Below are positions 1 through 62,497 of a stretch of DNA of 62,497 nucleotides, in pieces. The number at the start of each line of letters is the position of its first letter. Position 1 is the stretch's first letter. The notes beneath the pieces are model-generated. The model saw nothing but the letters and a program-made list of their open reading frames with translations, was not told the origin of the DNA and ran no database searches. The DNA is from Legionella yabuuchiae (GTDB taxonomy: Bacteria > Pseudomonadota > Gammaproteobacteria > Legionellales > Legionellaceae): NCBI RefSeq assembly GCF_900640115.1, contig NZ_CAAAIW010000016.1, forward strand, positions 1 to 62,497, given 5' to 3'. A program made the translations under genes and the position numbers.

Positions 1-3000
1 GACGAGGCGCAAGATTTTTCCTATCGGCAATTGCAGAATTTACATACCCTCGCCATACGAGGAAACATTGCTTATTTTCTAGGAGACCATCAAGTCTTGC
101 ATGATGGGAAATCCCGATTTCCTTATTTGCGTGAGATGTTTCATAAACAACAACAAAAAGCGACTGAAATCGCCTTAAAAGCAACGTATCGATGCTCAGA
201 GCAAATTGTCAATATCGCAAACCGTTTGATTGTGGAAAAATACAAAATCACCGGTGGCGCTGCAGATAAGATGGAATCCTCAGAAATCATCGCAGCCGAC
301 AGCCTTCAAGGGGAAGGCGAAGTCAGTTGGTGTCACCCAGATCAATTAACACCTCAACTGCAAAGTGACGCCAAAACCATTCATTTTGCCGTGATTACCT
401 TAGATGAGTATCGAGAAGAAGCCAAGCAACAATTCGGCACCGCCTTGGTCTTTACCCCAGAAGAAATCAAAGGCCTTGAGTATAACACCATCGCGCTATA
501 TCGCTTGTTGGACAGCGAAGACTGTAAGAGCGCTTGTAAATTACTGAAAACCTCCTCTACACAACCCTCAGGAAATCGTGCAAAACGTGAGCAAAGTAAC
601 GACGCGCTTCTTCCTTTTTTTAACGGCTTAATCACCGCCGTAACCCGCGCGCAAAACGCCATCGTTTTTGTACAACATGAATCTCGTGCAATAATGCCCT
701 TGGTCTCGGCCTTAAAAGAAGGGCTTCAGCCTTCGCCAGAACAATCGGCCGCTGCCGCCACCCCTTCTGCGCCTTCTATAAGACCTGCCGCTAAAGAAGA
801 CTGGGTAAACGAGGCCAAAAGGCTCTTAATGGCCGGCAACGAAGCACAAGCTCGTGATATTTTTTTAAACACCTTAAATCGAACGCCAGAAGAGTTTGCT
901 GCGTTTATCAAAGAACAACATTCACCTGAACCAGCACAAGCACAAGCGGCCGCTGCTGCCCAAGACGATGCAATTGCGCCAGAAGTTCAAGCACCAACTC
1001 CACAAAAGCACGTGAAGACACCAAAAAAGAAACGAAAACCAAAAAAACACGCCCATGCCGCTGTCGCCGCTCAAAAACCTAGTGATGCGCTGAGTGTGGA
1101 ACTACTAGCAGAATGGGCCAACCATCCGCTTACTGAACCACAATTAATTCGTTTATTAAATGATGAAAAATCTGTCTATTATCTTTTTGAATGCGGGTTT
1201 ATCGATACCCTATTTGACGTGACATTTTTTCCTGCTTTGTTGAATACCCTTAAAAAAAACATAGCGTTAGCGTCTCAGTTCTTAAATCAAATCGATAAGG
1301 AACTGGGGCTCTCTGGGTTATCCGGCTTATTGCGGCATAAGAGGGGTTTGAAGTTTTTCAAAACCCTCTTGGCCATCCATTCTGATGCCTTAATAAGTAA
1401 CATTTCCCCCGAAGCGCTTTGCCTCATTCGACCCGAAACCACGGGAGAAGATGCAGGATCCTCTGCCTTATTTTGGCTGGCAGCTACTTCCGATGGGCGC
1501 ACTATCTTACGGTCGCTCTTACAAACCAACCCCTCATTAACAAAACACATAAGCAGTGAGGCGCTTTGCCATAGGGTTCCTGACAATGCAGGCATTAATC
1601 CAGGAACCTCGCCTTTATTTATGCTTGCAGACACTGGAAATGGGTGCGCTATCTTACGTTCACTGTTAAATGCCAATCCCTCATTAGCCCGAGAAATAAG
1701 CAGCGAAGCGCTTTGTCATAGGATTCCTGACATCGCAAAAACTAACCCAGGAACCTCGGTCTTATTTTGGCTCACAACGCATCCAGAGGGGCGCGCCATC
1801 TTGCACATACTGTTACAAGCTAATCCCTCACTAGCCCAACAGATAAGCAGTAAAGCGCTTTGTCATAGGGTTCCTGACAACGCAAAAACTAACCCAGGAA
1901 CCTCGGTCTTATTTTGGCTTACAGCGCGTGCAGAGGGGCGCGCTATCTTACAGTTATTGTTCAAATCCAACCCCTCATTAATCCCACAGATAAGCAGTGA
2001 AGCACTTTGCCATAGGCTTCCTGACAGCGCAAATGATCTTGTCGGAACCTCTGTCTTATTTTGGCTTGCGGCAACTGAAAGAGGGAGTGGCATCTTGCAA
2101 TTACTATTACAAGCTAATCCTTCATTAACCCAACAGATAAGCTGTGAAGCACTTTGCCATAGGCTTCCTGACAGCGCAAAATTTGATCCAGGAACCTCTC
2201 CTTTATTTTGGCTTGCGGGCAATCCAGAGGCGCGCGCTATCTTGGTATTGTTGTTAGAAGCCAATCCTTCATTAACCCAACAGATAAGCAGCGAAGCGCT
2301 TTGCCATAGAACTCCTGATACCGCAAAAAATTATCCAGGAACCTCTATCTTATTTTGGCTTTCGGCATCTCCAGATGGGCGCGCTATCTTACATTCACTA
2401 TTTAATGCCAATCCCTTATTAGTCCGAGAAATAAGCATTGAAGCGCTTTGCCATAGAACTCCTGATACCGCAGAAAATAGTCCAGGAACCTCCCCCTTAT
2501 TTTGGCTTTCGGGATCTCCAAGTGGGCGTACTATCTTACATTTACTATTAAATGCCAATCCCTTATTAGTCCAACAGATAAGCTGTGAAACGCTTTGCAA
2601 TAGGATTCCTGATACCGCAAAATTATATCCCGGAGTCTCTTGCTTATTTTTGCTTTCGGGATCTCCAGAGGGGTGCGCTATCTTGCAATTGCTGTTACAA
2701 CATAAACCTTCATTAATCCAAGAGATAAGCAGTGAAGCGCTTTGCCATAGAATCTCTGACTCCGCAAAAACTGCTGCCGGAGCCTCTGTCTTATATTGTC
2801 TTGCAACTACACCAGATGGATGCGCTATCTTGCAATTGCTGTTACAAGCCAATCTATCATTAGCTCAACAGATAAGCTGTGAAACGCTCTGTCATAGGAT
2901 CCCTGACACCGCAGAAATTGATCCAGGAATCTATGTCTTATTTAGGCTTGCATATGAGCAACAAGGTCGAACCGCTTTGCGATTAATATTGGATAAAAAC

Positions 3001-3240
3001 CCTGATCTGAAACATGAAATTGTGGAAAGAAATAGATTGTTGCCAGCAACCTCAAAAGACACTGAATTTTCTGTTATAGATACGTTAAAAAAATCTGAAG
3101 ATGGCCGACAAATTCTACTGGATTTCTTTCCTGAATATCTAGAAGAGAATAGAACGTCTTCCTCAGCAACGCATGGCTTTTTTTCGAGAACACCTTCATC
3201 TGAGCAAGACACAAATCAAAACCCTCTTATTTCGCCTTGA
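1..3240 (+). CDS. SF1 (UvrD-like) helicase fragment fused to 49-residue repeats; 5' truncated by window edge
   Basis: The frame is open from base 1, so the N-terminus lies outside the window; at least 1079 residues are present. The first residues read DEAQDFS, a superfamily I helicase motif II. They are followed by motif III-like GDHQ, a YRCSEQIVNIANRLI segment and, around residues 150-230, VFTPEEIKGLEY and LITAVTRAQNAIVF, matching the C-terminal RecA lobe (motifs V/VI) of UvrD-like enzymes. Residues 240-370 are Ala/Gln/Pro-rich, low complexity, and contain a basic PKKKRKPKKH cluster. Residues 462-1000 are eleven tandem 49-residue repeats (ALCHRxPD, PGTSxLFWL, GRAILQLLLQANPSL), predicted helical and ankyrin-like in style. 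There is no signal peptide in the visible part. The combination suggests a large effector or host-interaction protein, but this is inference. No function is assigned beyond the helicase fold, and ATPase competence cannot be judged without motif I. Confidence 0.75.
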   Translation, partial: DEAQDFSYRQLQNLHTLAIRGNIAYFLGDHQVLHDGKSRFPYLREMFHKQQQKATEIALKATYRCSEQIVNIANRLIVEKYKITGGAADKMESSEIIAADSLQGEGEVSWCHPDQLTPQLQSDAKTIHFAVITLDEYREEAKQQFGTALVFTPEEIKGLEYNTIALYRLLDSEDCKSACKLLKTSSTQPSGNRAKREQSNDALLPFFNGLITAVTRAQNAIVFVQHESRAIMPLVSALKEGLQPSPEQSAAAATPSAPSIRPAAKEDWVNEAKRLLMAGNEAQARDIFLNTLNRTPEEFAAFIKEQHSPEPAQAQAAAAAQDDAIAPEVQAPTPQKHVKTPKKKRKPKKHAHAAVAAQKPSDALSVELLAEWANHPLTEPQLIRLLNDEKSVYYLFECGFIDTLFDVTFFPALLNTLKKNIALASQFLNQIDKELGLSGLSGLLRHKRGLKFFKTLLAIHSDALISNISPEALCLIRPETTGEDAGSSALFWLAATSDGRTILRSLLQTNPSLTKHISSEALCHRVPDNAGINPGTSPLFMLADTGNGCAILRSLLNANPSLAREISSEALCHRIPDIAKTNPGTSVLFWLTTHPEGRAILHILLQANPSLAQQISSKALCHRVPDNAKTNPGTSVLFWLTARAEGRAILQLLFKSNPSLIPQISSEALCHRLPDSANDLVGTSVLFWLAATERGSGILQLLLQANPSLTQQISCEALCHRLPDSAKFDPGTSPLFWLAGNPEARAILVLLLEANPSLTQQISSEALCHRTPDTAKNYPGTSILFWLSASPDGRAILHSLFNANPLLVREISIEALCHRTPDTAENSPGTSPLFWLSGSPSGRTILHLLLNANPLLVQQISCETLCNRIPDTAKLYPGVSCLFLLSGSPEGCAILQLLLQHKPSLIQEISSEALCHRISDSAKTAAGASVLYCLATTPDGCAILQLLLQANLSLAQQISCETLCHRIPDTAEIDPGIYVLFRLAYEQQGRTALRLILDKNPDLKHEIVERNRLLPATSKDTEFSVIDTLKKSEDGRQILLDFFPEYLEENRTSSSATHGFFSRTPSSEQDTNQNPLISP
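1384..3000 (+). repeat. Eleven tandem 147-bp coding repeats
   Basis: Eleven successive 147-bp units without a single insertion or deletion encode 49-residue repeats in the helicase-repeat protein. Consensus features are an N-terminal PSLxxQISSEALCHR, a central PDxAxxxPGTSxLFWL and a C-terminal GRAILQLLLQAN. A degenerate twelfth unit follows to about 3165. Units differ by many substitutions, so the array is old, but the period is strictly kept. Confidence 0.93.
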
Positions 3241-3247
3241 CCAGTAC

Positions 3248-3411
3248 TATACCCGTAATCTTTCAAAATGCGTGTTTTTAGGCGCCTTTATTTTTTGTCC
3301 TGCCGCATTTTAAAAAGCGAGTAATGGCTCATTCCCTTGCGAGTTTTTTAAAATGCGGCAGGGCGAAAAAGAAAAAGCATAAATCACGCATTTTGAAAGA
3401 TTACGGGTATA
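3248..3411. repeat. Complete copy of dispersed palindromic (MITE-like) repeat
   Basis: This 164-bp element begins TATACCCGTAATCTTTCAAA and ends with its reverse complement. Internally a second inverted repeat (3299-3315 against 3346-3362, CCTGCCGCATTTTAAAA) can form a nested hairpin. It has no open reading frame. It lies 8 bases after the stop of the repeat protein. Partial copies occur at six other places in the window, which marks it as a non-autonomous repetitive element; it may also act as a terminator. Confidence 0.85.
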
Positions 3412-3477
3412 TAAGTAATGCGCCAAGTATGGGTGTTTAACTCCAAAGCATATATGCATGCATAAAACAAAGTAGCC

Positions 3478-3483
3478 TATAAT
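3478..3483 (+). promoter_or_regulatory. Putative -10 box (TATAAT) of the 74-residue gene
   Basis: Perfect TATAAT 34 bases before the start codon at 3517, in an AT-rich gap. No good -35 hexamer is visible. A similar TATAATGATG block precedes the next gene. Confidence 0.35.
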
Positions 3484-3516
3484 AATGTCAAACGTTCATA
3501 ACTTGGAGACAGGGTC

Positions 3517-3741
3517 ATGAAAGAACTGGTAAGAACATTTGAAGCTCAAAGTGACGATGGTGAGTCTATACTGATTTTAGAATATCGAGGAATAAAAGAT
3601 ATTCTGACAGCCCCAGACAAAGAAAAAAAACCGATGTATGGGCTACCCACTTATACCACAACAACTGGCCAAGAAGTTGTTCCAGCCGATGGCGGATTTC
3701 AAATACTTGGGTTGGATACCATTTTTTATGAGCATGCATAA
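3517..3741 (+). CDS. Small protein of unknown function (74 aa)
   Basis: ATG preceded by a GGAGAC Shine-Dalgarno (3505-3510). The product is acidic, mixed alpha/beta in character, with no signal peptide, membrane segment or recognised motif; it ends in FYEHA. It sits just before another small unrecognised gene in the same direction, and both have a TATAAT box close upstream, so each may have its own promoter. I do not recognise the family. Short length leaves some doubt that it is expressed. Confidence 0.5.
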   Translation: MKELVRTFEAQSDDGESILILEYRGIKDILTAPDKEKKPMYGLPTYTTTTGQEVVPADGGFQILGLDTIFYEHA

Positions 3742-3771
3742 CCTTTTTAAAAGACCAGAGTAAACGCATGC

Positions 3772-3777
3772 TATAAT
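3772..3777 (+). promoter_or_regulatory. Putative -10 box (TATAAT) of the 126-residue gene
   Basis: TATAAT in the context GCATGCTATAATGATG, 30-36 bases before the start codon. It echoes the sequence before the preceding small gene. No clear -35 element. Confidence 0.35.
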
Positions 3778-3807
3778 GATGAAATATGGACAACTTTAAA
3801 TACAGGG

Positions 3808-4188
3808 ATGATTATGAAATCAGAAAATATAACCTTTAAAATTCGAGAAACCGATAAAGCGAAAAAGCTATCTCCCATCGTAGATGATCACATTAAACAA
3901 GGCTTAAACGAACATAATCTTACTGAAGAATCGCGTCATCGTCTTCCAGAAGATTCAAGCAATACCATAACTGCAACCTTTGAAACCGAGCCCAAATTGA
4001 CTCGTGTGGAAGATGTGCTAGAGGCCTATGATAAATTAGCTGCAGATCTGCATTATAATCGTCGTTCTTGGTATCATTTGCCTGATGTTAGTGCGGACGG
4101 CAAAAAAATTACGATGATTTTTGATATGGAACGAGATTTAGATGTTTTTAAAAAGCGGCTGGAGAGCGCCGGCTATCAGATAAAATAA
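3808..4188 (+). CDS. Hypothetical cytoplasmic protein (126 aa)
   Basis: Two in-frame start codons lie close together (3808 and 3814); the AGGG at 3804 fits the second better, giving 124 residues. The protein is soluble, charged, with a Lys/Glu-rich N-terminus and a C-terminal half reading HLPDVSADGKKITMIFDMER. No signal peptide and no recognised domain. It is in the same direction as the small gene before it and argE after it, with 53 bases to the latter. Function unknown. Confidence 0.6.
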   Translation: MIMKSENITFKIRETDKAKKLSPIVDDHIKQGLNEHNLTEESRHRLPEDSSNTITATFETEPKLTRVEDVLEAYDKLAADLHYNRRSWYHLPDVSADGKKITMIFDMERDLDVFKKRLESAGYQIK

Positions 4189-4241
4189 ATCACGTAATGT
4201 ATTGATTTTATTTCATTAAACTAAGCGCGAATAGGTTTCGA

Positions 4242-5411
4242 ATGGATTCAGAACGTTGGCTCGCCAAGCTAATCGGCATGAATACCGTGTCAAGATTATC
4301 TAATCTTGAATTAATTGAATGCCTTGATGCTTGGTTTAAACAACATGAGATTAATTCTTTTATTCTACCTGGGCCAGAACAGGGCAAGGCGAATTTACTC
4401 GCCACCATTCCCGCAAAAAATGGGCGCCAAAAAGGTGGCTTACTCTTATCTGGTCACACCGACGTCGTCGATGTGGGTGGGCAATTATGGGACAGCGACC
4501 CGTTTGTAGCCACAAGAAAAAACGGCAATATTTATGGGCGCGGCACTTGTGACATGAAGGGTTTTTTAGCGGTCATGTTAGCATTAGCGCCTGAATTTAA
4601 AGCGCTTAAGTTATCTAAGCCCATTCACTTTGGCTTTACCTATGATGAAGAAGTTGGATGTGTTGGCGCTGAATATTTTATTGAATACCTGCTTAAACGA
4701 AACATTCAACCTGAAGGGTGTATTGTGGGGGAGCCGTCAAACATGAACCCTGTTGTCGGGGAAAAATGCCGTCAAGTTTACCACTGTCAGATTGAAGGGT
4801 TGGCTTCGCATTCTTCTTTAAGTGTGAAAGGATGCAATGCCATCGAGTATGCATGTCGTTTAGTTCATTATATCCATACCCTTTCTGAAGTTATTAAGCA
4901 ACAAGGGCCTTTTGATCCTAATTTTGATTTACCGTATACCACCCTTACCACCAATCTAATCAGTGGCGGGATCGCATCAAACATTATTCCAGGTATGTGC
5001 GAATTTCTGCTTGAAATTCGATATTTACCTGAATTTCCTATTCAGAACCTTCGTTGCCAAATTGAACAACATATTACGGAAATTCTCATTCCAGAAATGC
5101 GGAAATCTTACGCAAAGGCCAATATTTATTTCGATACGATTTCTGACGAGCCAGGATTTTCTGCGATGGAAGATGCGAATATTACTAGAATTACGCGTAT
5201 TGTAACTGGCGTTAAAGAACGGTTTAAAGTATCATATTCAACAGAAGCCGGTCTTTTTCAAGAGGCTCATATTCCTACCATTTTATGCGGTCCAGGCAAC
5301 ATTGAACAGGCTCATGGCCCTAATGAATTCATTTCAATTGCCCAACTTAATCTTTGCGAAAATGTACTCAGAAATATTGTTAATTTGTTCTGCCGAGACT
5401 TAACTTCTTAG
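4242..5411 (+). CDS. argE: Acetylornithine deacetylase / M20 family metallopeptidase
   Basis: Full-length M20 dizinc hydrolase (389 aa). The metal and catalytic motifs are visible: SGHTDVVDVGG (His/Asp), GRGTCDMKGFLA (bridging Asp) and DEEVGCVGAEYF (catalytic and metal Glu pair), followed by the dimerisation domain around residues 180-290 and a C-terminal CGPGNIEQAHGPNEFI with the last His ligand. The fit is best to ArgE, which removes the acetyl group from N2-acetylornithine in arginine synthesis; a succinyl-diaminopimelate-type or related substrate cannot be excluded. The start ATG at 4242 gives MDSERWLAKL, a normal N-terminus. It converges on a GNAT gene with only six bases between stop codons. 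Confidence 0.85.
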   Translation: MDSERWLAKLIGMNTVSRLSNLELIECLDAWFKQHEINSFILPGPEQGKANLLATIPAKNGRQKGGLLLSGHTDVVDVGGQLWDSDPFVATRKNGNIYGRGTCDMKGFLAVMLALAPEFKALKLSKPIHFGFTYDEEVGCVGAEYFIEYLLKRNIQPEGCIVGEPSNMNPVVGEKCRQVYHCQIEGLASHSSLSVKGCNAIEYACRLVHYIHTLSEVIKQQGPFDPNFDLPYTTLTTNLISGGIASNIIPGMCEFLLEIRYLPEFPIQNLRCQIEQHITEILIPEMRKSYAKANIYFDTISDEPGFSAMEDANITRITRIVTGVKERFKVSYSTEAGLFQEAHIPTILCGPGNIEQAHGPNEFISIAQLNLCENVLRNIVNLFCRDLTS

Positions 5412-5417
5412 AGCGTG

Positions 5418-5921
5418 TCAGTGATTTTTAATACGATAAAATATACTCTCCATCCCTAGATAAGAATCGATTTTATAATATTCCATACCGCATTTTTTCA
5501 TAACACGTATGGAGGCCTTATTATCTTTATGCGCGTAGGCTACAATATAATCGGCATCAATATGATCGCGCGCCCAATCCAATAATACGGATAAAGTCTC
5601 CGTGGCATACCCTTTATTCCAATACTGCTTATGAAACAGATAACCCACCTTCACTTCGCCTGATTTAAGCCTATCAAAATAAGCTTCGCCTACAAAATTT
5701 GATGTGTTTAAATTGAAAATAACAAAACAAGGCAGGCCTTCTTGTTTACATTCCTCAACACAGTCTCTTATAAATTGCTTAATTTCATCATCACTCAGCG
5801 TGCCTTCGGGAAAAAATTTCGTAACCTTAGGATCTTTATCCAGCGTTTTTAAATAATCGATGTCCTCTTTTTCAATAAACCGCATTCCTAAGCGCTGTGT
5901 TTTTATGATATATTTTTTCAT
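5418..5921 (-). CDS. GNAT family N-acetyltransferase (RimJ/RimL-like)
   Basis: 167 residues. The N-terminal KTQRLGMRFIEKEDIDYLKTL is typical of RimJ/RimL-type GNAT proteins. The acetyl-CoA binding region is represented by VGYLFHKQYWNKGYATETLSVLLDW, and the C-terminal NKASIRVMKKCGMEYYKID is the usual helix and strand that close the fold. It probably transfers an acetyl group to an amine of a small molecule or protein N-terminus; the substrate is unknown. Single gene, convergent with argE. Confidence 0.85.
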   Translation of the reverse strand: MKKYIIKTQRLGMRFIEKEDIDYLKTLDKDPKVTKFFPEGTLSDDEIKQFIRDCVEECKQEGLPCFVIFNLNTSNFVGEAYFDRLKSGEVKVGYLFHKQYWNKGYATETLSVLLDWARDHIDADYIVAYAHKDNKASIRVMKKCGMEYYKIDSYLGMESIFYRIKNH

Positions 5922-6130
5922 CGTATACCCAATCGACTTTTTACTAATTATGGGTGAATTCCATATACTTTGCAGGCGTTTTACTTAAAAAAGTGAGCGA
6001 TTACCTTAACCCCAGAGTAGGATGGGTTTTCGTCTTTTGTCCAACATGGCTTGTAATTCATTAACAATTGCTGGATATGGTTTAAGGCAATAAAATAAAA
6101 ACTGAGAGCGTTTACCGAGGAGGTTTTTTT

Positions 6131-7315
6131 ATGCCTAAATCCAATCGTTTTTTTCAGAGCGCTTGTCCAGAATCATCGGCCAATTCTCCCGCCCCTCTTC
6201 ATCGTGTGTCATCACATATGCTTTCAAGATTGATCTCTGAAAGCAGCGCTGAAATTATAAAAGAAAGCAAGAGTCGTCTAGGACGGGGAGCGCAAGGAGA
6301 TGTATATTTAATAAAAGTTAAACTTCCAGGAGAAGAGCAACGCTGGTGTGTTTTAAAATCTATGAGTGACGTCAGTCAAGCCAAAGAAACAGCCATAAAT
6401 CTCGCCTTAACGGAAGGGGATGAATCTTCTATCGATCACAATATTGTAAAAATAATTTCCAACTTCAAGGACGAGCTTAATGAATATGCTCTTTTTCCCT
6501 TATGTGATACCACCCTGGATCGGCAGATAAAGACCCTAGAGCGCTTACAAGAATCGAACCCCGAGTCATTCCAAATTATTATTATCCGATTAATGCTTGA
6601 TTTGCTTAAAGCGGTTGATTATATGCATCGCAATCATGTCGTTCACCGCGATATTAAACCGGAAAACATTGGGTTTCATCTTGGTCATTGGTGTTTATTT
6701 GATTTAGGTTGTTCTACTAAAAAAGACAGCATTGAACCTTTAAAAGGCACGTTTTACTTTTCACATCCAGCAGGCATGGTTGAAAATTCAGAGTCAGCAC
6801 GCGGTTATAATGATATTTACGCGCTAGGCCAAACATTAGAACTGCTGCTTGATCCTCGCGCTCAAATGTTTTACCAAGAATTTTTCATTAAAAAGCCTTT
6901 GCAATACCTCATGGTCAAAGGGGAAGAGTATAGTCAAGCAATGGCGAATCCAAGCAGTTCACATCCATTAAGTTTTCAAGAGCAATTTAGAAGTTTGGAT
7001 AAAAAGGATATCAATCGCGTTTTAAAATTTCTTACACATTCCATGACCTCAATCCACCCCGAGACTATCCCTGATGCTTCTAATTTGATTGCATGTTTTT
7101 CTGAACTTGAAATGCATTTAAAAGAAATCATAGGGGGTGTTAGGCTTGAAACCATGTATGAGGAATATAAAGCGTTAATTGCATCAGCCATGTGCCCAGA
7201 GCCATTAGATACTAAAAAATTTATTTGGGCACACACAACTACAGAGATAAGAAAAGAACCTGAAACAGCGTTACTTATAGTGGATGAGGAAAACGCGCCA
7301 CAGAAAGGACTGTAA
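6131..7315 (+). CDS. Eukaryote-like Ser/Thr protein kinase, candidate secreted effector
   Basis: 394 residues with a complete Hanks-type core: glycine loop GRGAQGDVYL (about residue 52), the ATP-anchoring Lys76 in CVLKSM, catalytic loop VHRDIKPEN with Asp174, and DLG (Asp191) in place of DFG. There is no transmembrane segment or PASTA domain, unlike bacterial PknB-type housekeeping kinases. The N-terminus is Ser/Pro-rich and disordered and the C-terminal 140 residues are helical without a recognised domain. An AGGAGG ribosome site precedes the ATG. Soluble orphan kinases of this kind in Legionellales are commonly type IV secretion effectors (LegK-like); secretion is inference. It is a single gene, followed by a 200-base gap. 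Confidence 0.85.
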   Translation: MPKSNRFFQSACPESSANSPAPLHRVSSHMLSRLISESSAEIIKESKSRLGRGAQGDVYLIKVKLPGEEQRWCVLKSMSDVSQAKETAINLALTEGDESSIDHNIVKIISNFKDELNEYALFPLCDTTLDRQIKTLERLQESNPESFQIIIIRLMLDLLKAVDYMHRNHVVHRDIKPENIGFHLGHWCLFDLGCSTKKDSIEPLKGTFYFSHPAGMVENSESARGYNDIYALGQTLELLLDPRAQMFYQEFFIKKPLQYLMVKGEEYSQAMANPSSSHPLSFQEQFRSLDKKDINRVLKFLTHSMTSIHPETIPDASNLIACFSELEMHLKEIIGGVRLETMYEEYKALIASAMCPEPLDTKKFIWAHTTTEIRKEPETALLIVDEENAPQKGL

Positions 7316-7518
7316 CGCTGATAAAGTGGCTATCTGCCCTCCATACGCTTGGCCGCCAGCTAAAGGTGTTGAGCTCTCTGCTTTTGCGTCTATACCCAAT
7401 ATGCTCCTTTATTTATTCTTAAGAATCGTTTGCTTTTTTTTGGAATCGTAACTTGATATAGTTGCTCAGCTAAAAATCTGGATGTCACGGAAATTTATTT
7501 TAAAAGGAGTGTCTTAAG

Positions 7519-8586
7519 ATGTTAAGTTTTAAAAAAACTGCCGCCGCTGTTGTGGTCTTCACGGCTGGGGCTGCTTATGCCGGTGGTATGGGAGCAATGT
7601 GTAATGCTGAGAATGTAACGGTACCCTGTGAGCAATCAGGGTGGGCTGTTGGGGTACAGGCGTTATATTTAAAACCTTCTTATAGTGGTAGTTTAAATGT
7701 AATTGGCTCCCGAGTACTATCAACAACAACGGGGCCTTACGGGCTTTTTGCTCCTGAAATTGTTACGGCTGATGTAACGAACGAACCGGATTTCAATTGG
7801 GGATTTAAGCTTGAGGCATCGTATTTATTCCTAACTGGAAATGATCTCACTTTAAATTGGTATCATCTCGCTTCTCAAACCACAACAACTAACATTGCAA
7901 ACGGGATCAGCCCAAGCTTAAGGGAGCTGCCTTGGGTAAACCATCATGCGTCAGAAACAATACAATTTAGTATTGAGCCCCAATGGGATGCAGTAAATTT
8001 AGAATTCGGTCAGCACGCCGACTTTGGTCCCTTTAAAAATATCCGTTTCCATGGTGGTCTTCAATACACTGAGATCGATACCGATATAGTCCGTTCGGGA
8101 ACGGTTACGGTATGGACAAATCAAGCTAGAACCATAACAGGAACCGCCACTTATACAGTGAACCATTCCTTAGAGTATTCGGGTATAGGCCCTCGTATCG
8201 GCACAGACTTAGCGTACGATATGGAATATGGCTTTGGAGTGTATGCCAAAGGTGCGGCCTCTATGTTATGGGGTAAAAATAAGTTCAGTCGAACTGCAAC
8301 CGATACGGTGGATGCCATTGCGCTAACAGAAGATTTTCTTTCCTTTGTCACTTCTATTTCAGATAGCGGCAATAGAACGATGTTAATTCCAGAGCTTGAA
8401 TTAAAAGCTGGCCTTACCTACGATTGTAATCTAGGGGAAGGCAACTTAGGTGTGGATTTGGGCTATATGTTCGTGAATTATTTCCATGCTTTAAGAGATA
8501 GCACTCGCTACACTGATGTTCTTGATTCAGACTTTGCTATTCATGGCCCATATATTGGTGTTAAATGGGTAGGCATGTTTGCCTAA
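7519..8586 (+). CDS. Legionella-type major outer membrane protein (beta-barrel porin-like)
   Basis: 355 residues with a cleavable signal peptide ending AAYAGG. The mature N-terminus GGMGAMCNAENVTVPCEQSGW, with its two cysteines, matches the Legionella OMP family (Pfam Legionella_OMP), and alternating amphipathic strands run to a C-terminal GPYIGVKWVGMFA. Cysteines allow disulfide cross-linking, as is known for the family. A strong AAAGGAG ribosome site precedes the ATG, and TTGCTT (7430) with an AT-rich -10 region (about 7453-7460) may be the promoter. It acts in the outer membrane as porin or surface antigen. It is the strongest taxonomic marker in the window. Confidence 0.88.
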   Translation: MLSFKKTAAAVVVFTAGAAYAGGMGAMCNAENVTVPCEQSGWAVGVQALYLKPSYSGSLNVIGSRVLSTTTGPYGLFAPEIVTADVTNEPDFNWGFKLEASYLFLTGNDLTLNWYHLASQTTTTNIANGISPSLRELPWVNHHASETIQFSIEPQWDAVNLEFGQHADFGPFKNIRFHGGLQYTEIDTDIVRSGTVTVWTNQARTITGTATYTVNHSLEYSGIGPRIGTDLAYDMEYGFGVYAKGAASMLWGKNKFSRTATDTVDAIALTEDFLSFVTSISDSGNRTMLIPELELKAGLTYDCNLGEGNLGVDLGYMFVNYFHALRDSTRYTDVLDSDFAIHGPYIGVKWVGMFA

Positions 8587-8650
8587 AATCTTGGTGGATG
8601 AGTTAGCATACAGTTTTGCCAACGCTAGAATACAACCCCCGACGTGGCCT

Positions 8651-8697
8651 GATTGATTCGGGCCACCTATAATTTAAATGACTGGTCCGAATCAATC
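8651..8697. promoter_or_regulatory. Long inverted repeat between the OMP and hydrolase genes
   Basis: Fifteen-base arms GATTGATTCGGGCCA (8651-8665) and TGGTCCGAATCAATC (8683-8697), with one mismatch, flank a 17-base AT-rich loop. There is no U-tract after it on either strand, so it could be an operator or a mRNA-stabilising hairpin behind the OMP gene rather than a classic terminator. Confidence 0.5.
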
Positions 8698-8764
8698 GAG
8701 CCATGTTGTGTCGCGAGACAAGTTGGCAGGAGTGTGACTAACCCTATTCAAGAGGAAAGGACTC

Positions 8765-9430
8765 ATGGTTTATACACAAGGAAAGCAACATGAAGTGGAA
8801 ATCCCAAACCGTGGTGATGTTCTCGACGGCTTCTTATTGATACCCGAACAACCTAAGGGAATCGTACTCTTTGTTCACGGCAGTGGAAGCAGTCGTTTTA
8901 GCTCCCGCAATCAATACGTTGCCAATTATTTAAACCAGTCAAACCTTGCAACCCTGCTATTTGATTTACTAACTCCAGATGAAGAGGCCGTTGATGTATA
9001 TACCCGTGAGTATCGATTTGATATTGGTTTATTAGCTACTCGGCTTATTGAAGTTACAAAATGGAGCCATTCCCAATTTCCCAATTTAAATATTGGTTAT
9101 TTTGGCTCAAGCACCGGTGGTGCTGCGGCATTAATGGCTGCGGCTTATCAAAAAGAGGAAGTCAAAGCTATTGTCTCTCGTAGTGGAAGGCCTGATTTAG
9201 CTGGGGAATATCTGCCAACAGTCGAAACGCCCACGCTATTAATTGTGGGTGAGCTTGATGATGTGGTGATAGATCTAAATAAGCAAGCGATGAGTCAAAT
9301 GCACTGTGGTAATAAGCTAGAGATTGTCCCCGGTGCAACGCATTTATTTGAAGAGCCTGGAACTCTGGATGAAGTCGCAAAACTCACAAAAAATTGGTTT
9401 TTAAAACATTTAACCCCAACTCAGGGTTAA
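8765..9430 (+). CDS. Alpha/beta hydrolase, dienelactone-hydrolase-like
   Basis: 221 residues. The oxyanion-region motif FVHGSGSSRFSSRN is near residue 38, the nucleophile elbow is GSSTGGAAA (Ser about residue 119), an Asp lies in GELDDVVIDL, and the catalytic His is in GATHLFEEPG. It is a soluble cytoplasmic serine hydrolase; the substrate is unknown. GAGGAAAGG upstream sets the ATG at 8765. The next gene starts two bases after its stop, so the two are probably translated from one message. It heads the long rightward gene block. Confidence 0.85.
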   Translation: MVYTQGKQHEVEIPNRGDVLDGFLLIPEQPKGIVLFVHGSGSSRFSSRNQYVANYLNQSNLATLLFDLLTPDEEAVDVYTREYRFDIGLLATRLIEVTKWSHSQFPNLNIGYFGSSTGGAAALMAAAYQKEEVKAIVSRSGRPDLAGEYLPTVETPTLLIVGELDDVVIDLNKQAMSQMHCGNKLEIVPGATHLFEEPGTLDEVAKLTKNWFLKHLTPTQG

Positions 9431-9432
9431 CC

Positions 9433-10410
9433 ATGTTAAGTTATCTTCTATCTGGGCTTAGTATGCTTCTAATGATTGGTACTCTGTTGCCATTTCTTAA
9501 TTCTAAACAATGGTGGATAAGGGATTTTGATTTTCCACGATTGCAAATTTTTATTTTGTCACTGGTAACATTGATACTTTTTACGCTAACTCAATCGCTG
9601 AACCACTGGACAGCTTATAGCGCATTTATCATATTGATCCTAATTATCTTATATCAAGGTTCTAAAATCTTTCCTTATACGATTTTTTTTTCAAAACAAG
9701 TTCAAAATAGTGCTCCGAATGAAAAAACCTTTTCCTTAATCACAGCGAATGTTTTGAAGTGTAATAAGCAGGCTAAGCAATGCATCGCAATGATTAAACA
9801 ACAAAAACCAGACATAATTTTGTTAATTGAGGTCGATCACTGGTGGGTTTCACAATTGGAAGAAGTCTTTAGTGTTTATCCTTATAAATTGTTGCATCCC
9901 TTAGAAAATACCTATGGTATGTTACTGCTGTCACAAATGGAATTGGTGCAACCTGAAGTGAAATTTTTAATTTCTTCTGAAGTTCCTTCCATTCATGCCC
10001 ATGTTAATCCCACTCAAGGGCCATGTTTCAAACTGATTTGCCTACATCCTGTTCCTCCCACACCACCGCCAACGGATGGAGGTAACAGCGACAGTAAGGA
10101 GCGAGATATTGAGTTGTTAAAAGTCGCTAGAATGGTGGCTGAAACAGATGATCCGACTATTGTACTAGGCGACTTAAATGATGTTGCTTGGTCTAAAACG
10201 ACTGATGAGTTTCAAACCATAAGCGGGCTTCTTGATCCTCGTCGAGGACGAGGTATGTTTAACTCATTTCATGCCAAGTATTTTTTTCTTCGTTTTCCCT
10301 TAGATCATGTCTTTAGTTCAAATCATTTTCATTGTAAGGCTTTAAAACGTCTGGAAAGCATAGGTTCTGATCACTTCCCCATCTATGTTGAATTCTCACT
10401 TGAGCAATAA
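9433..10410 (+). CDS. Membrane-anchored endonuclease/exonuclease/phosphatase family protein
   Basis: 325 residues from the ATG at 9433, which lies two bases after the preceding stop; a longer reading into the hydrolase gene is unlikely. Residues 1-85 form about three hydrophobic helices. The remainder is an EEP-fold domain: ITANVLKCNK at the start, PDIILLIEVD with the metal-binding Glu, VLGDLNDVAWS with the Asp-x-Asn pair, and a final SDHFPIYVEF with the catalytic Asp-His. The layout is like E. coli YafD. The active domain is probably periplasmic; the phosphodiester substrate is unknown. Translationally coupled to the alpha/beta hydrolase. Confidence 0.82.
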   Translation: MLSYLLSGLSMLLMIGTLLPFLNSKQWWIRDFDFPRLQIFILSLVTLILFTLTQSLNHWTAYSAFIILILIILYQGSKIFPYTIFFSKQVQNSAPNEKTFSLITANVLKCNKQAKQCIAMIKQQKPDIILLIEVDHWWVSQLEEVFSVYPYKLLHPLENTYGMLLLSQMELVQPEVKFLISSEVPSIHAHVNPTQGPCFKLICLHPVPPTPPPTDGGNSDSKERDIELLKVARMVAETDDPTIVLGDLNDVAWSKTTDEFQTISGLLDPRRGRGMFNSFHAKYFFLRFPLDHVFSSNHFHCKALKRLESIGSDHFPIYVEFSLEQ

Positions 10411-10538
10411 ATGCATATAACTTAGCATATCCCTATAAAAACCCGTTAATATATCCAATCATGCTGGCTTAGGTTCAAAAATAAGTCGGATTCATTAACA
10501 GGTCATCTGTTTCATATGTATAACCAAAGGATGTGGTT

Positions 10539-12566
10539 GTGATCAAAAAATGGCCCGTATTTGAATTTAATCTTCCTCCTGCCTTACTGCTCAGTATCGT
10601 AGTCGCTATTCTTGTGTGGGTCGTTAGTTTTTTAAATGTCTATAAACTGATAGATGGGTATGCCTATGATTCTATACTCGTTTCTACTCCAAGCTATCAA
10701 ACCTCTGTTGAATCTAAGGTTTTGTTAATACAAGCCAATCAGGACATTCATGCTATCAACGAACCGACTTGGATACGGTTTTTAGATAACCTTGAACAAA
10801 GCAATCCTAGTCAAGTGATTTTTTTATTTTTTCCCAGCCAAGCCGGAGTCTCTTTTTATTCAAAAGCCAAACAATATGGAAATGTTTTATTTGGACGTCG
10901 GATGCTATCGGACACAAAAGCCCAAGTTCTTGAACCTTGGCCGGAGCATGCAAAAGATTTAAATCTTCCCTTTGGTGTCCAAGCGCTTCCAAAAAGCCAA
11001 TATGGTGTTTATCGGTTTCAACACACTGATTATTCATTTAATAATCAACCCATGCCAGCGGTAGAGATCCGTGTTGCACAACAATTGGATCATTGGACAA
11101 AGCCCCCAAAAGCCAAAACATATTATATTGATTTTTTATCGGGAACAGCTTCCCTTCCTTTTTTAACCCTTTCACGGGCCTTTGAGGATGAACTGGTATC
11201 CGAAATGATAAAAAATCGCGCGATAATCATTGGCAACACATCACCAGATTCGAATAATTTAACCACTCCCCTCATTCACAATGGGCTAACCATTTCAGAA
11301 CCACAATTTCATGCTTATGCATTGCAAACGCTTCTATCCAAAGAAGCCATACAATGGATGGGGCCTTTTATTAAACTGTTGTTTCTAATCTTGGTCAGTA
11401 TAGGTAGTCTATTGATGCTAAACGCAACATCTAGACAAACGACCACGGTATTGTTGCTATTCAGCTTGTTTGTAATGGATTTTCTACTCGCCTGGGCGAT
11501 ACTCGTGTGGTTCAAGCTATGGATTCCACTGTTGGCTATATGGTTAACTCATCTTGCTCTTTATGTGGTCTTAACGCGTTATCGCCTAATGGAGGAAGAA
11601 AAAAAAGCGTTAGAAGTATTGTTTGAATTATCGAGTAAAATTCAAGATAAAGCACTGGATATTAAGGTATATGCATCGGATCAATACTGGTCAAATATTA
11701 TTGTGATGCTCAATCAAACCCTTAACTTAAGCTGTGCAATCTTTCTCGAATGCATCCCAAATTCTCATCGTCTTAAAGAAGTCAGCGCGATGAACTGCAG
11801 TCTTAATAATATAAACGAACGACGGCGTGACTATCATCGAGACCCTTATAAAACAGCGATTGAAACCCACAACTTAATGCAAGTTGAGAATTTTATCGAC
11901 TGTGGGAAAACCAAAAGTCAATTTTTATATGCCTTAATACACTCAAACGAAACGTTAGGGTTTTGGGTATTTTGCTTAGATAAAGAGCAAAAGTTAAGCC
12001 ATGATCAAAAAATTTATATCAATCAGCTTGGCAACCAAATTGCTTTTTTCTTACATCTTCGCAAACTCTGGCTAAAGGAAGAGCAACAAAAAGAAAACAT
12101 CGTGCTTCGCTTTTTAAATCTAGAACGCCATTTCAGCGTAGCTGAAAAAATGCAATCCTTGGTTGCTAAATTAGAGCGGCGGCTAACGATTACTAAAGAT
12201 TTTTTAAGCGCTCAAACCACAGGATGTATCTATTTTGATCTGTTCGGACGTCAATTATTAGCAAATGAACAAGCCGAACAAATCTTTAAACGAGCGGAAA
12301 TCTTGACCGAAGAATTATCTGCACTTGATTTATTAGTCAGCATTACCAACATGAATCTTGACAATGCTCGGGAGGTTTTACAAGAACTCATCGTAATAGG
12401 GACTGAAATAGTTTTTGATATACAACTGCCCAATCACTACGAACAACAATTTCAACTTAGGCTTTCTGTTCCCAATGTGGGTGTAGAATCGTATAAAACA
12501 GAAGCACAAGGCATGCTTAGTTTAGAAAGACGTGGGCTTTTTTTTGAGTTCGTCAAGAAGGATTGA
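10539..12566 (+). CDS. CHASE2-domain membrane sensor without a recognised output domain
   Basis: GTG start at 10539 is chosen because AAAGGA (10525-10530) lies eight bases before it; a GTG at 10533 is too close. The 675-residue product has an N-terminal membrane helix, a periplasmic CHASE2-like domain (about 35-270: YDSILVSTPSYQ, NQDIHAINEPTW, IIGNTSPDSNNL), then three membrane helices (about 275-350). A cytoplasmic GAF-like region (about 365-520) and a PAS-like segment (about 550-640) follow. No histidine kinase, cyclase, GGDEF or phosphatase motif is seen. It lies 115 bases before the CapC-like gene and probably senses an envelope signal controlling the locus, perhaps through protein contacts. 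This role is inferred. Confidence 0.7.
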   Translation: MIKKWPVFEFNLPPALLLSIVVAILVWVVSFLNVYKLIDGYAYDSILVSTPSYQTSVESKVLLIQANQDIHAINEPTWIRFLDNLEQSNPSQVIFLFFPSQAGVSFYSKAKQYGNVLFGRRMLSDTKAQVLEPWPEHAKDLNLPFGVQALPKSQYGVYRFQHTDYSFNNQPMPAVEIRVAQQLDHWTKPPKAKTYYIDFLSGTASLPFLTLSRAFEDELVSEMIKNRAIIIGNTSPDSNNLTTPLIHNGLTISEPQFHAYALQTLLSKEAIQWMGPFIKLLFLILVSIGSLLMLNATSRQTTTVLLLFSLFVMDFLLAWAILVWFKLWIPLLAIWLTHLALYVVLTRYRLMEEEKKALEVLFELSSKIQDKALDIKVYASDQYWSNIIVMLNQTLNLSCAIFLECIPNSHRLKEVSAMNCSLNNINERRRDYHRDPYKTAIETHNLMQVENFIDCGKTKSQFLYALIHSNETLGFWVFCLDKEQKLSHDQKIYINQLGNQIAFFLHLRKLWLKEEQQKENIVLRFLNLERHFSVAEKMQSLVAKLERRLTITKDFLSAQTTGCIYFDLFGRQLLANEQAEQIFKRAEILTEELSALDLLVSITNMNLDNAREVLQELIVIGTEIVFDIQLPNHYEQQFQLRLSVPNVGVESYKTEAQGMLSLERRGLFFEFVKKD

Positions 12567-12681
12567 GTACAGAAAGCTTGAGTACAGCCGACGATTCCTG
12601 CTTAATATTCATTGGCTTTGAAATTCAATTAATTGGGCGGTCGAAGCGGGCTGCAGGCGGGAGATTAAGGGTTAGGTTTCA

Positions 12682-15600
12682 ATGAATATATTCCCATTAC
12701 AATTATTTCCTTACGCGTTATCCAGTTCGGTGATTACCACGGTCTGGATTGGTGTGTTTGTCATCGCTTTTTTTAATCTACGTTTAGGCTGGCTACTTTC
12801 TGGATTTGTAATCCCTGGATACTTAGTGCCACTTCTTATCATTAAGCCTTTATCCGTATTTGTTATTTTTATTGAAGCCGTGCTGACCTACGTCTTTGTA
12901 TGGTCGTATTCTTACTATTTTACAAAATTTCATCATTTTAATCATTTATTTGGCCGTGATCGTTTTTTTGCCTTGTTTCTGGCAAGTGTGTTAGTGCGGG
13001 TTGGAATGGATGGTTGGGTTCTCCCGGAAATTGCAAACCTCATCAATATTCATTTTGGCATTCAAATTGATTACCGTGACAGCTTACAAAGTTTTGGCTT
13101 AATTATTGTCGCGTTAATCAGTAATCAGCTTTGGAAATCGGGTTTAAATCGTGGTTTAGTTCATATGTTGGTTACGCTGTTCATCACTTATTTTATTGTC
13201 CGCTATGTGCTCATTAATGTTACGAATTTTGATGTCAGCAATCTGCAATACATGTATGCCAATATTGCTATGTCTATGCTGGCCAGTCCAAAATCATACA
13301 TTATCTTAATTGTTACAGCACTTATCGCTTCGCGCTTAAATCTACGTTATGGCTGGGAGTATAATGGGATTTTAATTCCCGCATTACTGGCGCTACAGTG
13401 GTATCAACCAATTAAAATTGTATCTTCATTTGTTGAAGCCTTTATTATTCTTGGTCTTTCTTCTGCGTTATTAGAGTCCCGTTTTTTCCGTCATCGAAAC
13501 ATTGAAGGGGCTTATAAATTACTCTTATTTTTTAACGTCAGTTTTGTTTATAAGATCATTCTCGCTTATTTATCGTTTTACTTTTTTCCTCAAGTTCAAG
13601 TTACAGATTTTTACGGATTCGGCTATCTGCTTTCAACACTGATTGCAATCAAAATGTATGATAAGCACGTCTTAGCTCATTTGACCCTAAGTACCTTACA
13701 AACCTCGATTATTTCCGTGTTTGTTGCCAGTATCATTGGCTATAGCTTAACCTTTGTGCCCCAATTTACCACTCAAGCAGAAGCTCTTGATTTTGCCGCT
13801 CAAAAGATCGCGCCTTTACCAAGAAAAACCAATCTAGAAGAAGCCTTAAGACTTGCAAAAATTCAGTTGTATCAAAATAAATTAATGGACTCTTCTAAAC
13901 AACCAACCCTTCAAGAACTAAGACGCTTTACTCAGGCCATTAACACACTACTTGCTTTAAAGTCGACAGAACATACTCCTGAACTTAAACACGCTCAAAA
14001 ACAATTAAGTCAAATTCATTATCAAATCTACACCCTAGAAAACCGTTATTTTTTATTGGAAGAAACTCCACCAGTTAATGGCTGGGGACTTTATGTCATC
14101 GATACAAAAGCCTCTGCATCTGGGTTAATTGAGGTTCCACGACCTTTAAGTGAAGAGAACGCTTATGATGTTGGGGCTGCTCTTTATGCGCGTTTTAAAG
14201 CGAAATCATTTGCTGTGTCTGGTCGCCCCATGGCTGAGGATGTCAGTCCCTATGCTAATGTGTTAGCCAATCCTTTAACTTTTTATCAAGCGTTTCATAA
14301 AGCTGCTGCGGATGAAAATGTTATCCAAGTTCGTACAACGAGTGCCCCACAACTCCAAACCAAAATCTTTATCAAACAATCGTTGCCGCCACTATTAAAT
14401 CTACAAACGTTAAAACAATGGGTGGGACCCATGGAGATTGTATGGGGAAAAAGCGCGTCATCAAATCTCCAGTGGGATAAAACGGACCGCGGATTTGCTG
14501 AGATTGTGTTTACAGCGAAAGCAACCAACCAATTATTAAACGCTCTAATTTCTCCACAATTTAGTATAAAAATGATTTCTTCTAACCAAAATCTGGAAGG
14601 CTATTTATTAGAACGAGTGTTTAAAGAAAACCCTTTAGCCGACAAAGGTTCGAATTTGTATCAAGCCCCAAGCCTTTCAGAATTATTATATTTTGACCGA
14701 GAAATACTGACGCCTTTGTTAATGGTTTCTTTTCAGCATGATCAATCGCTACAATGGACTAAAGACACACTCAATAAATTAAAACTTATCAATGCCCAAG
14801 CCAGTGCTATGGGCTATCAAATTACGTACTATCATCATAAAAACACGGATGAATATTATTTAATACTCAGGGAAATCCCCGAATTGAAGGAGCGCCATTA
14901 TGGAGGGACATTCATTATTCGCCTAAATCAATATAATCCCTATTTTGTTCAAATTCCTCGACCAGTATTTGAAATGAATAGTTTTGAATATGGGCTCGCG
15001 CTCTTTGAATTACTCAACGCCCGCGCTCTGTTCTTGGCTGGAGCTCACCCCTATGCAAATCTTGATAAAAGCTCCGATCTCTTGCGGTATGTGAATCGTC
15101 ATAATTTATTGAACCTTGCCACCCAAACTTTTTTACGTGAAACGGGGGATACTCCTTATCTCTTAATTCAAAGTCGGGCGTTTGGCCTTTATCCTAACTA
15201 CCCAGCACCCGAGGCAGATGTGCTGCTTTCATTTGACGATGGCGCCACCCGTTTTGAACAATTTTCAACGTTAGACAGACAGTTAATTGAAGCAATCAAA
15301 CAAATGGGATTACAGTTAAAGATGGTAGGTGGATCCAAAGCTACAACCGGGTATGAAGCAAGCGGTTCTTATATCACACACTATTTTGAACAATTAAAAA
15401 ACAAGCAGTTAGCCATTCTTTGGTTATCGCCGGTTACGAACACTTATTTTCGAACGCCTGAGGACAATATTTTTCATGAGGCAAAGTTTAATGCCGCCAA
15501 TATTCCTACCGTACAAGGACTGCTTTATTCGTATTTGCGCTCGAGTAAACTGGGAACTTCAGATGAAGCGCCCAACGCCTTAAAACAAGCCATAGAGCGC

Positions 15601-15867
15601 TATATGGGGCTTCAAGATATCATAATTTTACAATCACTGGTTAATTCCTGGCCTGACTACACGTTTAAACGCTTCATTGATGAGAACAGCAGACAACCTT
15701 ATCTACTGGTGTTTGACTCAAGCGATCGTCTGCTCTTGGTCGCTCACTTAGCCGCCCCAGATCCGAATTCATTGGTTAGTATTCACACCAGAACTCTGCC
15801 TCGTCAAGTGGTGAGTGACTATATCGAAACACGCGCAGCTTGGCTTATCTTGGAAAATGCGCCATGA
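12682..15867 (+). CDS. Double CapC/PgsC-like membrane protein fused to two degenerate hydrolase-like modules
   Basis: 1061 residues. Residues 1-165 resemble PgsC/CapC, the membrane subunit of poly-gamma-glutamate synthase: GWLLSGFVIPGYLVP, FIEAVLTYVF, YRDSLQSFGLIIVALISNQL. Residues 205-365 repeat the theme (LRYGWEYNGILIPALLAL, SFVEAFIILGLS), so the CapC unit is duplicated, whereas Bacillus PgsC is about 149 residues. The last 700 residues are hydrophilic. Within them, modules near 465-560 (IEVPRPLSEENAYDVGAALY) and 738-850 (VQIPRPVFEMNSFEYGLALF) resemble the hydrolase-like protein encoded at 18313 but lack its His residues. Stop TGA overlaps the next ATG (ATGA). Likely role: inner-membrane channel or scaffold of a polymer synthase. 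The CapC assignment is fairly strong; the modules are inference. Confidence 0.75.
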   Translation: MNIFPLQLFPYALSSSVITTVWIGVFVIAFFNLRLGWLLSGFVIPGYLVPLLIIKPLSVFVIFIEAVLTYVFVWSYSYYFTKFHHFNHLFGRDRFFALFLASVLVRVGMDGWVLPEIANLINIHFGIQIDYRDSLQSFGLIIVALISNQLWKSGLNRGLVHMLVTLFITYFIVRYVLINVTNFDVSNLQYMYANIAMSMLASPKSYIILIVTALIASRLNLRYGWEYNGILIPALLALQWYQPIKIVSSFVEAFIILGLSSALLESRFFRHRNIEGAYKLLLFFNVSFVYKIILAYLSFYFFPQVQVTDFYGFGYLLSTLIAIKMYDKHVLAHLTLSTLQTSIISVFVASIIGYSLTFVPQFTTQAEALDFAAQKIAPLPRKTNLEEALRLAKIQLYQNKLMDSSKQPTLQELRRFTQAINTLLALKSTEHTPELKHAQKQLSQIHYQIYTLENRYFLLEETPPVNGWGLYVIDTKASASGLIEVPRPLSEENAYDVGAALYARFKAKSFAVSGRPMAEDVSPYANVLANPLTFYQAFHKAAADENVIQVRTTSAPQLQTKIFIKQSLPPLLNLQTLKQWVGPMEIVWGKSASSNLQWDKTDRGFAEIVFTAKATNQLLNALISPQFSIKMISSNQNLEGYLLERVFKENPLADKGSNLYQAPSLSELLYFDREILTPLLMVSFQHDQSLQWTKDTLNKLKLINAQASAMGYQITYYHHKNTDEYYLILREIPELKERHYGGTFIIRLNQYNPYFVQIPRPVFEMNSFEYGLALFELLNARALFLAGAHPYANLDKSSDLLRYVNRHNLLNLATQTFLRETGDTPYLLIQSRAFGLYPNYPAPEADVLLSFDDGATRFEQFSTLDRQLIEAIKQMGLQLKMVGGSKATTGYEASGSYITHYFEQLKNKQLAILWLSPVTNTYFRTPEDNIFHEAKFNAANIPTVQGLLYSYLRSSKLGTSDEAPNALKQAIERYMGLQDIIILQSLVNSWPDYTFKRFIDENSRQPYLLVFDSSDRLLLVAHLAAPDPNSLVSIHTRTLPRQVVSDYIETRAAWLILENAP

Positions 15868-18329
15868 AGAAAGGATTATTTTTAATACTGATTCTATTGG
15901 CCATTGGTGTGGGTTGGTTTTTAAATCTGGACACCAAACCAGCCGATCCAATTATCCAAACGAGATTAGACGAAGCTGAATCAAGTATTCTTTACACGCT
16001 AACAAGCAACGCTTGGTTAGAATTTCAGTTGCCGCCTAATACGGAATCTGTAAAGCTAGTCACTAATGCCGACCTCCTTGCCCACCTAGATATCACACCG
16101 CAAGATAATTGGCCTTATGCCATTGAATATCAACTCATCAATTGGGATGGAGAGAACATTGAAACAAACATCCATTACTTTAAAGCGACTGTAAAATACT
16201 ATCATGATCCGAGATTTTCAAAGCCAGTCACCTCTTCCTTTTATTTATCGCCTAAATTTATTCCTTCGGATGGGAAATTAATCCGTTTAAATTTTAGGCA
16301 TAATCAACCCATTAAAACCATCCGCATGCGTTTATTGGAAAAATCACCAATTATTCAACAGGTTAATGTAAGAGTGTATGCGAGACAACCCGTTCCAGAC
16401 TACGAATACCCCATGAGATGGTATCGCTTAAATCAAGAGCAGAAAGAAAAAGTAGCCAAAGGAAGCCTCTTTCCACCGCACCTTCTCAGTGAGCAAGAGG
16501 TGCGTAACTTATTAAGTGAAACGTTTCAACCAATCGCCCCAAGTGGCATTAAGGGTTCAGACTATATCGCACGTAATTTATACACGATAGAACATGAAAC
16601 GTTCGATGAGGTTACCGAACCCGTTCTACCCAAAGGTGTGTTTGTGGACCGTGTTGTCCACGGTGTGATTCCCTTGCCCAAAGGAGAAAACAGAATCCAA
16701 CTTGATTTTGAAACGGCAGAGTTAGGCTCACCCCCTCCTTTAAACAGCAAAATTTTAATCCGCTGGCAAGATAGAACTGCGTTTGAATTTCAACAATTTG
16801 CTGTCACCTGGAAGGGAAAACCCATTCGCTGGGACCATGTTTTTCCTCCTGGACAATTGACTATCATGGCAGCCGGGCAGCTTGTGGTGCGTGCTTACGA
16901 ACTGGGGGCTAAACCTCTAGAGATCACACCCGAACCGCTTTATTTAAGAACTTATGTTAGTCGATTGCAGGAACCCGTCAGTTATCGCATTAATCATATT
17001 CGCCATCAACCGACCTTGTTTAGAATTGACGTTCGGCTGTTGTTGCCCGATGATAGTGCGCCTTTTTATCAAACCCAAGTGGATTATTCATTACTTGATA
17101 AGCAGGGAAAAACCATAAAATCAGGATCGTTAACCATCAATCCTGCTGAAGAAAAGGAATGGTTATCTCAATACGAGCGCGTCGCTAAAGAACCGATCCA
17201 AACTCGGGTTTCATCGCTTGTGAGTTATTTTTTTGTGCTGCAGCCCGAAGTCACTGAAATAAAATTTTCATCCCATAATCCTGTACTTCTTAGGGCGTAT
17301 AACCGTCCCTACCATATGACTCGTACGATAAAAGTACCAGAAGCGTATTACTTTTTAGATGCGCCAGATTTAAGACAACCGGCTTGGTTTTCCTTAAATC
17401 CCATCCAAAACGATCAATTATTATTAAATAACCAGTCGGTTTTATTAACCACGCAAATCGAACCCCCAGAGGTAAACTGGGCCGTTCTTGTCCAAAATTA
17501 TTTCTGGGAGGATTTTCATCCGATAGGCAATTGGTTTGGTCGTTTAATACTCACACCAATCGATGATTACGTGTCATTGCGTGAGGAAGCCTTAGCCAGT
17601 GTTTTTCAAGCGGTTCCGACTAATACCGTTTTTTCATTAACACTTAATGGATTTCTTGATAAACCTAGTGTTGATCCGCGCTTGGTTTACATCCGCAAAA
17701 ACACCTTTACAGGCTCTTTTAGTCTCAGTGTGGATGGCCGATTGCACTACAAAGGCCTATTGACTGGCGAAGCCGGTGAAATCCTGCTGCCGCCTTTAAG
17801 CCAAGGAAAGCACGCTTTTGAAATCAGAAGTGAGGATAATGCTGCATTTTTTATGAATCATACCTCGACTTCCAAAGGGAACGTATTAAAACGTTTGGTC
17901 AATTATCTAGGGCGCCAGGCATTGGAATTTCACTATGAAAAACTGAGCCGTGGTAAAGAAACCTTATCGCTGCGTTATTATGTTCCCTATGGGACGACCA
18001 AGCGCAGTAAAGTAGCCGTTGAAATAGAGGCGCCACAAGAACAGAAAAGTCCGCTGCGTCACTGGAGTTTGTTGAAGCGGGTTTTTGATATTGAACCGAA
18101 TTTACAAGCAAAAGTGCCGGTATTAAACACGCCAGCACAAACAGTGGATAAAGGACGCTTGCTTACGATACCCTTAGGGGAGGATGTCAAACCAGGAACG
18201 TACACCGTCCGAGTTACTTTGTTAGAAGGAGAACCAGGATATGTGCTGGTATCGCGCTTACTCCCTGGGGAGTCGGGTAAAAAAAGAATATTTATCGAGC
18301 CGCGGTTACGCGATGTTAAATTCTATTAA
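15864..18329 (+). CDS. Large exported or membrane-anchored beta-rich protein of the CapB/CapC locus
   Basis: ATG at 15864 overlaps the previous stop (ATGA), giving 821 residues. Residues 1-23 are a Lys-Lys start and a hydrophobic stretch (GLFLILILLAIGVGWFL), a signal peptide or anchor. The remainder is hydrophilic, rich in alternating beta-type sequence and aromatic residues, without a recognised catalytic motif. Segments such as GENRIQLDFETAELG and LTIMAAGQLVVRAYE recall the beta-sandwich-like modules of the two exported proteins further on. It lies between the CapC-like protein and the hydrolase-like protein in an overlapping gene string, so it probably works in the periplasm as part of the same assembly. 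Family not recognised. Confidence 0.65.
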   Translation: MKKGLFLILILLAIGVGWFLNLDTKPADPIIQTRLDEAESSILYTLTSNAWLEFQLPPNTESVKLVTNADLLAHLDITPQDNWPYAIEYQLINWDGENIETNIHYFKATVKYYHDPRFSKPVTSSFYLSPKFIPSDGKLIRLNFRHNQPIKTIRMRLLEKSPIIQQVNVRVYARQPVPDYEYPMRWYRLNQEQKEKVAKGSLFPPHLLSEQEVRNLLSETFQPIAPSGIKGSDYIARNLYTIEHETFDEVTEPVLPKGVFVDRVVHGVIPLPKGENRIQLDFETAELGSPPPLNSKILIRWQDRTAFEFQQFAVTWKGKPIRWDHVFPPGQLTIMAAGQLVVRAYELGAKPLEITPEPLYLRTYVSRLQEPVSYRINHIRHQPTLFRIDVRLLLPDDSAPFYQTQVDYSLLDKQGKTIKSGSLTINPAEEKEWLSQYERVAKEPIQTRVSSLVSYFFVLQPEVTEIKFSSHNPVLLRAYNRPYHMTRTIKVPEAYYFLDAPDLRQPAWFSLNPIQNDQLLLNNQSVLLTTQIEPPEVNWAVLVQNYFWEDFHPIGNWFGRLILTPIDDYVSLREEALASVFQAVPTNTVFSLTLNGFLDKPSVDPRLVYIRKNTFTGSFSLSVDGRLHYKGLLTGEAGEILLPPLSQGKHAFEIRSEDNAAFFMNHTSTSKGNVLKRLVNYLGRQALEFHYEKLSRGKETLSLRYYVPYGTTKRSKVAVEIEAPQEQKSPLRHWSLLKRVFDIEPNLQAKVPVLNTPAQTVDKGRLLTIPLGEDVKPGTYTVRVTLLEGEPGYVLVSRLLPGESGKKRIFIEPRLRDVKFY

Positions 18330-19194
18330 AGCGATAGAATACCTTAAACCGCTCCTCCTAATCCTCTGTGGGTTTATTTTTAACGCTTCATCCTTTGCCA
18401 GTGCTTATGAAACGATTTATCCCACTTTATTAAAAGCTAGCCAAGGAGGAACTTATGTCTCTCCAGACCCGGATGAGCTTCGTCAAAGCGAAGCGTTATT
18501 CCTTGAGTTATTTCAGGGAAGCATCAACAATCACTCACAACAAAAATGGAATCATTTAGGATTTGAGCTAAAAGCGTTCGAAGAAGACGGGCAATCATTT
18601 ATCTTAATTCGGGAACAAGATCACCGTAAAGAAGGCCGGGGATTTTACGTATTTCACCAGAGCGTAAGCGGTAATGCTTTACAAGCTCCACATAGTTTTT
18701 ATGATCGGTTAACCCGCGAGATCGCCTTGAAACTCTTTACTGAAAATGGCTTTTCTGCAGCAGCCTGGAATACGATATCACGACTAAAACTTGATTTGGT
18801 TCATCATCAGCAAAGTTTTTTAATGGCCTTTAGCCGTGCCTTTGCAAAAGCGCATCCTAATCGTACCTTAATTCAACTTCATGGCTTTTCTCAATCCAAA
18901 CGCTTGAGTAAAGCAGGCAAAAATGCAACGATCATTATTAGCAGTGGTACATCTTATCCCTCTAAAGCCGTTCAACAGATAGCAACCTGCTTGAAAGAAA
19001 CGGTTGATCCTGAGGTTTATATTAGTTTTATCGATATATTCGAGCTTGGAGGAACAAAAAATACGATTGGGAAAATGCTTCAGTCATTACGACACCCGGG
19101 ATTAATCCATCTTGAGTTAAGTTATGGTGTTCGAAAGGCATTACTAAACAATCCAAATTTATTAATGATGCTAATGGACTGCTTAGAAGAATGA
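18313..19194 (+). CDS. Exported putative poly-gamma-glutamate-hydrolase-like enzyme
   Basis: Start chosen at ATG 18313, overlapping the previous gene by 17 bases, because it gives a clean signal peptide (LLLILCGFIFNASSFAS); 293 residues. Candidate metal and catalytic residues are spaced as in zinc peptidase-like hydrolases of the M14/PghP type. They are APHSFYDRLTREIA (His127, Asp131, Glu136), IQLHGF (His190) and HLELSYGVRKAL (Glu268). The first block sits after a beta segment GRGFYVFHQ, a layout also seen in the degenerate modules of the CapC-like protein. It could trim or release a gamma-linked polymer in the periplasm, the role played by PgsE/CapD/PgdS-type enzymes elsewhere. Family identity is tentative; the export signal and the conserved-looking His/Glu motifs are seen directly. 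Confidence 0.55.
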   Translation: MLNSIKAIEYLKPLLLILCGFIFNASSFASAYETIYPTLLKASQGGTYVSPDPDELRQSEALFLELFQGSINNHSQQKWNHLGFELKAFEEDGQSFILIREQDHRKEGRGFYVFHQSVSGNALQAPHSFYDRLTREIALKLFTENGFSAAAWNTISRLKLDLVHHQQSFLMAFSRAFAKAHPNRTLIQLHGFSQSKRLSKAGKNATIIISSGTSYPSKAVQQIATCLKETVDPEVYISFIDIFELGGTKNTIGKMLQSLRHPGLIHLELSYGVRKALLNNPNLLMMLMDCLEE

Positions 19195-22100
19195 ACAAAG
19201 CTATAGTATTGGGAGTCTGCCTCCTATGCGGATTATTCTTTTCTAAGGCTGCGTTTTCAGAACTGGATAATCTGCAAAGCGTGTTATTATCCACTTATCA
19301 AACGCCCTTACGTTGGGACAACATCGAAGGGCCACCAGAGTGGGTATCAGGAGCCAAACCCAGTTACTCTCCAGCACTTGGCATGCATCTGATAACGCTG
19401 CATCCTGGCCAATCCGTCAAAGTTCGGATAAATGAGCAAAGCCGATTGCGGGTAACCAGCCCCTGCCAACTCCTTTCAAACTCCGAGTTAGCCGTCGATA
19501 CATCCAATGGCAGCGGATTGTATGCCAAAGTCCCTCTAATCCCTAGCCGCGATAACCATTCTTTAGTGAGCGAAGAAGCTTGGTATAAACCCCAGCTTTT
19601 TATCCTTTCTCGACCCAAACACAAGACAACCCCGCTTCAATTCGCCCTATTTGCCTCGCGCTATGAATATCTTCCTGAAATGGCCCCTTATCGTGAAATT
19701 GTGCCATTATGTTCTAAACAAGTACTCATGGGGCGAGAGCTAGATGGTGGTCAGCAGCCTTACTGGTTGTTAGAACCTGGAGTCGAACAATCGATTCGGA
19801 TTAAAGGCCCGACAAGGCTTACGTTTGAACATCGACTGGCTTACCCTCCATTTGAATCGAGCCTGGTGCAAACCTATGAACTCAAGACGAAACTCAACCA
19901 TCATCCCTTCAAGATCTTAGAGTTCGTTACCTCTCTGGAAACCAGTTGGCCGGTAAAAATTAATGGTCAATTTGAAGTCGTTGGGCGTCTTGAACGAGGT
20001 TTTTTAGAGATTCCTCCAGGCGATCATACCTTACAAATTCAACCCTCGGTAAGAATCGTCGGAAGACTGCTTCAGCAACAAAATCCAGACTATTTGTTTC
20101 CCAAATTAAATGGACCGAAATGCTCTCCAGCACAAGCGAGACAATTGATTAAGCAATCAAGACTTAACTTATGGGAAATGACACCTCGCGACGTTAAAGC
20201 CATTATTAAGCATCCTAACGCCCTGCCCGCCAAAACAGAATTAGCCGTCCTGCGCATCATACGCGATAATGCCAGAAAAGCAGGTGGTGTCCTTGGGGTA
20301 ATGGTGATGGAACATTATGCAAGAGACCATCAGGATTACCCACGGATCAAACAATTAGCGGACGAACTGTTTGGATATCATACTTTTTATCGCACTGTAA
20401 ATCCGGTCAATAAAAATCCACGTTTTTCGCAGTATTTAGCTTGGTTTCTTCCTAAACCGTTGCATAATTTTGGCAATCAAGGTAAAGGGCTTGTTTTTGC
20501 CGAGCAATTTTTAAATGCCTTGCTGGATAGAGTTTCCAGTGCAACTTTTGTCGGGTTACCCACCGCTACAAGAGAAAATGACGCTGCCAAACATCACTAT
20601 TACCTACCCAAACGCCCTGCTCCCGTTCCGTTACGAGTCATTGTGGATCCTACGCACACGACTCCAGGCGCATTATTTTATATTCAGTTTAATCACCAAA
20701 CACCAATTGCCATGCATGTGACGCGCAATCCTGAACTGCCCTGGCAAGAATATGCTTTAATTCAAGGGCAGTCAGGAGCTGAGATGCTTAAACAGCTAAA
20801 AAAAGTCACTCTATGCCCAACCTTAAGTGGCCCTTTTAGTCAATGGCAAAGCCCAGCCCCTTTAATTTTAGCTAATACCTTAGAACTGACTTTACCGCCT
20901 GACGTTCAGGTGGTAACCGCTTGGAAAGCCAATGACAAACAAACGGTCTCCTTAGCGCTGCAATATCGGGCCTCTGATCCATTCGTGCTGTCTGAAACCA
21001 GCTACTGGGCCGCCCTCCGAACGTTGTCTCCTGACATACCTGTGATCCGCTTGTTACAAACCTACTTACACATACCTCATGCCACTCAGTTGCCCGCGGC
21101 TGAAAAAACCCTGCAAAACCATTGGCTTCCTTTAGTCCAATTTATTCAGTCGCGATATAAGCAGTTCTCTGCTCCCGTTCATACTCAACCCACTATGTTG
21201 CAACATACACACAAAACCCTCGACCAAAAGGTAGTCGCTCAGCTAAAAACAAACGCCGAACAACTTGAGCGCCAGTCGCAATGGGTGCCTGCTTTAGAAC
21301 TGTGGAGTCAATTATCTCAGCAAGGTTCAAAAGAAATACAACCCTTCGCGAAACAGCATGAAATTAATGCATTGTATCATCTTGGAGAGCATTATCTTGC
21401 AGAAATGAAATTGCGTAGTTACCTCTTATCTGGCGATTCCCCCATAAGAATTTGGGCTTACAAGAAACTGCTAGCGCTTTATAAGCAACAACATGCCATT
21501 GAAGAAATCACGACCTTAACGGCCGCAATGATGATGATAAGCCCTCAAGTTGAAGTCACCAAGCAATTGGTTGAAGCGTTGCTTGCTGAACATGAACCGA
21601 CATTAGCCCTCATGGTTGGATTAACCTTGCCCGAGCCGCTTCAACCAATTGATTCAATGCTTAGAGCCGCCTATCAGAGTCGCTGGTGGGGTCTTTATGT
21701 GCGCTTAACTCAACAGCTCCCAACCATTGAGGCCCAACAATTTTGGAACGCATTACGTCTCATGGAGCAATCCAACTTTAAAGAAGCTCTAGAAGGATTT
21801 ACAGCGTCTGGTCGTTTGGGGCAACCCTGGAAAAAAATATTGCTTGAGGGATGTGTCATTAAAACACAAATTACATCGCCTAATCCCCAAATCAGAGCGA
21901 ATGGTGTTAAAGCCTGGGAGCATTGGCAAGCCAATCAACCCGGCCATTACGTTTGGAAAAACGAGGACAATATCATACAAGATTATGCGAACGGATACAC
22001 ACTCTATAGCATTGAAAGAGATCTGTACTCACAAGTCTATGAAGGCACCCGCACCCGACCTGTAAAAATGCGCATTATAGGGCCGATTAAAGTTAGGCTT

Positions 22101-22550
22101 GAAGTTCGTCCCATGCATTCTAGCGCTGCCTTTAAGCCGCTTGATGGCTGGTTTTATATTCGTGAGCATAAACGCGTTACGCCCTATGCCATCAGCAATA
22201 ATTTCCCGTCACAAGCCATTAAAATCATTGGCAAACCCAATGATGTAGCCGGTCAGCGTTTCTTTGTTGAGTTTAATCTCGGAGCAGGACCTCATAATAT
22301 TACCGTCGATGCAGGGAATCATTCGTTTTTATTACGCCCCCATTTACTGCGCCCTGAAATTCCAGTACCGATTTTACCTACCTTAAATTCTGCCACTAGA
22401 CAGGCAGCGCTCCAAGGTGGCTTAATAGATCCTAAAGCAGTTAAACATCCTTGTTTCTTTTATCACTGCCTTACGGTGATTAAAAATAAATCCAAGTGTA
22501 CGAATCAAAAAACAGCCATTCCCTTATGCAAAGAACGATGCAAACGTTAG
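19191..22550 (+). CDS. Very large exported protein with repeated beta modules and helical repeat region
   Basis: ATG at 19191 overlaps the preceding TGA (ATGA). The product has 1119 residues with a signal peptide (AIVLGVCLLCGLFFSKAAFS). Several segments share the pattern xxVxxRIxGPxxxRxE followed later by a PPGDHTL or GPHNITV-type strand: near residues 200-290 and 950-1070, with a shorter N-terminal version (HPGQSVKVRINEQSRLRV). Residues 690-900 are helical and TPR-like (QLERQSQWVPALELWSQL, FKEALEGFTASGRLG). The similar GP module also occurs in the next gene's product. This looks like a periplasmic scaffold linking inner- and outer-membrane parts, which is inference from composition and operon position. 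It overlaps the next gene by 25 bases. Confidence 0.65.
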   Translation: MNKAIVLGVCLLCGLFFSKAAFSELDNLQSVLLSTYQTPLRWDNIEGPPEWVSGAKPSYSPALGMHLITLHPGQSVKVRINEQSRLRVTSPCQLLSNSELAVDTSNGSGLYAKVPLIPSRDNHSLVSEEAWYKPQLFILSRPKHKTTPLQFALFASRYEYLPEMAPYREIVPLCSKQVLMGRELDGGQQPYWLLEPGVEQSIRIKGPTRLTFEHRLAYPPFESSLVQTYELKTKLNHHPFKILEFVTSLETSWPVKINGQFEVVGRLERGFLEIPPGDHTLQIQPSVRIVGRLLQQQNPDYLFPKLNGPKCSPAQARQLIKQSRLNLWEMTPRDVKAIIKHPNALPAKTELAVLRIIRDNARKAGGVLGVMVMEHYARDHQDYPRIKQLADELFGYHTFYRTVNPVNKNPRFSQYLAWFLPKPLHNFGNQGKGLVFAEQFLNALLDRVSSATFVGLPTATRENDAAKHHYYLPKRPAPVPLRVIVDPTHTTPGALFYIQFNHQTPIAMHVTRNPELPWQEYALIQGQSGAEMLKQLKKVTLCPTLSGPFSQWQSPAPLILANTLELTLPPDVQVVTAWKANDKQTVSLALQYRASDPFVLSETSYWAALRTLSPDIPVIRLLQTYLHIPHATQLPAAEKTLQNHWLPLVQFIQSRYKQFSAPVHTQPTMLQHTHKTLDQKVVAQLKTNAEQLERQSQWVPALELWSQLSQQGSKEIQPFAKQHEINALYHLGEHYLAEMKLRSYLLSGDSPIRIWAYKKLLALYKQQHAIEEITTLTAAMMMISPQVEVTKQLVEALLAEHEPTLALMVGLTLPEPLQPIDSMLRAAYQSRWWGLYVRLTQQLPTIEAQQFWNALRLMEQSNFKEALEGFTASGRLGQPWKKILLEGCVIKTQITSPNPQIRANGVKAWEHWQANQPGHYVWKNEDNIIQDYANGYTLYSIERDLYSQVYEGTRTRPVKMRIIGPIKVRLEVRPMHSSAAFKPLDGWFYIREHKRVTPYAISNNFPSQAIKIIGKPNDVAGQRFFVEFNLGAGPHNITVDAGNHSFLLRPHLLRPEIPVPILPTLNSATRQAALQGGLIDPKAVKHPCFFYHCLTVIKNKSKCTNQKTAIPLCKERCKR

Positions 22551-24538
22551 CCAACAGCAAAATAAACAAGTTGATGATCAACGCCATCGTCATAGGGTGC
22601 TTTACTATATTCTCGCTTACACCATTCGCGGCTAACAATACCATGCCCCCCAACACCTTACCCGAGCAAAAGAAAGAAGCCATTATCCGGAAAATGAATG
22701 CGTTGCTTTGGCTAGCCGAACATAATAAAGAGAAACGCGCTGAAGCGTTAGCGAAGGGGGAGATGTTATATTATAGCTATCCTGAAATTCCTGAACTACA
22801 ACCTTTAAAAACCCGTTTAACACGTCATTTGCAATGGCTCTTGTTTACTAATATTTACAATAGCGCTGGTGTTCGCTATTTCAAACAAGAACACTGGCAG
22901 CCAGAAGGTCAATTGATGCGGATACGGAAAGCCCTAACCCCAGCGCTTTCTAACCAAGAATTTGTATTAACTGGCGAAGGGCGATTGGTCTATACGATAA
23001 AATCACAACAAGCGGTCCAGTTAGGTATCGTTATGCAAGTGGCAGACGTCCCTATTCTATCGCCTGCCCCGATGACGGTGCAATATCGCATTGATGATCA
23101 AAAACCAAAACGTTTGAATTTCAAGGCCAGTCAACAGAAAAAAATCATACGAATTTCTGTACCAAGCGGTGAACATTTGATCAAAATCGAGCTCGTTAAC
23201 CCCGTTTTTAACCAATATCTTATTCTTAATTTTGAAGAAAATGGTCTTAAACCCGAGTTTAAGCATATTGAAGAAATTTTTTACATTGCCACCCGTAAAC
23301 AACCCGTACAGTTTAAAATCGTAGGCCCTGTGATGATTCGCATTGATGAACAACGCGAACGACAAATCATAACACGCTATCAATTTGTGCCTGAAGGCAC
23401 ACATACACTGGAGTTACTGCCTTCCACCAAACGACCAGAAGCCTTATTTCGCATCTCGCAACGAGTTGAATATGAGCCCATCAAAGCCGCAAAACCGCGC
23501 TTTAATGAAGTTAATTATCAGCCCGTACTACCTTCTTATGAGACCTTACCTACCCCAACCAAGCCGAAGCAAGTGATTTTAAAAGATGGACTTAAGCTAG
23601 GCGGGCAAGAAGATGGCACATGGAGTTATTCGCTGGGTGAGATTAAACGACAGAATGTGCTTGTCTCTGATGTGAACGATTTAGACCTAGAAGAATTTTT
23701 AGAGCCCCAATTGGGGCATCACTATTACAATGAACATTTAAATACCTATTTCACCACCAATTTTAAAGAACATATTCGCCGTTTTGGTGGCGCGACATTA
23801 GGGCTTGTGGAGCGCATCCAATTTCGGCCAAACTGGCTACCAGTGAATATGACGCTTTATGGAGATGCCTTTTTCCAAAATCCAGAGGGCAATCAATGGC
23901 TGCCACTGGATGGAAAACAGGAATGGTCCACCACTTGGATAGGCTCCATACACCAAAAACGCGATTTTACCCCCAAAACGTTCCACATTCCTCGGTTTTC
24001 AGCCTTAATTCGCGGCATGAGTTTAGACAATACGGAAGACTATGATGTAAGGACGGTCGATCAAGACATTTTCACGCCATACACATCAGATCACCGCCAA
24101 ATTTTTGAGTTCTCGGATACGTTTTATCATAGACCTTGGCTAGATTCCATTGCCTACGCTGGAGGTGATGTTGCAAACAATCAGCGATTAAGCATTCTTT
24201 ACAGCAAAGTCAATCTCGGTTGGCAGCAACTTTTAGGCCCATTTCAGGCAGGTGTATCGTATCAATATGCCAAATATTATCCGGAGGACTTTTTAAGAAG
24301 AACGTATGGATTTGATCTTCTTTGGCAAACATGGTGCGATAGTTTAAATCTCTATCAAATAAGATTTCAGATACAACGAGACATTGATGCGCCAGCCACT
24401 ACTGGATTTCTTATATTTACCTGGCGAAACAGCAATGGACGAGGTTTTCGCGACGTTGCTCCCGAACCGTTTGAATTTAGAGACATACGCCAACGAGAAG
24501 TTCCTGGTTGGCCAAATAATGCAATGAATGTGGATTGA
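22526..24538 (+). CDS. Exported protein with probable C-terminal outer-membrane barrel, CapB/CapC locus
   Basis: The ATG at 22526 (MQRTMQTLANSK) is preferred over an upstream GTG at 22496; ATGs at 22538 and 22571 are also possible. From 22526 the product is 670 residues with a signal peptide ending LTPFAANN. The N-terminal third contains two beta modules like those of the preceding protein (QFKIVGPVMIRIDEQRER, then PEGTHTLELLPS). The C-terminal 250 residues alternate polar and aromatic or hydrophobic residues (ATLGLVERIQFRPNW, STTWIGSIHQKRDF, RLSILYSKVNLGWQQLL, FQAGVSYQYAKYY), suggesting an outer-membrane beta-barrel. It could be the exit port for the polymer. Barrel assignment is from pattern only. 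It ends three bases before the CapB-like gene. Confidence 0.6.
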   Translation: MQRTMQTLANSKINKLMINAIVIGCFTIFSLTPFAANNTMPPNTLPEQKKEAIIRKMNALLWLAEHNKEKRAEALAKGEMLYYSYPEIPELQPLKTRLTRHLQWLLFTNIYNSAGVRYFKQEHWQPEGQLMRIRKALTPALSNQEFVLTGEGRLVYTIKSQQAVQLGIVMQVADVPILSPAPMTVQYRIDDQKPKRLNFKASQQKKIIRISVPSGEHLIKIELVNPVFNQYLILNFEENGLKPEFKHIEEIFYIATRKQPVQFKIVGPVMIRIDEQRERQIITRYQFVPEGTHTLELLPSTKRPEALFRISQRVEYEPIKAAKPRFNEVNYQPVLPSYETLPTPTKPKQVILKDGLKLGGQEDGTWSYSLGEIKRQNVLVSDVNDLDLEEFLEPQLGHHYYNEHLNTYFTTNFKEHIRRFGGATLGLVERIQFRPNWLPVNMTLYGDAFFQNPEGNQWLPLDGKQEWSTTWIGSIHQKRDFTPKTFHIPRFSALIRGMSLDNTEDYDVRTVDQDIFTPYTSDHRQIFEFSDTFYHRPWLDSIAYAGGDVANNQRLSILYSKVNLGWQQLLGPFQAGVSYQYAKYYPEDFLRRTYGFDLLWQTWCDSLNLYQIRFQIQRDIDAPATTGFLIFTWRNSNGRGFRDVAPEPFEFRDIRQREVPGWPNNAMNVD

Positions 24539-24541
24539 ACC

Positions 24542-27500
24542 ATGCAAAAAGAACTCATGGAACGAATTAAACCCTCAAAGGGTACTTATTTATCAAACAT
24601 CGATAATAAAAGACTTAAACCCATCCTTGATGCCTTTCTAAGAAAAGAAAAAAAGAGAGCTAGTCAATTGCCCATGAATGAACGACAATCCATCAACTGG
24701 GAATCTAGCTTATTAAACTTTTTAATCACTCAGATTAAAACATCCCTACATGAAATCTCCTTATTGTACCTCCATCACTCTAAATTTGAACGGCTTTACC
24801 GTAAAGCCGTTACCGATGAAGAAAAGAAATTATTGCTCTTAAGTTTTTCCAAGCGATTAGGCGCATCCGATGAAGATCTTAAAGAGGACCGCCTAGCCTT
24901 AGGACGATGGTTGGATAGAGAAGCAATGGTGGAGCGGTATATAACCTTACGTTCTCAACTTGAACTACAAATCATACTGTGCGTTGAGAGACTAGAGCCT
25001 ATCACCAAAGATCTTTGTCTACGGCTGAAAGAAAAACAATTTGCAACGCATTGGCCAGAAGTAAATATTAGTGAAACACTTAAGTCCCTATTAAATTATG
25101 AGAACAATGAACGTGTTGTCGTGATTACTTTACAAGCAATTAAAGGAATTATGGCTTGTTTACCCACATCCTATCGTAAAACATTTATCAGCCAGACAAT
25201 GCGATTTTCGATTTTACGTGCCGCACTCGATTCAAACAATAACACTTGGATCCAATGTGAGGCGATGAGTACCGTGGAATACAGCTCACCTCAAGTGCTG
25301 ATCAAGTTGATCCATAAGCGGCTAAGTCATCCCAAACCAGGGGATGACTTTTTTATACGCAGTCATGCTGTATGCCTTCTCTGTAGCAACGACTCTTCTG
25401 TGATGCAAAATCAATTAATCGCCTTAGCGGTTGGTGACGAAAGCCCTTATGTGCGGCAAACGTTAGCGAAACAGTTCATTCGCTTACCTGATACATCCAT
25501 TAGCACCATTTTGTATCAACTAGTTTTAGAAGATAACATCGCAGCAGTTCGTGCTGCGGCAATTCTCAGTAGCTTAGATCTCATTACAAAGCGATCATTG
25601 TTTGAAGAAATAATCAACGTATTCAAGCAAGTTTTTATCAATGAACAAGATGTGTTTGTGCTTAGAATCAGCTTCAAAGTTATTGTAGACGGCTATCAAC
25701 GTTTAAAAAAAATCGACCCGTCTTCAGCAAAAGCCTGGTTTGATCAGTTCAACCCTTGCTTGAATAAAAAACACCTAGAAGGTTCAAGTCTTAAGGTACG
25801 ACGCTGGGCAGCACAAGCGGTTGAAGCGCTCTGGTATCAACAAAATCAAGAAGCACAAGCCCTTGGCGAGGCTTTAAAGAAAGCCATTCAGAATCTTAAA
25901 CCCGGCCATACCAAAACGCTGTCTAAATCATTAATCAAACAAACCGACCCGATTTTTATGGGACGAGTCATGGCAGCGTTGACACAAAAAGATTTTGGAC
26001 TCTATTTAGAATCTCGACGCTTTCGTTCAAAAATCACGCGCGGCCCAAGCTTTGGTGTTCGCTTCTGGCGATTAATGTATGAGATTTCTCACCCCTCATC
26101 GAATAAACGCCAAGGCTTTCCCTATACAACGGCAAGAATCTCAACAGGAGAACTTCGAGCGCCCTCTGCGATTCTTGCAGAGGTTACTAAAACCAACGTT
26201 CCTGGTGAGCCTTTATTCATAGATGAGGAAGATGGTTATCGCCCTTATTTGCCGTTAATGGATGATATTCTGAGCAGTCTGAAGCACCCTCATAAAGCCA
26301 TTAAACTATTCACCAGCGAGGGCATTACAGAAATTAAAGCGCCTCAAAAAAGAATCAAGCGGCTTTGGGCCAAGTGGCGATTGAACCTTGGATTTTCCAA
26401 CTACGCTGCTCTAAGAAATTGGAAGGAATCCAGTTCCTTCGGACCTAAGCGTTATTTAGCAGCCTTTAGACAACTTGGTTTTAAAATCAAATTTAACGCC
26501 TACAATGGAAAATCCTCGGATGAAACCGTAAGCCGTTTTTTTACTGGCGTATCGTTTACGCCAATACTTAACCAATGGGATGAGTTTAAGAATTATGTTT
26601 TTACGGCTTACAGCAATACTCTTTCAGAGCTGTTTCTCTTTTCTTTAATTGTATTATTTTATTTTATCGGCCGTCTTTTTTATGTTAACTGGCGAATTTA
26701 TCGCTTTCGAAAACACATTCCGTTAGTTATTGGAGGGTATGGCACACGGGGTAAATCCGGCGTAGAGCGAATGAAAGCCGCACTGTTTAGTGCCCTAGGG
26801 TACAATGTTCTGTGTAAAACAACTGGTTCAGAAGCGATGTTTTTGCATGGATATCCACTCTGCGACACGCATGAGTTTAATCTGTTTCGTCCTTATGAAA
26901 AAGCCTCTATTTGGGAGCAAATCAAACTTTTATCTCTCGCCCAAAGAATGGATGTGGATGTTTTTCTCTGGGAATGTATGGGGCTAACCCCCAGTTACAT
27001 TGAAATATTACAACGGCAATGGACAAAAGATGACATTTCAACCATTACCAACACTTATCCAGACCATGAGGATATCCAAGGCCCATCTGGAATTAATGTG
27101 GCTGAATCCATAACCCATTTTATAAATCCTGGCTCAAAACTAATTACCAGCGAAGAGCAAATGTTGCCCGTCTTAGCGGAAGCGTCAAAACAATTGAATA
27201 CGGATTTAATTGCTGTGGATTGGGTGAATACGGGCCTTGTGACGCCAGATATCCTCGAGCGGTTTCCTTATGAAGAGCATTCTGTTAATGTGGCCTTAGT
27301 ACTCAAACTCAGTGAAAACCTAGGCATTGAACCATCGTTTGCATTGAAAGCCATTACCGAGCGCTTAATTCCAGACATCGGCGCCTTTAAACGCTTTCCG
27401 TCAGCTCCGATTCAAACACGCAATTTGATCTTCGTCAATGCCATGTCGGCCAATGAGCGTTATGGTTGTTTAAAAAGCTGGGAAAAAATGAATCTTCATC

Positions 27501-28648
27501 AACACGATCCTTATGACCATTATGATGAATGGCTAACAACGTTGGTTAATAACCGCGCTGATCGAGTCGATCGCTCGCAAGCGTTTGCTGAAATGATGGT
27601 TGAAAATTTAAATGTAGATAAGCATGTTTTAGTAGGCTCCAATCTTCGTGGTCTTCAAGGATACCTTGATCAAGCCTGGAAAAATTATGAAACCAGCATC
27701 AACTTATGGCCCGAGAACACGGATCATTTCGAAGAAGAGCGAGTGATTAGGTACGCAAAGCGAATGCGCATCACTTATCATAAAAAATCAGTTCAAAAAC
27801 GACTGCAAGCCATGCTGCAAGGCGTTGCTCCCGAGCAAGAAATCTCTGCGTTTGTTAAATTGTGGGATTCGGTGGAGCAATTAAGTGAAGCGCTTAAAGA
27901 ATCTGATCTCAGACCATGGCAGGATGCTATTTTAAAAGCACATAATCAAAACTTAAAGAACTATCAACAATTTAAATCATTTCTTAATACAGCAAAAAAC
28001 GCAGAAACTAGTGAGCATGAGACCCTGAATCAAGCCTTTAGAAAACTAATGCACGACTGGTTTTTTGACAAGCTCTTCGTCATTGAACACTTAGAAGCAA
28101 GTGGGGATTATATTAATATGCAAATTCAGCAAATTACCCCACCTGGCTATAAAAATACGGTAGTTGGCATTCAAAATATAAAAGGGCCAGGACTGGCGGT
28201 CGTGAGAGATTGGCTGGCTTGGGAAAGGTGCTTCAACGCGTGTGAAAAAACCAAACAAAAGAATATCAGTGAGATTAAAGAAGGCTTAGAAGCGTTAGAT
28301 GCGTTTGAAGAGTTTAATATCTTATGTGAGGAGTATGTCCATAAGACAATGAAGGACTTGAATCAAAGACCGATTGCAGAGAAAGAGTGGTATCAAACAA
28401 AGATAACTCAAATTTTAGCACGGCTTGAAACGAGAATGATAGCGATTCAACGCCAGATTCAAACTGAACCACAACCCAGTTGGCGCACAGCCATACAAGC
28501 TACGGTTGCCAGATTACTGGATATTTATAAAGGCGTGCAACGACGTAGAGTCGCCGACAAGATTTATGAAGATTTAGCCGAGGGACGAATTAGTCACGCC
28601 AAAGCGATTGATGAGTTACAAAAGCTTAACCGGTCCCAATTAATTTGA
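24542..28648 (+). CDS. CapB/PgsB-like Mur-ligase-family amide ligase with large helical N-terminal extension
   Basis: 1368 residues, against about 390 for Bacillus PgsB. Residues 1-640 are helical with HEAT-like repeats. A membrane helix lies near 690-712 (ELFLFSLIVLFYFIGRLF). Residues 725-1060 are the CapB ligase: P-loop GGYGTRGKSG (about 731), CKTTGSEAMF, a VFLWECMGLTPSYIEI segment, NTYPDHEDIQGP, and NRADRVDRSQAFA (about 1003), all direct counterparts of PgsB motifs. The last 300 residues are helical and unassigned. CapB/PgsB uses ATP to join glutamate through gamma-amide bonds, with CapC, at the cytoplasmic membrane. The monomer here is unproven. It closes the polymer locus; rdgB follows 41 bases later. 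Confidence 0.8.
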   Translation: MQKELMERIKPSKGTYLSNIDNKRLKPILDAFLRKEKKRASQLPMNERQSINWESSLLNFLITQIKTSLHEISLLYLHHSKFERLYRKAVTDEEKKLLLLSFSKRLGASDEDLKEDRLALGRWLDREAMVERYITLRSQLELQIILCVERLEPITKDLCLRLKEKQFATHWPEVNISETLKSLLNYENNERVVVITLQAIKGIMACLPTSYRKTFISQTMRFSILRAALDSNNNTWIQCEAMSTVEYSSPQVLIKLIHKRLSHPKPGDDFFIRSHAVCLLCSNDSSVMQNQLIALAVGDESPYVRQTLAKQFIRLPDTSISTILYQLVLEDNIAAVRAAAILSSLDLITKRSLFEEIINVFKQVFINEQDVFVLRISFKVIVDGYQRLKKIDPSSAKAWFDQFNPCLNKKHLEGSSLKVRRWAAQAVEALWYQQNQEAQALGEALKKAIQNLKPGHTKTLSKSLIKQTDPIFMGRVMAALTQKDFGLYLESRRFRSKITRGPSFGVRFWRLMYEISHPSSNKRQGFPYTTARISTGELRAPSAILAEVTKTNVPGEPLFIDEEDGYRPYLPLMDDILSSLKHPHKAIKLFTSEGITEIKAPQKRIKRLWAKWRLNLGFSNYAALRNWKESSSFGPKRYLAAFRQLGFKIKFNAYNGKSSDETVSRFFTGVSFTPILNQWDEFKNYVFTAYSNTLSELFLFSLIVLFYFIGRLFYVNWRIYRFRKHIPLVIGGYGTRGKSGVERMKAALFSALGYNVLCKTTGSEAMFLHGYPLCDTHEFNLFRPYEKASIWEQIKLLSLAQRMDVDVFLWECMGLTPSYIEILQRQWTKDDISTITNTYPDHEDIQGPSGINVAESITHFINPGSKLITSEEQMLPVLAEASKQLNTDLIAVDWVNTGLVTPDILERFPYEEHSVNVALVLKLSENLGIEPSFALKAITERLIPDIGAFKRFPSAPIQTRNLIFVNAMSANERYGCLKSWEKMNLHQHDPYDHYDEWLTTLVNNRADRVDRSQAFAEMMVENLNVDKHVLVGSNLRGLQGYLDQAWKNYETSINLWPENTDHFEEERVIRYAKRMRITYHKKSVQKRLQAMLQGVAPEQEISAFVKLWDSVEQLSEALKESDLRPWQDAILKAHNQNLKNYQQFKSFLNTAKNAETSEHETLNQAFRKLMHDWFFDKLFVIEHLEASGDYINMQIQQITPPGYKNTVVGIQNIKGPGLAVVRDWLAWERCFNACEKTKQKNISEIKEGLEALDAFEEFNILCEEYVHKTMKDLNQRPIAEKEWYQTKITQILARLETRMIAIQRQIQTEPQPSWRTAIQATVARLLDIYKGVQRRRVADKIYEDLAEGRISHAKAIDELQKLNRSQLI

Positions 28649-28689
28649 GACACTACCCACAAACCCGTTGAATCAAAAAGAGAGTATGT

Positions 28690-29283
28690 ATGAAAGAAAT
28701 TATTTTGGCCACCAGCAACCTAGGTAAAATTAAAGAAATACAAGCCCTTTTAGAGCCTATCCATTGTATTCCACAACAAGCGTTGGGCCTTACAGAAGCC
28801 GAAGAAACTGGGTTGAGTTTTATAGAAAATGCCATCTTAAAAGCACGGCATGCGAGTCAGCAAGCCGGGAAACCAGCACTGGCAGATGATTCTGGGTTAG
28901 TCGTCCCAGCTCTTCATGGTGAGCCAGGTATCTATTCCGCTCGCTATGCCGGTACAAACGCAACCGATGAAGATAATGTTCAGTTACTGCTGAGTAATTT
29001 AAGAACAGTTCCTGCCTATGAGCGTCAAGCTTACTTTTATTGTGCTATGGTATTAGTAGAACATCCCGAAGATCCAACGCCCGTGGTTGCTACCGGAACA
29101 CTTGGAGGGGTTATTGTGGATGAACCCAGAGGATCCAGTGGTTTTGGGTATGACCCCATTTTTTTCTTACCCGATTATGAAGCCACCGTTGCAGAACTGC
29201 CAAAAGAGATTAAGAATCAAATCAGCCATCGTGCTCAAGCTTTAAAAGCGCTGTTGCATGGGATGATTGATTATCAGCAATGA
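28690..29283 (+). CDS. rdgB: Non-canonical purine NTP pyrophosphatase (XTP/dITP/ITP)
   Basis: 197 residues, full length for the HAM1/RdgB family. Signature motifs are [11 protein letters not shown] at the N-terminus, [24 protein letters not shown] in the centre, [12 protein letters not shown] and a final [10 protein letters not shown]. It hydrolyses deaminated purine nucleoside triphosphates to monophosphates, keeping inosine and xanthine out of DNA and RNA; cytoplasmic homodimer. The ATG at 28690 has AGAG upstream. Its TGA overlaps the next gene's ATG, so it is coupled to the TPR-methyltransferase gene. Confidence 0.95.
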
Positions 29284-30986
29284 TCATGATGAAAAATAAT
29301 GTAAATCAATTGTTTGATGAAGCCTATAAAAAACAACAGCAAGATGAGCTGTCCGAAGCCATCGCATTGTATCAAAAAGTCTTGCGAATAACGCCTGATC
29401 ATGCCGATGCCTTACATTTTATGGGGCTTTGTTACGCGCAAATGGGAGACATGAACCAAGCGATTGATTATTTCGAAAAGGCGCTTTCAATTCAGCCCAA
29501 AGACGCAAGTTTGTATAATAATTTAGCTAATGCGTATAAGCAGTTAAAGCGCTATGAACGTGCCATTGAAGCTTACCAAACTGCGATCGACATTAACCCT
29601 GATTACGCTCAAGCGCACAATAATTTAGCAGCCCTGTATGCGATGCGCGGTCAATTCCCAAAAGCCCTAGAGCATTATCATAAAGCCATCCATGTTCAAC
29701 CCGATTCAGCTCCTATTCATTACAATCTGGGGTTATTGCTGTTACAACTTGGACATTTAAAAGCCGCAGAGACTCAGTTCAACAATGTCCTCGCCTTAAA
29801 CCCTGAGCATTTAGATGCTCATTTTTATTTGGGGGTTTTACACCTGAATGCTCACTTGCTTGAATCCGCAGAACAAGCCTTTAAACAAGTGCTTTCAATC
29901 AATAGTGAGCATGTCCAAGCACTGACTAATCTTGGCGTCATTGCATTAAAGCAAGATCAAGGTCAAATCGCGATTGATTATTTTACTCAAGCCTTAGCGT
30001 ATGATAATGACCATATCGAAGCGCGTAATAATTTAGCCGCCACCTTCATGCACTATGACCGATTTGAAAACGCGCTCATGCATTATGATGTCTTGCTGAA
30101 AAACGATCCCGATAACATCGAATATCTCTACAACAGTGGCGTTGCCGAAATGACCTTAGGTCATTTGCCAAAGGCTTTAACTCTTTTTGAGAAATTATTA
30201 TCTCTTGAACCAGATCATTTCGCAGCTCTCAATAATATGGCTGCCATTTATATCCGGTTAGAAGAACGGCAAGAAGCGATTAACTATTTACGAAAAGCGC
30301 TGAATGTTAAGCCAAGCGATTCTGCCACGAAATTTATGTTGCAAGCTTTAACTGGCGACACCAATCAAGCCAAAGCCAGCCTCGATTACATCAGCAATTT
30401 GTTTAATAACTACGCCCTTTACTATGACCAACATATGAAAAGCGTTTTAAACTATATGCTTCCGGAACAAATAGGCAAAGTATTGCATCAATTATCGGTG
30501 CTGAACGTTCAAAACACGGTGGATTTAGGCTGCGGAACAGGATTAAGTGGTGTGGTTTTGCGAGAAATCAGTCAACACTTAACCGGGGTCGATGTGTCAG
30601 CAAAAATGATCGCCAAAGCTAAAGACAAAGAAATTTATGACGAGTTGGTTGAATCGGATGTAATCCAGTTCTTAGAAACCACCTCTCTGCGTTTTGAGCT
30701 AGCGGTAGCGGCAGATGTCCTGCCTTATTTTGGAGATCTTAACCCCTTTTTTACAGCACTTAGCAACCGGTTAACTCCAAATGGCTTATTTGTATTTACT
30801 TGCGAAATTGCCCATGATAAGCCATGGCAGCTACAACCCACAGCCAGATTTAGCCATAGCCCCGATTATATTCAGTCTTTATGCCATGAATTAAATCTAG
30901 ACTTAATTCGACAAGAAAAAATCACCGGACGACGACAACATAACGAGCAACTGAGTATCATGCTCTATGTGGCTAAGCGTCATTGA
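29280..30986 (+). CDS. TPR-repeat protein with C-terminal SAM-dependent methyltransferase domain
   Basis: The ATG at 29280 overlaps the rdgB stop; two more ATGs within nine bases are equally possible. Of 568 residues, about 1-350 are roughly ten tetratricopeptide repeats ([38 protein letters not shown]). Residues 380-568 are a Rossmann methyltransferase with the motif [11 protein letters not shown], acidic GVDVS and [13 protein letters not shown]. There is no signal peptide. The TPR part probably presents a protein target for methylation. The target is unknown. It is co-transcribed with rdgB and followed by converging genes. Confidence 0.85.
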
Positions 30987-31055
30987 CCACGTCTACGGTT
31001 TATAAGCTGTATTAACTACATACCCTAAATCGTACCACTTCTGCTCGCTCAACGA

Positions 31056-31292
31056 CTAAGGTGCCATATCCTGCTCCACGGCGAGAGCTTTAGTATCATC
31101 TAGCTTGACTTTTTCTCCTACAACTGCCTGCACTACGGCGTGGTCATCCTTATGTACCAAACACCTAATCTGCTTCCCATCTTCGGTTTTAAACGTAGCC
31201 ATCATACCTTTGTCATCCGTCTTATCGGCAAAGGCAAAAGAGCTTGTCAATGCAAGACCTAAGAAGGTTGCTAATATACTCTTAATCATCAT
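31056..31292 (-). CDS. Small exported protein of unknown function (78 aa)
   Basis: The start is placed at the first of two adjacent ATGs (31292) because GGAGAG lies just before it; the TTG further up is inside that ribosome site. A signal peptide (MMIKSILATFLGLALTSSFAFA) precedes a 56-residue mature part that is charged, with one Cys (KQIRCLVHKDDHAVVQAVVG). It is likely periplasmic. Family not recognised. It stands alone, convergent with the TPR-methyltransferase gene. Confidence 0.65.
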   Translation of the reverse strand: MMIKSILATFLGLALTSSFAFADKTDDKGMMATFKTEDGKQIRCLVHKDDHAVVQAVVGEKVKLDDTKALAVEQDMAP

Positions 31293-31523
31293 AGTCCTCT
31301 CCAACACTATACGTTATCGTTTCTTTAACAACCAAACACAATAGAGGTATAGACCATGCTTTTCGGCTGCAAGGGCAATAGGGCCGATACTCCTGATATT
31401 CGACTTCGTAATGAGGCATGATTGGTCAGGCGGATGGTTTTTTAAACAGGTCTTGTATGCATTTTGGTGATTTACAGACCGATTACGAATATCTTCGTTG
31501 TAGACGAAAATTTTTCAAGCATC

Positions 31524-32186
31524 TCACTCAAAATTGACTCCAATACGAACACGAGCGATATGTTCATGAACCATTTCACGCTCGCGAAAGACATTGATGT
31601 TTAAATACCCCAATGTCAGCGTCATTGAATTGGTTAACGGCTTTTGAATTCCCATGAAGTATCGGGTTTGGCTGATTGTTTTTCTTGATACCCAATGAGG
31701 ATGATTCACATTCACAAACAATTCACCGACAAAAACAGGTGAAATTCGCTTTGGAAAAAAATCTCTGGCAATTATTGTTCCTTGATTACGGCTTCTTAAC
31801 GCCGTGCCATGTCCTTGTGAAAAAAATCGCTGCTCAAAGCGAGAATAATAAAACCAAATAAAAGAATTAGAATCCACTAAATTAAAGGAAACCTGTTGCC
31901 AGATGGTTTGAATGTTTCTTTTCGAGCTATCTAAGGATTGCGAGTAATCATATCCAAGCCAAAACCGAAGATCATCCATCCTATGGCCAGCGGCCAAGCG
32001 TGTTAACGATTGATTAATCTCCGGTCGATTGTAAAAGCGTCCCTCAAGTTCAACAAAATAAAAAAACGGTTTATTTTCATCGAACATAAAGGTAAGGCTA
32101 TCCCAGGTACCGCTTAATGTGCGATTTGCAAAGAGATTTGTCGCAAACAATGCCAATAAGAGCCATAACAACATCCGAATTCGCAT
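31524..32186 (-). CDS. DUF2490-type outer membrane protein
   Basis: ATG at 32186 gives a signal peptide (MRIRMLLWLLLALFATNLFA) and 220 residues; a longer reading would overlap algC. The sequence has repeated strands typical of DUF2490 (TFMFDENKPFFYFVELEGRF, DDLRFWLGYDY, QQVSFNLVDSNSFIWFYYSRFEQRFF) and ends with a strand reading ARVRIGVNFE. It is predicted to be a small outer-membrane beta-barrel; the physiological role of the family is unknown. It follows algC in the same direction with 28 bases between. Confidence 0.75.
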   Translation of the reverse strand: MRIRMLLWLLLALFATNLFANRTLSGTWDSLTFMFDENKPFFYFVELEGRFYNRPEINQSLTRLAAGHRMDDLRFWLGYDYSQSLDSSKRNIQTIWQQVSFNLVDSNSFIWFYYSRFEQRFFSQGHGTALRSRNQGTIIARDFFPKRISPVFVGELFVNVNHPHWVSRKTISQTRYFMGIQKPLTNSMTLTLGYLNINVFREREMVHEHIARVRIGVNFE

Positions 32187-32214
32187 GCAAAATACGATCC
32201 TTTGAACATTGACA

Positions 32215-33609
32215 TTAAAAAGGGATATCCAAACTACCATCTAAGGCATGAAGTTGCGCTTTAAACAATGACTGAATGCTGGCCAAACTTAATTCATCTT
32301 TCGCTTCAAATCGAGCCACCAAACAAGGCGTCGTATTTGACGCTCGAATAAGGCCCCAGCCATGGGCAAATTCTACCCTTAAGCCATCAATTGCAATCAA
32401 TCGCGCATCTGGAAATTGAGCTTGCTCACTTAGGCGCTGCATAAATAAAAACTTGACCTCATCAGAAATAGGAATTTTGATTTCAGGCGTATTGATACTA
32501 TTTGGAATTTCTTTAAATTGCTTGCTGACGGAAAGGGAGGAACGGCTTAAAATTTCTAATAAACGGCATGCGCTGTATATCGCATCATCAAATCCATACC
32601 ATCGTTCTTTAAAAAAGAGATGACCGCTCATCTCACCGGCCAGTACTGCGTTTTCTTCACGCATAATGGATTTCACAATGGAATGGCCCGTTGGACACAT
32701 GCGAGCCACTCCTCCAGCTTGCTCTATAAATTGTGCTAAGTGGCTTGAGCATTTCACATCAAATACAATGGATGCCCCTGGGTTTCGACTTAATACATCC
32801 TGGGCATAAAGCATCATCAAGCGATCAGGCCAGATCAACTCGCCTTCATTGGTTATAACGCCTAAGCGATCGGCATCGCCATCAAACCCGAAGCCAATAT
32901 CTGCGTTATGTTTAGCTACGGCGGCTTTTAAATCCGCTAAATTGGATTCAATGGTAGGATCGGGGTGGTGGTTGGGAAAGCGGCCATCAACATCACAATA
33001 CACTTCAATGACTTCGCAGCCTAGTTGCTTAATAATCGTAGGAGCTATTGGGCCTGCCATGCCATTGCCACTATCGATCACCACTTTTAATGGCCGATGT
33101 ATTGTAATATCCCCAACGATGCGGTGAATATAATCGGCAGCGATCTCAAGCGCATGGTATTGACCTTGACCTTCAATAGACTCCAGCGCTTGATTTAATT
33201 GATATAGGTGATCAATATCCGCATTTGCGAGAGTTTTACCGGCCAATACCATTTTAATGCCGTTGTAATCCGCGGGATTGTGGCTGCCTGTGATCATTAA
33301 CCCACAATCCATTTCATAATTGTGAGTTGCAAAATACATCATGGGCGTTGCAACAACGCCTAAATCAAATACATTGATGCCACTGTCTAATAATCCCTGG
33401 GTTAGGGCACTCGCCAGAGAATCACTGGTTAAACGCCCATCTCGGCCTAGGAATAAGCCGGTTCGATTGAGTCCATGCAAACGACAACTAATTGCCTTAC
33501 CGATACTATAAAAAGCATCTTCATCCAAATGCTCACCAATCACGCCTCGGATATCGTATGCCCTAAATACGCTACGAGCAACGCGCTTATGTTGATAACG
33601 GCGTTTCAT
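32215..33609 (-). CDS. algC: Phosphomannomutase/phosphoglucomutase
   Basis: 464 residues, full length for the alpha-D-phosphohexomutase family. The N-terminal FRAYDIRGVIGEHLDEDAFY, the phosphoserine loop TGSHNPADYNGIKM, the metal-binding loop GFDGDADRLGV, the sugar-binding GEMSGHLFF and the C-terminal RASNTTPCLVARFEA are all present. It converts mannose-6-P/1-P and glucose-6-P/1-P, feeding GDP-mannose, LPS and exopolysaccharide precursors. The ATG directly follows the dut stop. The order coaBC-dut-algC is a common gammaproteobacterial cluster. Confidence 0.93.
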   Translation of the reverse strand: MKRRYQHKRVARSVFRAYDIRGVIGEHLDEDAFYSIGKAISCRLHGLNRTGLFLGRDGRLTSDSLASALTQGLLDSGINVFDLGVVATPMMYFATHNYEMDCGLMITGSHNPADYNGIKMVLAGKTLANADIDHLYQLNQALESIEGQGQYHALEIAADYIHRIVGDITIHRPLKVVIDSGNGMAGPIAPTIIKQLGCEVIEVYCDVDGRFPNHHPDPTIESNLADLKAAVAKHNADIGFGFDGDADRLGVITNEGELIWPDRLMMLYAQDVLSRNPGASIVFDVKCSSHLAQFIEQAGGVARMCPTGHSIVKSIMREENAVLAGEMSGHLFFKERWYGFDDAIYSACRLLEILSRSSLSVSKQFKEIPNSINTPEIKIPISDEVKFLFMQRLSEQAQFPDARLIAIDGLRVEFAHGWGLIRASNTTPCLVARFEAKDELSLASIQSLFKAQLHALDGSLDIPF

Positions 33610-34068
33610 TCATTCTCTCCCTGAGCTGCCAAATCCACCATCCCCTCGCTTACTTTCATCAAAGGAGTCAACCATCGTAAAAGCAGCTTTAACTATCGGT
33701 AAAAAAACGAGTTGAGCAATGCGATCACCAGGGTTTATCGTAAAATGCTCTTCATTACGATTCCAACAGGATATTTTAAGCTCCCCTTGATAATCAGAAT
33801 CGATTAAGCCCACTAAGTTACCCAAGACAATCCCATGTTTATGCCCCAGTCCAGAACGAGGTAAAATTACCGCCGCTAAATTGGGATCGGCAATGTAAAC
33901 CGCCAACCCTGTGGGTAGTAAGACGGTCTCACCGCCTGCAATTTGCAACGGCTCATCAAGACAAGCTCTTAAGTCTAGGCCCGCAGAGCCAGGAGTAGCG
34001 TAAGTCGGTAATGGAAAACGATCACCAACGTTAGGATTAAGAATTTTTAATTGGATTGCTTTTTCCAT
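33610..34068 (-). CDS. dut: Deoxyuridine 5'-triphosphate nucleotidohydrolase (dUTPase)
   Basis: The ATG at 34068 is preferred: AAGGAA lies just upstream and the product ([12 protein letters not shown]) is 152 residues, the family norm. The frame is open further upstream but that part is basic and unlike dUTPase. All five trimeric-dUTPase motifs are visible: [39 protein letters not shown] and the C-terminal [10 protein letters not shown]. It hydrolyses dUTP to dUMP, limiting uracil in DNA and supplying thymidylate synthesis. It lies between coaBC and algC. Confidence 0.95.
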
Positions 34069-34180
34069 GTTATTCCTTAAATAAACGTTATCACTGTCTT
34101 TAATTAACGGTGGGAATTTTGGATCATGGGCTTGTTTGCTAACGCTCTGGATTCTTTTCTCAGCACGTTTAATTAACCTC

Positions 34181-35401
34181 TTAACCCTTTTGATTAGGGG
34201 TATTCTGCAGGGTTGATGCGATGATTGCAACAATTTGACCCGCCAATCGAACTTTATGCACCAAAGGAAGATCCATGTGTTGCTCATTAGAAATCACCGT
34301 CACTTGATTTACATCGCCATCAAACCCTTTATTCTTACCCACTTCATTGGCAATAATCATATCAAGCTGTTTCTTCTGCAATTTAGCGCGAGCATATTGC
34401 TCCACACTGGAGGTTTCGGCTGCAAATCCCACCACGAAAGAAGGCATACCGCTTTCTACAGCAAACGATATAATATCCGGGTTTTCTTGTAATTCAAGCG
34501 TGGTATCCATTTGATTATTTTTTTTAATTTTCTGCTCTGCAACAATTTTTAACCGATAATCCGCCACCGCTGCAGCGCCGATGAAAATCACATCTTTTTT
34601 TAAATGCTGTTTCACTGCATTAAGCATCTCTTCAGCGCTTTCGACGGAAACAAAAGAAATCCCCTCAGGGGGTCTTAACGCCGTCGGCCCGCTAATTAAA
34701 GTCACATTAGCTCCAGCCATTCGAGCCGCTTTTGCCAGCGCATACCCCATTTTTCCAGAGCTTTTATTGGTTAGGTAGCGGACCGGGTCAATGGCTTCAC
34801 GAGTTGGACCTGCAGTAATTAAGACGTCTTTGCCCTTTAAGCAGGGTTTAATTTCCACTAAGCGCAAGGCATCAATAATCTGATCGACTTCACTCATACG
34901 ACCATACCCTTGTTCGCCGCAGGCTTGTGACCCTTCCTCGGGGCCAACGACCACAACACCGCGTCTTATCAATGTTTCATAATGTTCTTGCGTTGCGGGA
35001 TGAGCCCACATGCTGCGATTCATGGCCGGACAAATAACCACAGGAGTTTCTACCACGAGATACAGGGTTGAAAGCAAGTCATCCGCGAGGCCACATGCTA
35101 ATTTAGCCATACAGTTGGCGGATGCTGGAGCAATCACCAAATAATCCGCCCATCTCGCTAATTCAATGTGGCCCATGGCGCGTTCGGCTTGTGAATCAAA
35201 CAGTTCGGTTCGAACCTCATGGCCAGATAAAGCTTGCATAGTCATAGGTGTGATAAATTCTTGTGCAGAGTCCGTCATGACCACCCGAACATTGGCGCCT
35301 AACTGGGTTAGTTCGCGCACAAGATAGGCAGACTTATAAGCGGCAATGCCACCACAAACCGCCAACACAATATTTTTATTTGAAAAATCTTGCATATTCA
35401 T
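34181..35401 (-). CDS. coaBC: Bifunctional phosphopantothenoylcysteine decarboxylase / phosphopantothenate-cysteine ligase
   Basis: 406 residues, a complete two-domain CoaBC (Dfp). The N-terminal flavoprotein half has [18 protein letters not shown], the [17 protein letters not shown] region and [14 protein letters not shown] with the conserved Asn and Met. The C-terminal ligase half has [26 protein letters not shown] and a C-terminal [17 protein letters not shown] lysine region. It carries out two successive steps of coenzyme A synthesis from phosphopantothenate. The ATG at 35401, or the one six bases in, starts the protein. It is divergent from radC with a 61-base promoter gap. Confidence 0.95.
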
Positions 35402-35462
35402 TCGATTTTGGATAGAAAACTTCAGGATATTCTAACCTTGCTATCATAATAAAGGAATAAAG

Positions 35463-36146
35463 ATGATTTGCTCAAATTCAGCACGTCCGTTGCAGCTTCG
35501 TGAAACTCTGTTAACCTATGGTGCGCATAGCTTATCCGATATTGAGTTGCTTGCCGTTTTTATTGGTTCTGGAAACCGAAACCGCTCTTGTCTTAATTTA
35601 GCCCAAGATTTGATTCACCAATTTGGTGACTTAAGAGCCCTTCTCAATTCGGACTTTGAAACCTTTCAAACGGTCCCTGGTTTAGGCATGTCCAGATACG
35701 CTCAACTACAAGCCGTGCGTGAGATGTGTCGTCGCAGTGATTACATTGATTTAAAACACCTTACGCAATTAACCAACACCCAGCAAACGTATGAATTTCT
35801 AAAACGACAGTTGCGCGACAAAAAAAATGAAACGTTTGTCAGCATTTTTCTGGATAATCAAAATCGCGTTATCGCCTATGAGGAGCTTTTTACCGGAACC
35901 ATTAATACTGCCTTCGTTCATCTAAGACCGATTATCGAGCGAGTACTGAAACTAAACGCTGCCGCCATTATTCTTGCCCATAATCACCCTTCTGGGCATG
36001 CTAATGCGAGTCAAGGCGATTTGATGGTAACCAGACGTATAAAAAAGGCGCTGGAACTGATTGATACCCAACTGTTGGATCATCTCATCATTGGTGATAA
36101 TGAAGTCTATTCCATAATAAGAGAAGAAAAAAACCACTGCAATTAG
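35463..36146 (+). CDS. radC: RadC family JAB-domain protein
   Basis: 227 residues, normal length. The N-terminal helical part has LRETLLTYGAHSLSDIELLAVFIGSGN and VPGLGMSRYAQLQA (helix-hairpin-helix). The C-terminal JAB1/MPN-like metalloprotease fold has the zinc motif AHNHPSGHANASQGD and an IIGDNEVYSI end. The family is widespread, often near coaBC and dut, and its biochemical role is unsettled. Ribosome site AAAGGAA precedes the ATG. Divergent from coaBC. Confidence 0.92.
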   Translation: MICSNSARPLQLRETLLTYGAHSLSDIELLAVFIGSGNRNRSCLNLAQDLIHQFGDLRALLNSDFETFQTVPGLGMSRYAQLQAVREMCRRSDYIDLKHLTQLTNTQQTYEFLKRQLRDKKNETFVSIFLDNQNRVIAYEELFTGTINTAFVHLRPIIERVLKLNAAAIILAHNHPSGHANASQGDLMVTRRIKKALELIDTQLLDHLIIGDNEVYSIIREEKNHCN

Positions 36147-36202
36147 GAATAATTTTAAAAATAGTCTAATCTTCAGAGACATACTGATAAGGGAGAATCT
36201 TA

Positions 36203-36628
36203 ATGAAACGAAATGCAACAGCGATATGGAATGGCGGTTTAAAAGATGGGAAAGGCCAATTAACGACAGACAGCAAAATATTATCGGAAACGGCCTATTC
36301 ATTTAAAGATCGGTTTGAAGACGGAAACAACACCAATCCAGAAGAGTTAATTGCAGCAGCCCACGCAGGCTGTTTTTCCATGGCCTTATCCGGTCAACTG
36401 GCAACCTTTGATTTAGTTGCCGATTACATCAAAACCACCGCCACCGTGACCCTTGAAAAATCGGAAGATGGATTTGAAATTCCCACCATTCATTTATCTG
36501 TCAACGCTCGTGTTCCCAATGCAACCCACGCTACATTCGATAAAGCCGCTGAGAACGCTAAAACAGGTTGTCCAGTATCTAAATTAATGAACGCGAAGAT
36601 TACCATGGATGCCACATTGGAAGAGTAA
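36203..36628 (+). CDS. osmC: OsmC family peroxiredoxin-like hydroperoxide reductase
   Basis: 141 residues. It begins with MKRNATAIWNGGLKDGKGQL, has NPEELIAAAHAGCFSMALS with the first redox Cys, and TGCPVSKLMN with the second, as in OsmC. These proteins reduce organic hydroperoxides with their two cysteines in a swapped homodimer. AGGGAG precedes the ATG. The dispersed repeat starts immediately after its stop codon. Confidence 0.9.
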   Translation: MKRNATAIWNGGLKDGKGQLTTDSKILSETAYSFKDRFEDGNNTNPEELIAAAHAGCFSMALSGQLATFDLVADYIKTTATVTLEKSEDGFEIPTIHLSVNARVPNATHATFDKAAENAKTGCPVSKLMNAKITMDATLEE

Positions 36629-36695
36629 TATACCCGTAATCTTTCAAAATGCGTGTTTTTAGGCGCTTTTATTTTTTGAACTATCGCATTTTAAA
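36629..36695. repeat. Partial copy (left end) of the dispersed palindromic repeat
   Basis: It begins TATACCCGTAATCTTTCAAA one base after the osmC stop and matches the complete copy at 3248 through the first inner arm (CGCATTTTAAA), then diverges. The right half is missing. Positioned between the convergent osmC and phaC genes. Confidence 0.8.
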
Positions 36696-36707
36696 CGTAA
36701 CGGGGGG

Positions 36708-38582
36708 TTACTTCTCCATAACGTAACGGCCAGGGGCATCCTCTAAAATTCGATATCCTTTTTCGGGTGCTCCTATGCCAGGTGGTGTAATTTTCTTTCC
36801 TGAGTGCTTGGCTAACCATTGATGCCATTTTGGCCACCAAGAGCCTTTATGGCGTTTATGTTCCTGATACCATGTTTCAGGAGCTATATAAGCCGTATCC
36901 GCTCGTGTTTTGCCAATGCGATAACTTCGTCCCTTGTGGCCTGGCTCAGAGACAATACCGCCATTATGGCCTCGGTTGGCAAGCACAAATGTAATATCAA
37001 CTGTACTGGTGTAAAGATGGATTTTATAAACGGATTTCCAAGGCGCAATATGATCTTGTTCTGTAGAAACAACAAACAGGGGTGATTTAATATCTTCCAA
37101 GGCAACCGGTTCGCCATCAATGATATAGTCGCCTTCCGCTAAGTCATTATTGAGATTGAGCTTGCGTAAATATTCCGTCTGCATTTTATAAGGTAGCCGT
37201 GTGGTGTCTGCATTCCAAGCCATTAAATCATTCAATGGCAATCGCTCTCCAAGCAAATACCGCTGCACACCTTTAGACCAAATTAATTCTTTAGGTCGCA
37301 ACAGTTCAAACGTGGCAGACATTTGATCGCCGCGCAAATAGCCTTGTGTGAACATAATATCTTCAAGATAACACAGTTGATTTTCATCAATAAACGTCAT
37401 TAATTCCCCAGCTTCTTCGAAGTCTGTTTGTGCGGCAAATAACGTAATGGTTTTCAAACGGTCATCATGATGACGAGCCATGTAAGAGGCGGCCATGGAG
37501 AGTAGCGTTCCTCCAATACAATAACCTGTGGCGTGAATATTATCTCGTCCTGTAATGCCATTAATTGCATTGATGGCTTCTAACGCTCCTTTTTTTATAT
37601 AATCCTGCATGCCGTAATTTCTATAACTAGCATCTGGATTTTTCCAAGAGATCATAAAGACCGTGTGCCCCTGTTTAACTAAATAATTAACCAACGAATT
37701 ATGAGGTGATAAATCTAAAATGTAATATTTCATAATCCAAGCTGGAATGATTAAAACTGGCTCAGGATAAACCGTCTCAGTTTGAGGCGCATACTGAATT
37801 AATTCGATTAAATCGTTTCGATAGACGACTTTGCCTTCTGTTATGGCCACATCTTTCCCGACTACGAACTCTTTTGCTCCAGCGACTGGCTCCCCCTTGA
37901 GGTATCGCCAGAAATCTTCTTGAAAATTTTGCCACCCATCGATTAAATTTTTTCCTGAAGTTTCCAACGTTTTTTCTAACACAGTGGGATTTAGTAGTGG
38001 ATTATTTTCAGGTGAAAGCGCATTAATCCATTGATAACGTATAAACGAAACCAATTCGCGGTGATCTTTGGCCATACCCCGAATTTGGGAAGCTTCCTGC
38101 CACCAGTCTTCCCAAAGCATAAAACTATTAGCTACGGCACAATAAGGCCATTCTCGCCAACCTTCATCTTTAAATCGCTCATGAAATCGCTTGTCTTCAA
38201 TATCAAAACAATTTGTATTTTTATTGGCTGCGAATTCGCTTAGATTTTGATAAAAATCATTCATTTTATCAAAAGCGCTTTCCATCAATTGCAAGCATCG
38301 ATTAGGTGCGATCGTCGTATGTGCCCACCAATCAGTATAAGCAATTAAAATTGCTGCCGGGGATAATCCTGTCGTGAGTTGACCGAGTTGCGCGTGAAAA
38401 ATGCGATCGAGAAATTCTGCCCGCTTGGCTTTATCTTCTTGCAACATGGCGTTTTCAAAGGTAGTTAAGTTTTTGGAGAGCCGCGTCATTAGCGCATTAA
38501 AATAATTTTCTAAAATGTGTATCTTTTCAGAAAGGGTAAACACTCCGGCATCCTCTTTCGAATGTTTATTAGACATTTCCAA
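36708..38582 (-). CDS. phaC: Poly(3-hydroxyalkanoate) synthase
   Basis: 624 residues with the PhaC N-terminal domain followed by the alpha/beta-hydrolase core. The lipase-like box HATGYCIGGTLLS holds the catalytic Cys, an Asp lies in VVSTEQDHIAPWKS and the His in ANRGHNGGIVSEPGHKGR. A WQEDFWRYLKG-like segment in the N-terminal domain is typical. It polymerises hydroxyacyl-CoA into polyhydroxyalkanoate granules, a carbon store common in Legionellales. Length fits class I enzymes. No phaA, phaB or phasin gene is adjacent. Confidence 0.93.
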   Translation of the reverse strand: MEMSNKHSKEDAGVFTLSEKIHILENYFNALMTRLSKNLTTFENAMLQEDKAKRAEFLDRIFHAQLGQLTTGLSPAAILIAYTDWWAHTTIAPNRCLQLMESAFDKMNDFYQNLSEFAANKNTNCFDIEDKRFHERFKDEGWREWPYCAVANSFMLWEDWWQEASQIRGMAKDHRELVSFIRYQWINALSPENNPLLNPTVLEKTLETSGKNLIDGWQNFQEDFWRYLKGEPVAGAKEFVVGKDVAITEGKVVYRNDLIELIQYAPQTETVYPEPVLIIPAWIMKYYILDLSPHNSLVNYLVKQGHTVFMISWKNPDASYRNYGMQDYIKKGALEAINAINGITGRDNIHATGYCIGGTLLSMAASYMARHHDDRLKTITLFAAQTDFEEAGELMTFIDENQLCYLEDIMFTQGYLRGDQMSATFELLRPKELIWSKGVQRYLLGERLPLNDLMAWNADTTRLPYKMQTEYLRKLNLNNDLAEGDYIIDGEPVALEDIKSPLFVVSTEQDHIAPWKSVYKIHLYTSTVDITFVLANRGHNGGIVSEPGHKGRSYRIGKTRADTAYIAPETWYQEHKRHKGSWWPKWHQWLAKHSGKKITPPGIGAPEKGYRILEDAPGRYVMEK

Positions 38583-38784
38583 TCCCTTTTTTTATTGCAT
38601 TGCACAATAATAGATTAGTCTAATAATTAGTTTCTGCCAAGAAGAATGATTGTTTGATCGTGCGGGAAAGGGGTTTATTCATTAACCGTTCAATTAACAT
38701 AATTTGGTTTGATTTGCATCTTTTTGTGTTTTTTTGATTCTTGTCGTAAAATAATTATTAAGATCATACGCCAAGGATTAGGCC

Positions 38785-38937
38785 ATGAAAAAAACAATCA
38801 TTCTTTCTCTTATTTTGATTTTCACAAGTATTCAATTAACCGGCTGCGGATGGGGTGGATGCAACAACCTATGCGGCGGAAATAATTATGTGTTTAGCGC
38901 TCAAGGTGCAAGCTGTTGCAGTGGACTGCCTTGGTAG
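38785..38937 (+). CDS. Tiny Cys-rich lipoprotein (50 aa)
   Basis: A 51-codon frame begins with MKKTIILSLILIFTSIQ and continues to a lipobox LTGC, so the mature lipoprotein is only about 30 residues, with six Cys counting the lipidated one (GCGWGGCNNLCGG and SCCSG). AAGGA lies upstream at a suitable distance. It is flanked by phaC (divergent) and the lplT-aas fusion. It is a plausible real gene because start, ribosome site, signal and lipobox agree. Function unknown. Confidence 0.6.
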   Translation: MKKTIILSLILIFTSIQLTGCGWGGCNNLCGGNNYVFSAQGASCCSGLPW

Positions 38938-39134
38938 AAATCATTCTGCTTCACTTCATTTGCAAATGACGACACTTTCTAGCTCATTGTTAAAAATGAC
39001 CATAGTCCAATCATGAAAGCGTCATTAAATAAGGCATCATCGTCCTCACACAGTATCTTGGCTATGACCCCAAGATACTTCAATTAGCTCGTGACATAGA
39101 AAAGCTTATTTGCTATGTTCGCCGCTTTTGAAAA

Positions 39135-39167
39135 ATTAGAGACACTCTCCTAGCGAACGTCTCTAAT
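39135..39167. promoter_or_regulatory. Inverted repeat before the lplT-aas gene
   Basis: Nine-base arms ATTAGAGAC (39135-39143) and GTCTCTAAT (39159-39167) separated by 15 bases, 42 bases before the chosen start. It could be an operator or a 5'-leader hairpin. No regulator identified. Confidence 0.4.
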
Positions 39168-39208
39168 ATGACTTAATGAGCATTACCCCTGCCTTTACGG
39201 AGTCCAGT

Positions 39209-42200
39209 ATGAAACTGTCTAATATTCGCGGGTTTTACCCCTTTATGATAGTGGTATTTTTGAATACCTTCGTTGATATCGGCCATAAGATTCTTATTCA
39301 GGATACCCTTTATCAAACCGCCACTGGAAAAAGCTATACCATTTTAGCCGCGATAGTAAATGGGCTTATTTTATTGCCCTACATGTTTTTATTCACTCCA
39401 TCAGGCTTTCTTGCCGATAAATTTCCAAAAGCGACCACCTTAAAAATCACGGCTGCAATAGCTATCCCTCTAACGATTCTCATAACCTTATGTTATTACC
39501 AGGGGTTTTTCTGGGGCGCATTTGCTTTGACCTTTCTTCTAGCGGTACAAAGCGCCATCAATTCGCCAGCAAAATACGGTTATATTAAGGAACTGTTTGG
39601 TAAAGAACATATTTCACAAGCCAATGCCTTGGTCCAAACCTTAACTATTGTGGCAATCTTAGGTAGCACTTTTGCCTTTACCTTGATCTTTAGCCATTTT
39701 CTTAAATCGTTAAACATGAATACGGTGATGGATCATTCGAGACTACTTAAAGCCTTCGCTCCCGCGGGATTTTTATTGATTATTAGTGCATTATTGGAAA
39801 GCGCATTAACTCTTCGTCTTCCTAAACAGCCGGCCGTAGACCCATCCTCTAATTATGAAGCCAAACATTATTTTAAAGGCAAATACCTGGCTTCTTATCT
39901 GACAAAAGCCACCCAAAATCCCATTATTATCACTTGCATGCTTGGGCTTGCGATTTTTTGGGGATTAAATCAAGTGCTTTTAGCCACCTATGGCGCTTTT
40001 TTAAAAGACCACTTAAGCAATATCAGTGTAGTGTTTGCGCAAGGTTCACTTGCATTTGGAGGCATAGGCATTGTTCTGGGGGCTTTATACGCCGGCCGAC
40101 TTTCAAAAGGATTCATCGAAACAGGCATTATTCCCATAGCCACGATTGGCGCTGCTGTTTCTCTTTTCATCCTACCTACCCTCTCCAATCCTTTAGCGAT
40201 CCTTGCGCTATTTTTCTCTTATGGGTTCTTAGGTGGCATGCTTATTGTTCCATTAAATGCATTGATTCAATTTAATGCGACTAAGAAAGACCTGGGTAAG
40301 ATTTTATCGGCCAATAATTTTATACAGACGTGTTTTATGTTTGGTTTTTTAGTTCTAACCGCTTTATTTAGTCTAGGAGGGTTAGAAAGTGTTTATTTCT
40401 TGTATGCATTAGCCACGGTTGCCTTAGCCGGTGCCATCTATGCGTTGTTCGCGCTCCCACAATCGCTCATTCGTTACTTGGTCTATTGTGTGGTTTCTAA
40501 ATTCTATTCAGTAAGTGTTTATCAACTGAATCATTTGCCCTCGACAGGAGGAATCTTATTGCTCGGAAATCATACCAGCTTTATTGATTGGGCAGTTTTA
40601 CAAATTGCATGTCCCCGTCCCATTCGGTTTGTCATGGAGCGCTCAATCTATGAAAAATGGTATTTAAAATGGCTGTTGAAACAATTCAAGATTATTCCTA
40701 TTGGCAATTCAGCCAGCAAAGACGCGCTGAGAGAAATTCATGCTGCATTGAATAAAGGCGAAGTCATCGCGCTCTTCCCTGAAGGACGCTTAAGCCGAAA
40801 CGGTCAAATAGGAGCCTTTCATTCGGGCTTTGAGCGAGCCGCTGAAGAAACCAATGCTGTAATCGTCCCTTTCTATCTCCATGGGCTTTGGGGAGCGAAA
40901 ACTTCCTATGCCACGGAACATTATAAAGATTTAGCCAAAATGAATAACCGCAGAATCAGTGTGATCTACGGCCAACCTATGTCTAATCATGCCTCAGCGC
41001 TCGAAGTGCGACAAAAGGTTCGTGAGTTATCCATCAAGTCCTGGAAGTACTTCACCAATGAAATGGATTCTATCCAGTTAGAATGGTTTCGCATGGCCAA
41101 ACATCAAGGCAATGCTATTTCTTTAATTGATTCAAGCGGTAGTCGATTCTCGGCGCATAAGTTACTTGCCGCTGTGATCTATTTTGCTAAAAAACTCGCT
41201 CCTAAAATGGACGATCAGTCCAATATTGGTATTATTTTACCGGCGAGCGCCGCGGGAGTCATTGCCAATTTAGCGGTTCTTTGTCGTGGTAAAACCGTTG
41301 TGAATTTAAATTATACCGCCGGTGAGCATGCTTTAAACTCAGCCATTGGACAAGCAAACATCAAAACGATTATTACCTCTTCTACTTTTCTAGATAAACT
41401 AAACGATAAAGGATTTAATCTTTCCAACCTAGCTCATACCACCGACCTCATTCATTTGGAAGACTTAAAAAAGAAAACCGCAAAAGTGAGCATCGCAAGA
41501 AACCTTTTGGCGGTAAAATTATTACCTGGATTTTTGCTGAAACCCTATTTTATCAAACAATCTGACGTAAACAGTGTGGCTGCGATTTTATTTAGCAGTG
41601 GCAGTGAAGGCAAGCCGAAAGGGGTTGAACTAACCCACCGCAATCTTCTTAGCAATATTAAACAAGTCACCAGCGTTTTTGCCATTCAGGAAGACGATGT
41701 GATGTTGAATTCTTTGCCCTTGTTTCATGCCTTTGGTCTAACCATGACGACATTGGTGCCTTTAATTCAAGGATTAACCATGGTTTGTTATCCTGATCCA
41801 ACCAATGCACTTGCCATCGCCCGTCTAATTTATAGTCATCGCATCACGATGTTTTGTGCTACTTCTACATTTTTAAGCATGTATAATCGCAATTCTAAGA
41901 TTCATCCCCTCTTACTAAAATCATTGCGATTGGTTATTTCTGGAGCTGAAAAATTATCCCCTACGGTTCGTGAAGAATTTAAAAATAAATTCAATCATGA
42001 CATTTACGAAGGGTATGGAGCTACCGAAGTAGCACCGGTTGCAAGTTGTAATCTTCCAGACGTAATCTCTCCAGCCGATTGGCATATTCATCAGGGCAAT
42101 AAACCTGGCACGGTTGGTTTAGCGTTACCTGGAAGCGCCTTTCGTATTGTCGATCCTGACACTTTAATCGACTTACCTATCGAAGAAGAAGGACTCATTC

Positions 42201-42682
42201 TGATTGGGGGCACCCAAGTCATGCGTGGCTATCTCAATGATCCTAAAAAAACCAATGAAGTTCTTATTAAAGATGGTGATATCGTCTGGTATAAAACAGG
42301 AGATAAAGGACGTCTTGATGAAGAGGGTTACTTAACCATCGTCGATCGCTATTCAAGATTTGCAAAAATTGGCGGAGAAATGATTAGCTTAGGCCAAGTT
42401 GAAGCACAAGTGAGTCAATTGTTTAATGATCCCGAACTGGAAGTCATTGCGGTCTCACTGCCTGATGGCAAAAAAGGAGAATGCATAGGACTTATCTACA
42501 GTGGCAAACAAGCCCCTGAACACTTGATGTCACGATTAAAAGCGTCTGATATCCCGCGGCTTATGTTACCAAATACATTAATGCCCCTTGAAGTCATCCC
42601 AAAATTGGCTAGTGGCAAAAAAGATTATTCAACCGCGAAACAGCTAATTTTATCGAATTTGGCTCAGCCAATCGCAGTATAA
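39209..42682 (+). CDS. aas: LplT-PlsC-Aas fusion: lysophospholipid transporter / acyltransferase / acyl-ACP synthetase
   Basis: The start is set at ATG 39209, preceded by CGGAG; an ATG at 39176 lacks a ribosome site. The product is 1157 residues. Residues 1-430 form an MFS carrier like LplT (NTFVDIGHKILIQDTLYQ, NSPAKYGYIKELF). Residues 440-640 are a PlsC-type acyltransferase (GNHTSFIDW, ALFPEGRLSR). Residues 640-1157 are an AMP-forming acyl-ACP synthetase (ILFSSGSEGKPKGVELTHRN, YEGYGATEVAPV, YKTGDKGRLD). In E. coli LplT and Aas are separate proteins that import and re-acylate lysophosphatidylethanolamine; here one polypeptide does all steps. The lysophospholipid salvage role follows from the family. 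Confidence 0.9.
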   Translation: MKLSNIRGFYPFMIVVFLNTFVDIGHKILIQDTLYQTATGKSYTILAAIVNGLILLPYMFLFTPSGFLADKFPKATTLKITAAIAIPLTILITLCYYQGFFWGAFALTFLLAVQSAINSPAKYGYIKELFGKEHISQANALVQTLTIVAILGSTFAFTLIFSHFLKSLNMNTVMDHSRLLKAFAPAGFLLIISALLESALTLRLPKQPAVDPSSNYEAKHYFKGKYLASYLTKATQNPIIITCMLGLAIFWGLNQVLLATYGAFLKDHLSNISVVFAQGSLAFGGIGIVLGALYAGRLSKGFIETGIIPIATIGAAVSLFILPTLSNPLAILALFFSYGFLGGMLIVPLNALIQFNATKKDLGKILSANNFIQTCFMFGFLVLTALFSLGGLESVYFLYALATVALAGAIYALFALPQSLIRYLVYCVVSKFYSVSVYQLNHLPSTGGILLLGNHTSFIDWAVLQIACPRPIRFVMERSIYEKWYLKWLLKQFKIIPIGNSASKDALREIHAALNKGEVIALFPEGRLSRNGQIGAFHSGFERAAEETNAVIVPFYLHGLWGAKTSYATEHYKDLAKMNNRRISVIYGQPMSNHASALEVRQKVRELSIKSWKYFTNEMDSIQLEWFRMAKHQGNAISLIDSSGSRFSAHKLLAAVIYFAKKLAPKMDDQSNIGIILPASAAGVIANLAVLCRGKTVVNLNYTAGEHALNSAIGQANIKTIITSSTFLDKLNDKGFNLSNLAHTTDLIHLEDLKKKTAKVSIARNLLAVKLLPGFLLKPYFIKQSDVNSVAAILFSSGSEGKPKGVELTHRNLLSNIKQVTSVFAIQEDDVMLNSLPLFHAFGLTMTTLVPLIQGLTMVCYPDPTNALAIARLIYSHRITMFCATSTFLSMYNRNSKIHPLLLKSLRLVISGAEKLSPTVREEFKNKFNHDIYEGYGATEVAPVASCNLPDVISPADWHIHQGNKPGTVGLALPGSAFRIVDPDTLIDLPIEEEGLILIGGTQVMRGYLNDPKKTNEVLIKDGDIVWYKTGDKGRLDEEGYLTIVDRYSRFAKIGGEMISLGQVEAQVSQLFNDPELEVIAVSLPDGKKGECIGLIYSGKQAPEHLMSRLKASDIPRLMLPNTLMPLEVIPKLASGKKDYSTAKQLILSNLAQPIAV

Positions 42683-42751
42683 GCCTAATAGGTTCTAATT
42701 TTGATCTTTTTACATTAAAATTGTTTTCATTTTGCAGTACATGGGTAAATT

Positions 42752-43732
42752 TTGATTACAGAACTTACGCTTGGACAAACCTCATTTCCGGTAAATTTAA
42801 TCCAAGGTCCTTTGGCTGGCATCAGTTGCGCGCCTTTTCGACGCCTATTCTGGAAGTACACGAAACCTGCATTTACCTGCACTGAAATGATTTCCTGTGA
42901 AACGCTTATCAATGGCTCGAACAATAATCATCGCTTTGTCGCCAAAAGTCTAGATGAGGGTCCAGTTTGCTTCCAGTTATCCGGGCGAGAGCCTAAGAAA
43001 ATTGCTGAAGCCACCAAAATCGTCACCGACTATGGCGCGGATTTAATCGATTTGAATTGTGGTTGTCCAGTGAATAAAATTCGCTCTAGAGGAGCGGGAT
43101 CTAAGCATTTAACGAACCCCGCTAATTTATACGAAGCGATAAAGGCTATGAAAACAAACACTCATGTGCCCATATCGATTAAAATTCGTGTTGATGGCCA
43201 TAGCTCGGATCAATATAACCAAGAAATCGTCAAAGTAGTCGCAGAAGCGGGCGCGGACTACTTAATTGTCCATGGCCGCCATTGGACTGAGCATTATGAA
43301 ACACCATGCAACACCGATCAAATCCAATTTTTTGTTGAAGAACTTAACATTCCAGTCATTGGTAATGGCGATATCGCTTGTATTGATTCGCTAAGGAATA
43401 TGTTTGCGACGGGGTGTGCTGGGGTAATGATTGCGCGCGCAGGAGTTGGCCAACCTTGGCTCATCGCTCAGCTCATCGCCGAATATAACAACCAGCCCTT
43501 CTTCAAACCCTCTTTTCCTCAAATCAGCGAATTGTTTCTTGAGCACATCACCGAGCTTGCCAAACTGTTAACCAGTGAAAAATTTGCCGTGATTCAAGCT
43601 AGAAAGTTCGCCAAATATTATGCTCGCGGCTTACCACAAAAAACAGCCTTTATAATCGAAGTAAATCAGTGCGAATCTTTAAGTCATCTGGAAGGTATAT
43701 GTAATCGCTACTTTAGCGATGTATACCTGTGA
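42752..43732 (+). CDS. tRNA-dihydrouridine synthase family protein
   Basis: 326 residues from a TTG start (42752); no in-frame ATG lies before the conserved region. FMN-binding TIM-barrel motifs of the Dus family are present: IQGPLAGISCAPFRRLF, NCGCPVNKIRSRGAGS with the catalytic Cys, SIKIRVDG, LIVHGRHWTEHYE and VIGNGDIACIDSL / GVMIARAGVGQPW. It reduces uridine to dihydrouridine in tRNA; which Dus subgroup is unclear. The final codons (from 43722) lie in a copy of the dispersed repeat, so the C-terminus may have been rewritten by it. Confidence 0.87.
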   Translation: MITELTLGQTSFPVNLIQGPLAGISCAPFRRLFWKYTKPAFTCTEMISCETLINGSNNNHRFVAKSLDEGPVCFQLSGREPKKIAEATKIVTDYGADLIDLNCGCPVNKIRSRGAGSKHLTNPANLYEAIKAMKTNTHVPISIKIRVDGHSSDQYNQEIVKVVAEAGADYLIVHGRHWTEHYETPCNTDQIQFFVEELNIPVIGNGDIACIDSLRNMFATGCAGVMIARAGVGQPWLIAQLIAEYNNQPFFKPSFPQISELFLEHITELAKLLTSEKFAVIQARKFAKYYARGLPQKTAFIIEVNQCESLSHLEGICNRYFSDVYL

Positions 43733-43757
43733 TCTTTCAAAATGCGTGTTTTAGGCG
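43722..43757. repeat. Partial copy (left end) of the dispersed palindromic repeat
   Basis: TATACCTGTGATCTTTCAAA followed by ATGCGTGTTTTAGGCG matches the left end of the complete copy. It overlaps the last codons and stop of the dus gene. Confidence 0.7.
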
Positions 43758-43758
43758 A

Positions 43759-44250
43759 TTAACTTATTGCGGTATTCGAGCGTTTCAAAAACAATTGAGT
43801 ATAATACCCCCACCCCTTGCTATCATGAGCAATTCCAATTCCCGTTAAATTATAATCACCCAGTATATTCCTACGATGTCCAGGGCTAGCTATCCAGGCG
43901 TCTACTAGCTTTTTTGGACCATATTTATAATAAGCCACATTCTCTGCCCCACCCTGACAGTATTTAATTTGCTTGTATAAAGCACTAATACGCTGACTAA
44001 AATTTTGATGCTCAAATGGAACACGCTTTTTCGCCATGGCCACACTATGCGTTTCAGCAATCTTTGAAATCGTTGGCATTAATTTTAAGGGGGAACGATG
44101 ATGTTTTACACGATATTCGTTCACATAATATAAAACTTGCTGCTGATATTGTGCATCAGATAATTGATGAGAGTGGCCTTGCGCAGCAAAGGTAAGATTA
44201 AACCCGACCAAGAGAGTTGACGCAAAAAACCAATAGGCAATATTTTTCAT
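43759..44250 (-). CDS. Exported CAP/SCP-domain protein, copy 1
   Basis: 163 residues: signal peptide (YWFFASTLLVGFNLTFAAQG) and a CAP (SCP/PR-1-like) domain. Family hallmarks are YYVNEYRVKHHRSPLKL, AETHSVAMAKKRVPFEHQNF with the His and Glu of the CAP cavity, GGAENVAY, DAWIASPGHRRNIL and GIGIAHDSKGWGYYTQLF. CAP proteins are secreted or periplasmic, and their activity in bacteria is poorly known. A very similar copy is at 47311-47799, including about 90 bases of upstream DNA. It is divergent from flippase copy 1. Confidence 0.85.
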   Translation of the reverse strand: MKNIAYWFFASTLLVGFNLTFAAQGHSHQLSDAQYQQQVLYYVNEYRVKHHRSPLKLMPTISKIAETHSVAMAKKRVPFEHQNFSQRISALYKQIKYCQGGAENVAYYKYGPKKLVDAWIASPGHRRNILGDYNLTGIGIAHDSKGWGYYTQLFLKRSNTAIS

Positions 44251-44459
44251 GAATTAAGATTAATTCATTAACATTAAAAACCAGCTATTTTGATAATATT
44301 TAAAGCATTTGTCTATGTTTTTGTAACGCTCAGTTTTCCTATTCCCGCTCTAGAAAGTACCCGCTAGGAAGATTAAGGTGGCTTAAAATAAAGCATTTGA
44401 AAAGAAATAAATTAACTCATATAGTTATAAAAATTTTTTTATATCAAGTTCCCTATATT

Positions 44460-45773
44460 ATGAGAGAAGAATTTAAACATACTTATTATCTTTTTTTATT
44501 AGCCTTAATCGGCTATTTCATAAAATATGGACTTAATGTTTTTTTGGCTCGCAATCTTGAAGTCCATCTTTACGGGAATTTTAGTGTTGCAATTAGGCTT
44601 TTAAATATTTTAATTACTATAGTTTTATTTGGAACTAATATCAGTTCCCAACGATTTTTGGCCAATTACTTGCGTACAGAGGAAAAAAATCAAGCTGAAC
44701 AATACATTGCTTGGAATCTTAAATTAATTGGGCTTACCTCGTTACTCTGTATTGTTCTCGCAGGATTATCGTTAACCATTATGCTTTTTTTGGACCACCT
44801 TGGAGTCCACGACTTTGATCAATACCATTTAGCGCTGTATATGTTCTGGATAGCGCCGATCGCAGCTTTTGTCATACTAGCCAGCAACTATTTTCTTAGT
44901 AGCGAGCAAGTTTATTTTTCTACAGCGCTCTCTGGAATATTACGTTATTTGGTTCAACTGATTTTCTTTGCCATAGCAATTTTGTTTCTTGGAACAACCT
45001 TAGATAACATTACTATTACGGGCACCTTATTTCTCTCCTTTTTATTCTTAGCCATCTTTAGTACTTTGACATTAGATAAAAATATATTATCAATGATGGC
45101 TTTGGCCGTTAAAAAAGCAAAAACCGTTCCTGTTTACCAAAATGAATGGTTTCCTAAATCAGTCTCATATATTTCAAGCTCAATTATTTACTTGCTTATT
45201 TCTGCTATGGACTTAATTATCATTGAAGTATTTGCATCAAACGAGTCTGATGTTGGTCATTATGCTGCTGCCTTAGCAATTACGGGTATCTTATGGTTGC
45301 TGCCCGGTAAATTATATAAAAGGTTAAAACCACATATTGTCTCCTTATTACAAACTCCTGAGGGTTTAAAAATACTGCAGCAAAAATTAGATGCAACGAA
45401 TGTCGCTGTGACTTCAATCTACATCATTTTGACGAGTGCACTCCTTTATTTCTCATCAACCTTATTATCCCATTTTGGTCCATCTTATGAGGACGCACGC
45501 AGTTGCGTGATTATTCTAAGCCTGGTTATTTTTCTTACTGGTCAAATGAGTTTTAGTAATGTTTTATTAATATATAAAGGCCATGAACGACTTATATTCC
45601 GTTCAAACCTCATGGAATTATTGGCCCTATGTCTTTTTGTTCCTCCAGCAACGATTTATTATGGGATTAATGGCACGGCGGCTGCCACAGGCACAATAAT
45701 CCTAATTAAAAGTTTTACTTCTAGTTTGTTGGTTAGAAAATATATTCACATACGCAGCACATTGCTGTTTTAA
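44460..45773 (+). CDS. Polysaccharide flippase-like membrane protein (MOP superfamily), copy 1
   Basis: ATG at 44460 aligns with the start of copy 2 (MREEFKHTYYLFLLAL against MKQELKLTYSLFLLAL); the upstream GTTATAAAAATTTTT and TCAAGTTCCCTATATT blocks are conserved as well, so the longer reading is rejected. 437 residues, about 12 to 14 membrane helices, resembling Wzx/RfbX oligosaccharide flippases of the MOP superfamily. Substrate unknown; no glycosyltransferase is nearby. Nearly identical over long stretches to copy 2. Confidence 0.8.
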   Translation: MREEFKHTYYLFLLALIGYFIKYGLNVFLARNLEVHLYGNFSVAIRLLNILITIVLFGTNISSQRFLANYLRTEEKNQAEQYIAWNLKLIGLTSLLCIVLAGLSLTIMLFLDHLGVHDFDQYHLALYMFWIAPIAAFVILASNYFLSSEQVYFSTALSGILRYLVQLIFFAIAILFLGTTLDNITITGTLFLSFLFLAIFSTLTLDKNILSMMALAVKKAKTVPVYQNEWFPKSVSYISSSIIYLLISAMDLIIIEVFASNESDVGHYAAALAITGILWLLPGKLYKRLKPHIVSLLQTPEGLKILQQKLDATNVAVTSIYIILTSALLYFSSTLLSHFGPSYEDARSCVIILSLVIFLTGQMSFSNVLLIYKGHERLIFRSNLMELLALCLFVPPATIYYGINGTAAATGTIILIKSFTSSLLVRKYIHIRSTLLF

Positions 45774-45873
45774 AACAAGGGATTTAAAAGCTTCGCACTA
45801 TGCGGGCTGACTTAAGCCGCTTTCTTGCCATATTTCAATATGCTCTTCCAAATAGAGTAGAGCCAGCTCTATT

Positions 45874-45945
45874 GCGAGTTTTTAAACAACACAAGGGCGA
45901 AAAAATGGATAGCATAAAAGTCGCATTTTGATGTTGATTGAGTAT
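45874..45945. repeat. Decayed right-half copy of the dispersed palindromic repeat
   Basis: TTGCGAGTTTTTAAA, GGGCGAAAAA, TAGCATAAAA and CGCATTTTGA follow in the same order as in the right half of the complete copy, with substitutions between. It lies in the gap between the two flippase genes. Confidence 0.55.
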
Positions 45946-45982
45946 ATAGTTATAAAAATTTTTCTATCAAGTTCCCTATATT

Positions 45983-47296
45983 ATGAAACAAGAACTTAAA
46001 CTTACTTATTCTCTTTTTTTATTAGCCTTAATGAGCTATTTCATACAATATGGACTTAATGTTTTTTTGGCTCGCAATCTTGAAGCGCATCTTTACGGAA
46101 ACTTTAGTGTTGCAATCAAGCTTTTAAATATTTTAACAACGTTAATTTTATTTGGAACTAATGTCAGCTCCCAACGATTTTTGGCCAGTTACTTGCGTAC
46201 TGAGGCAAAAAATCAAGCTGAACAATACATTGCTTGGAATCTTAAATTAATTGGGCTTACCTCGTTACTCTGTATTGTTCTCGCAGGCTTATCGTTAACC
46301 ATTATGCTTTTTTTGGACCACCTTGGAATCCACGACTATGATCAATACCATTTAGCGCTGTATATGTTCTGGATAGCACCGATCGCTGCTTTTGTCATGA
46401 TGGCCAGCAATTATTTTCTTAGTACCGAGCAAGTTTATTTTTCTACAGTGATTACTGACATATTACGTTATTTGATTCAACTGCTTTTCTTTGCGTTAGC
46501 AATTTTGTTTCTTGGCACAACCTTAGATAACATTGCGATTACAGGCATTTTATTTCTGTCCTTTTTATTCTTAGCCATCTTTAGTACTTTGACATTAAAT
46601 GAAAATATATTGTCAATGATGACTAGAGCCGTAAAAAAAACAAAAACCATTCCTGTTTACCAAAATGAATGGTTTCCTAAATCAGCCTCATATATTTCAA
46701 CCTCAATTATTTACTTGCTTATTTCTGCTATGGACTTAATTATCATTGAAGTATTTGCATCAAACGAATCCGATGTTGGCCATTACGCTGCTGCCTTAGC
46801 AATTACCGGTGTCTTATATCTGCTTCCAACTAGCTTGTATCAAGGATTAAAACCACAAATTGTCTCATTAATTCAAACCCCTGAGGGCTTAAAAATACTG
46901 CAAAAAAAATTAGATGTAACAAATGTCGCGGTGACTTCAATCTACATTATTATAACGAGCACACTCCTTTATTTCTCACCAACCTTATTATCCCATTTTG
47001 GTCCATCCTATGCTGACGCACGCTATTGCGTGATTATTCTAAGTCTGGGTATTTCTCTTGCCGGCCTAATGAGCTTTAGTAGTATTTTATTAATTTATAC
47101 TGGATATGAACGACTTATGTTTCGTTCACATCTCATGGATTTATTCGCTCTATGTCTTTTTGTTCCACCAGCAACGATTTATTATGGAATTAATGGCACA
47201 GCGGCTGCCACAGTAGCAATAATCCTAATTAAAAATTTTACCTCTAGTTTGTTCGCTCGAAAATATATTCACATACGCAGCACATTGCTGTTTTAA
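45983..47296 (+). CDS. Polysaccharide flippase-like membrane protein (MOP superfamily), copy 2
   Basis: 437 residues, a paralogue of the preceding gene, with the longest identical runs in the first 250 residues and at the C-terminal KYIHIRSTLLF. It has the same helices and the conserved NEWFPKSASYISTSIIYLL and SNESDVGHYAAALAITG segments. Likely an inner-membrane flippase for a lipid-linked oligosaccharide or related substrate. It converges on CAP copy 2 with 14 bases between stops. The duplication is recent judging from nucleotide similarity in and around the gene. Confidence 0.8.
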   Translation: MKQELKLTYSLFLLALMSYFIQYGLNVFLARNLEAHLYGNFSVAIKLLNILTTLILFGTNVSSQRFLASYLRTEAKNQAEQYIAWNLKLIGLTSLLCIVLAGLSLTIMLFLDHLGIHDYDQYHLALYMFWIAPIAAFVMMASNYFLSTEQVYFSTVITDILRYLIQLLFFALAILFLGTTLDNIAITGILFLSFLFLAIFSTLTLNENILSMMTRAVKKTKTIPVYQNEWFPKSASYISTSIIYLLISAMDLIIIEVFASNESDVGHYAAALAITGVLYLLPTSLYQGLKPQIVSLIQTPEGLKILQKKLDVTNVAVTSIYIIITSTLLYFSPTLLSHFGPSYADARYCVIILSLGISLAGLMSFSSILLIYTGYERLMFRSHLMDLFALCLFVPPATIYYGINGTAAATVAIILIKNFTSSLFARKYIHIRSTLLF

Positions 47297-47310
47297 ATTC
47301 GTCGATGCTA

Positions 47311-47799
47311 TTAACTTATCACAGCATTCGGGCTTTTCAAAAACAGTTGTGTATAATACCCCCACCCCTTGCTATCATGGGCAATTCCAATTCCCGTTAA
47401 ATTATAATCACCCAAAATATTCCTACGATGTCCAGGGCTAGCTATCCAGGCGTCTACTAGCTGTTTTGGACCATATTTATAATAAGCCACATTTTCTGCC
47501 CCACCCTGACAGTGTTTAATTTGCTTGTATAAGACACTAATACGCTGACTAAAATTTTGATGCCCAAATGGAACACGCTTTTGCGCCATGGCCGCACTAT
47601 GTGTTTCAGCAATCTTTGAAATCGACGACATTAATTTTAAAGGGGAACGATGATGTTTTACACGATATTCGTTCACATAATATAAAACTTGCTGCTGATA
47701 TTGTGCATCAGATAGTTGAGATTGCCCTTGTGCAGCAAAGGTAAGATTAAACCCGACCAAGATAGTTAACGCAAAAAACCAATAGACTACTTTTTTCAT
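47311..47799 (-). CDS. Exported CAP/SCP-domain protein, copy 2
   Basis: 162 residues, almost the same as copy 1 at 43759-44250 apart from scattered substitutions and one residue fewer near the signal cleavage site. The CAP motifs (AETHSAAMAQKRVPFGHQNF, GGAENVAY, SPGHRRNILGDYNLTGIGIAHD) are complete except that Glu in FEHQ is Gly here (FGHQ), which may affect the putative metal site. The upstream region also matches copy 1. Confidence 0.85.
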   Translation of the reverse strand: MKKVVYWFFALTILVGFNLTFAAQGQSQLSDAQYQQQVLYYVNEYRVKHHRSPLKLMSSISKIAETHSAAMAQKRVPFGHQNFSQRISVLYKQIKHCQGGAENVAYYKYGPKQLVDAWIASPGHRRNILGDYNLTGIGIAHDSKGWGYYTQLFLKSPNAVIS

Positions 47800-47887
47800 G
47801 ATTTAAGATTAATTCATTAACATTAAAAACCGGCTATTTTGATAATATTTAAAGCATTTGTCTATGTTTTTATAACGCTTTGTTTTT

Positions 47888-47910
47888 ATATACCCCGTAA
47901 TCGTTCAAGT
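47888..47910. repeat. Short remnant of the dispersed palindromic repeat (left end)
   Basis: TATACCCCGTAATCGTTCAA resembles the repeat terminus with two differences. It lies just behind the small Cys-rich secreted protein gene. Confidence 0.5.
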
Positions 47911-47923
47911 CTCGCACGCATCT

Positions 47924-48226
47924 TTAATAACAACGCCGCACGCAGCGAATAACATCTCCGCGATGATTGACCAAACAGCTTCGATGACAACGTGGGCTAA
48001 CTTGACGCCAATTCGTCCAGTAACGGTAACGATAGCCTGGGGCTTTATAATTATAATACCGGTCACGATGAACCCACCAAAACGCCAATTCAACGGGTTT
48101 TTGTTCAGGCGTATACTCTGTATTAGATATAGCATACGCGGAAGGAGCATATCCGGCTCCTAGAAATGTGACTAATAAAGCCAGAATAGGAACCCCCAAA
48201 AATATCCTATAAGTACGGGTGGCCAT
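47924..48226 (-). CDS. Small secreted Cys-containing protein, paralogue A
   Basis: 100 residues with a signal peptide (LGVPILALLVTFLGAGYAPSAYA). The mature tail reads YRYWTNWRQ, then CHRSCLV and IRCVRRCY: four cysteines in a C-x3-C-x9-11-C-x3-C pattern. AAAGGAATG before the ATG is a good ribosome site and is shared with paralogue B at 50939-51229, as is the DNA further upstream. Probably periplasmic or secreted with two disulfides. Family not recognised. Confidence 0.65.
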   Translation of the reverse strand: MATRTYRIFLGVPILALLVTFLGAGYAPSAYAISNTEYTPEQKPVELAFWWVHRDRYYNYKAPGYRYRYWTNWRQVSPRCHRSCLVNHRGDVIRCVRRCY

Positions 48227-48313
48227 AATTCATTCCTTTGAAGTCCAAGTTTCATAATAAATTATAGCTCAATTGAGTCAATATTGATCAAAATGGGTGT
48301 GTCCTGTAGCGAT

Positions 48314-48363
48314 CTTTTAAAATGAGGCAGGGCGAAAAAGAAAAGAACAATCACAGGTATAGA
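48314..48363. repeat. Decayed right-half copy of the dispersed palindromic repeat
   Basis: TTTTAAAATGAGGCAGGGCG followed by AAAAAGAAAA and a final ACAGGTATA matches the right half of the complete copy (3346-3411) with a deletion before the terminus. Confidence 0.6.
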
Positions 48364-48393
48364 TCCGTGATACTTTCTCTGGGAACCATAATT

Positions 48394-49569
48394 CTAATTT
48401 CTTTGAAAATATGCGCTGGCGAACATCACGACCATCGCACAAAACAATAGACTTAGCGGGAGAAATACCAAGTGATGAACTAAAATACTGCCAATGAATC
48501 CAGCCAATAGTGCTGAAACAGACATACGAATGGTATTGATAATTGCAGTCGCAGTAGCGGGGTTACGTTCATAATGAGCCAATGTTATCGCAAGCGCTGG
48601 AGGGTTTAGAAAACTGTTACCTAAACTTACCAATAAACAAGGCGCAAGCATATACAAACTAAGGCCCCAGAAAAAATAGCCCAAAAGAATTAAGCCAGCG
48701 CCTACCAGCAGGAATACCGAACCAAAGCGTATATTCCATATCATCGAAAAGTGTTCACGCAACTTGATTCCAATATAATTTCCTAAAATCAGCATCGCTC
48801 CATTAATGCCAAAAAAAATCCCAAACATCATTGGGGTGAATTGCAATTGGGTAATTAATAAATAAGATGCATTAATCACTACAATCATTAACATGGAAAA
48901 CGAAAAAGCAATGGTTGTCGTTCCAACCCATAAATGCTGATGTCGAAAAATAGACTGATACGATTTAACGGTCTCTATCCATTGAAACGAATAGCTTGAA
49001 GAACTCCAGTTTGGGGATTCTCTTAAAAAAAAGTAACTTAATGTTATTAAGAAGACACTAATTAAACCCATTAAAATGAAATTTGCTTGCCACGGAAAAA
49101 AATGCATAATAACCGATCCAATTAATGGTGCAAAAATCGGTGACACCGCCACAATCATCGATATATGAGAGATCGCTTTTGCCCGTTCCGTGCTATCCAC
49201 ACAATCTCGTGTGGTAGAAATAGAGACGACCCCAGCACAACAAGCGGATAACCCTTGTATGCCACGAGCAATAATAAGCACCCAAATGTCGTGAGCTAAA
49301 GTACAGGCTAAGGTCGCCACCAAAAATATCCCTATGCTTAGAGGTAGCATAACCCTTCGACCATAATGATCAATCAACGGTCCCCAAATTAACTGTCCTA
49401 AACCAAATGAGAATAAATATAAACTGAACGTAAGCTGTCCTAAACTGTACGAAGTATTGAAATATTCGACAATGACTGGCAACGCCGGCTGATATAAATC
49501 AAAGGTCAACAGCGAAAAGGCAGACATGAAGCCAAGTAATAAGAGTGGGGTTGATTTCGAAGACATCAT
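48394..49569 (-). CDS. MFS multidrug transporter, Bcr/CflA-type
   Basis: 391 residues and 12 predicted membrane helices. The N-terminal FDLYQPALPVIVEYF and the first intracellular loop GPLIDHYGRRVMLP fit the DHA1/Bcr-CflA drug:H+ antiporters, as does the helix 4-5 signature RGIQGLSACCAGVVS. It probably exports drugs or small metabolites through the inner membrane. Divergent from the CE-clan protease gene. Confidence 0.87.
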   Translation of the reverse strand: MMSSKSTPLLLLGFMSAFSLLTFDLYQPALPVIVEYFNTSYSLGQLTFSLYLFSFGLGQLIWGPLIDHYGRRVMLPLSIGIFLVATLACTLAHDIWVLIIARGIQGLSACCAGVVSISTTRDCVDSTERAKAISHISMIVAVSPIFAPLIGSVIMHFFPWQANFILMGLISVFLITLSYFFLRESPNWSSSSYSFQWIETVKSYQSIFRHQHLWVGTTTIAFSFSMLMIVVINASYLLITQLQFTPMMFGIFFGINGAMLILGNYIGIKLREHFSMIWNIRFGSVFLLVGAGLILLGYFFWGLSLYMLAPCLLVSLGNSFLNPPALAITLAHYERNPATATAIINTIRMSVSALLAGFIGSILVHHLVFLPLSLLFCAMVVMFASAYFQRN

Positions 49570-49702
49570 AAAATAAATAATTTTTATTTAGGATAACACG
49601 AATTAAATGATTCAACTTAATCATTCCCAGGATAAGTATAATGTTTCCTTAAGCTTTAACTAATATAATAAAACTATAATCTTTTTAATCCCAGAAAATA
49701 AA

Positions 49703-50881
49703 ATGCTATCGCGAAAGATAATCAATCAAAGTTTAGAGGCCCTGCTTCTGCAAGAAGCAGAACTTAGTCCCTCAGCGAAAGAACTCATTCGTAGAGTAAA
49801 CCTGAAACTGGCTGAAGCCAATTGTTCTCTTGCGTTTCAAAGCGATCCTGTTTTAGAGTTACTGTTTAAACGCGTAAACGAACTACAGTTTTCTACCGAC
49901 GTAGATGGAACGGCCAATGAGATCGTCGCTGACATTCATGAAGCTTTAGCCGTCGAATCCAAACTTCTTCAAACTCAACACCACCAACAAGGGCAATATT
50001 CACAATTAAGATTACACCGACGCTCGTTAAGAGACCAACTGCAAGATCATGACATCACCATGTTTATGCCTAAATCGGAAGGAAATATTGAGGTTTTAGC
50101 CCCTGTGCACCGATTGAGCAATATCTCTTCCACATTAGAAGGCTTAAAAGAAGCTTTGGCGAATACTGTAATTGAACATATTTTTATGCCTATTGGTCCT
50201 GGCCATTGGAGAGGATTTTATTTAAGCAAACCCAAGGCTTTAAATGAAAAATATACCTTAGAGCTATTTGATCCTTATGGGCCGAATAACGCTCGTGCCA
50301 TTCAGCCTTATGCAGAGGAAATTCTAAGAGCATGTAATCTTAATCCATCTGATGTGAACATACAGTTCACTGGACCTTTGGTTCCACAATCCGATGGCTA
50401 TGCTTGCGGCGATTTCACTTGTGCCTATAGCCATAAGAAAAAGAATCAATTAGGGAATGTAGGGCACTATAATGCGGCTTTAGTTCAAGTGCTGGACGAA
50501 AAAGGTAATAAGGTCGATCAGCTTAGAAAAGCGTTTCAGGACTTTTCCCTGAAATTAGAAACACAACAACCAGTTGGTGATTTATTTCATCAAGTAGGTG
50601 ATGAGGCTCCTTCACAAGCCCTGAAACTGAAAGAACTTGAAGCGAGATCGACTCGTCAAGAACAAAAAATTTATCGTGCAACCATTAAGTTTTTTGATAA
50701 ACAATCCAACTCGACTGCTTATAAGCTTGAACTTGCTACTTTACTCAGCGAGCATAAAGCTATCCAAGAGAAAGCGGATGCCGCTATTAGAAAGGAAGAA
50801 GCAGGCCAGGCGTTAACCGATGAAGAGCACGCTGCTAAGCTACAGGCCGATGAATTTCAGTCCGCGGGTTTTAAGCACTAA
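49703..50881 (+). CDS. CE-clan (Ulp1/YopJ-like) cysteine protease, candidate effector deubiquitinase or deSUMOylase
   Basis: 392 residues, soluble, no signal peptide. The middle domain carries the full CE-clan set in order: His168 in GPGHWRGFYL, Asp190 in ELFDPYGP, Gln229 in VPQSDGYACGDF and Cys235 in the same motif, with Gln exactly six residues before Cys as in Ulp1/SENP enzymes. In this clan the residues form the His-Asp-Cys triad and oxyanion hole and cut ubiquitin or ubiquitin-like conjugates, or act as acetyltransferases (YopJ). Residues 1-120 and 270-392 are helical, charged and coiled-coil-like, with a very acidic/lysine-rich tail. Bacteria lack ubiquitin, so a host substrate after type IV secretion is inferred. 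Confidence 0.75.
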   Translation: MLSRKIINQSLEALLLQEAELSPSAKELIRRVNLKLAEANCSLAFQSDPVLELLFKRVNELQFSTDVDGTANEIVADIHEALAVESKLLQTQHHQQGQYSQLRLHRRSLRDQLQDHDITMFMPKSEGNIEVLAPVHRLSNISSTLEGLKEALANTVIEHIFMPIGPGHWRGFYLSKPKALNEKYTLELFDPYGPNNARAIQPYAEEILRACNLNPSDVNIQFTGPLVPQSDGYACGDFTCAYSHKKKNQLGNVGHYNAALVQVLDEKGNKVDQLRKAFQDFSLKLETQQPVGDLFHQVGDEAPSQALKLKELEARSTRQEQKIYRATIKFFDKQSNSTAYKLELATLLSEHKAIQEKADAAIRKEEAGQALTDEEHAAKLQADEFQSAGFKH

Positions 50882-50938
50882 GTTGTTAATCCGAGCCAAT
50901 AGGATGCGGCAATTCTCTAACCGTCCAAGCTATTGTTG

Positions 50939-51229
50939 CTATAAACAACGTGTTTCACATTGAATTACATAGTGCCAACTATCCACTAGACACCTTTTTT
51001 GACAGTAAAGATTGATTTGATTCCATTTTGTCCAATAGCGATAGCGGCAAGGAGAAATTTTATAGACGAACGCCACGTTATTATCACAGGAAGTGAATTC
51101 AGTTTCCTCAACGAGGATATAGGGCTGATTCGCTCTGGTGGAAGCCGAAAAAAGAATTAACAACAACACAAAACTCATCCCTAAACGGACGGAAAGAAGC
51201 GTACTTTTAATATTAATTTGCGAAGTCAT
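50939..51229 (-). CDS. Small secreted Cys-containing protein, paralogue B
   Basis: 96 residues with an N-terminal hydrophobic signal (MSFVLLLILFSASTRA). The C-terminal YRYWTKWNQ, CQKRCLV and IQCETRCL match paralogue A, and there are two extra Cys in the middle (FTSCDNNV, ISPCRYRYW). The ribosome site and upstream DNA also match. Together the two define a small exported family, unrecognised. Confidence 0.65.
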   Translation of the reverse strand: MTSQINIKSTLLSVRLGMSFVLLLILFSASTRANQPYILVEETEFTSCDNNVAFVYKISPCRYRYWTKWNQINLYCQKRCLVDSWHYVIQCETRCL

Positions 51230-51490
51230 GACTCATTCCTTTGATGTACTTGCATTATAAATTATAGCTGCGATGAGCGCATATTTCACATTAAGCGTTT
51301 TTTTTGCGCAAAATTTGCATTACTCAAATTCTTTAATGGCTGCGTGCTTCGCTTCAGTTTGGCTCACCTTTGTTCTTCAATTTTTTTGTTTTAATGCAAA
51401 CGCCAAAGCACTTCTTCAAGATCAGCTTCGGATCATAAATGATCAATACTGGATGTTTTCATGAGCTTAATTTATTCTGGACTTTAGCTA

Positions 51491-51529
51491 CCGTCATTGC
51501 GAACTAGCGTAGCTAGTGTGGCAATCCAG
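51491..51529. repeat. Short palindromic intergenic repeat
   Basis: CCGTCATTGCGAACTAGCGT continuing to GGCAATCCAG, with a perfect inner hairpin ACTAGC-GTA-GCTAGT (51503-51517) and matching outer TTGC/GCAA. The form recalls the common CGTCATTGCGAG...GCAATCCAG dispersed palindromes of intracellular bacteria. It lies in a 380-base gap (51230-51611) that otherwise shows no convincing gene. Confidence 0.55.
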
Positions 51530-51611
51530 AGATCAAGGTCAGAATCTTTGGGCATGTGGGTTTAAACGGACTGCGCTTGATAATAAAACGTAACATTTAA
51601 AGGATTCTAAC

Positions 51612-52922
51612 ATGGCTCAACGCGACAAACCTAAACCATCGATTTTTAAAACCATAATATCCCCATGGTTTATTTGCTTACTCGCTACCGTTTTTTACTT
51701 CTATGACTTCTTACTGCGCATCATGCCAAGCATTATGATTCATCCTTTAATGAGTAGTTATGGGGTTAACGCTGGTCAAATTGGACTCTTATCGGCTTTT
51801 TACTATTACACGTATACCCCCTTACAACTGCCTGCTGGGGTCGTGGTTGATAAATACAGTCCGCGTATAGTTCTAACGCTTTCTTGTTTGATTTGTGCTG
51901 TTAGCGCTGTACTCTTCGCTGCTACACATTCTTATTTCATTGGATGCTTCGCTCGAGCACTGATGGGTATAGGATCTGCATTTGCATTTGTCGGCGCATT
52001 AAAACTTGCCGCTATCTGGTTACCTGAGAATCGGTTTGCACTGTTTGCAGGTCTTACTTCAGCGATTGGTACCTTAGGCGCGGTAACTGCGGATAATGTC
52101 CTCTCTCATATGGTATATGATTTTGGCTGGAAACATGCCGTATATTTAACGGGGCTAGCAGGATTTGTTTTATCCATTGTTTTATTCCTCTTCATTAAAA
52201 AAAGACCGCCGGCATTATTAAGCTCGACTCCGAAAACCTATCACTCATGGAGCAATATCTGGCAGCGTTTTGGTCTTTTAGCAGGCTCATTTTATACTTG
52301 GTTGAATGGATTAGTTGGCTTACTCTTATTCCTTCCTATTTCAGTATTCGCCTCTCTATGGGGGGTTGATTTTATTGCAAGAAAGTATCATTTACTAACA
52401 GCAGCTGCCGCTTCTGCGACATCCTTAGTCTTTTTAGGGGTCGCCATCGCTTCGCCATTTATTGGCCATCTTTCAGACAAAATAAAAAGCCGTAAAATTC
52501 CTTTATTTATTGGTAGTGTCGGTTGTTTGGCGAGTTCATATATCTTAATTTATGTGTCAGGAATATCGATTTCCGTGGCTTATGTTTTGTTATTTTTAAT
52601 TGGGGTATTTGCTAGCCCTCAAATTCTGGTATTTGCCATTGCTAAGGATTTGAGCCCACTCCTTGCAACAGGCATGGCAACAGCCATGGCCAATTGTATT
52701 GTGACCATTGGTGCCGGACTATACCAGCCGTTGATTGGCTATGCTCTGGACTATAAATGGAACGGTGCTAAAACAGAATTTGGAACGCCTTTATTTTCGG
52801 TACAAGACTATCGCTTTGCCTTTGGAATTCTAGTTATTTCTCTGTTGATCTGTTGCTTTTTGGTTTTACTATTACCGAATTATAAAACACGAGGGAAACA
52901 ACAAAAGAAAACACCACGATGA
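51612..52922 (+). CDS. MFS transporter
   Basis: 436 residues, 12 predicted membrane helices. N-terminal [18 protein letters not shown], then [15 protein letters not shown] as loop 2-3 and [15 protein letters not shown] as the matching loop in the second half. Similar carriers are numerous in Legionella and Coxiella genomes; the substrate cannot be told. GGATTC lies before the ATG. Its stop overlaps the ATG of the broken DUF4442 gene. Confidence 0.85.
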
Positions 52923-53170
52923 GCGCGAAGTGGCTGTTAAGGCTAATGCGATTTTGGCCTCCGTTTCTGGGCGCGGGAATACGCATAAAAGATTTTAGTG
53001 AGGATTATACCTATATTTTGGTAGCAATAAAACTTCGATTTTGGAATCAGAACTACGTCGGCACGCATTTTGGCGGCTCTTTATACACCATGATTGATCC
53101 TTTCTATACCCGTGATCGTTCAAAATGCGAGTTTTTAGGTGCCTTTATTTTTTGTTCTGTCGCATTTTAA
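52919..53170 (+). pseudogene. DUF4442-type thioesterase-fold gene truncated by the dispersed repeat
   Basis: ATG overlaps the MFS stop (ATGA). The first 62 residues ([42 protein letters not shown]) are typical of the start of DUF4442 hot-dog-fold proteins, which are about 150 residues. At 53105 the dispersed palindromic repeat begins and the frame runs through it to a stop at 53168-53170, replacing the second half. No continuation is visible after the repeat. It is almost certainly non-functional. Confidence 0.75.
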
Positions 53171-53241
53171 AAAGCATTCCCTTGCGAGTTTTTCAAAATG
53201 TGGCAGGGCGAAAAAGAAACAGCATAAATCACGCATTTTGA
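53105..53241. repeat. Nearly complete copy of the dispersed palindromic repeat
   Basis: It starts TATACCCGTGATCGTTCAAA, keeps both inner arms (TCGCATTTTAAAA and TTTTCAAAATGTGGCAGGGC) and most of the right end (AATCACGCATTTTGA), but lacks the last terminal bases. It interrupts the DUF4442 gene. Confidence 0.8.
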
Positions 53242-53285
53242 GAAAACTTTACACATTAAGCGGTCTTATGCCATTGAATAATCGA

Positions 53286-53651
53286 TTAAATCATCTCATG
53301 GATGGGCGTACCTTGATGGAAAACCATTCGCCACTGACCACCCAACTTTCGCCAAATTGAAGACCGAAACGTCTGTTGAACATTATTGGCATTCACTTCC
53401 TTAATACGGCTAATATAGGTTAAGAGAATAACATCCTCGGATATCATCTTTGCCTGAAACTGAAAGCCCTCGCGCTCCGATTTACTGTGACGATTAAGCC
53501 AAGCAATGACATCTTGCTTACCGATGTTCCCACTTTGACTCATTTCCATAAAGTCATCGTCAAGAAGATCTTGCAGAACACAAGCTGATTCCTGTTTAGA
53601 AATAAGTCGTTTCTCATATTGGATGATTTTATTTGATAGCTCGTTTTCCAT
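53286..53651 (-). CDS. DUF4440/SnoaL-like (NTF2-fold) protein
   Basis: 121 residues with the DUF4440 pattern: N-terminal helix NKIIQYEKRLIS, LQDLLDDDFMEMSQSGNIGKQDVIAWL, then strands VILLTYISRI and RSSIWRKLGGQWRMVFHQGTPI. These small NTF2-fold proteins bind or modify small ligands; the role is unknown. Cytoplasmic. It is a single gene next to the repeat. Confidence 0.8.
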   Translation of the reverse strand: MENELSNKIIQYEKRLISKQESACVLQDLLDDDFMEMSQSGNIGKQDVIAWLNRHSKSEREGFQFQAKMISEDVILLTYISRIKEVNANNVQQTFRSSIWRKLGGQWRMVFHQGTPIHEMI

Positions 53652-53793
53652 AATATTTACGCGTTAGGATAAAGGTTGAGAATCAATACCATTTACTATA
53701 TCAAGTATTTATTTTGAACCAAGGTTATTGAATGGGCTCTTGAATGAAATTTAGCTCGAAACCTAGGTCTCGAGCTACTATGTGAAGTGATTG

Positions 53794-54111
53794 TTAAGAA
53801 GTAATTTCAAAGTACGTTGGGTTATATTCATAACAATGCCATACGATCTCTGAACCACCGACCTTAACATTGATATCTATTACATCCAATGATGCAAAAT
53901 TTGGCTGTTTTTCTGCGTAACATACTCTTTTTGTATCATTAACGGTCACATAATGGTATGAAGTGGTTACAGAATAATCATCAGGAAGTTGATAGACATC
54001 ACCAGTATGTTCTAAAGTAACTGGCTCGCCAGTAATCATTACTTTATCAGCAAAAGTAACTGTGCCAAAAGTCATTAGACCTACTAGACTTAACGGGATA
54101 ATCTTATTCAT
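53794..54111 (-). CDS. Exported protein of unknown function (105 aa)
   Basis: A signal peptide (IPLSLVGLMTFGTVTFA) precedes a beta-rich mature region of about 83 residues with two Cys (RVCYAEKQ and IVWHCYEYN) that could pair. GGAGTTC before the ATG (written on the minus strand) is a fair ribosome site. No family recognised. It is isolated, with 360 bases of non-coding DNA upstream. Confidence 0.6.
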   Translation of the reverse strand: MNKIIPLSLVGLMTFGTVTFADKVMITGEPVTLEHTGDVYQLPDDYSVTTSYHYVTVNDTKRVCYAEKQPNFASLDVIDINVKVGGSEIVWHCYEYNPTYFEITS

Positions 54112-54197
54112 GATGCGAACTCCTGTTTCAAAATAAATACAACTAGTATTTTAATCTTCCATGTTTCTTGGTGCAGACTCATTTGGTCTGTACTATT

Positions 54198-54227
54198 AGT
54201 ATAGCATCGAATAGTATAGCATCGAAT
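54198..54227. repeat. Perfect 15-bp tandem duplication
   Basis: AGTATAGCATCGAAT occurs twice in direct succession in the 450-base gap 54112-54559. That gap otherwise holds nothing that I recognise as a gene. It may be a small slippage product or a regulatory half-site pair for the exported protein gene. Confidence 0.6.
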
Positions 54228-54559
54228 GTTCTCTGTAATTCGTTTCTATTTTTCCCTAGGGTCTTATATGGACTCGACCGTATTGTCAAAGTCTAATCCT
54301 CATTTTGATTAAATAGGTTAAGTTTCCAGTCTTATATCCGACATCTGGTAAGGCCTAATTAACATTGGGTTTTATCCTCCCGTGCCCTGATGAAATTTGC
54401 ACGCTTGCTCCTTATCTGTTGATCGGCAAATTCAATTGCCACAGACCCTATCAGGTTTTTTCAAGCGTTGGTCTTACCTGTTTAACATCATGTTGATTAT
54501 TCTTCGCAATTCAATTGTCGTCTTTAATCCACCATAGTTCGTTACTATATAAAACCTGT

Positions 54560-54695
54560 TAAGCTGCCTTTCTATACTCATGGCCAGACAAGAGCATAGC
54601 CATTGCAATACGAGCATTTTTATTCGCAAGAGCAACAGCAGCTTTATTAAATCGACCATTCTCTTTGATCAAGAATTTTCTTATAAATTTAATTC
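54560..54695 (-). pseudogene. IS110 family transposase, C-terminal remnant
   Basis: Read on the minus strand, the frame ending at 54560 gives GRFNKAAVALANKNARIAM, then AMLLSGHEYRKAA and a stop. This is the characteristic C-terminal end of IS110/IS1111-type transposases. An in-frame stop lies upstream near 54695 and the rest of the transposase is absent. It abuts the truncated avd gene. Confidence 0.7.
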
Positions 54696-54701
54696 AAAAA
54701 G

Positions 54702-54893
54702 TTACTGCGGAATGACGGTTTGATGCTTGTAGGCCCGGTAAATGCAACGAAGCAAATGAAGCGTATCGCGCTTCATATCTTGACCAAGTGTGTATCGATA
54801 TTCTCTTGGAAAATCGCGGGTTACCTCAAACACTCCTAGAACCAACTGATAACTGGCCTTATAAACCGGTAACTCCGTATAGAAAGCCATCAA
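54702..54893 (-). pseudogene. avd: Truncated avd: four-helix-bundle accessory protein of a diversity-generating retroelement
   Basis: 63 residues: FYTELPVYKASYQLVLGVF, PREYRYTLGQDMKRDTLHLL, IYRAY. This is the N-terminal half of Avd-type four-helix-bundle proteins found beside DGR reverse transcriptases, which are normally about 110-130 residues. After IYRAY the sequence leaves the family and stops; IS110 debris follows. It lies 76 bases downstream of, and in the same direction as, a DGR-type variable protein gene, the usual DGR order. Avd binds the reverse transcriptase and template RNA; this fragment is unlikely to work. Confidence 0.65.
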
Positions 54894-54927
54894 TATAAAT
54901 CCAAAACATTCGTCTTTAAAGAAATCA

Positions 54928-54948
54928 TGAGGCAGCTTTGCTGCCTCA
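54928..54948. promoter_or_regulatory. Hairpin downstream of the variable region (possible DGR target hairpin or terminator)
   Basis: A perfect 9-bp stem TGAGGCAGC / GCTGCCTCA with a 3-base loop lies 20 bases after the stop of the variable protein gene and 35 bases after its VRCVR codons. DGR targets often need a short hairpin just behind the variable repeat. On the minus strand it is followed by ATGATTTCTTT, so a weak terminator is an alternative. Confidence 0.5.
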
Positions 54949-54968
54949 AAAGAAAAGGAATAAAGGGG

Positions 54969-56471
54969 CTAAGGGGGAAAATCCCGGACACACCGAACAG
55001 GATGTCCGATGAATTTATTGTTGAGGTCGCCGCTGCTGATACCCGACGGGAACTCCACTTCCCACGCGCTGGCGTTGATGATGTCGATCTGCGACGAACT
55101 CCAGTAAGTCACGGACGAAAACCCGCCAAAATTGCAACTGCCGCCAGGGCAAAGACTGTTAACCACTGCAACCAGGCCGCTTCTTGCGGGTAAATACCAG
55201 TCTGGCGTATTCACACCACCTAGATGGCGACAACCATATGCCGCACATCCAGCTTCAGTGCCGCACCCACCCGCATTAATAATTAAGTCAGTATTATTAG
55301 CGCCAGTACTCTCATTTATACTCGTGCCAGCAACATCCCTACCATCATTCCATTGAGCTGTAAACTCATCTGCTAACAATGTTACTACTTTACCGCTACC
55401 ACCACTTTCTTGAAAAACCAAGCCGTTTAAATACTGGAATGCAATCAAGGTGGTTGGGCTATTGGCGGTATTATCACCGCTTATGGTGATAGTGCAGGGC
55501 GCATAAGGCGTTGGCGAGGTTAACAATAAATCACAACTATCTCCCGGCGCCACACTGGTACAATTGCTGTCATTAACGGACAGATTAGGGCAGCTTGCCT
55601 TGTTGCTGACCGTAATCGCATTGGCATTCACAGCACTGCCTGCATCATTGGTGACTTCTAATGAAAGCGCTGTTCCTGATACTGTAACGACCCGGCTTTG
55701 CTGTACAGGACTGGTGATGCTTATCTGCGGTTGGCTGGTCACCGTCACATTCACATTCACTGTGTTGGTATTGTCTCCTGCAATGGGAATAGCAGTTGGT
55801 CCTTCTTGTGAGCCTGATGCAAAGATAATGGCACAACTCGCTCCAATCGGAAGGCTTGAACCACAGGTGTTGCTTTGTACACTGATGCTGCTGACTCCTG
55901 GAATCTGCGCAACTACATTAGTGGCCGACGTGGGGGAGTCCGCACTGTTGGTAACTGTCACCTCGCCGGTTGAGTTTTCAGCAAACAATAAAGTTGATGG
56001 ATTAACAGTAATTATAGCACTCGCTGACGCATCACTACGGGTGATATTTAATATATTGCCCTGGCTTGGCTGATAGCATTGGAGTAGGTTTGGGCTGCCA
56101 TCTGGATTGGCCAGGCAGAGTGCAGGTCCACCATGAACACCGCCCTGGGGCAAGGCGCTGCCGATGATAGAAAGATTTAAAGTGCAGCTACTACCCACCT
56201 GCCCCTTGGGTGCCAATTGACAAGGTGTGGTTTGTGTAATGCCAGGCATCGGCTGAATCACTAGTTTTTTAGGCTTGCCCGACTGATTCTGTACTATATA
56301 TTGTATGAATGAAGTGCTGCTCTCCGGCACGGTCTGAGTGGGATTACTTCCTGGGGCTGGCATTACGGTCCACAATGGACCGGCTGCGTGGGATGCGGTC
56401 CATATAAAGCAAGAAAGCAGGCCAAGCATTAGCTTGTTCGTTAATCTGTTGTTTTTGACGGTGTGTTGCAT
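54969..56471 (-). CDS. Exported DGR-type variable protein with C-terminal DUF1566/C-type-lectin-like domain
   Basis: 500 residues. A signal peptide (LMLGLLSCFIWTASHAAG) is followed by three to four beta-sandwich segments of about 90 residues (residues 30-350), each with paired Cys and TVTNSADS- or AITVSNKASC-like strands. The C-terminal domain (350-500) starts at YLNGLVFQESGGSGKVV and has WYLPARSGLVAVVNSLCPGG, YWSSSQ and a final PVRCVRDF. This is the layout of Legionella and other DGR target proteins, whose last 40-50 residues vary. No lipobox is evident. The gene is richer in GC than its surroundings, pointing to transfer. Likely surface-exposed ligand-binding protein; ligand unknown. Confidence 0.75.
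   Translation of the reverse strand: MQHTVKNNRLTNKLMLGLLSCFIWTASHAAGPLWTVMPAPGSNPTQTVPESSTSFIQYIVQNQSGKPKKLVIQPMPGITQTTPCQLAPKGQVGSSCTLNLSIIGSALPQGGVHGGPALCLANPDGSPNLLQCYQPSQGNILNITRSDASASAIITVNPSTLLFAENSTGEVTVTNSADSPTSATNVVAQIPGVSSISVQSNTCGSSLPIGASCAIIFASGSQEGPTAIPIAGDNTNTVNVNVTVTSQPQISITSPVQQSRVVTVSGTALSLEVTNDAGSAVNANAITVSNKASCPNLSVNDSNCTSVAPGDSCDLLLTSPTPYAPCTITISGDNTANSPTTLIAFQYLNGLVFQESGGSGKVVTLLADEFTAQWNDGRDVAGTSINESTGANNTDLIINAGGCGTEAGCAAYGCRHLGGVNTPDWYLPARSGLVAVVNSLCPGGSCNFGGFSSVTYWSSSQIDIINASAWEVEFPSGISSGDLNNKFIGHPVRCVRDFPP
54984..55113 (-). other. Candidate DGR variable repeat (VR)
   Basis: The last 43 codons before the stop, covering TYWSSSQ through VRCVR, show the adenine-mutagenesis signature: a run of NNC codons (ATC, GAC, ATC, ATC, AAC, AGC, TTC, ATC, AGC, AGC, GAC, CTC, AAC, TTC, ATC), unusual for this AT-rich genome. 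The invariable 3' end GTTCGGTGTGTCCGG would be the homing-initiation side. No template repeat is found in this window. Confidence 0.6.
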
Positions 56472-56483
56472 GGCTTTCAGTCC

Positions 56484-57230
56484 TTATGCCAGGTAAGTGA
56501 GGTTAAACAAAACGCCATTGGTATACAAATGATCAAGCGCTAGCCCTGAATTCAAGCTTTGGCCTGTCGCACGGCTTAGTGTGCTTTTACCCCAGTCAGC
56601 AAATTCATAGCCCGCACCCACCTGCCAGTGGTCGTTAAGCGCTTTTTGTACGCCGGCACTTAAGGTATAAGTCAACGCGGTTTTCGTCTGGTTGCTGAAA
56701 TTGGCGTTAGGCACTGCTTCAAAAATCCGGGGTGTATTGGTGAAGTCATGGGCGCGGTTAAAACCAACCCCACCACTCGCACCCACCCAGGGCATCAGCC
56801 AATAGCCTTTATCAAGCAGCAACTTGCCTTTTACCGTCAAGCGAGTGTTGCGTACTTTGTATTGGTAGTTGTAATTATCAAACTGGGGGTCGGCATCATC
56901 CCATATCACACCCTGAAGTTTGGCATTACCGGTGGTGGCCACGGCCAGTCCCAGTTGGCCTAGCCATTGGGTGGCCAATGGTTTTTGTAGGCCTAAAAAA
57001 AGCTCGCCTGAGGCGAGTGCGTTGCTGGATTTTCTGGCGACATAGGTTTTTTCAACATCCGGTGCTAGAAAAAACGTCTGCGTCTCACCACCCCTAGCCC
57101 AGACGGGGCCTGCGCTGATAGAGCCTATCCACGACCAGTTTTTTTGGGTTATTGGTCCCATGGTGCCCGCAAAAGACTGGCTGGCCAGCACGCCGGCTGC
57201 GGTAAGTGATAAGAATAACTGGTGTTTCAT
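56484..57230 (-). CDS. Outer membrane beta-barrel protein
   Basis: ATG at 57230 follows an AAGGAG ribosome site; the longer reading is rejected. 248 residues with a signal peptide (QLFLSLTAAGVLASQSFAG). Amphipathic strands (SWIGSISAGPVWARGG, ELFLGLQKPLATQWLGQLGLA, WLMPWVGASGGVGFNRA, DHWQVGAGYEFADWGKS) and the end GVLFNLTYLA fit an eight-strand barrel of the OmpA/opacity type often seen in Legionella. It lies 12 bases upstream of the variable protein gene in the same direction and shares its higher GC, so the two probably form one transferred unit. Confidence 0.75.
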   Translation of the reverse strand: MKHQLFLSLTAAGVLASQSFAGTMGPITQKNWSWIGSISAGPVWARGGETQTFFLAPDVEKTYVARKSSNALASGELFLGLQKPLATQWLGQLGLAVATTGNAKLQGVIWDDADPQFDNYNYQYKVRNTRLTVKGKLLLDKGYWLMPWVGASGGVGFNRAHDFTNTPRIFEAVPNANFSNQTKTALTYTLSAGVQKALNDHWQVGAGYEFADWGKSTLSRATGQSLNSGLALDHLYTNGVLFNLTYLA

Positions 57231-57600
57231 GGGCGCTCCTTGCTGAAGATAGGCTAAAATCGAATGCTGGGTGCTAGATATGGTTCGATTGCTCACCGTT
57301 GGGCGCGATCGTTGCTTGACCCCTAACCCTAGCCCATCATTCCTTGCACCCGCAATCCTGTGTTTTTACTTAAACGTTTGTGTGCTGAAGAGACACGTCA
57401 GAGTATACTATGCCAGTGATGGTTTTGATGTCAAAAATTTCCTCCAATTTTCATGCCCTTTGTTAAATCAAATTGATTTATTTATACCACATGATTGCGA
57501 ACCCATTTGACATCACATCTCTCAACAGTTGGTTTTATGGCCAACGCCGCGATATGCTATTCATGGTGGATGTTTTTTGTATTGAAGCATCTTGATCCTG
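57231..57600. other. Intergenic region upstream of the barrel gene
   Basis: The right 180 bases are AT-rich, the left part GC-rich. No gene with a credible ribosome site or protein-like composition is seen. It presumably holds the promoter for the barrel/variable protein pair on the minus strand and the border with the IS3 remnant. Confidence 0.4.
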
Positions 57601-57623
57601 CCTCGAAAAACCGGACACCAACA

Positions 57624-58490
57624 TTATGCAGCCATTCCAAAATTGCTGGGAGTTTGAAACCCTAGAGATGAATGGATGCGTTTGCGATTGTAAAACACTT
57701 CAATGTAATCGAATAGAGCTAATTGAGCCTCTTTTCTAGTTTTAAAAGTAACCCCGTAAATCGCTTCAATTTTCAAGGTATGAAAAAAGCTTTCCATGAC
57801 CGCATTATCATAACAGTTACCTGAGCCACTCATGGAGCAAACAAAGCCATGCTTTTTAAGAAGGAATTGATAAGCATTACAACATTATTGAGAGCCTCTA
57901 TCGGAATGATGAATAACCCCTTTAGGTGGATTGTTGCGGTGGATAGCCATAACTAAAGCCTTCTCAACAAGCCAGTAACCGGGCGTGTTCCCATGCTCCA
58001 ACCTACAATTTTTCGATTATATAAATCGATTACGGTGGCTAAATACCGCCATCCTTCATCAGTATGGATGTAGGTAATGTCAGAAGCCCAGGAAATATTG
58101 GCAGCAATAGGATTAAATTGTCTTCCCAGTAAGTTCTCCGCAACAGGCTTTGAGTGGCGACTGTCTGTGGTCACTTTAAATCGTCTTGCCGCTTTAGGCT
58201 TCAATCCTTCTTGTTGCATAAGCCACTTTATCCGAGCTTTCCCATGATATTTTCCTTGCTTACGTAATGCTTGCTGCAAGCGTGGTATACCATAAGTTTG
58301 GCGCGACTCGTCAAACTTATGCCGCAGAATTTCTGACAAAAGCTTATCTTTCTGTTGGCGAGGTCTAACTCTTCCTTTTAGCCATATAATAGAGATTATT
58401 TTCTGCTACCCCTAGCTCTCTTGCCACTTGTCTCAAAGTCTTTTCGCTTTGCTCTAACAATTCAATAACTTTAATAAGGTGTACGGCTAA
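57624..58490 (-). pseudogene. IS3 family insertion sequence remnant (orfA fragment and broken orfB)
   Basis: Read on the minus strand: orfA debris (LLEQSEKTLRQVARELGV, near 58390-58470) is followed by orfB from about 58339. orfB has a HTH_21-like segment (KFDESRQTYGIPRLQQAL) and the integrase core: SDITYIHTDEGWRYLA (first Asp), then HHSDRGSQ (second Asp) and AVMESFFHTLKIE (Glu), ending YNRKRIHSSLG. A frameshift near 57966 and a TAA in place of the Tyr codon after GSQ (about 57880) break orfB. The terminal repeats were not established; the element spans about 57600-58520. Confidence 0.85.
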
Positions 58491-58520
58491 TCGAGGTAGG
58501 ATCAAAGATAACGAACTTTG

Positions 58521-58873
58521 ATTTAAGTACAGCATTTATGAATCGATTTAGGGGGTAAATCCGCCAATTTAAATTCGTTCAGAAAGTGTTCACAAACCCA
58601 TCGTTTTTAAGACTCAAACTATTTTGAGAAATCTCTTACAAATGCTCGCTCTCTTTTCATCATGACTTATTTATGGGCTTTGATAAACTGTTTTTGTGAG
58701 GATAATAGAGATTGTTAAATATGGACTATTTTGAATCAGGGATGAATCAAGCCGCAAGGAACGCGGCATAATCCTCCAATGTTTAATTAAATTTTGAATT
58801 TTCACTCTTTCTAATTACAAGCACTTCCCTAAGCTATTTCTCTCTATCGAGTCCATAGGTTTGAGTTTTTAAT
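58521..58873. other. Intergenic stretch between IS3 and IS4 remnants
   Basis: About 350 bases with many stops in all frames. On the minus strand weak protein-like pieces occur (KRWVCEHFLNEFKLADLPP near 58560-58610), possibly transposon debris, but I cannot assign them. Confidence 0.3.
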
Positions 58874-58923
58874 CTCTGTACATGACAAAAAAACCTGTCA
58901 TGCCCGCGCAGGCGGGCAACCAT
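58874..58923. repeat. Left copy of a 50-bp inverted repeat with REP-like core
   Basis: CTCTGTACATGAC, a run of seven A, then CCTGTCATGCCCGCGCAGG and CGGGCAACCAT. The reverse complement, with one A fewer, is at 59539-59587. The core GCCCGCGCAGGCGGGC is itself palindromic. The two copies enclose IS4 and GIY-YIG fragments. Confidence 0.85.
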
Positions 58924-59008
58924 TTCTGGCTTGGCACTGAAGTAACTTAAGATAACTCGCTGCCATAGAATGAAAATCATATAATCTCGATCGTCAAAAG
59001 GAGGTTAT

Positions 59009-59372
59009 ATGGAGTGTATCAGCGAGTTGAAGGATAGTTTAAATATGTATTTTGGCTGGAACAAGGCGAGAATGACATGTTTTGTAACTATGTTGCTTGC
59101 ATTGCTTGCTACGCGTACAGTTAATTTAAACAAATTGGCTTGTGTTGTATTCAGTGACGCCCTCCAAGCGTCAAGGTACCGTAGAATACAACGATTTTTT
59201 CCGAATTTTCTTTGGATTACCATCAAATAGCAGGATTTATTTTTAAATTGTTTTTTGTGAGTGGTGGGCAATGGTATTTAAGCATGGATCGAACCAATTG
59301 GCATTGGGGAAAATCAGACATCAATATTTTAATGCTCGGCATTGTTTTCAAAGGAACGGCCATCCCAATTTA
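59009..59372 (+). pseudogene. IS4 family transposase, N-terminal remnant with frameshift
   Basis: ATG with AAGGAGG upstream begins MECISELKDSLNMYFGWNKA and RYRRIQRFF, the typical N-terminus of one IS4 subgroup. After a frameshift near 59200 the sequence continues in another frame as YHQIAGFIFKLFF and WYLSMDRTNWHWGKSDINI (the first catalytic Asp region), LGIVFKGTAIPI, then stops at 59372. The rest of the transposase is gone. Confidence 0.75.
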
Positions 59373-59380
59373 AAAGTACA

Positions 59381-59535
59381 AAGTTCATCATTTGGTTTAT
59401 TATGAAATTCATTCTGATGTCTACGAAGCAATAACCAGAGAAAAACGCATCAAGAAGTGGAACCTACAATGGAAAATAAACCTTATCGAGCAAAACAACC
59501 CCCAGTGGCTTGATTTGGGCATTGGATTATTTTGA
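59381..59535 (+). pseudogene. GIY-YIG nuclease family protein, C-terminal remnant
   Basis: The frame reads HHLVYYEIHSDVYEAITREK, RIKKWNLQWKINLIEQNNPQW and LDLG before the stop at 59533-59535. This is the conserved C-terminal half of small GIY-YIG proteins (UPF0213-like); the N-terminal GIY-YIG motif is missing. It lies between the IS4 remnant and the right copy of the inverted repeat. Confidence 0.7.
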
Positions 59536-59538
59536 TGG

Positions 59539-59587
59539 ATGGTTGCCCGCCTGCGCGGGCATGACAGGTTTTTTGTCATGTACAGAG
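59539..59587. repeat. Right copy of the 50-bp inverted repeat with REP-like core
   Basis: Reverse complement of 58874-58923 (ATGGTTGCCCGCCTGCGCGG, then GCATGACAGG, six T and GTCATGTACAGAG). It ends nine bases before the stop codon of the SAHH-like gene. Confidence 0.85.
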
Positions 59588-59595
59588 CTGTATAC

Positions 59596-60963
59596 TTATA
59601 CTTTCTTACTGCAACGAGCATCAATTCTTCCCATTGGTACAGCTTTAATTCCAGAAACCATTGGCATCACACCTAAAGATTCTTTTTCAATCAATTTAAC
59701 GCTTTTGAACAACCCTGGTATTTCATTTTCAGATAAACGCTCGTTTGACCAACTGGAAACAATTGTTTTTTGAATATCAGCTGAAAGCTTAAATAAATCA
59801 TTTTGAAAATCATTATAGCCTTGTCGCATTTTTATTGCATCAATAACCCCACCAATAACTAAAGCCCTGGTTAGCTGAATATCTCTGGCTGGAACTGATT
59901 CACCACTATCATCAAAGTTTACTGGGAAACCACCATTAACAAGAACAATCTTTCCGTCATTTTTAGTATTAAATATTACGTCGCTAAATAATTGATCCTG
60001 GGAAAAATCTCTATCTTTTGTTACTTCTTTTAATAACGATAAAAACTCTTTATCTTCCGAGGAACAACTTAGAAAAACCTTTGATCCTTGTGTTTCAACA
60101 ATTGAATGAACGATGTTAAGTGTTATATCTGTTCCTGTACAACCAAAAATATAATCAGACTTTTCAATAATATCCTCAAGGGAAACATTATCGGAAATCA
60201 AATAATTTTTATCGTAAACCAAAACCTGTTTACCTTGGTTTTTTAGCACGCTTGCTACTGACTTACCGATCGCTCCATAACCAACAACAGCGCAAATTTT
60301 TTCTTTAGAAATGGTTTTGATAATTGACCCAACTTTGAAAGAAACAGCATCAGCAATTAAGGGTGATTCCAGTAAACGTTTGGCTGCACAACCAGCGACA
60401 TTGATAATGGGGATATCAGGTTTGTTCTCTAATGTATACCCCATAGTTCCAGCCGTTGTTTTTTCAATGCCAATTATTCGATAAGAACTTTTTATTGTTT
60501 GTGGTATTGATTGTATTGCATGACCACCATGATCTAAAACCAAAATATCTTTAATGCCATCATCCATATGTTTTTCAACAAGGGTCCATAAGTGATTTAT
60601 ATCTGATTGAAAAGCACGCTTGTATTCACCAAATCCAATCTGATCTGATGAGTCGATATAAGTAATCCCTAAAGCCTTCAAATGTTTTACAACCGCTTTG
60701 TTTTCAGAGTAACTTTTACCTAAAATGTAAATATACGCAGGTTTTGCACCTAACATTAGCAAACTATTAATGACATTAATGGAGGTTTGAAGTGCATGAT
60801 GAACATAGACAATAACTGTATTTTTAAGGGGTTCTTGTCTTAAAAAATGCTGATTTTCTTTTAATAAATTATCTACAACAGGCAAATTTGTCATATGGTT
60901 ACTATTAAGAGATTGAGAAATACGAGGTTGGTTATGAAAGCAAGTAAGAATCATATTACGCAT
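59596..60963 (-). CDS. S-adenosylhomocysteine-hydrolase-like NAD-binding protein
   Basis: 455 residues. A central Rossmann segment VVGYGAIGKSVASVLKNQG and LVYDKNYL, followed by IIEKSDYIFGCTGTDI, matches the NAD domain of adenosylhomocysteinase (compare VxGYGxVGxG and CTGxxD). The N-terminal half has DDGIKDILVLDHGGHAIQ and GIEKTTAGTMGY, which echo DDGGDL and EETTTG of true AhcY. The usual substrate segment NDSVTKSKFDN is not recognisable (IPIINVAGCAAKRLLESPLI instead). It is probably a paralogue with a changed substrate rather than AhcY. It is divergent from a hybrid histidine kinase gene over 74 bases, suggesting common control. Confidence 0.65.
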   Translation of the reverse strand: MRNMILTCFHNQPRISQSLNSNHMTNLPVVDNLLKENQHFLRQEPLKNTVIVYVHHALQTSINVINSLLMLGAKPAYIYILGKSYSENKAVVKHLKALGITYIDSSDQIGFGEYKRAFQSDINHLWTLVEKHMDDGIKDILVLDHGGHAIQSIPQTIKSSYRIIGIEKTTAGTMGYTLENKPDIPIINVAGCAAKRLLESPLIADAVSFKVGSIIKTISKEKICAVVGYGAIGKSVASVLKNQGKQVLVYDKNYLISDNVSLEDIIEKSDYIFGCTGTDITLNIVHSIVETQGSKVFLSCSSEDKEFLSLLKEVTKDRDFSQDQLFSDVIFNTKNDGKIVLVNGGFPVNFDDSGESVPARDIQLTRALVIGGVIDAIKMRQGYNDFQNDLFKLSADIQKTIVSSWSNERLSENEIPGLFKSVKLIEKESLGVMPMVSGIKAVPMGRIDARCSKKV

Positions 60964-61037
60964 TCCTTTGTCACTATGTAAAGAGAAAGAGCATTATAAC
61001 AAACCAATAGGCCAACAACAACACAAAAGGGAGCATT

Positions 61038-62497
61038 TTGAAACAGGAAGATCGTAAAAGCAGTACAACTTCTAACATAGAAATAGAAAAAGAGAACAGG
61101 CAGTTAAAGCTTGACAATCAAAAGCTTATTAGTCTGCTTGATCAACTTCCTGGCGATATTTATTGGAAAGATTTAAATGGTGTCTGGCTAGGGGTAAATA
61201 ACAAAGGTATGGAATCACTTAAAAGCATGAAAGTGGCCAACCAAAAGTCTGATGTTATCGGAAAAACAGATTATGAATTATTTACTAAAGAAACCGCTGA
61301 CCGATTCAGCGAAAATGATCTAACAGTGATTGAAACAAAAAAACCCGTATCTAACGAAGAACGAAACACCCTTCAAGATGGAACCATAATTGAACAACTC
61401 TCGGTAAAAAGCCCCCTGTTTGATGAAAATGGTGAAGTCATAGGTATTATGGGTAATACCATAGATATCACTAAGCTAAAAAATACAGAGCAAGAACTAA
61501 AGCTGGCAAAAGAAAAAGCCGAGGTTGCCAACCGCGCCAAAAGCGAATTTATCGCCAACATGAGTCATGATATTAGAACGCCACTATCGGGCATCATTGG
61601 CATATCTAGCATCTTAGAAGATGAGGCAAAAGACGACGGTATTAAAGAATACGCGCACATGCTAAACATCAGCGGCGAGCAATTGTTATCGCTTTTAAAC
61701 GCGGTGTTAGAGCTGGTCTCAGCCAAGTCATTAGGCAAGAAAAAACTCAATCTGAAATCGTTTAGCATCAAAGAAATGTTAAACAACCTCTTTGAGCTAG
61801 AACTTCCCTCTCTTAAACTCAAAGACATTGATTTTAAACTGGATGTGGGGCCCAATATGCCCGATGTTGTCCTTTCTGACAAAGAAAAAGTGTATCGGAT
61901 TTTATTAAATATCTTATCCAACGCCATTAAATTTACTCATTACGGTCGAATTACCATTCAAGTGAATTTAGTCGAGGAACAGGAAGAAGACATCAAACTG
62001 TGCTTCAAAGTCATTGATACCGGCATTGGCATTCCTGAAGAGGACATCCATAAAGTCTTTGACCAGTTTTATCGCTCCACCTCGTCTTATGAAGGTAATT
62101 TTGATGGCTATGGGATTGGCTTGCACATCGTACGCGATTACCTTGAGAAACTTCATGGACGTGTTGAAATTCAAAGCGAGGAAGGGAAAGGTACCACCAT
62201 CGCCTTAACCATTCCAATGAAAAAAGCTTCTGCCACGAAGATAAGTGGCGTTGAACCAGAGACTGCCCTGCCTCAAAAACAATCTTATTCCAACCTTGAA
62301 ATCACCCCTGAGAATGAAAGTGCGTTTGTGCTTTTAGTCGAAGACAATTTTATCGCTCGTAAAATTGCTTCTGACGTATTGACCAAAGCTGGCTGTCGCG
62401 TTATGCAGGCGGAAACATCAACGAAAGCTTATGAACTAGCTCAGAGCCACCGTTTTGATTTTATTCTAACCGATATTGGGCTGCCGGATTTCTCAGG
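61038..62497 (+). CDS. PAS-domain hybrid sensor histidine kinase, 3' end outside the window
   Basis: TTG at 61038 follows AAGGGAG (61027-61033); no in-frame ATG lies before the PAS domain. Visible 486 residues: a short coiled coil, PAS domain (about 35-150: [28 protein letters not shown]), HisKA with His177 in [15 protein letters not shown], HATPase with [24 protein letters not shown] and GYGIGLHIV, then a receiver domain starting [15 protein letters not shown] with phospho-acceptor Asp479 in ILTDIGLPD. There is no membrane segment, so it is a cytoplasmic sensor. The remaining part may hold further phosphorelay domains. It shares its promoter region with the SAHH-like gene. Confidence 0.88.

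What the first reader, a model, noticed from the sequence alone, without database searches (positions are those of the whole stretch)
10539..28648. Atypical CapB/CapC polymer locus with giant fusion proteins and no CapA
Seven co-directional genes, five of the junctions overlapping or within four bases, link a CHASE2 sensor, a doubled CapC-like membrane protein, two very large exported beta-rich proteins, a putative hydrolase, a candidate outer-membrane barrel and a CapB-like ligase. Known poly-gamma-glutamate systems are compact (CapB about 390, CapC about 150 residues, plus CapA and a small subunit). Here CapB is 1368 and CapC 1061 residues, no PGA_cap (CapA) protein is visible, and a dedicated periplasm-to-outer-membrane set is present. 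This may be a trans-envelope machine for a gamma-linked glutamate polymer or a related amide polymer in an intracellular gammaproteobacterium.
Basis: partly seen in the sequence, partly recalled or inferred. Interest (0 to 1): 0.9.

Follow-up and report, generated by a model that had tools for sequence, protein, structure and literature searches.

The report
Envelope-spanning glutamate-polymer operon
A Legionella relative carries a conserved seven-gene operon that looks like a machine for building a glutamate chain inside the cell and pushing it out through both membranes; our searches found no description of such a system, although it recurs in many Gram-negative groups.

Summary
Seven intact co-directional genes (10533-28648) encode a CHASE2 sensor, a doubled CapC, two large exported proteins, a small hydrolase, an outer-membrane barrel and a giant CapB; the genome has no CapA (PGA_cap). 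The unit recurs widely. In an even sample of 369 gammaproteobacterial genomes giant CapB goes with giant CapC in 6 of 6, compact with compact in 5 of 5. Of 52 related loci with enough upstream sequence, 38 hold all five core genes. The hydrolase model (pLDDT 93) is closest to N-formylglutamate amidohydrolase and poly-gamma-glutamate hydrolases, and its invariant residues align with PghP zinc, catalytic and polymer-binding residues. The periplasmic end of CapC is two copies of that fold without the zinc-binding histidines. Gene 6 models as a 14-strand barrel; genes 5 and 6 are one protein in 39 of 48 scored loci. Best reading: a machine that makes, threads, trims and exports a gamma-linked glutamate polymer. 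Architecture is computed; polymer and export are inferred. Genes 3 to 6 match no Pfam family convincingly, and nine paper searches found no description.

The parts
10533..12566 (+). Gene 1: CHASE2 sensor protein, 677 aa. Homologues in other taxa are mostly about 810-930 aa and add a HATPase_c-like end that the three Legionella copies lack
   Evidence: Pfam CHASE2 35.1 bits; a homologue lies upstream of CapC, alone or with a receiver-type gene between, in 18 of 20 fetched stretches; of 3 homologues scanned, HATPase_c in 3 (two over the cut-off) and CHASE2 in 2; window copy has CHASE2 only; Legionella copies 677-685 aa
12682..15867 (+). Gene 2: doubled CapC membrane protein with a periplasmic end, 1061 aa
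   Evidence: Two PF14102 stretches; 9 membrane segments by hydropathy; 6 to 9 in the 34 family rows
12748..13155 (+). First CapC unit of gene 2
   Evidence: PF14102, 84.5 bits
13318..13674 (+). Second CapC unit of gene 2
   Evidence: PF14102, 60.4 bits
13999..14871 (+). Pseudo-hydrolase copy a of gene 2 (about residues 440-730)
   Evidence: hhalign to gene 4 97.7%, to copy b 99.6%; aligned to the two zinc His of gene 4: Ala in 21 of 34 and Arg in 30 of 34; acidic ligand kept as Glu in 28 of 34
14869..15864 (+). Pseudo-hydrolase copy b of gene 2 (about residues 730-1061)
   Evidence: hhalign to gene 4 96.0% (94.6% in another setting); the two His are Arg in 31 and 34 of 34, catalytic Glu is Trp in 32 of 34; acidic ligand kept as Glu in 31 and the Arg274 equivalent in 32 of 34
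15864..18329 (+). Gene 3: exported beta-rich protein, about 821 aa, one N-terminal membrane segment
   Evidence: In 52 of 80 loci, 49 of 52 with at least 9 kb upstream of CapB; no Pfam match for the window copy, best in family DUF5643 E 0.0011 in 3 of 44; hydrophobic N-terminus in 44 of 44
18313..19194 (+). Gene 4: exported zinc-hydrolase-like protein of the PghP / N-formylglutamate amidohydrolase fold, 293 aa
   Evidence: AlphaFold2 model pLDDT 93.0, pTM 0.89; fold matches; residues
19191..22550 (+). Gene 5: large exported protein, 1119 aa; front part of a protein fused with gene 6 in most scored loci
   Evidence: Fused in 39 of 48 scored rows, window included; of 5 fused homologues scanned, weak TPR matches (E 0.06-0.07) in one and an OmpA domain (73 bits) in another
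22574..24538 (+). Gene 6: predicted outer-membrane barrel protein, 654 aa (longest ORF from 22496)
   Evidence: AlphaFold2 model pLDDT 85.7, pTM 0.52: helices, beta domains, 14 long strands by my count; barrel matches
23606..24436 (+). The barrel within gene 6
24542..28648 (+). Gene 7: giant CapB-like ligase, 1368 aa
   Evidence: TIGR04012 216.3 bits; HEAT-type repeats: Pfam HEAT_2 23.3 bits, under its cut-off of 27.7, and alpha-Rep/HEAT structures at profile positions 252-370; full-length relatives
26687..28261 (+). CapB catalytic part of gene 7 (about residues 716-1240), after one membrane segment at 697-715
   Evidence: GTRGKS, KTTG, ECM, DH.D, GP and N.R.DR shared with 5 compact CapBs; membrane segment

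Best explanation
A trans-envelope synthesis-and-export machine for a gamma-linked glutamate polymer in diderm bacteria. The CapB part of gene 7 activates the growing chain end with ATP and adds glutamate at the inner face of the inner membrane (inferred from the CapB family). The doubled CapC is the membrane partner or passage (inferred from family). Its two periplasmic domains are copies of the hydrolase fold that lost both zinc-binding histidines and the catalytic glutamate, and probably hold or guide the emerging chain (loss shown; role inferred). Gene 3 is an anchored periplasmic scaffold (inferred). Gene 4 is a zinc gamma-glutamyl hydrolase that trims, releases or clears chain from the periplasm (fold and residues shown; activity inferred). 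Genes 5 and 6, one protein in most scored loci, span the periplasm and end in an outer-membrane barrel through which the chain leaves (barrel predicted; conduit inferred). Gene 1 is a CHASE2 sensor that tunes the machine, through a receiver protein in some taxa and in another way in Legionella, whose copy lacks the kinase-like end (inferred).
Against: No chemistry. NCBIfam equivalog cut-offs are missed: PgsB 216.3 in the window, 209.9 and 186.6 in two others, against 222.7; PgsC 45.8 against 96.45. Sequence profiles alone link gene 4 to PghP only weakly (hhalign probability 2.75%, E 0.017; still above 30 of 30 scrambled or reversed controls), and the two best fold matches are not PghP, so other amide substrates are possible. 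PghP Thr79 and Ser80 are not matched, and Arg157 of gene 4 aligns with an invariant Arg of N-formylglutamate amidohydrolase (15 of 15), not with a PghP residue. The barrel proteins rarely end in an aromatic residue (3 of 48), and the model's overall pTM is 0.52. A lipobox-like motif is seen near the N-terminus of only 1 of 37 fused gene 5/6 proteins. One membrane segment before the CapB part would put the roughly 700-residue N-terminal half outside the cytoplasm although no N-terminal export signal was seen; 17 of 76 rows show no segment at the threshold used. Two Erythrobacteraceae loci (L083, L101) have CapC, a short gene 3, gene 4 and CapB but no barrel gene in the locus.
Confidence: 0.66

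Rival explanations
1. The machine makes a different amide product: a gamma-glutamyl copolymer, a gamma-glutamate chain carrying sugars, a chain of another amino acid, or gamma-glutamyl tails on another surface molecule.
For: Giant CapB differs from compact CapB by a long inserted stretch and a longer tail and falls below the PgsB equivalog cut-off. Gene 4's nearest folds include N-formylglutamate and succinylglutamate enzymes. In archaea others suggest that CapB could serve a glycan-bearing poly-gamma-glutamate wall polymer (PMC11915815, passages seen).
Against: CapB motifs and the residues aligned with PghL's gamma-PGA contacts Asn151 and Arg171 are retained. No further identified gene is conserved beside the operon in the flanks held (flanks end at or near CapC on one side).
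Confidence: 0.18
2. A peptidoglycan- or envelope-modifying system: the CapB/CapC-like parts add gamma-linked residues to wall or lipoprotein targets, the hydrolase is a wall amidase, and the barrel is a structural anchor.
Confidence: 0.07
3. Storage polymer kept in the cell or periplasm: glutamate nitrogen is stored as a polymer and recovered by the hydrolase; the barrel only vents or takes up fragments.
For: A study of lucinid-clam symbionts lists CapB and CapC under 'Storage compounds', enriched in clades of the Tropical Eastern Pacific (PMC11168628, passages seen); two of our loci come from lucinid symbionts (L044, L057; titles, the clam family recalled); the window also has a PhaC gene. 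Whether that study's genes are the giant type was not seen.
Against: That label is an annotation, not an assay, in what I saw; the barrel and the exported proteins point outwards.
Confidence: 0.09

Closest known systems
CapBCA(E) / PgsBCA poly-gamma-glutamate synthase of Bacillus
   Same: CapB ligase motifs and CapC membrane family; gamma-PGA hydrolases or transpeptidases go with many such systems (PgdS, CapD; recalled)
   Different: CapB 1368 aa instead of about 400, CapC doubled and 1061 aa instead of about 150, no CapA (PGA_cap), extra periplasmic proteins and a predicted outer-membrane barrel
Compact PgsB-PgsC-'poly-gamma-glutamate system protein' (TIGR04332) operon in two other Legionellaceae genomes (G016, G026)
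   Same: CapB and CapC families, in diderm bacteria of the same family
   Different: 399 + 154/155 + 384/396 aa; third protein is TIGR04332 (295.5 and 275.1 bits); no member of the gene 1, 3, 4, 5 or 6 families in the 15-18 kb fetched around it
PghP / PghL (YndL) gamma-PGA hydrolases and N-formylglutamate amidohydrolase
   Different: No PF05908 or PF05013 match; weak sequence-profile link; Thr79/Ser80 not matched
PelB, PgaA, BcsC outer-membrane exporters of synthase-dependent exopolysaccharide systems

Membership tests
Bacillus-type CapBCA / PgsBCA synthase | CapB/PgsB ligase with its catalytic motifs | tested here: met
   TIGR04012 E 5.5e-64, 216.3 bits, though under the equivalog cut-off of 222.7; motifs shared with 5 compact CapBs
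Bacillus-type CapBCA / PgsBCA synthase | CapC/PgsC membrane protein | tested here: met
   PF14102 124.1 bits, cut-off 27; the PgsC equivalog model gives only 45.8 of 96.45
Bacillus-type CapBCA / PgsBCA synthase | CapA/PgsA (PGA_cap) protein | tested here: not met
   PF09587: 0 matches in the own genome, 7 of 14 controls positive
Bacillus-type CapBCA / PgsBCA synthase | small CapE/PgsE peptide | not tested
   no search was made for so small a peptide
Bacillus-type CapBCA / PgsBCA synthase | product is poly-gamma-glutamate | not testable with these tools
   needs chemistry
PgsB-PgsC-TIGR04332 system | TIGR04332 protein in the operon | tested here: not met
   no TIGR04332 match among the seven proteins; both compact Legionellaceae operons positive
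PghP-type gamma-PGA hydrolase | PghP fold | tested here: met
PghP-type gamma-PGA hydrolase | zinc and catalytic residues (PghP His40, Glu45, His103, Glu165) | tested here: met
   aligned His, Asp (for Glu), His, Glu invariant in 47 of 47
PghP-type gamma-PGA hydrolase | Pfam PF05908 match | tested here: not met
   not among the families matched by any of 47 members
Synthase-dependent export systems (Pel, PNAG, cellulose) | outer-membrane barrel with periplasmic repeat scaffold | tested here: inconclusive
   barrel supported; the repeat part of gene 5 only by weak TPR matches in 1 of 5 homologues
Synthase-dependent export systems (Pel, PNAG, cellulose) | membrane glycosyltransferase synthase | tested here: not met
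   no glycosyltransferase over its Pfam cut-off among the seven proteins; only a 13-bit Glyco_transf_4 match in gene 4, cut-off 28.5

The most novel reading that the evidence does not exclude
A distinct, undescribed class of polymer machine, spread over many diderm phyla, in which a non-ribosomal amide polymer (gamma-linked glutamate) is synthesised, threaded past degenerate hydrolase domains fused to a doubled CapC, edited by a live version of the same hydrolase, and exported through a dedicated outer-membrane barrel, under a CHASE2 sensor. It would be the amide counterpart of the Pel, PNAG and cellulose export systems.
Probability: 0.55. Interest if true: 0.85.

Novelty: new variant of a known kind. 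Interest (0 to 1): 0.74.

Why it matters
How a Gram-negative cell could carry a poly-gamma-glutamate-like chain across the periplasm and outer membrane is, to my knowledge, open; the systems I know of were worked out mostly in Bacillus. This operon supplies candidate parts for every step, and several carriers are cultured bacteria not known to me as pathogens, so the question can be tested directly. It gives function leads for four protein families without a convincing Pfam match, and shows that a bare 'CapB/CapC' annotation in such bacteria can hide a much larger machine.

Tried and rejected
Chance or artefact: rejected, because all seven genes recur in three Legionella species and the core far beyond.

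A one-off oddity of this genome: rejected.

Gene 4 as a glycosyltransferase (Pfam suggestion, 13 bits, E 0.09): rejected by the fold.

Gene 4 against N-formylglutamate amidohydrolase by profile: probability 4.9%, 1.5% in another setting. Against PghP: 2.75%, 3.5%. Neither is usable alone. For scale, PghP against N-formylglutamate amidohydrolase, known structural relatives, gave 14%.

PDB sequence searches with gene 7, the gene 4 profile and the CapB profile found nothing beyond repeat proteins and chance matches. A viral-contig scan for the PghP query confirmed none. Rfam gave no match over its thresholds in the window.

Plain Foldseek searches ('pdb', 'viral') were never run: six tries of 'pdb' for the gene 4 model met a full machine, none was tried for gene 6. 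The fold evidence is the VIA second look only; a family absent from those lists is not excluded. Genes 1, 2, 3, 5 and 7 were not modelled.

Left out before counts: the compact CapB comparison and the tree used 5 of 7 compact loci (L027 and L029 gave no ORF that passed the script's filter); the tree has the window, 79 of 80 giant loci and those 5; gene 4 alignment 46 of 49 loci plus the window; barrel alignment 47 of 52 stretches plus the window; gene 2 profile 33 rows plus the window; N-formylglutamate amidohydrolase profile 15 of 20 loci. In the split/fused count, L052 and L073 may be frameshifts or ORF-start effects. In L175 the CHASE2 gene lies in two frames. Only 2 of the 8 receiver-type genes were scanned with Pfam, the others follow by similarity.

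Papers: nine searches of an open-licence library without preprints; no listed title or abstract describes this operon. Most listed papers were not opened.
Full report
WHAT IS THERE. The window is one contig (C16) of a Legionella-genus genome (2.65 Mb, 89 contigs). The next genes downstream, a Ham1-type protein and a TPR-methyltransferase, are not part of the conserved unit (matches in 1 and 2 of 80 loci).

CO-OCCURRENCE. In an evenly drawn sample of 369 gammaproteobacterial genomes, the window's own included, 11 have a CapB match and the same 11 have a CapC match. The 6 giants (CapB frames 1369-1666 aa, four families) all have two CapC stretches in one frame of 1063-1096 aa; the 5 compact ones (405-462 aa) all have one CapC stretch in a frame of 158-226 aa. 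In 5 of the 6 giants the CapC and CapB matches start about 11.5-12 kb apart on one contig; in the sixth they lie on different contigs. Among 29 genomes picked from loci with giant CapB, 29 match the giant CapC; in one (G402) it is in two frames. This second set is chosen, not random.

SPREAD. A scan of one genome per species (84,980) gave 400 stretches and 333 relatives, of which the best 80 were kept; the 253 others were not seen. The 80 include Gamma-, Alpha-, Beta- and Zetaproteobacteria, Thermodesulfobacteriota, Myxococcota, Nitrospirota, Planctomycetota, Verrucomicrobiota, Acidobacteriota, a Hydrogenedentes and a Campylobacteraceae MAG (titles, groups partly and partly recalled). I recognise all 80 titles as diderm groups (recalled); a few are only 'proteobacterium' or an endosymbiont. 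The quick CapB-domain tree puts the giants in one clade (SH-aLRT 100) apart from 5 compact CapBs, with a long-branch warning. Within Legionella 3 of 7 genomes have it. L. impletisoli shares the window's flanks, L. londiniensis does not, so movement or loss is likely; transfer is not settled.

LAYOUT. Of 52 loci with at least 9 kb upstream of CapB, gene 5/6 is in 45, gene 4 in 45, gene 3 in 49, CapC in 45, and all with CapB in 38; some misses are other gene orders, such as in Thiotrichaceae, or ends of the fetched stretch. The barrel gene lies directly upstream of CapB in 57 of 73 loci with at least 300 bases upstream; a few of the 16 others fail only by the ORF start chosen. In 20 fetched stretches upstream of CapC a gene 1 homologue lies upstream in 18 (the two others: a 1.25-kb contig end, and a different gene), with a receiver-type gene between in 8. 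Of three homologues scanned, all have HATPase_c (two over the cut-off), two have CHASE2 at E 0.1 or better; Legionella's copies end before the kinase-like part. Clustering of the other ORFs gave one unidentified cluster in 19 loci and otherwise clusters in 3 loci.

GENES 5 AND 6 ARE ONE PROTEIN ELSEWHERE. Of 48 rows that could be scored, the window included, 39 are fused (1650 aa or more) and 9 split, with at least 4 changes on the tree (L052 and L073 may not be true splits). The separate barrel proteins of four loci (L051, L056, L061, L064) start with a lipoprotein-like signal, a hydrophobic stretch ending in Gly-Cys-Ser (by eye); the fused proteins rarely show one (1 of 37), and the Legionella barrel proteins show an ordinary hydrophobic start. 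One fused protein (L059) carries an OmpA domain, 73 bits.

THE DOUBLED CAPC. After two CapC units with 9 predicted membrane segments, gene 2 has a tandem of two domains that match each other (99.6%) and gene 4 (97.7% and 96.0%). In 34 rows the first zinc His is Ala in 21 (copy a) or Arg in 31 (copy b), the second is Arg in 30 and 34, and the catalytic Glu is replaced, by Trp in 32 in copy b and by Phe, Leu, Tyr and others in copy a. The acidic ligand is kept as Glu in 28 and 31, and copy b keeps the Arg equivalent to PghL Arg171 in 32. By sequence these are pseudo-enzymes; a chain-holding role is inference.

THE GIANT CAPB. It keeps GTRGKS, KTTG, ECM, DH.D, GP and N.R.DR of compact CapBs. A membrane segment starts about 40-50 residues before GTRGKS in 50 of 76 rows, and the N-terminal half has HEAT-type repeats. 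The topology is a puzzle: one segment and no N-terminal signal.

MECHANISM. The reading in Best explanation follows from these parts. Shown by computation: families, two folds, motifs, conservation. Inferred: glutamate as the monomer, gamma linkage, direction, export, regulation.

NOVELTY. It shares its two catalytic families with CapBCA, so it is a variant of a known kind, but it fails the CapA test and the TIGR04332 test, and genes 3 to 6 have no convincing Pfam match. Two other Legionellaceae carry the compact PgsB-PgsC-TIGR04332 operon instead, without the other genes. The printed traces I saw are annotations: a lucinid-symbiont study lists CapB and CapC under storage compounds (PMC11168628, passages), and a capsule survey models PGA capsules on the Bacillus anthracis operon with CapB and CapC mandatory (PMC5542703, passages). 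Nine paper searches listed no description of the operon.

Noticed in passing
L083:5745-13879 and L101:5772-13828: A reduced version in Erythrobacteraceae: CapC of about 822 aa, a short gene 3 of about 250 aa, gene 4 and giant CapB, with no gene 5/6 barrel found in the locus.
   Followed up: partly
L059:4108-9942 (residues 551-646): An OmpA domain (73 bits) inserted in the fused gene 5/6 protein of a Sulfuricellaceae MAG.
   Followed up: partly
L018:7722-10536 and L019:9054-11861: Two other Legionellaceae genomes carry a compact PgsB-PgsC-TIGR04332 operon instead of the giant one.
   Followed up: yes
window 10533-12566: The Legionella CHASE2 protein ends before the kinase-like end that its homologues have; in those homologues the usual phosphorylated His of the kinase seems absent (by eye).
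   Followed up: partly
window 36711-38582 (-): PhaC polyhydroxybutyrate polymerase gene (176.5 bits), about 8 kb downstream of the operon.
   Followed up: no
window 44397-47296: Two neighbouring Polysacc_synt flippase-like genes (about 36 bits each).
   Followed up: no
window 49703-50881: Protein with a LupA (Legionella ubiquitin-specific protease) domain, 214 bits; probably an effector-type gene.
   Followed up: no
window 39176-42682: One 1168-aa protein with MFS, acyltransferase and AMP-binding domains.
   Followed up: no
L037:14227-16620 and 18 other loci: A cluster of related proteins (up to 798 aa) in 19 of the 80 loci; not identified, possibly just a common signalling family.
   Followed up: no
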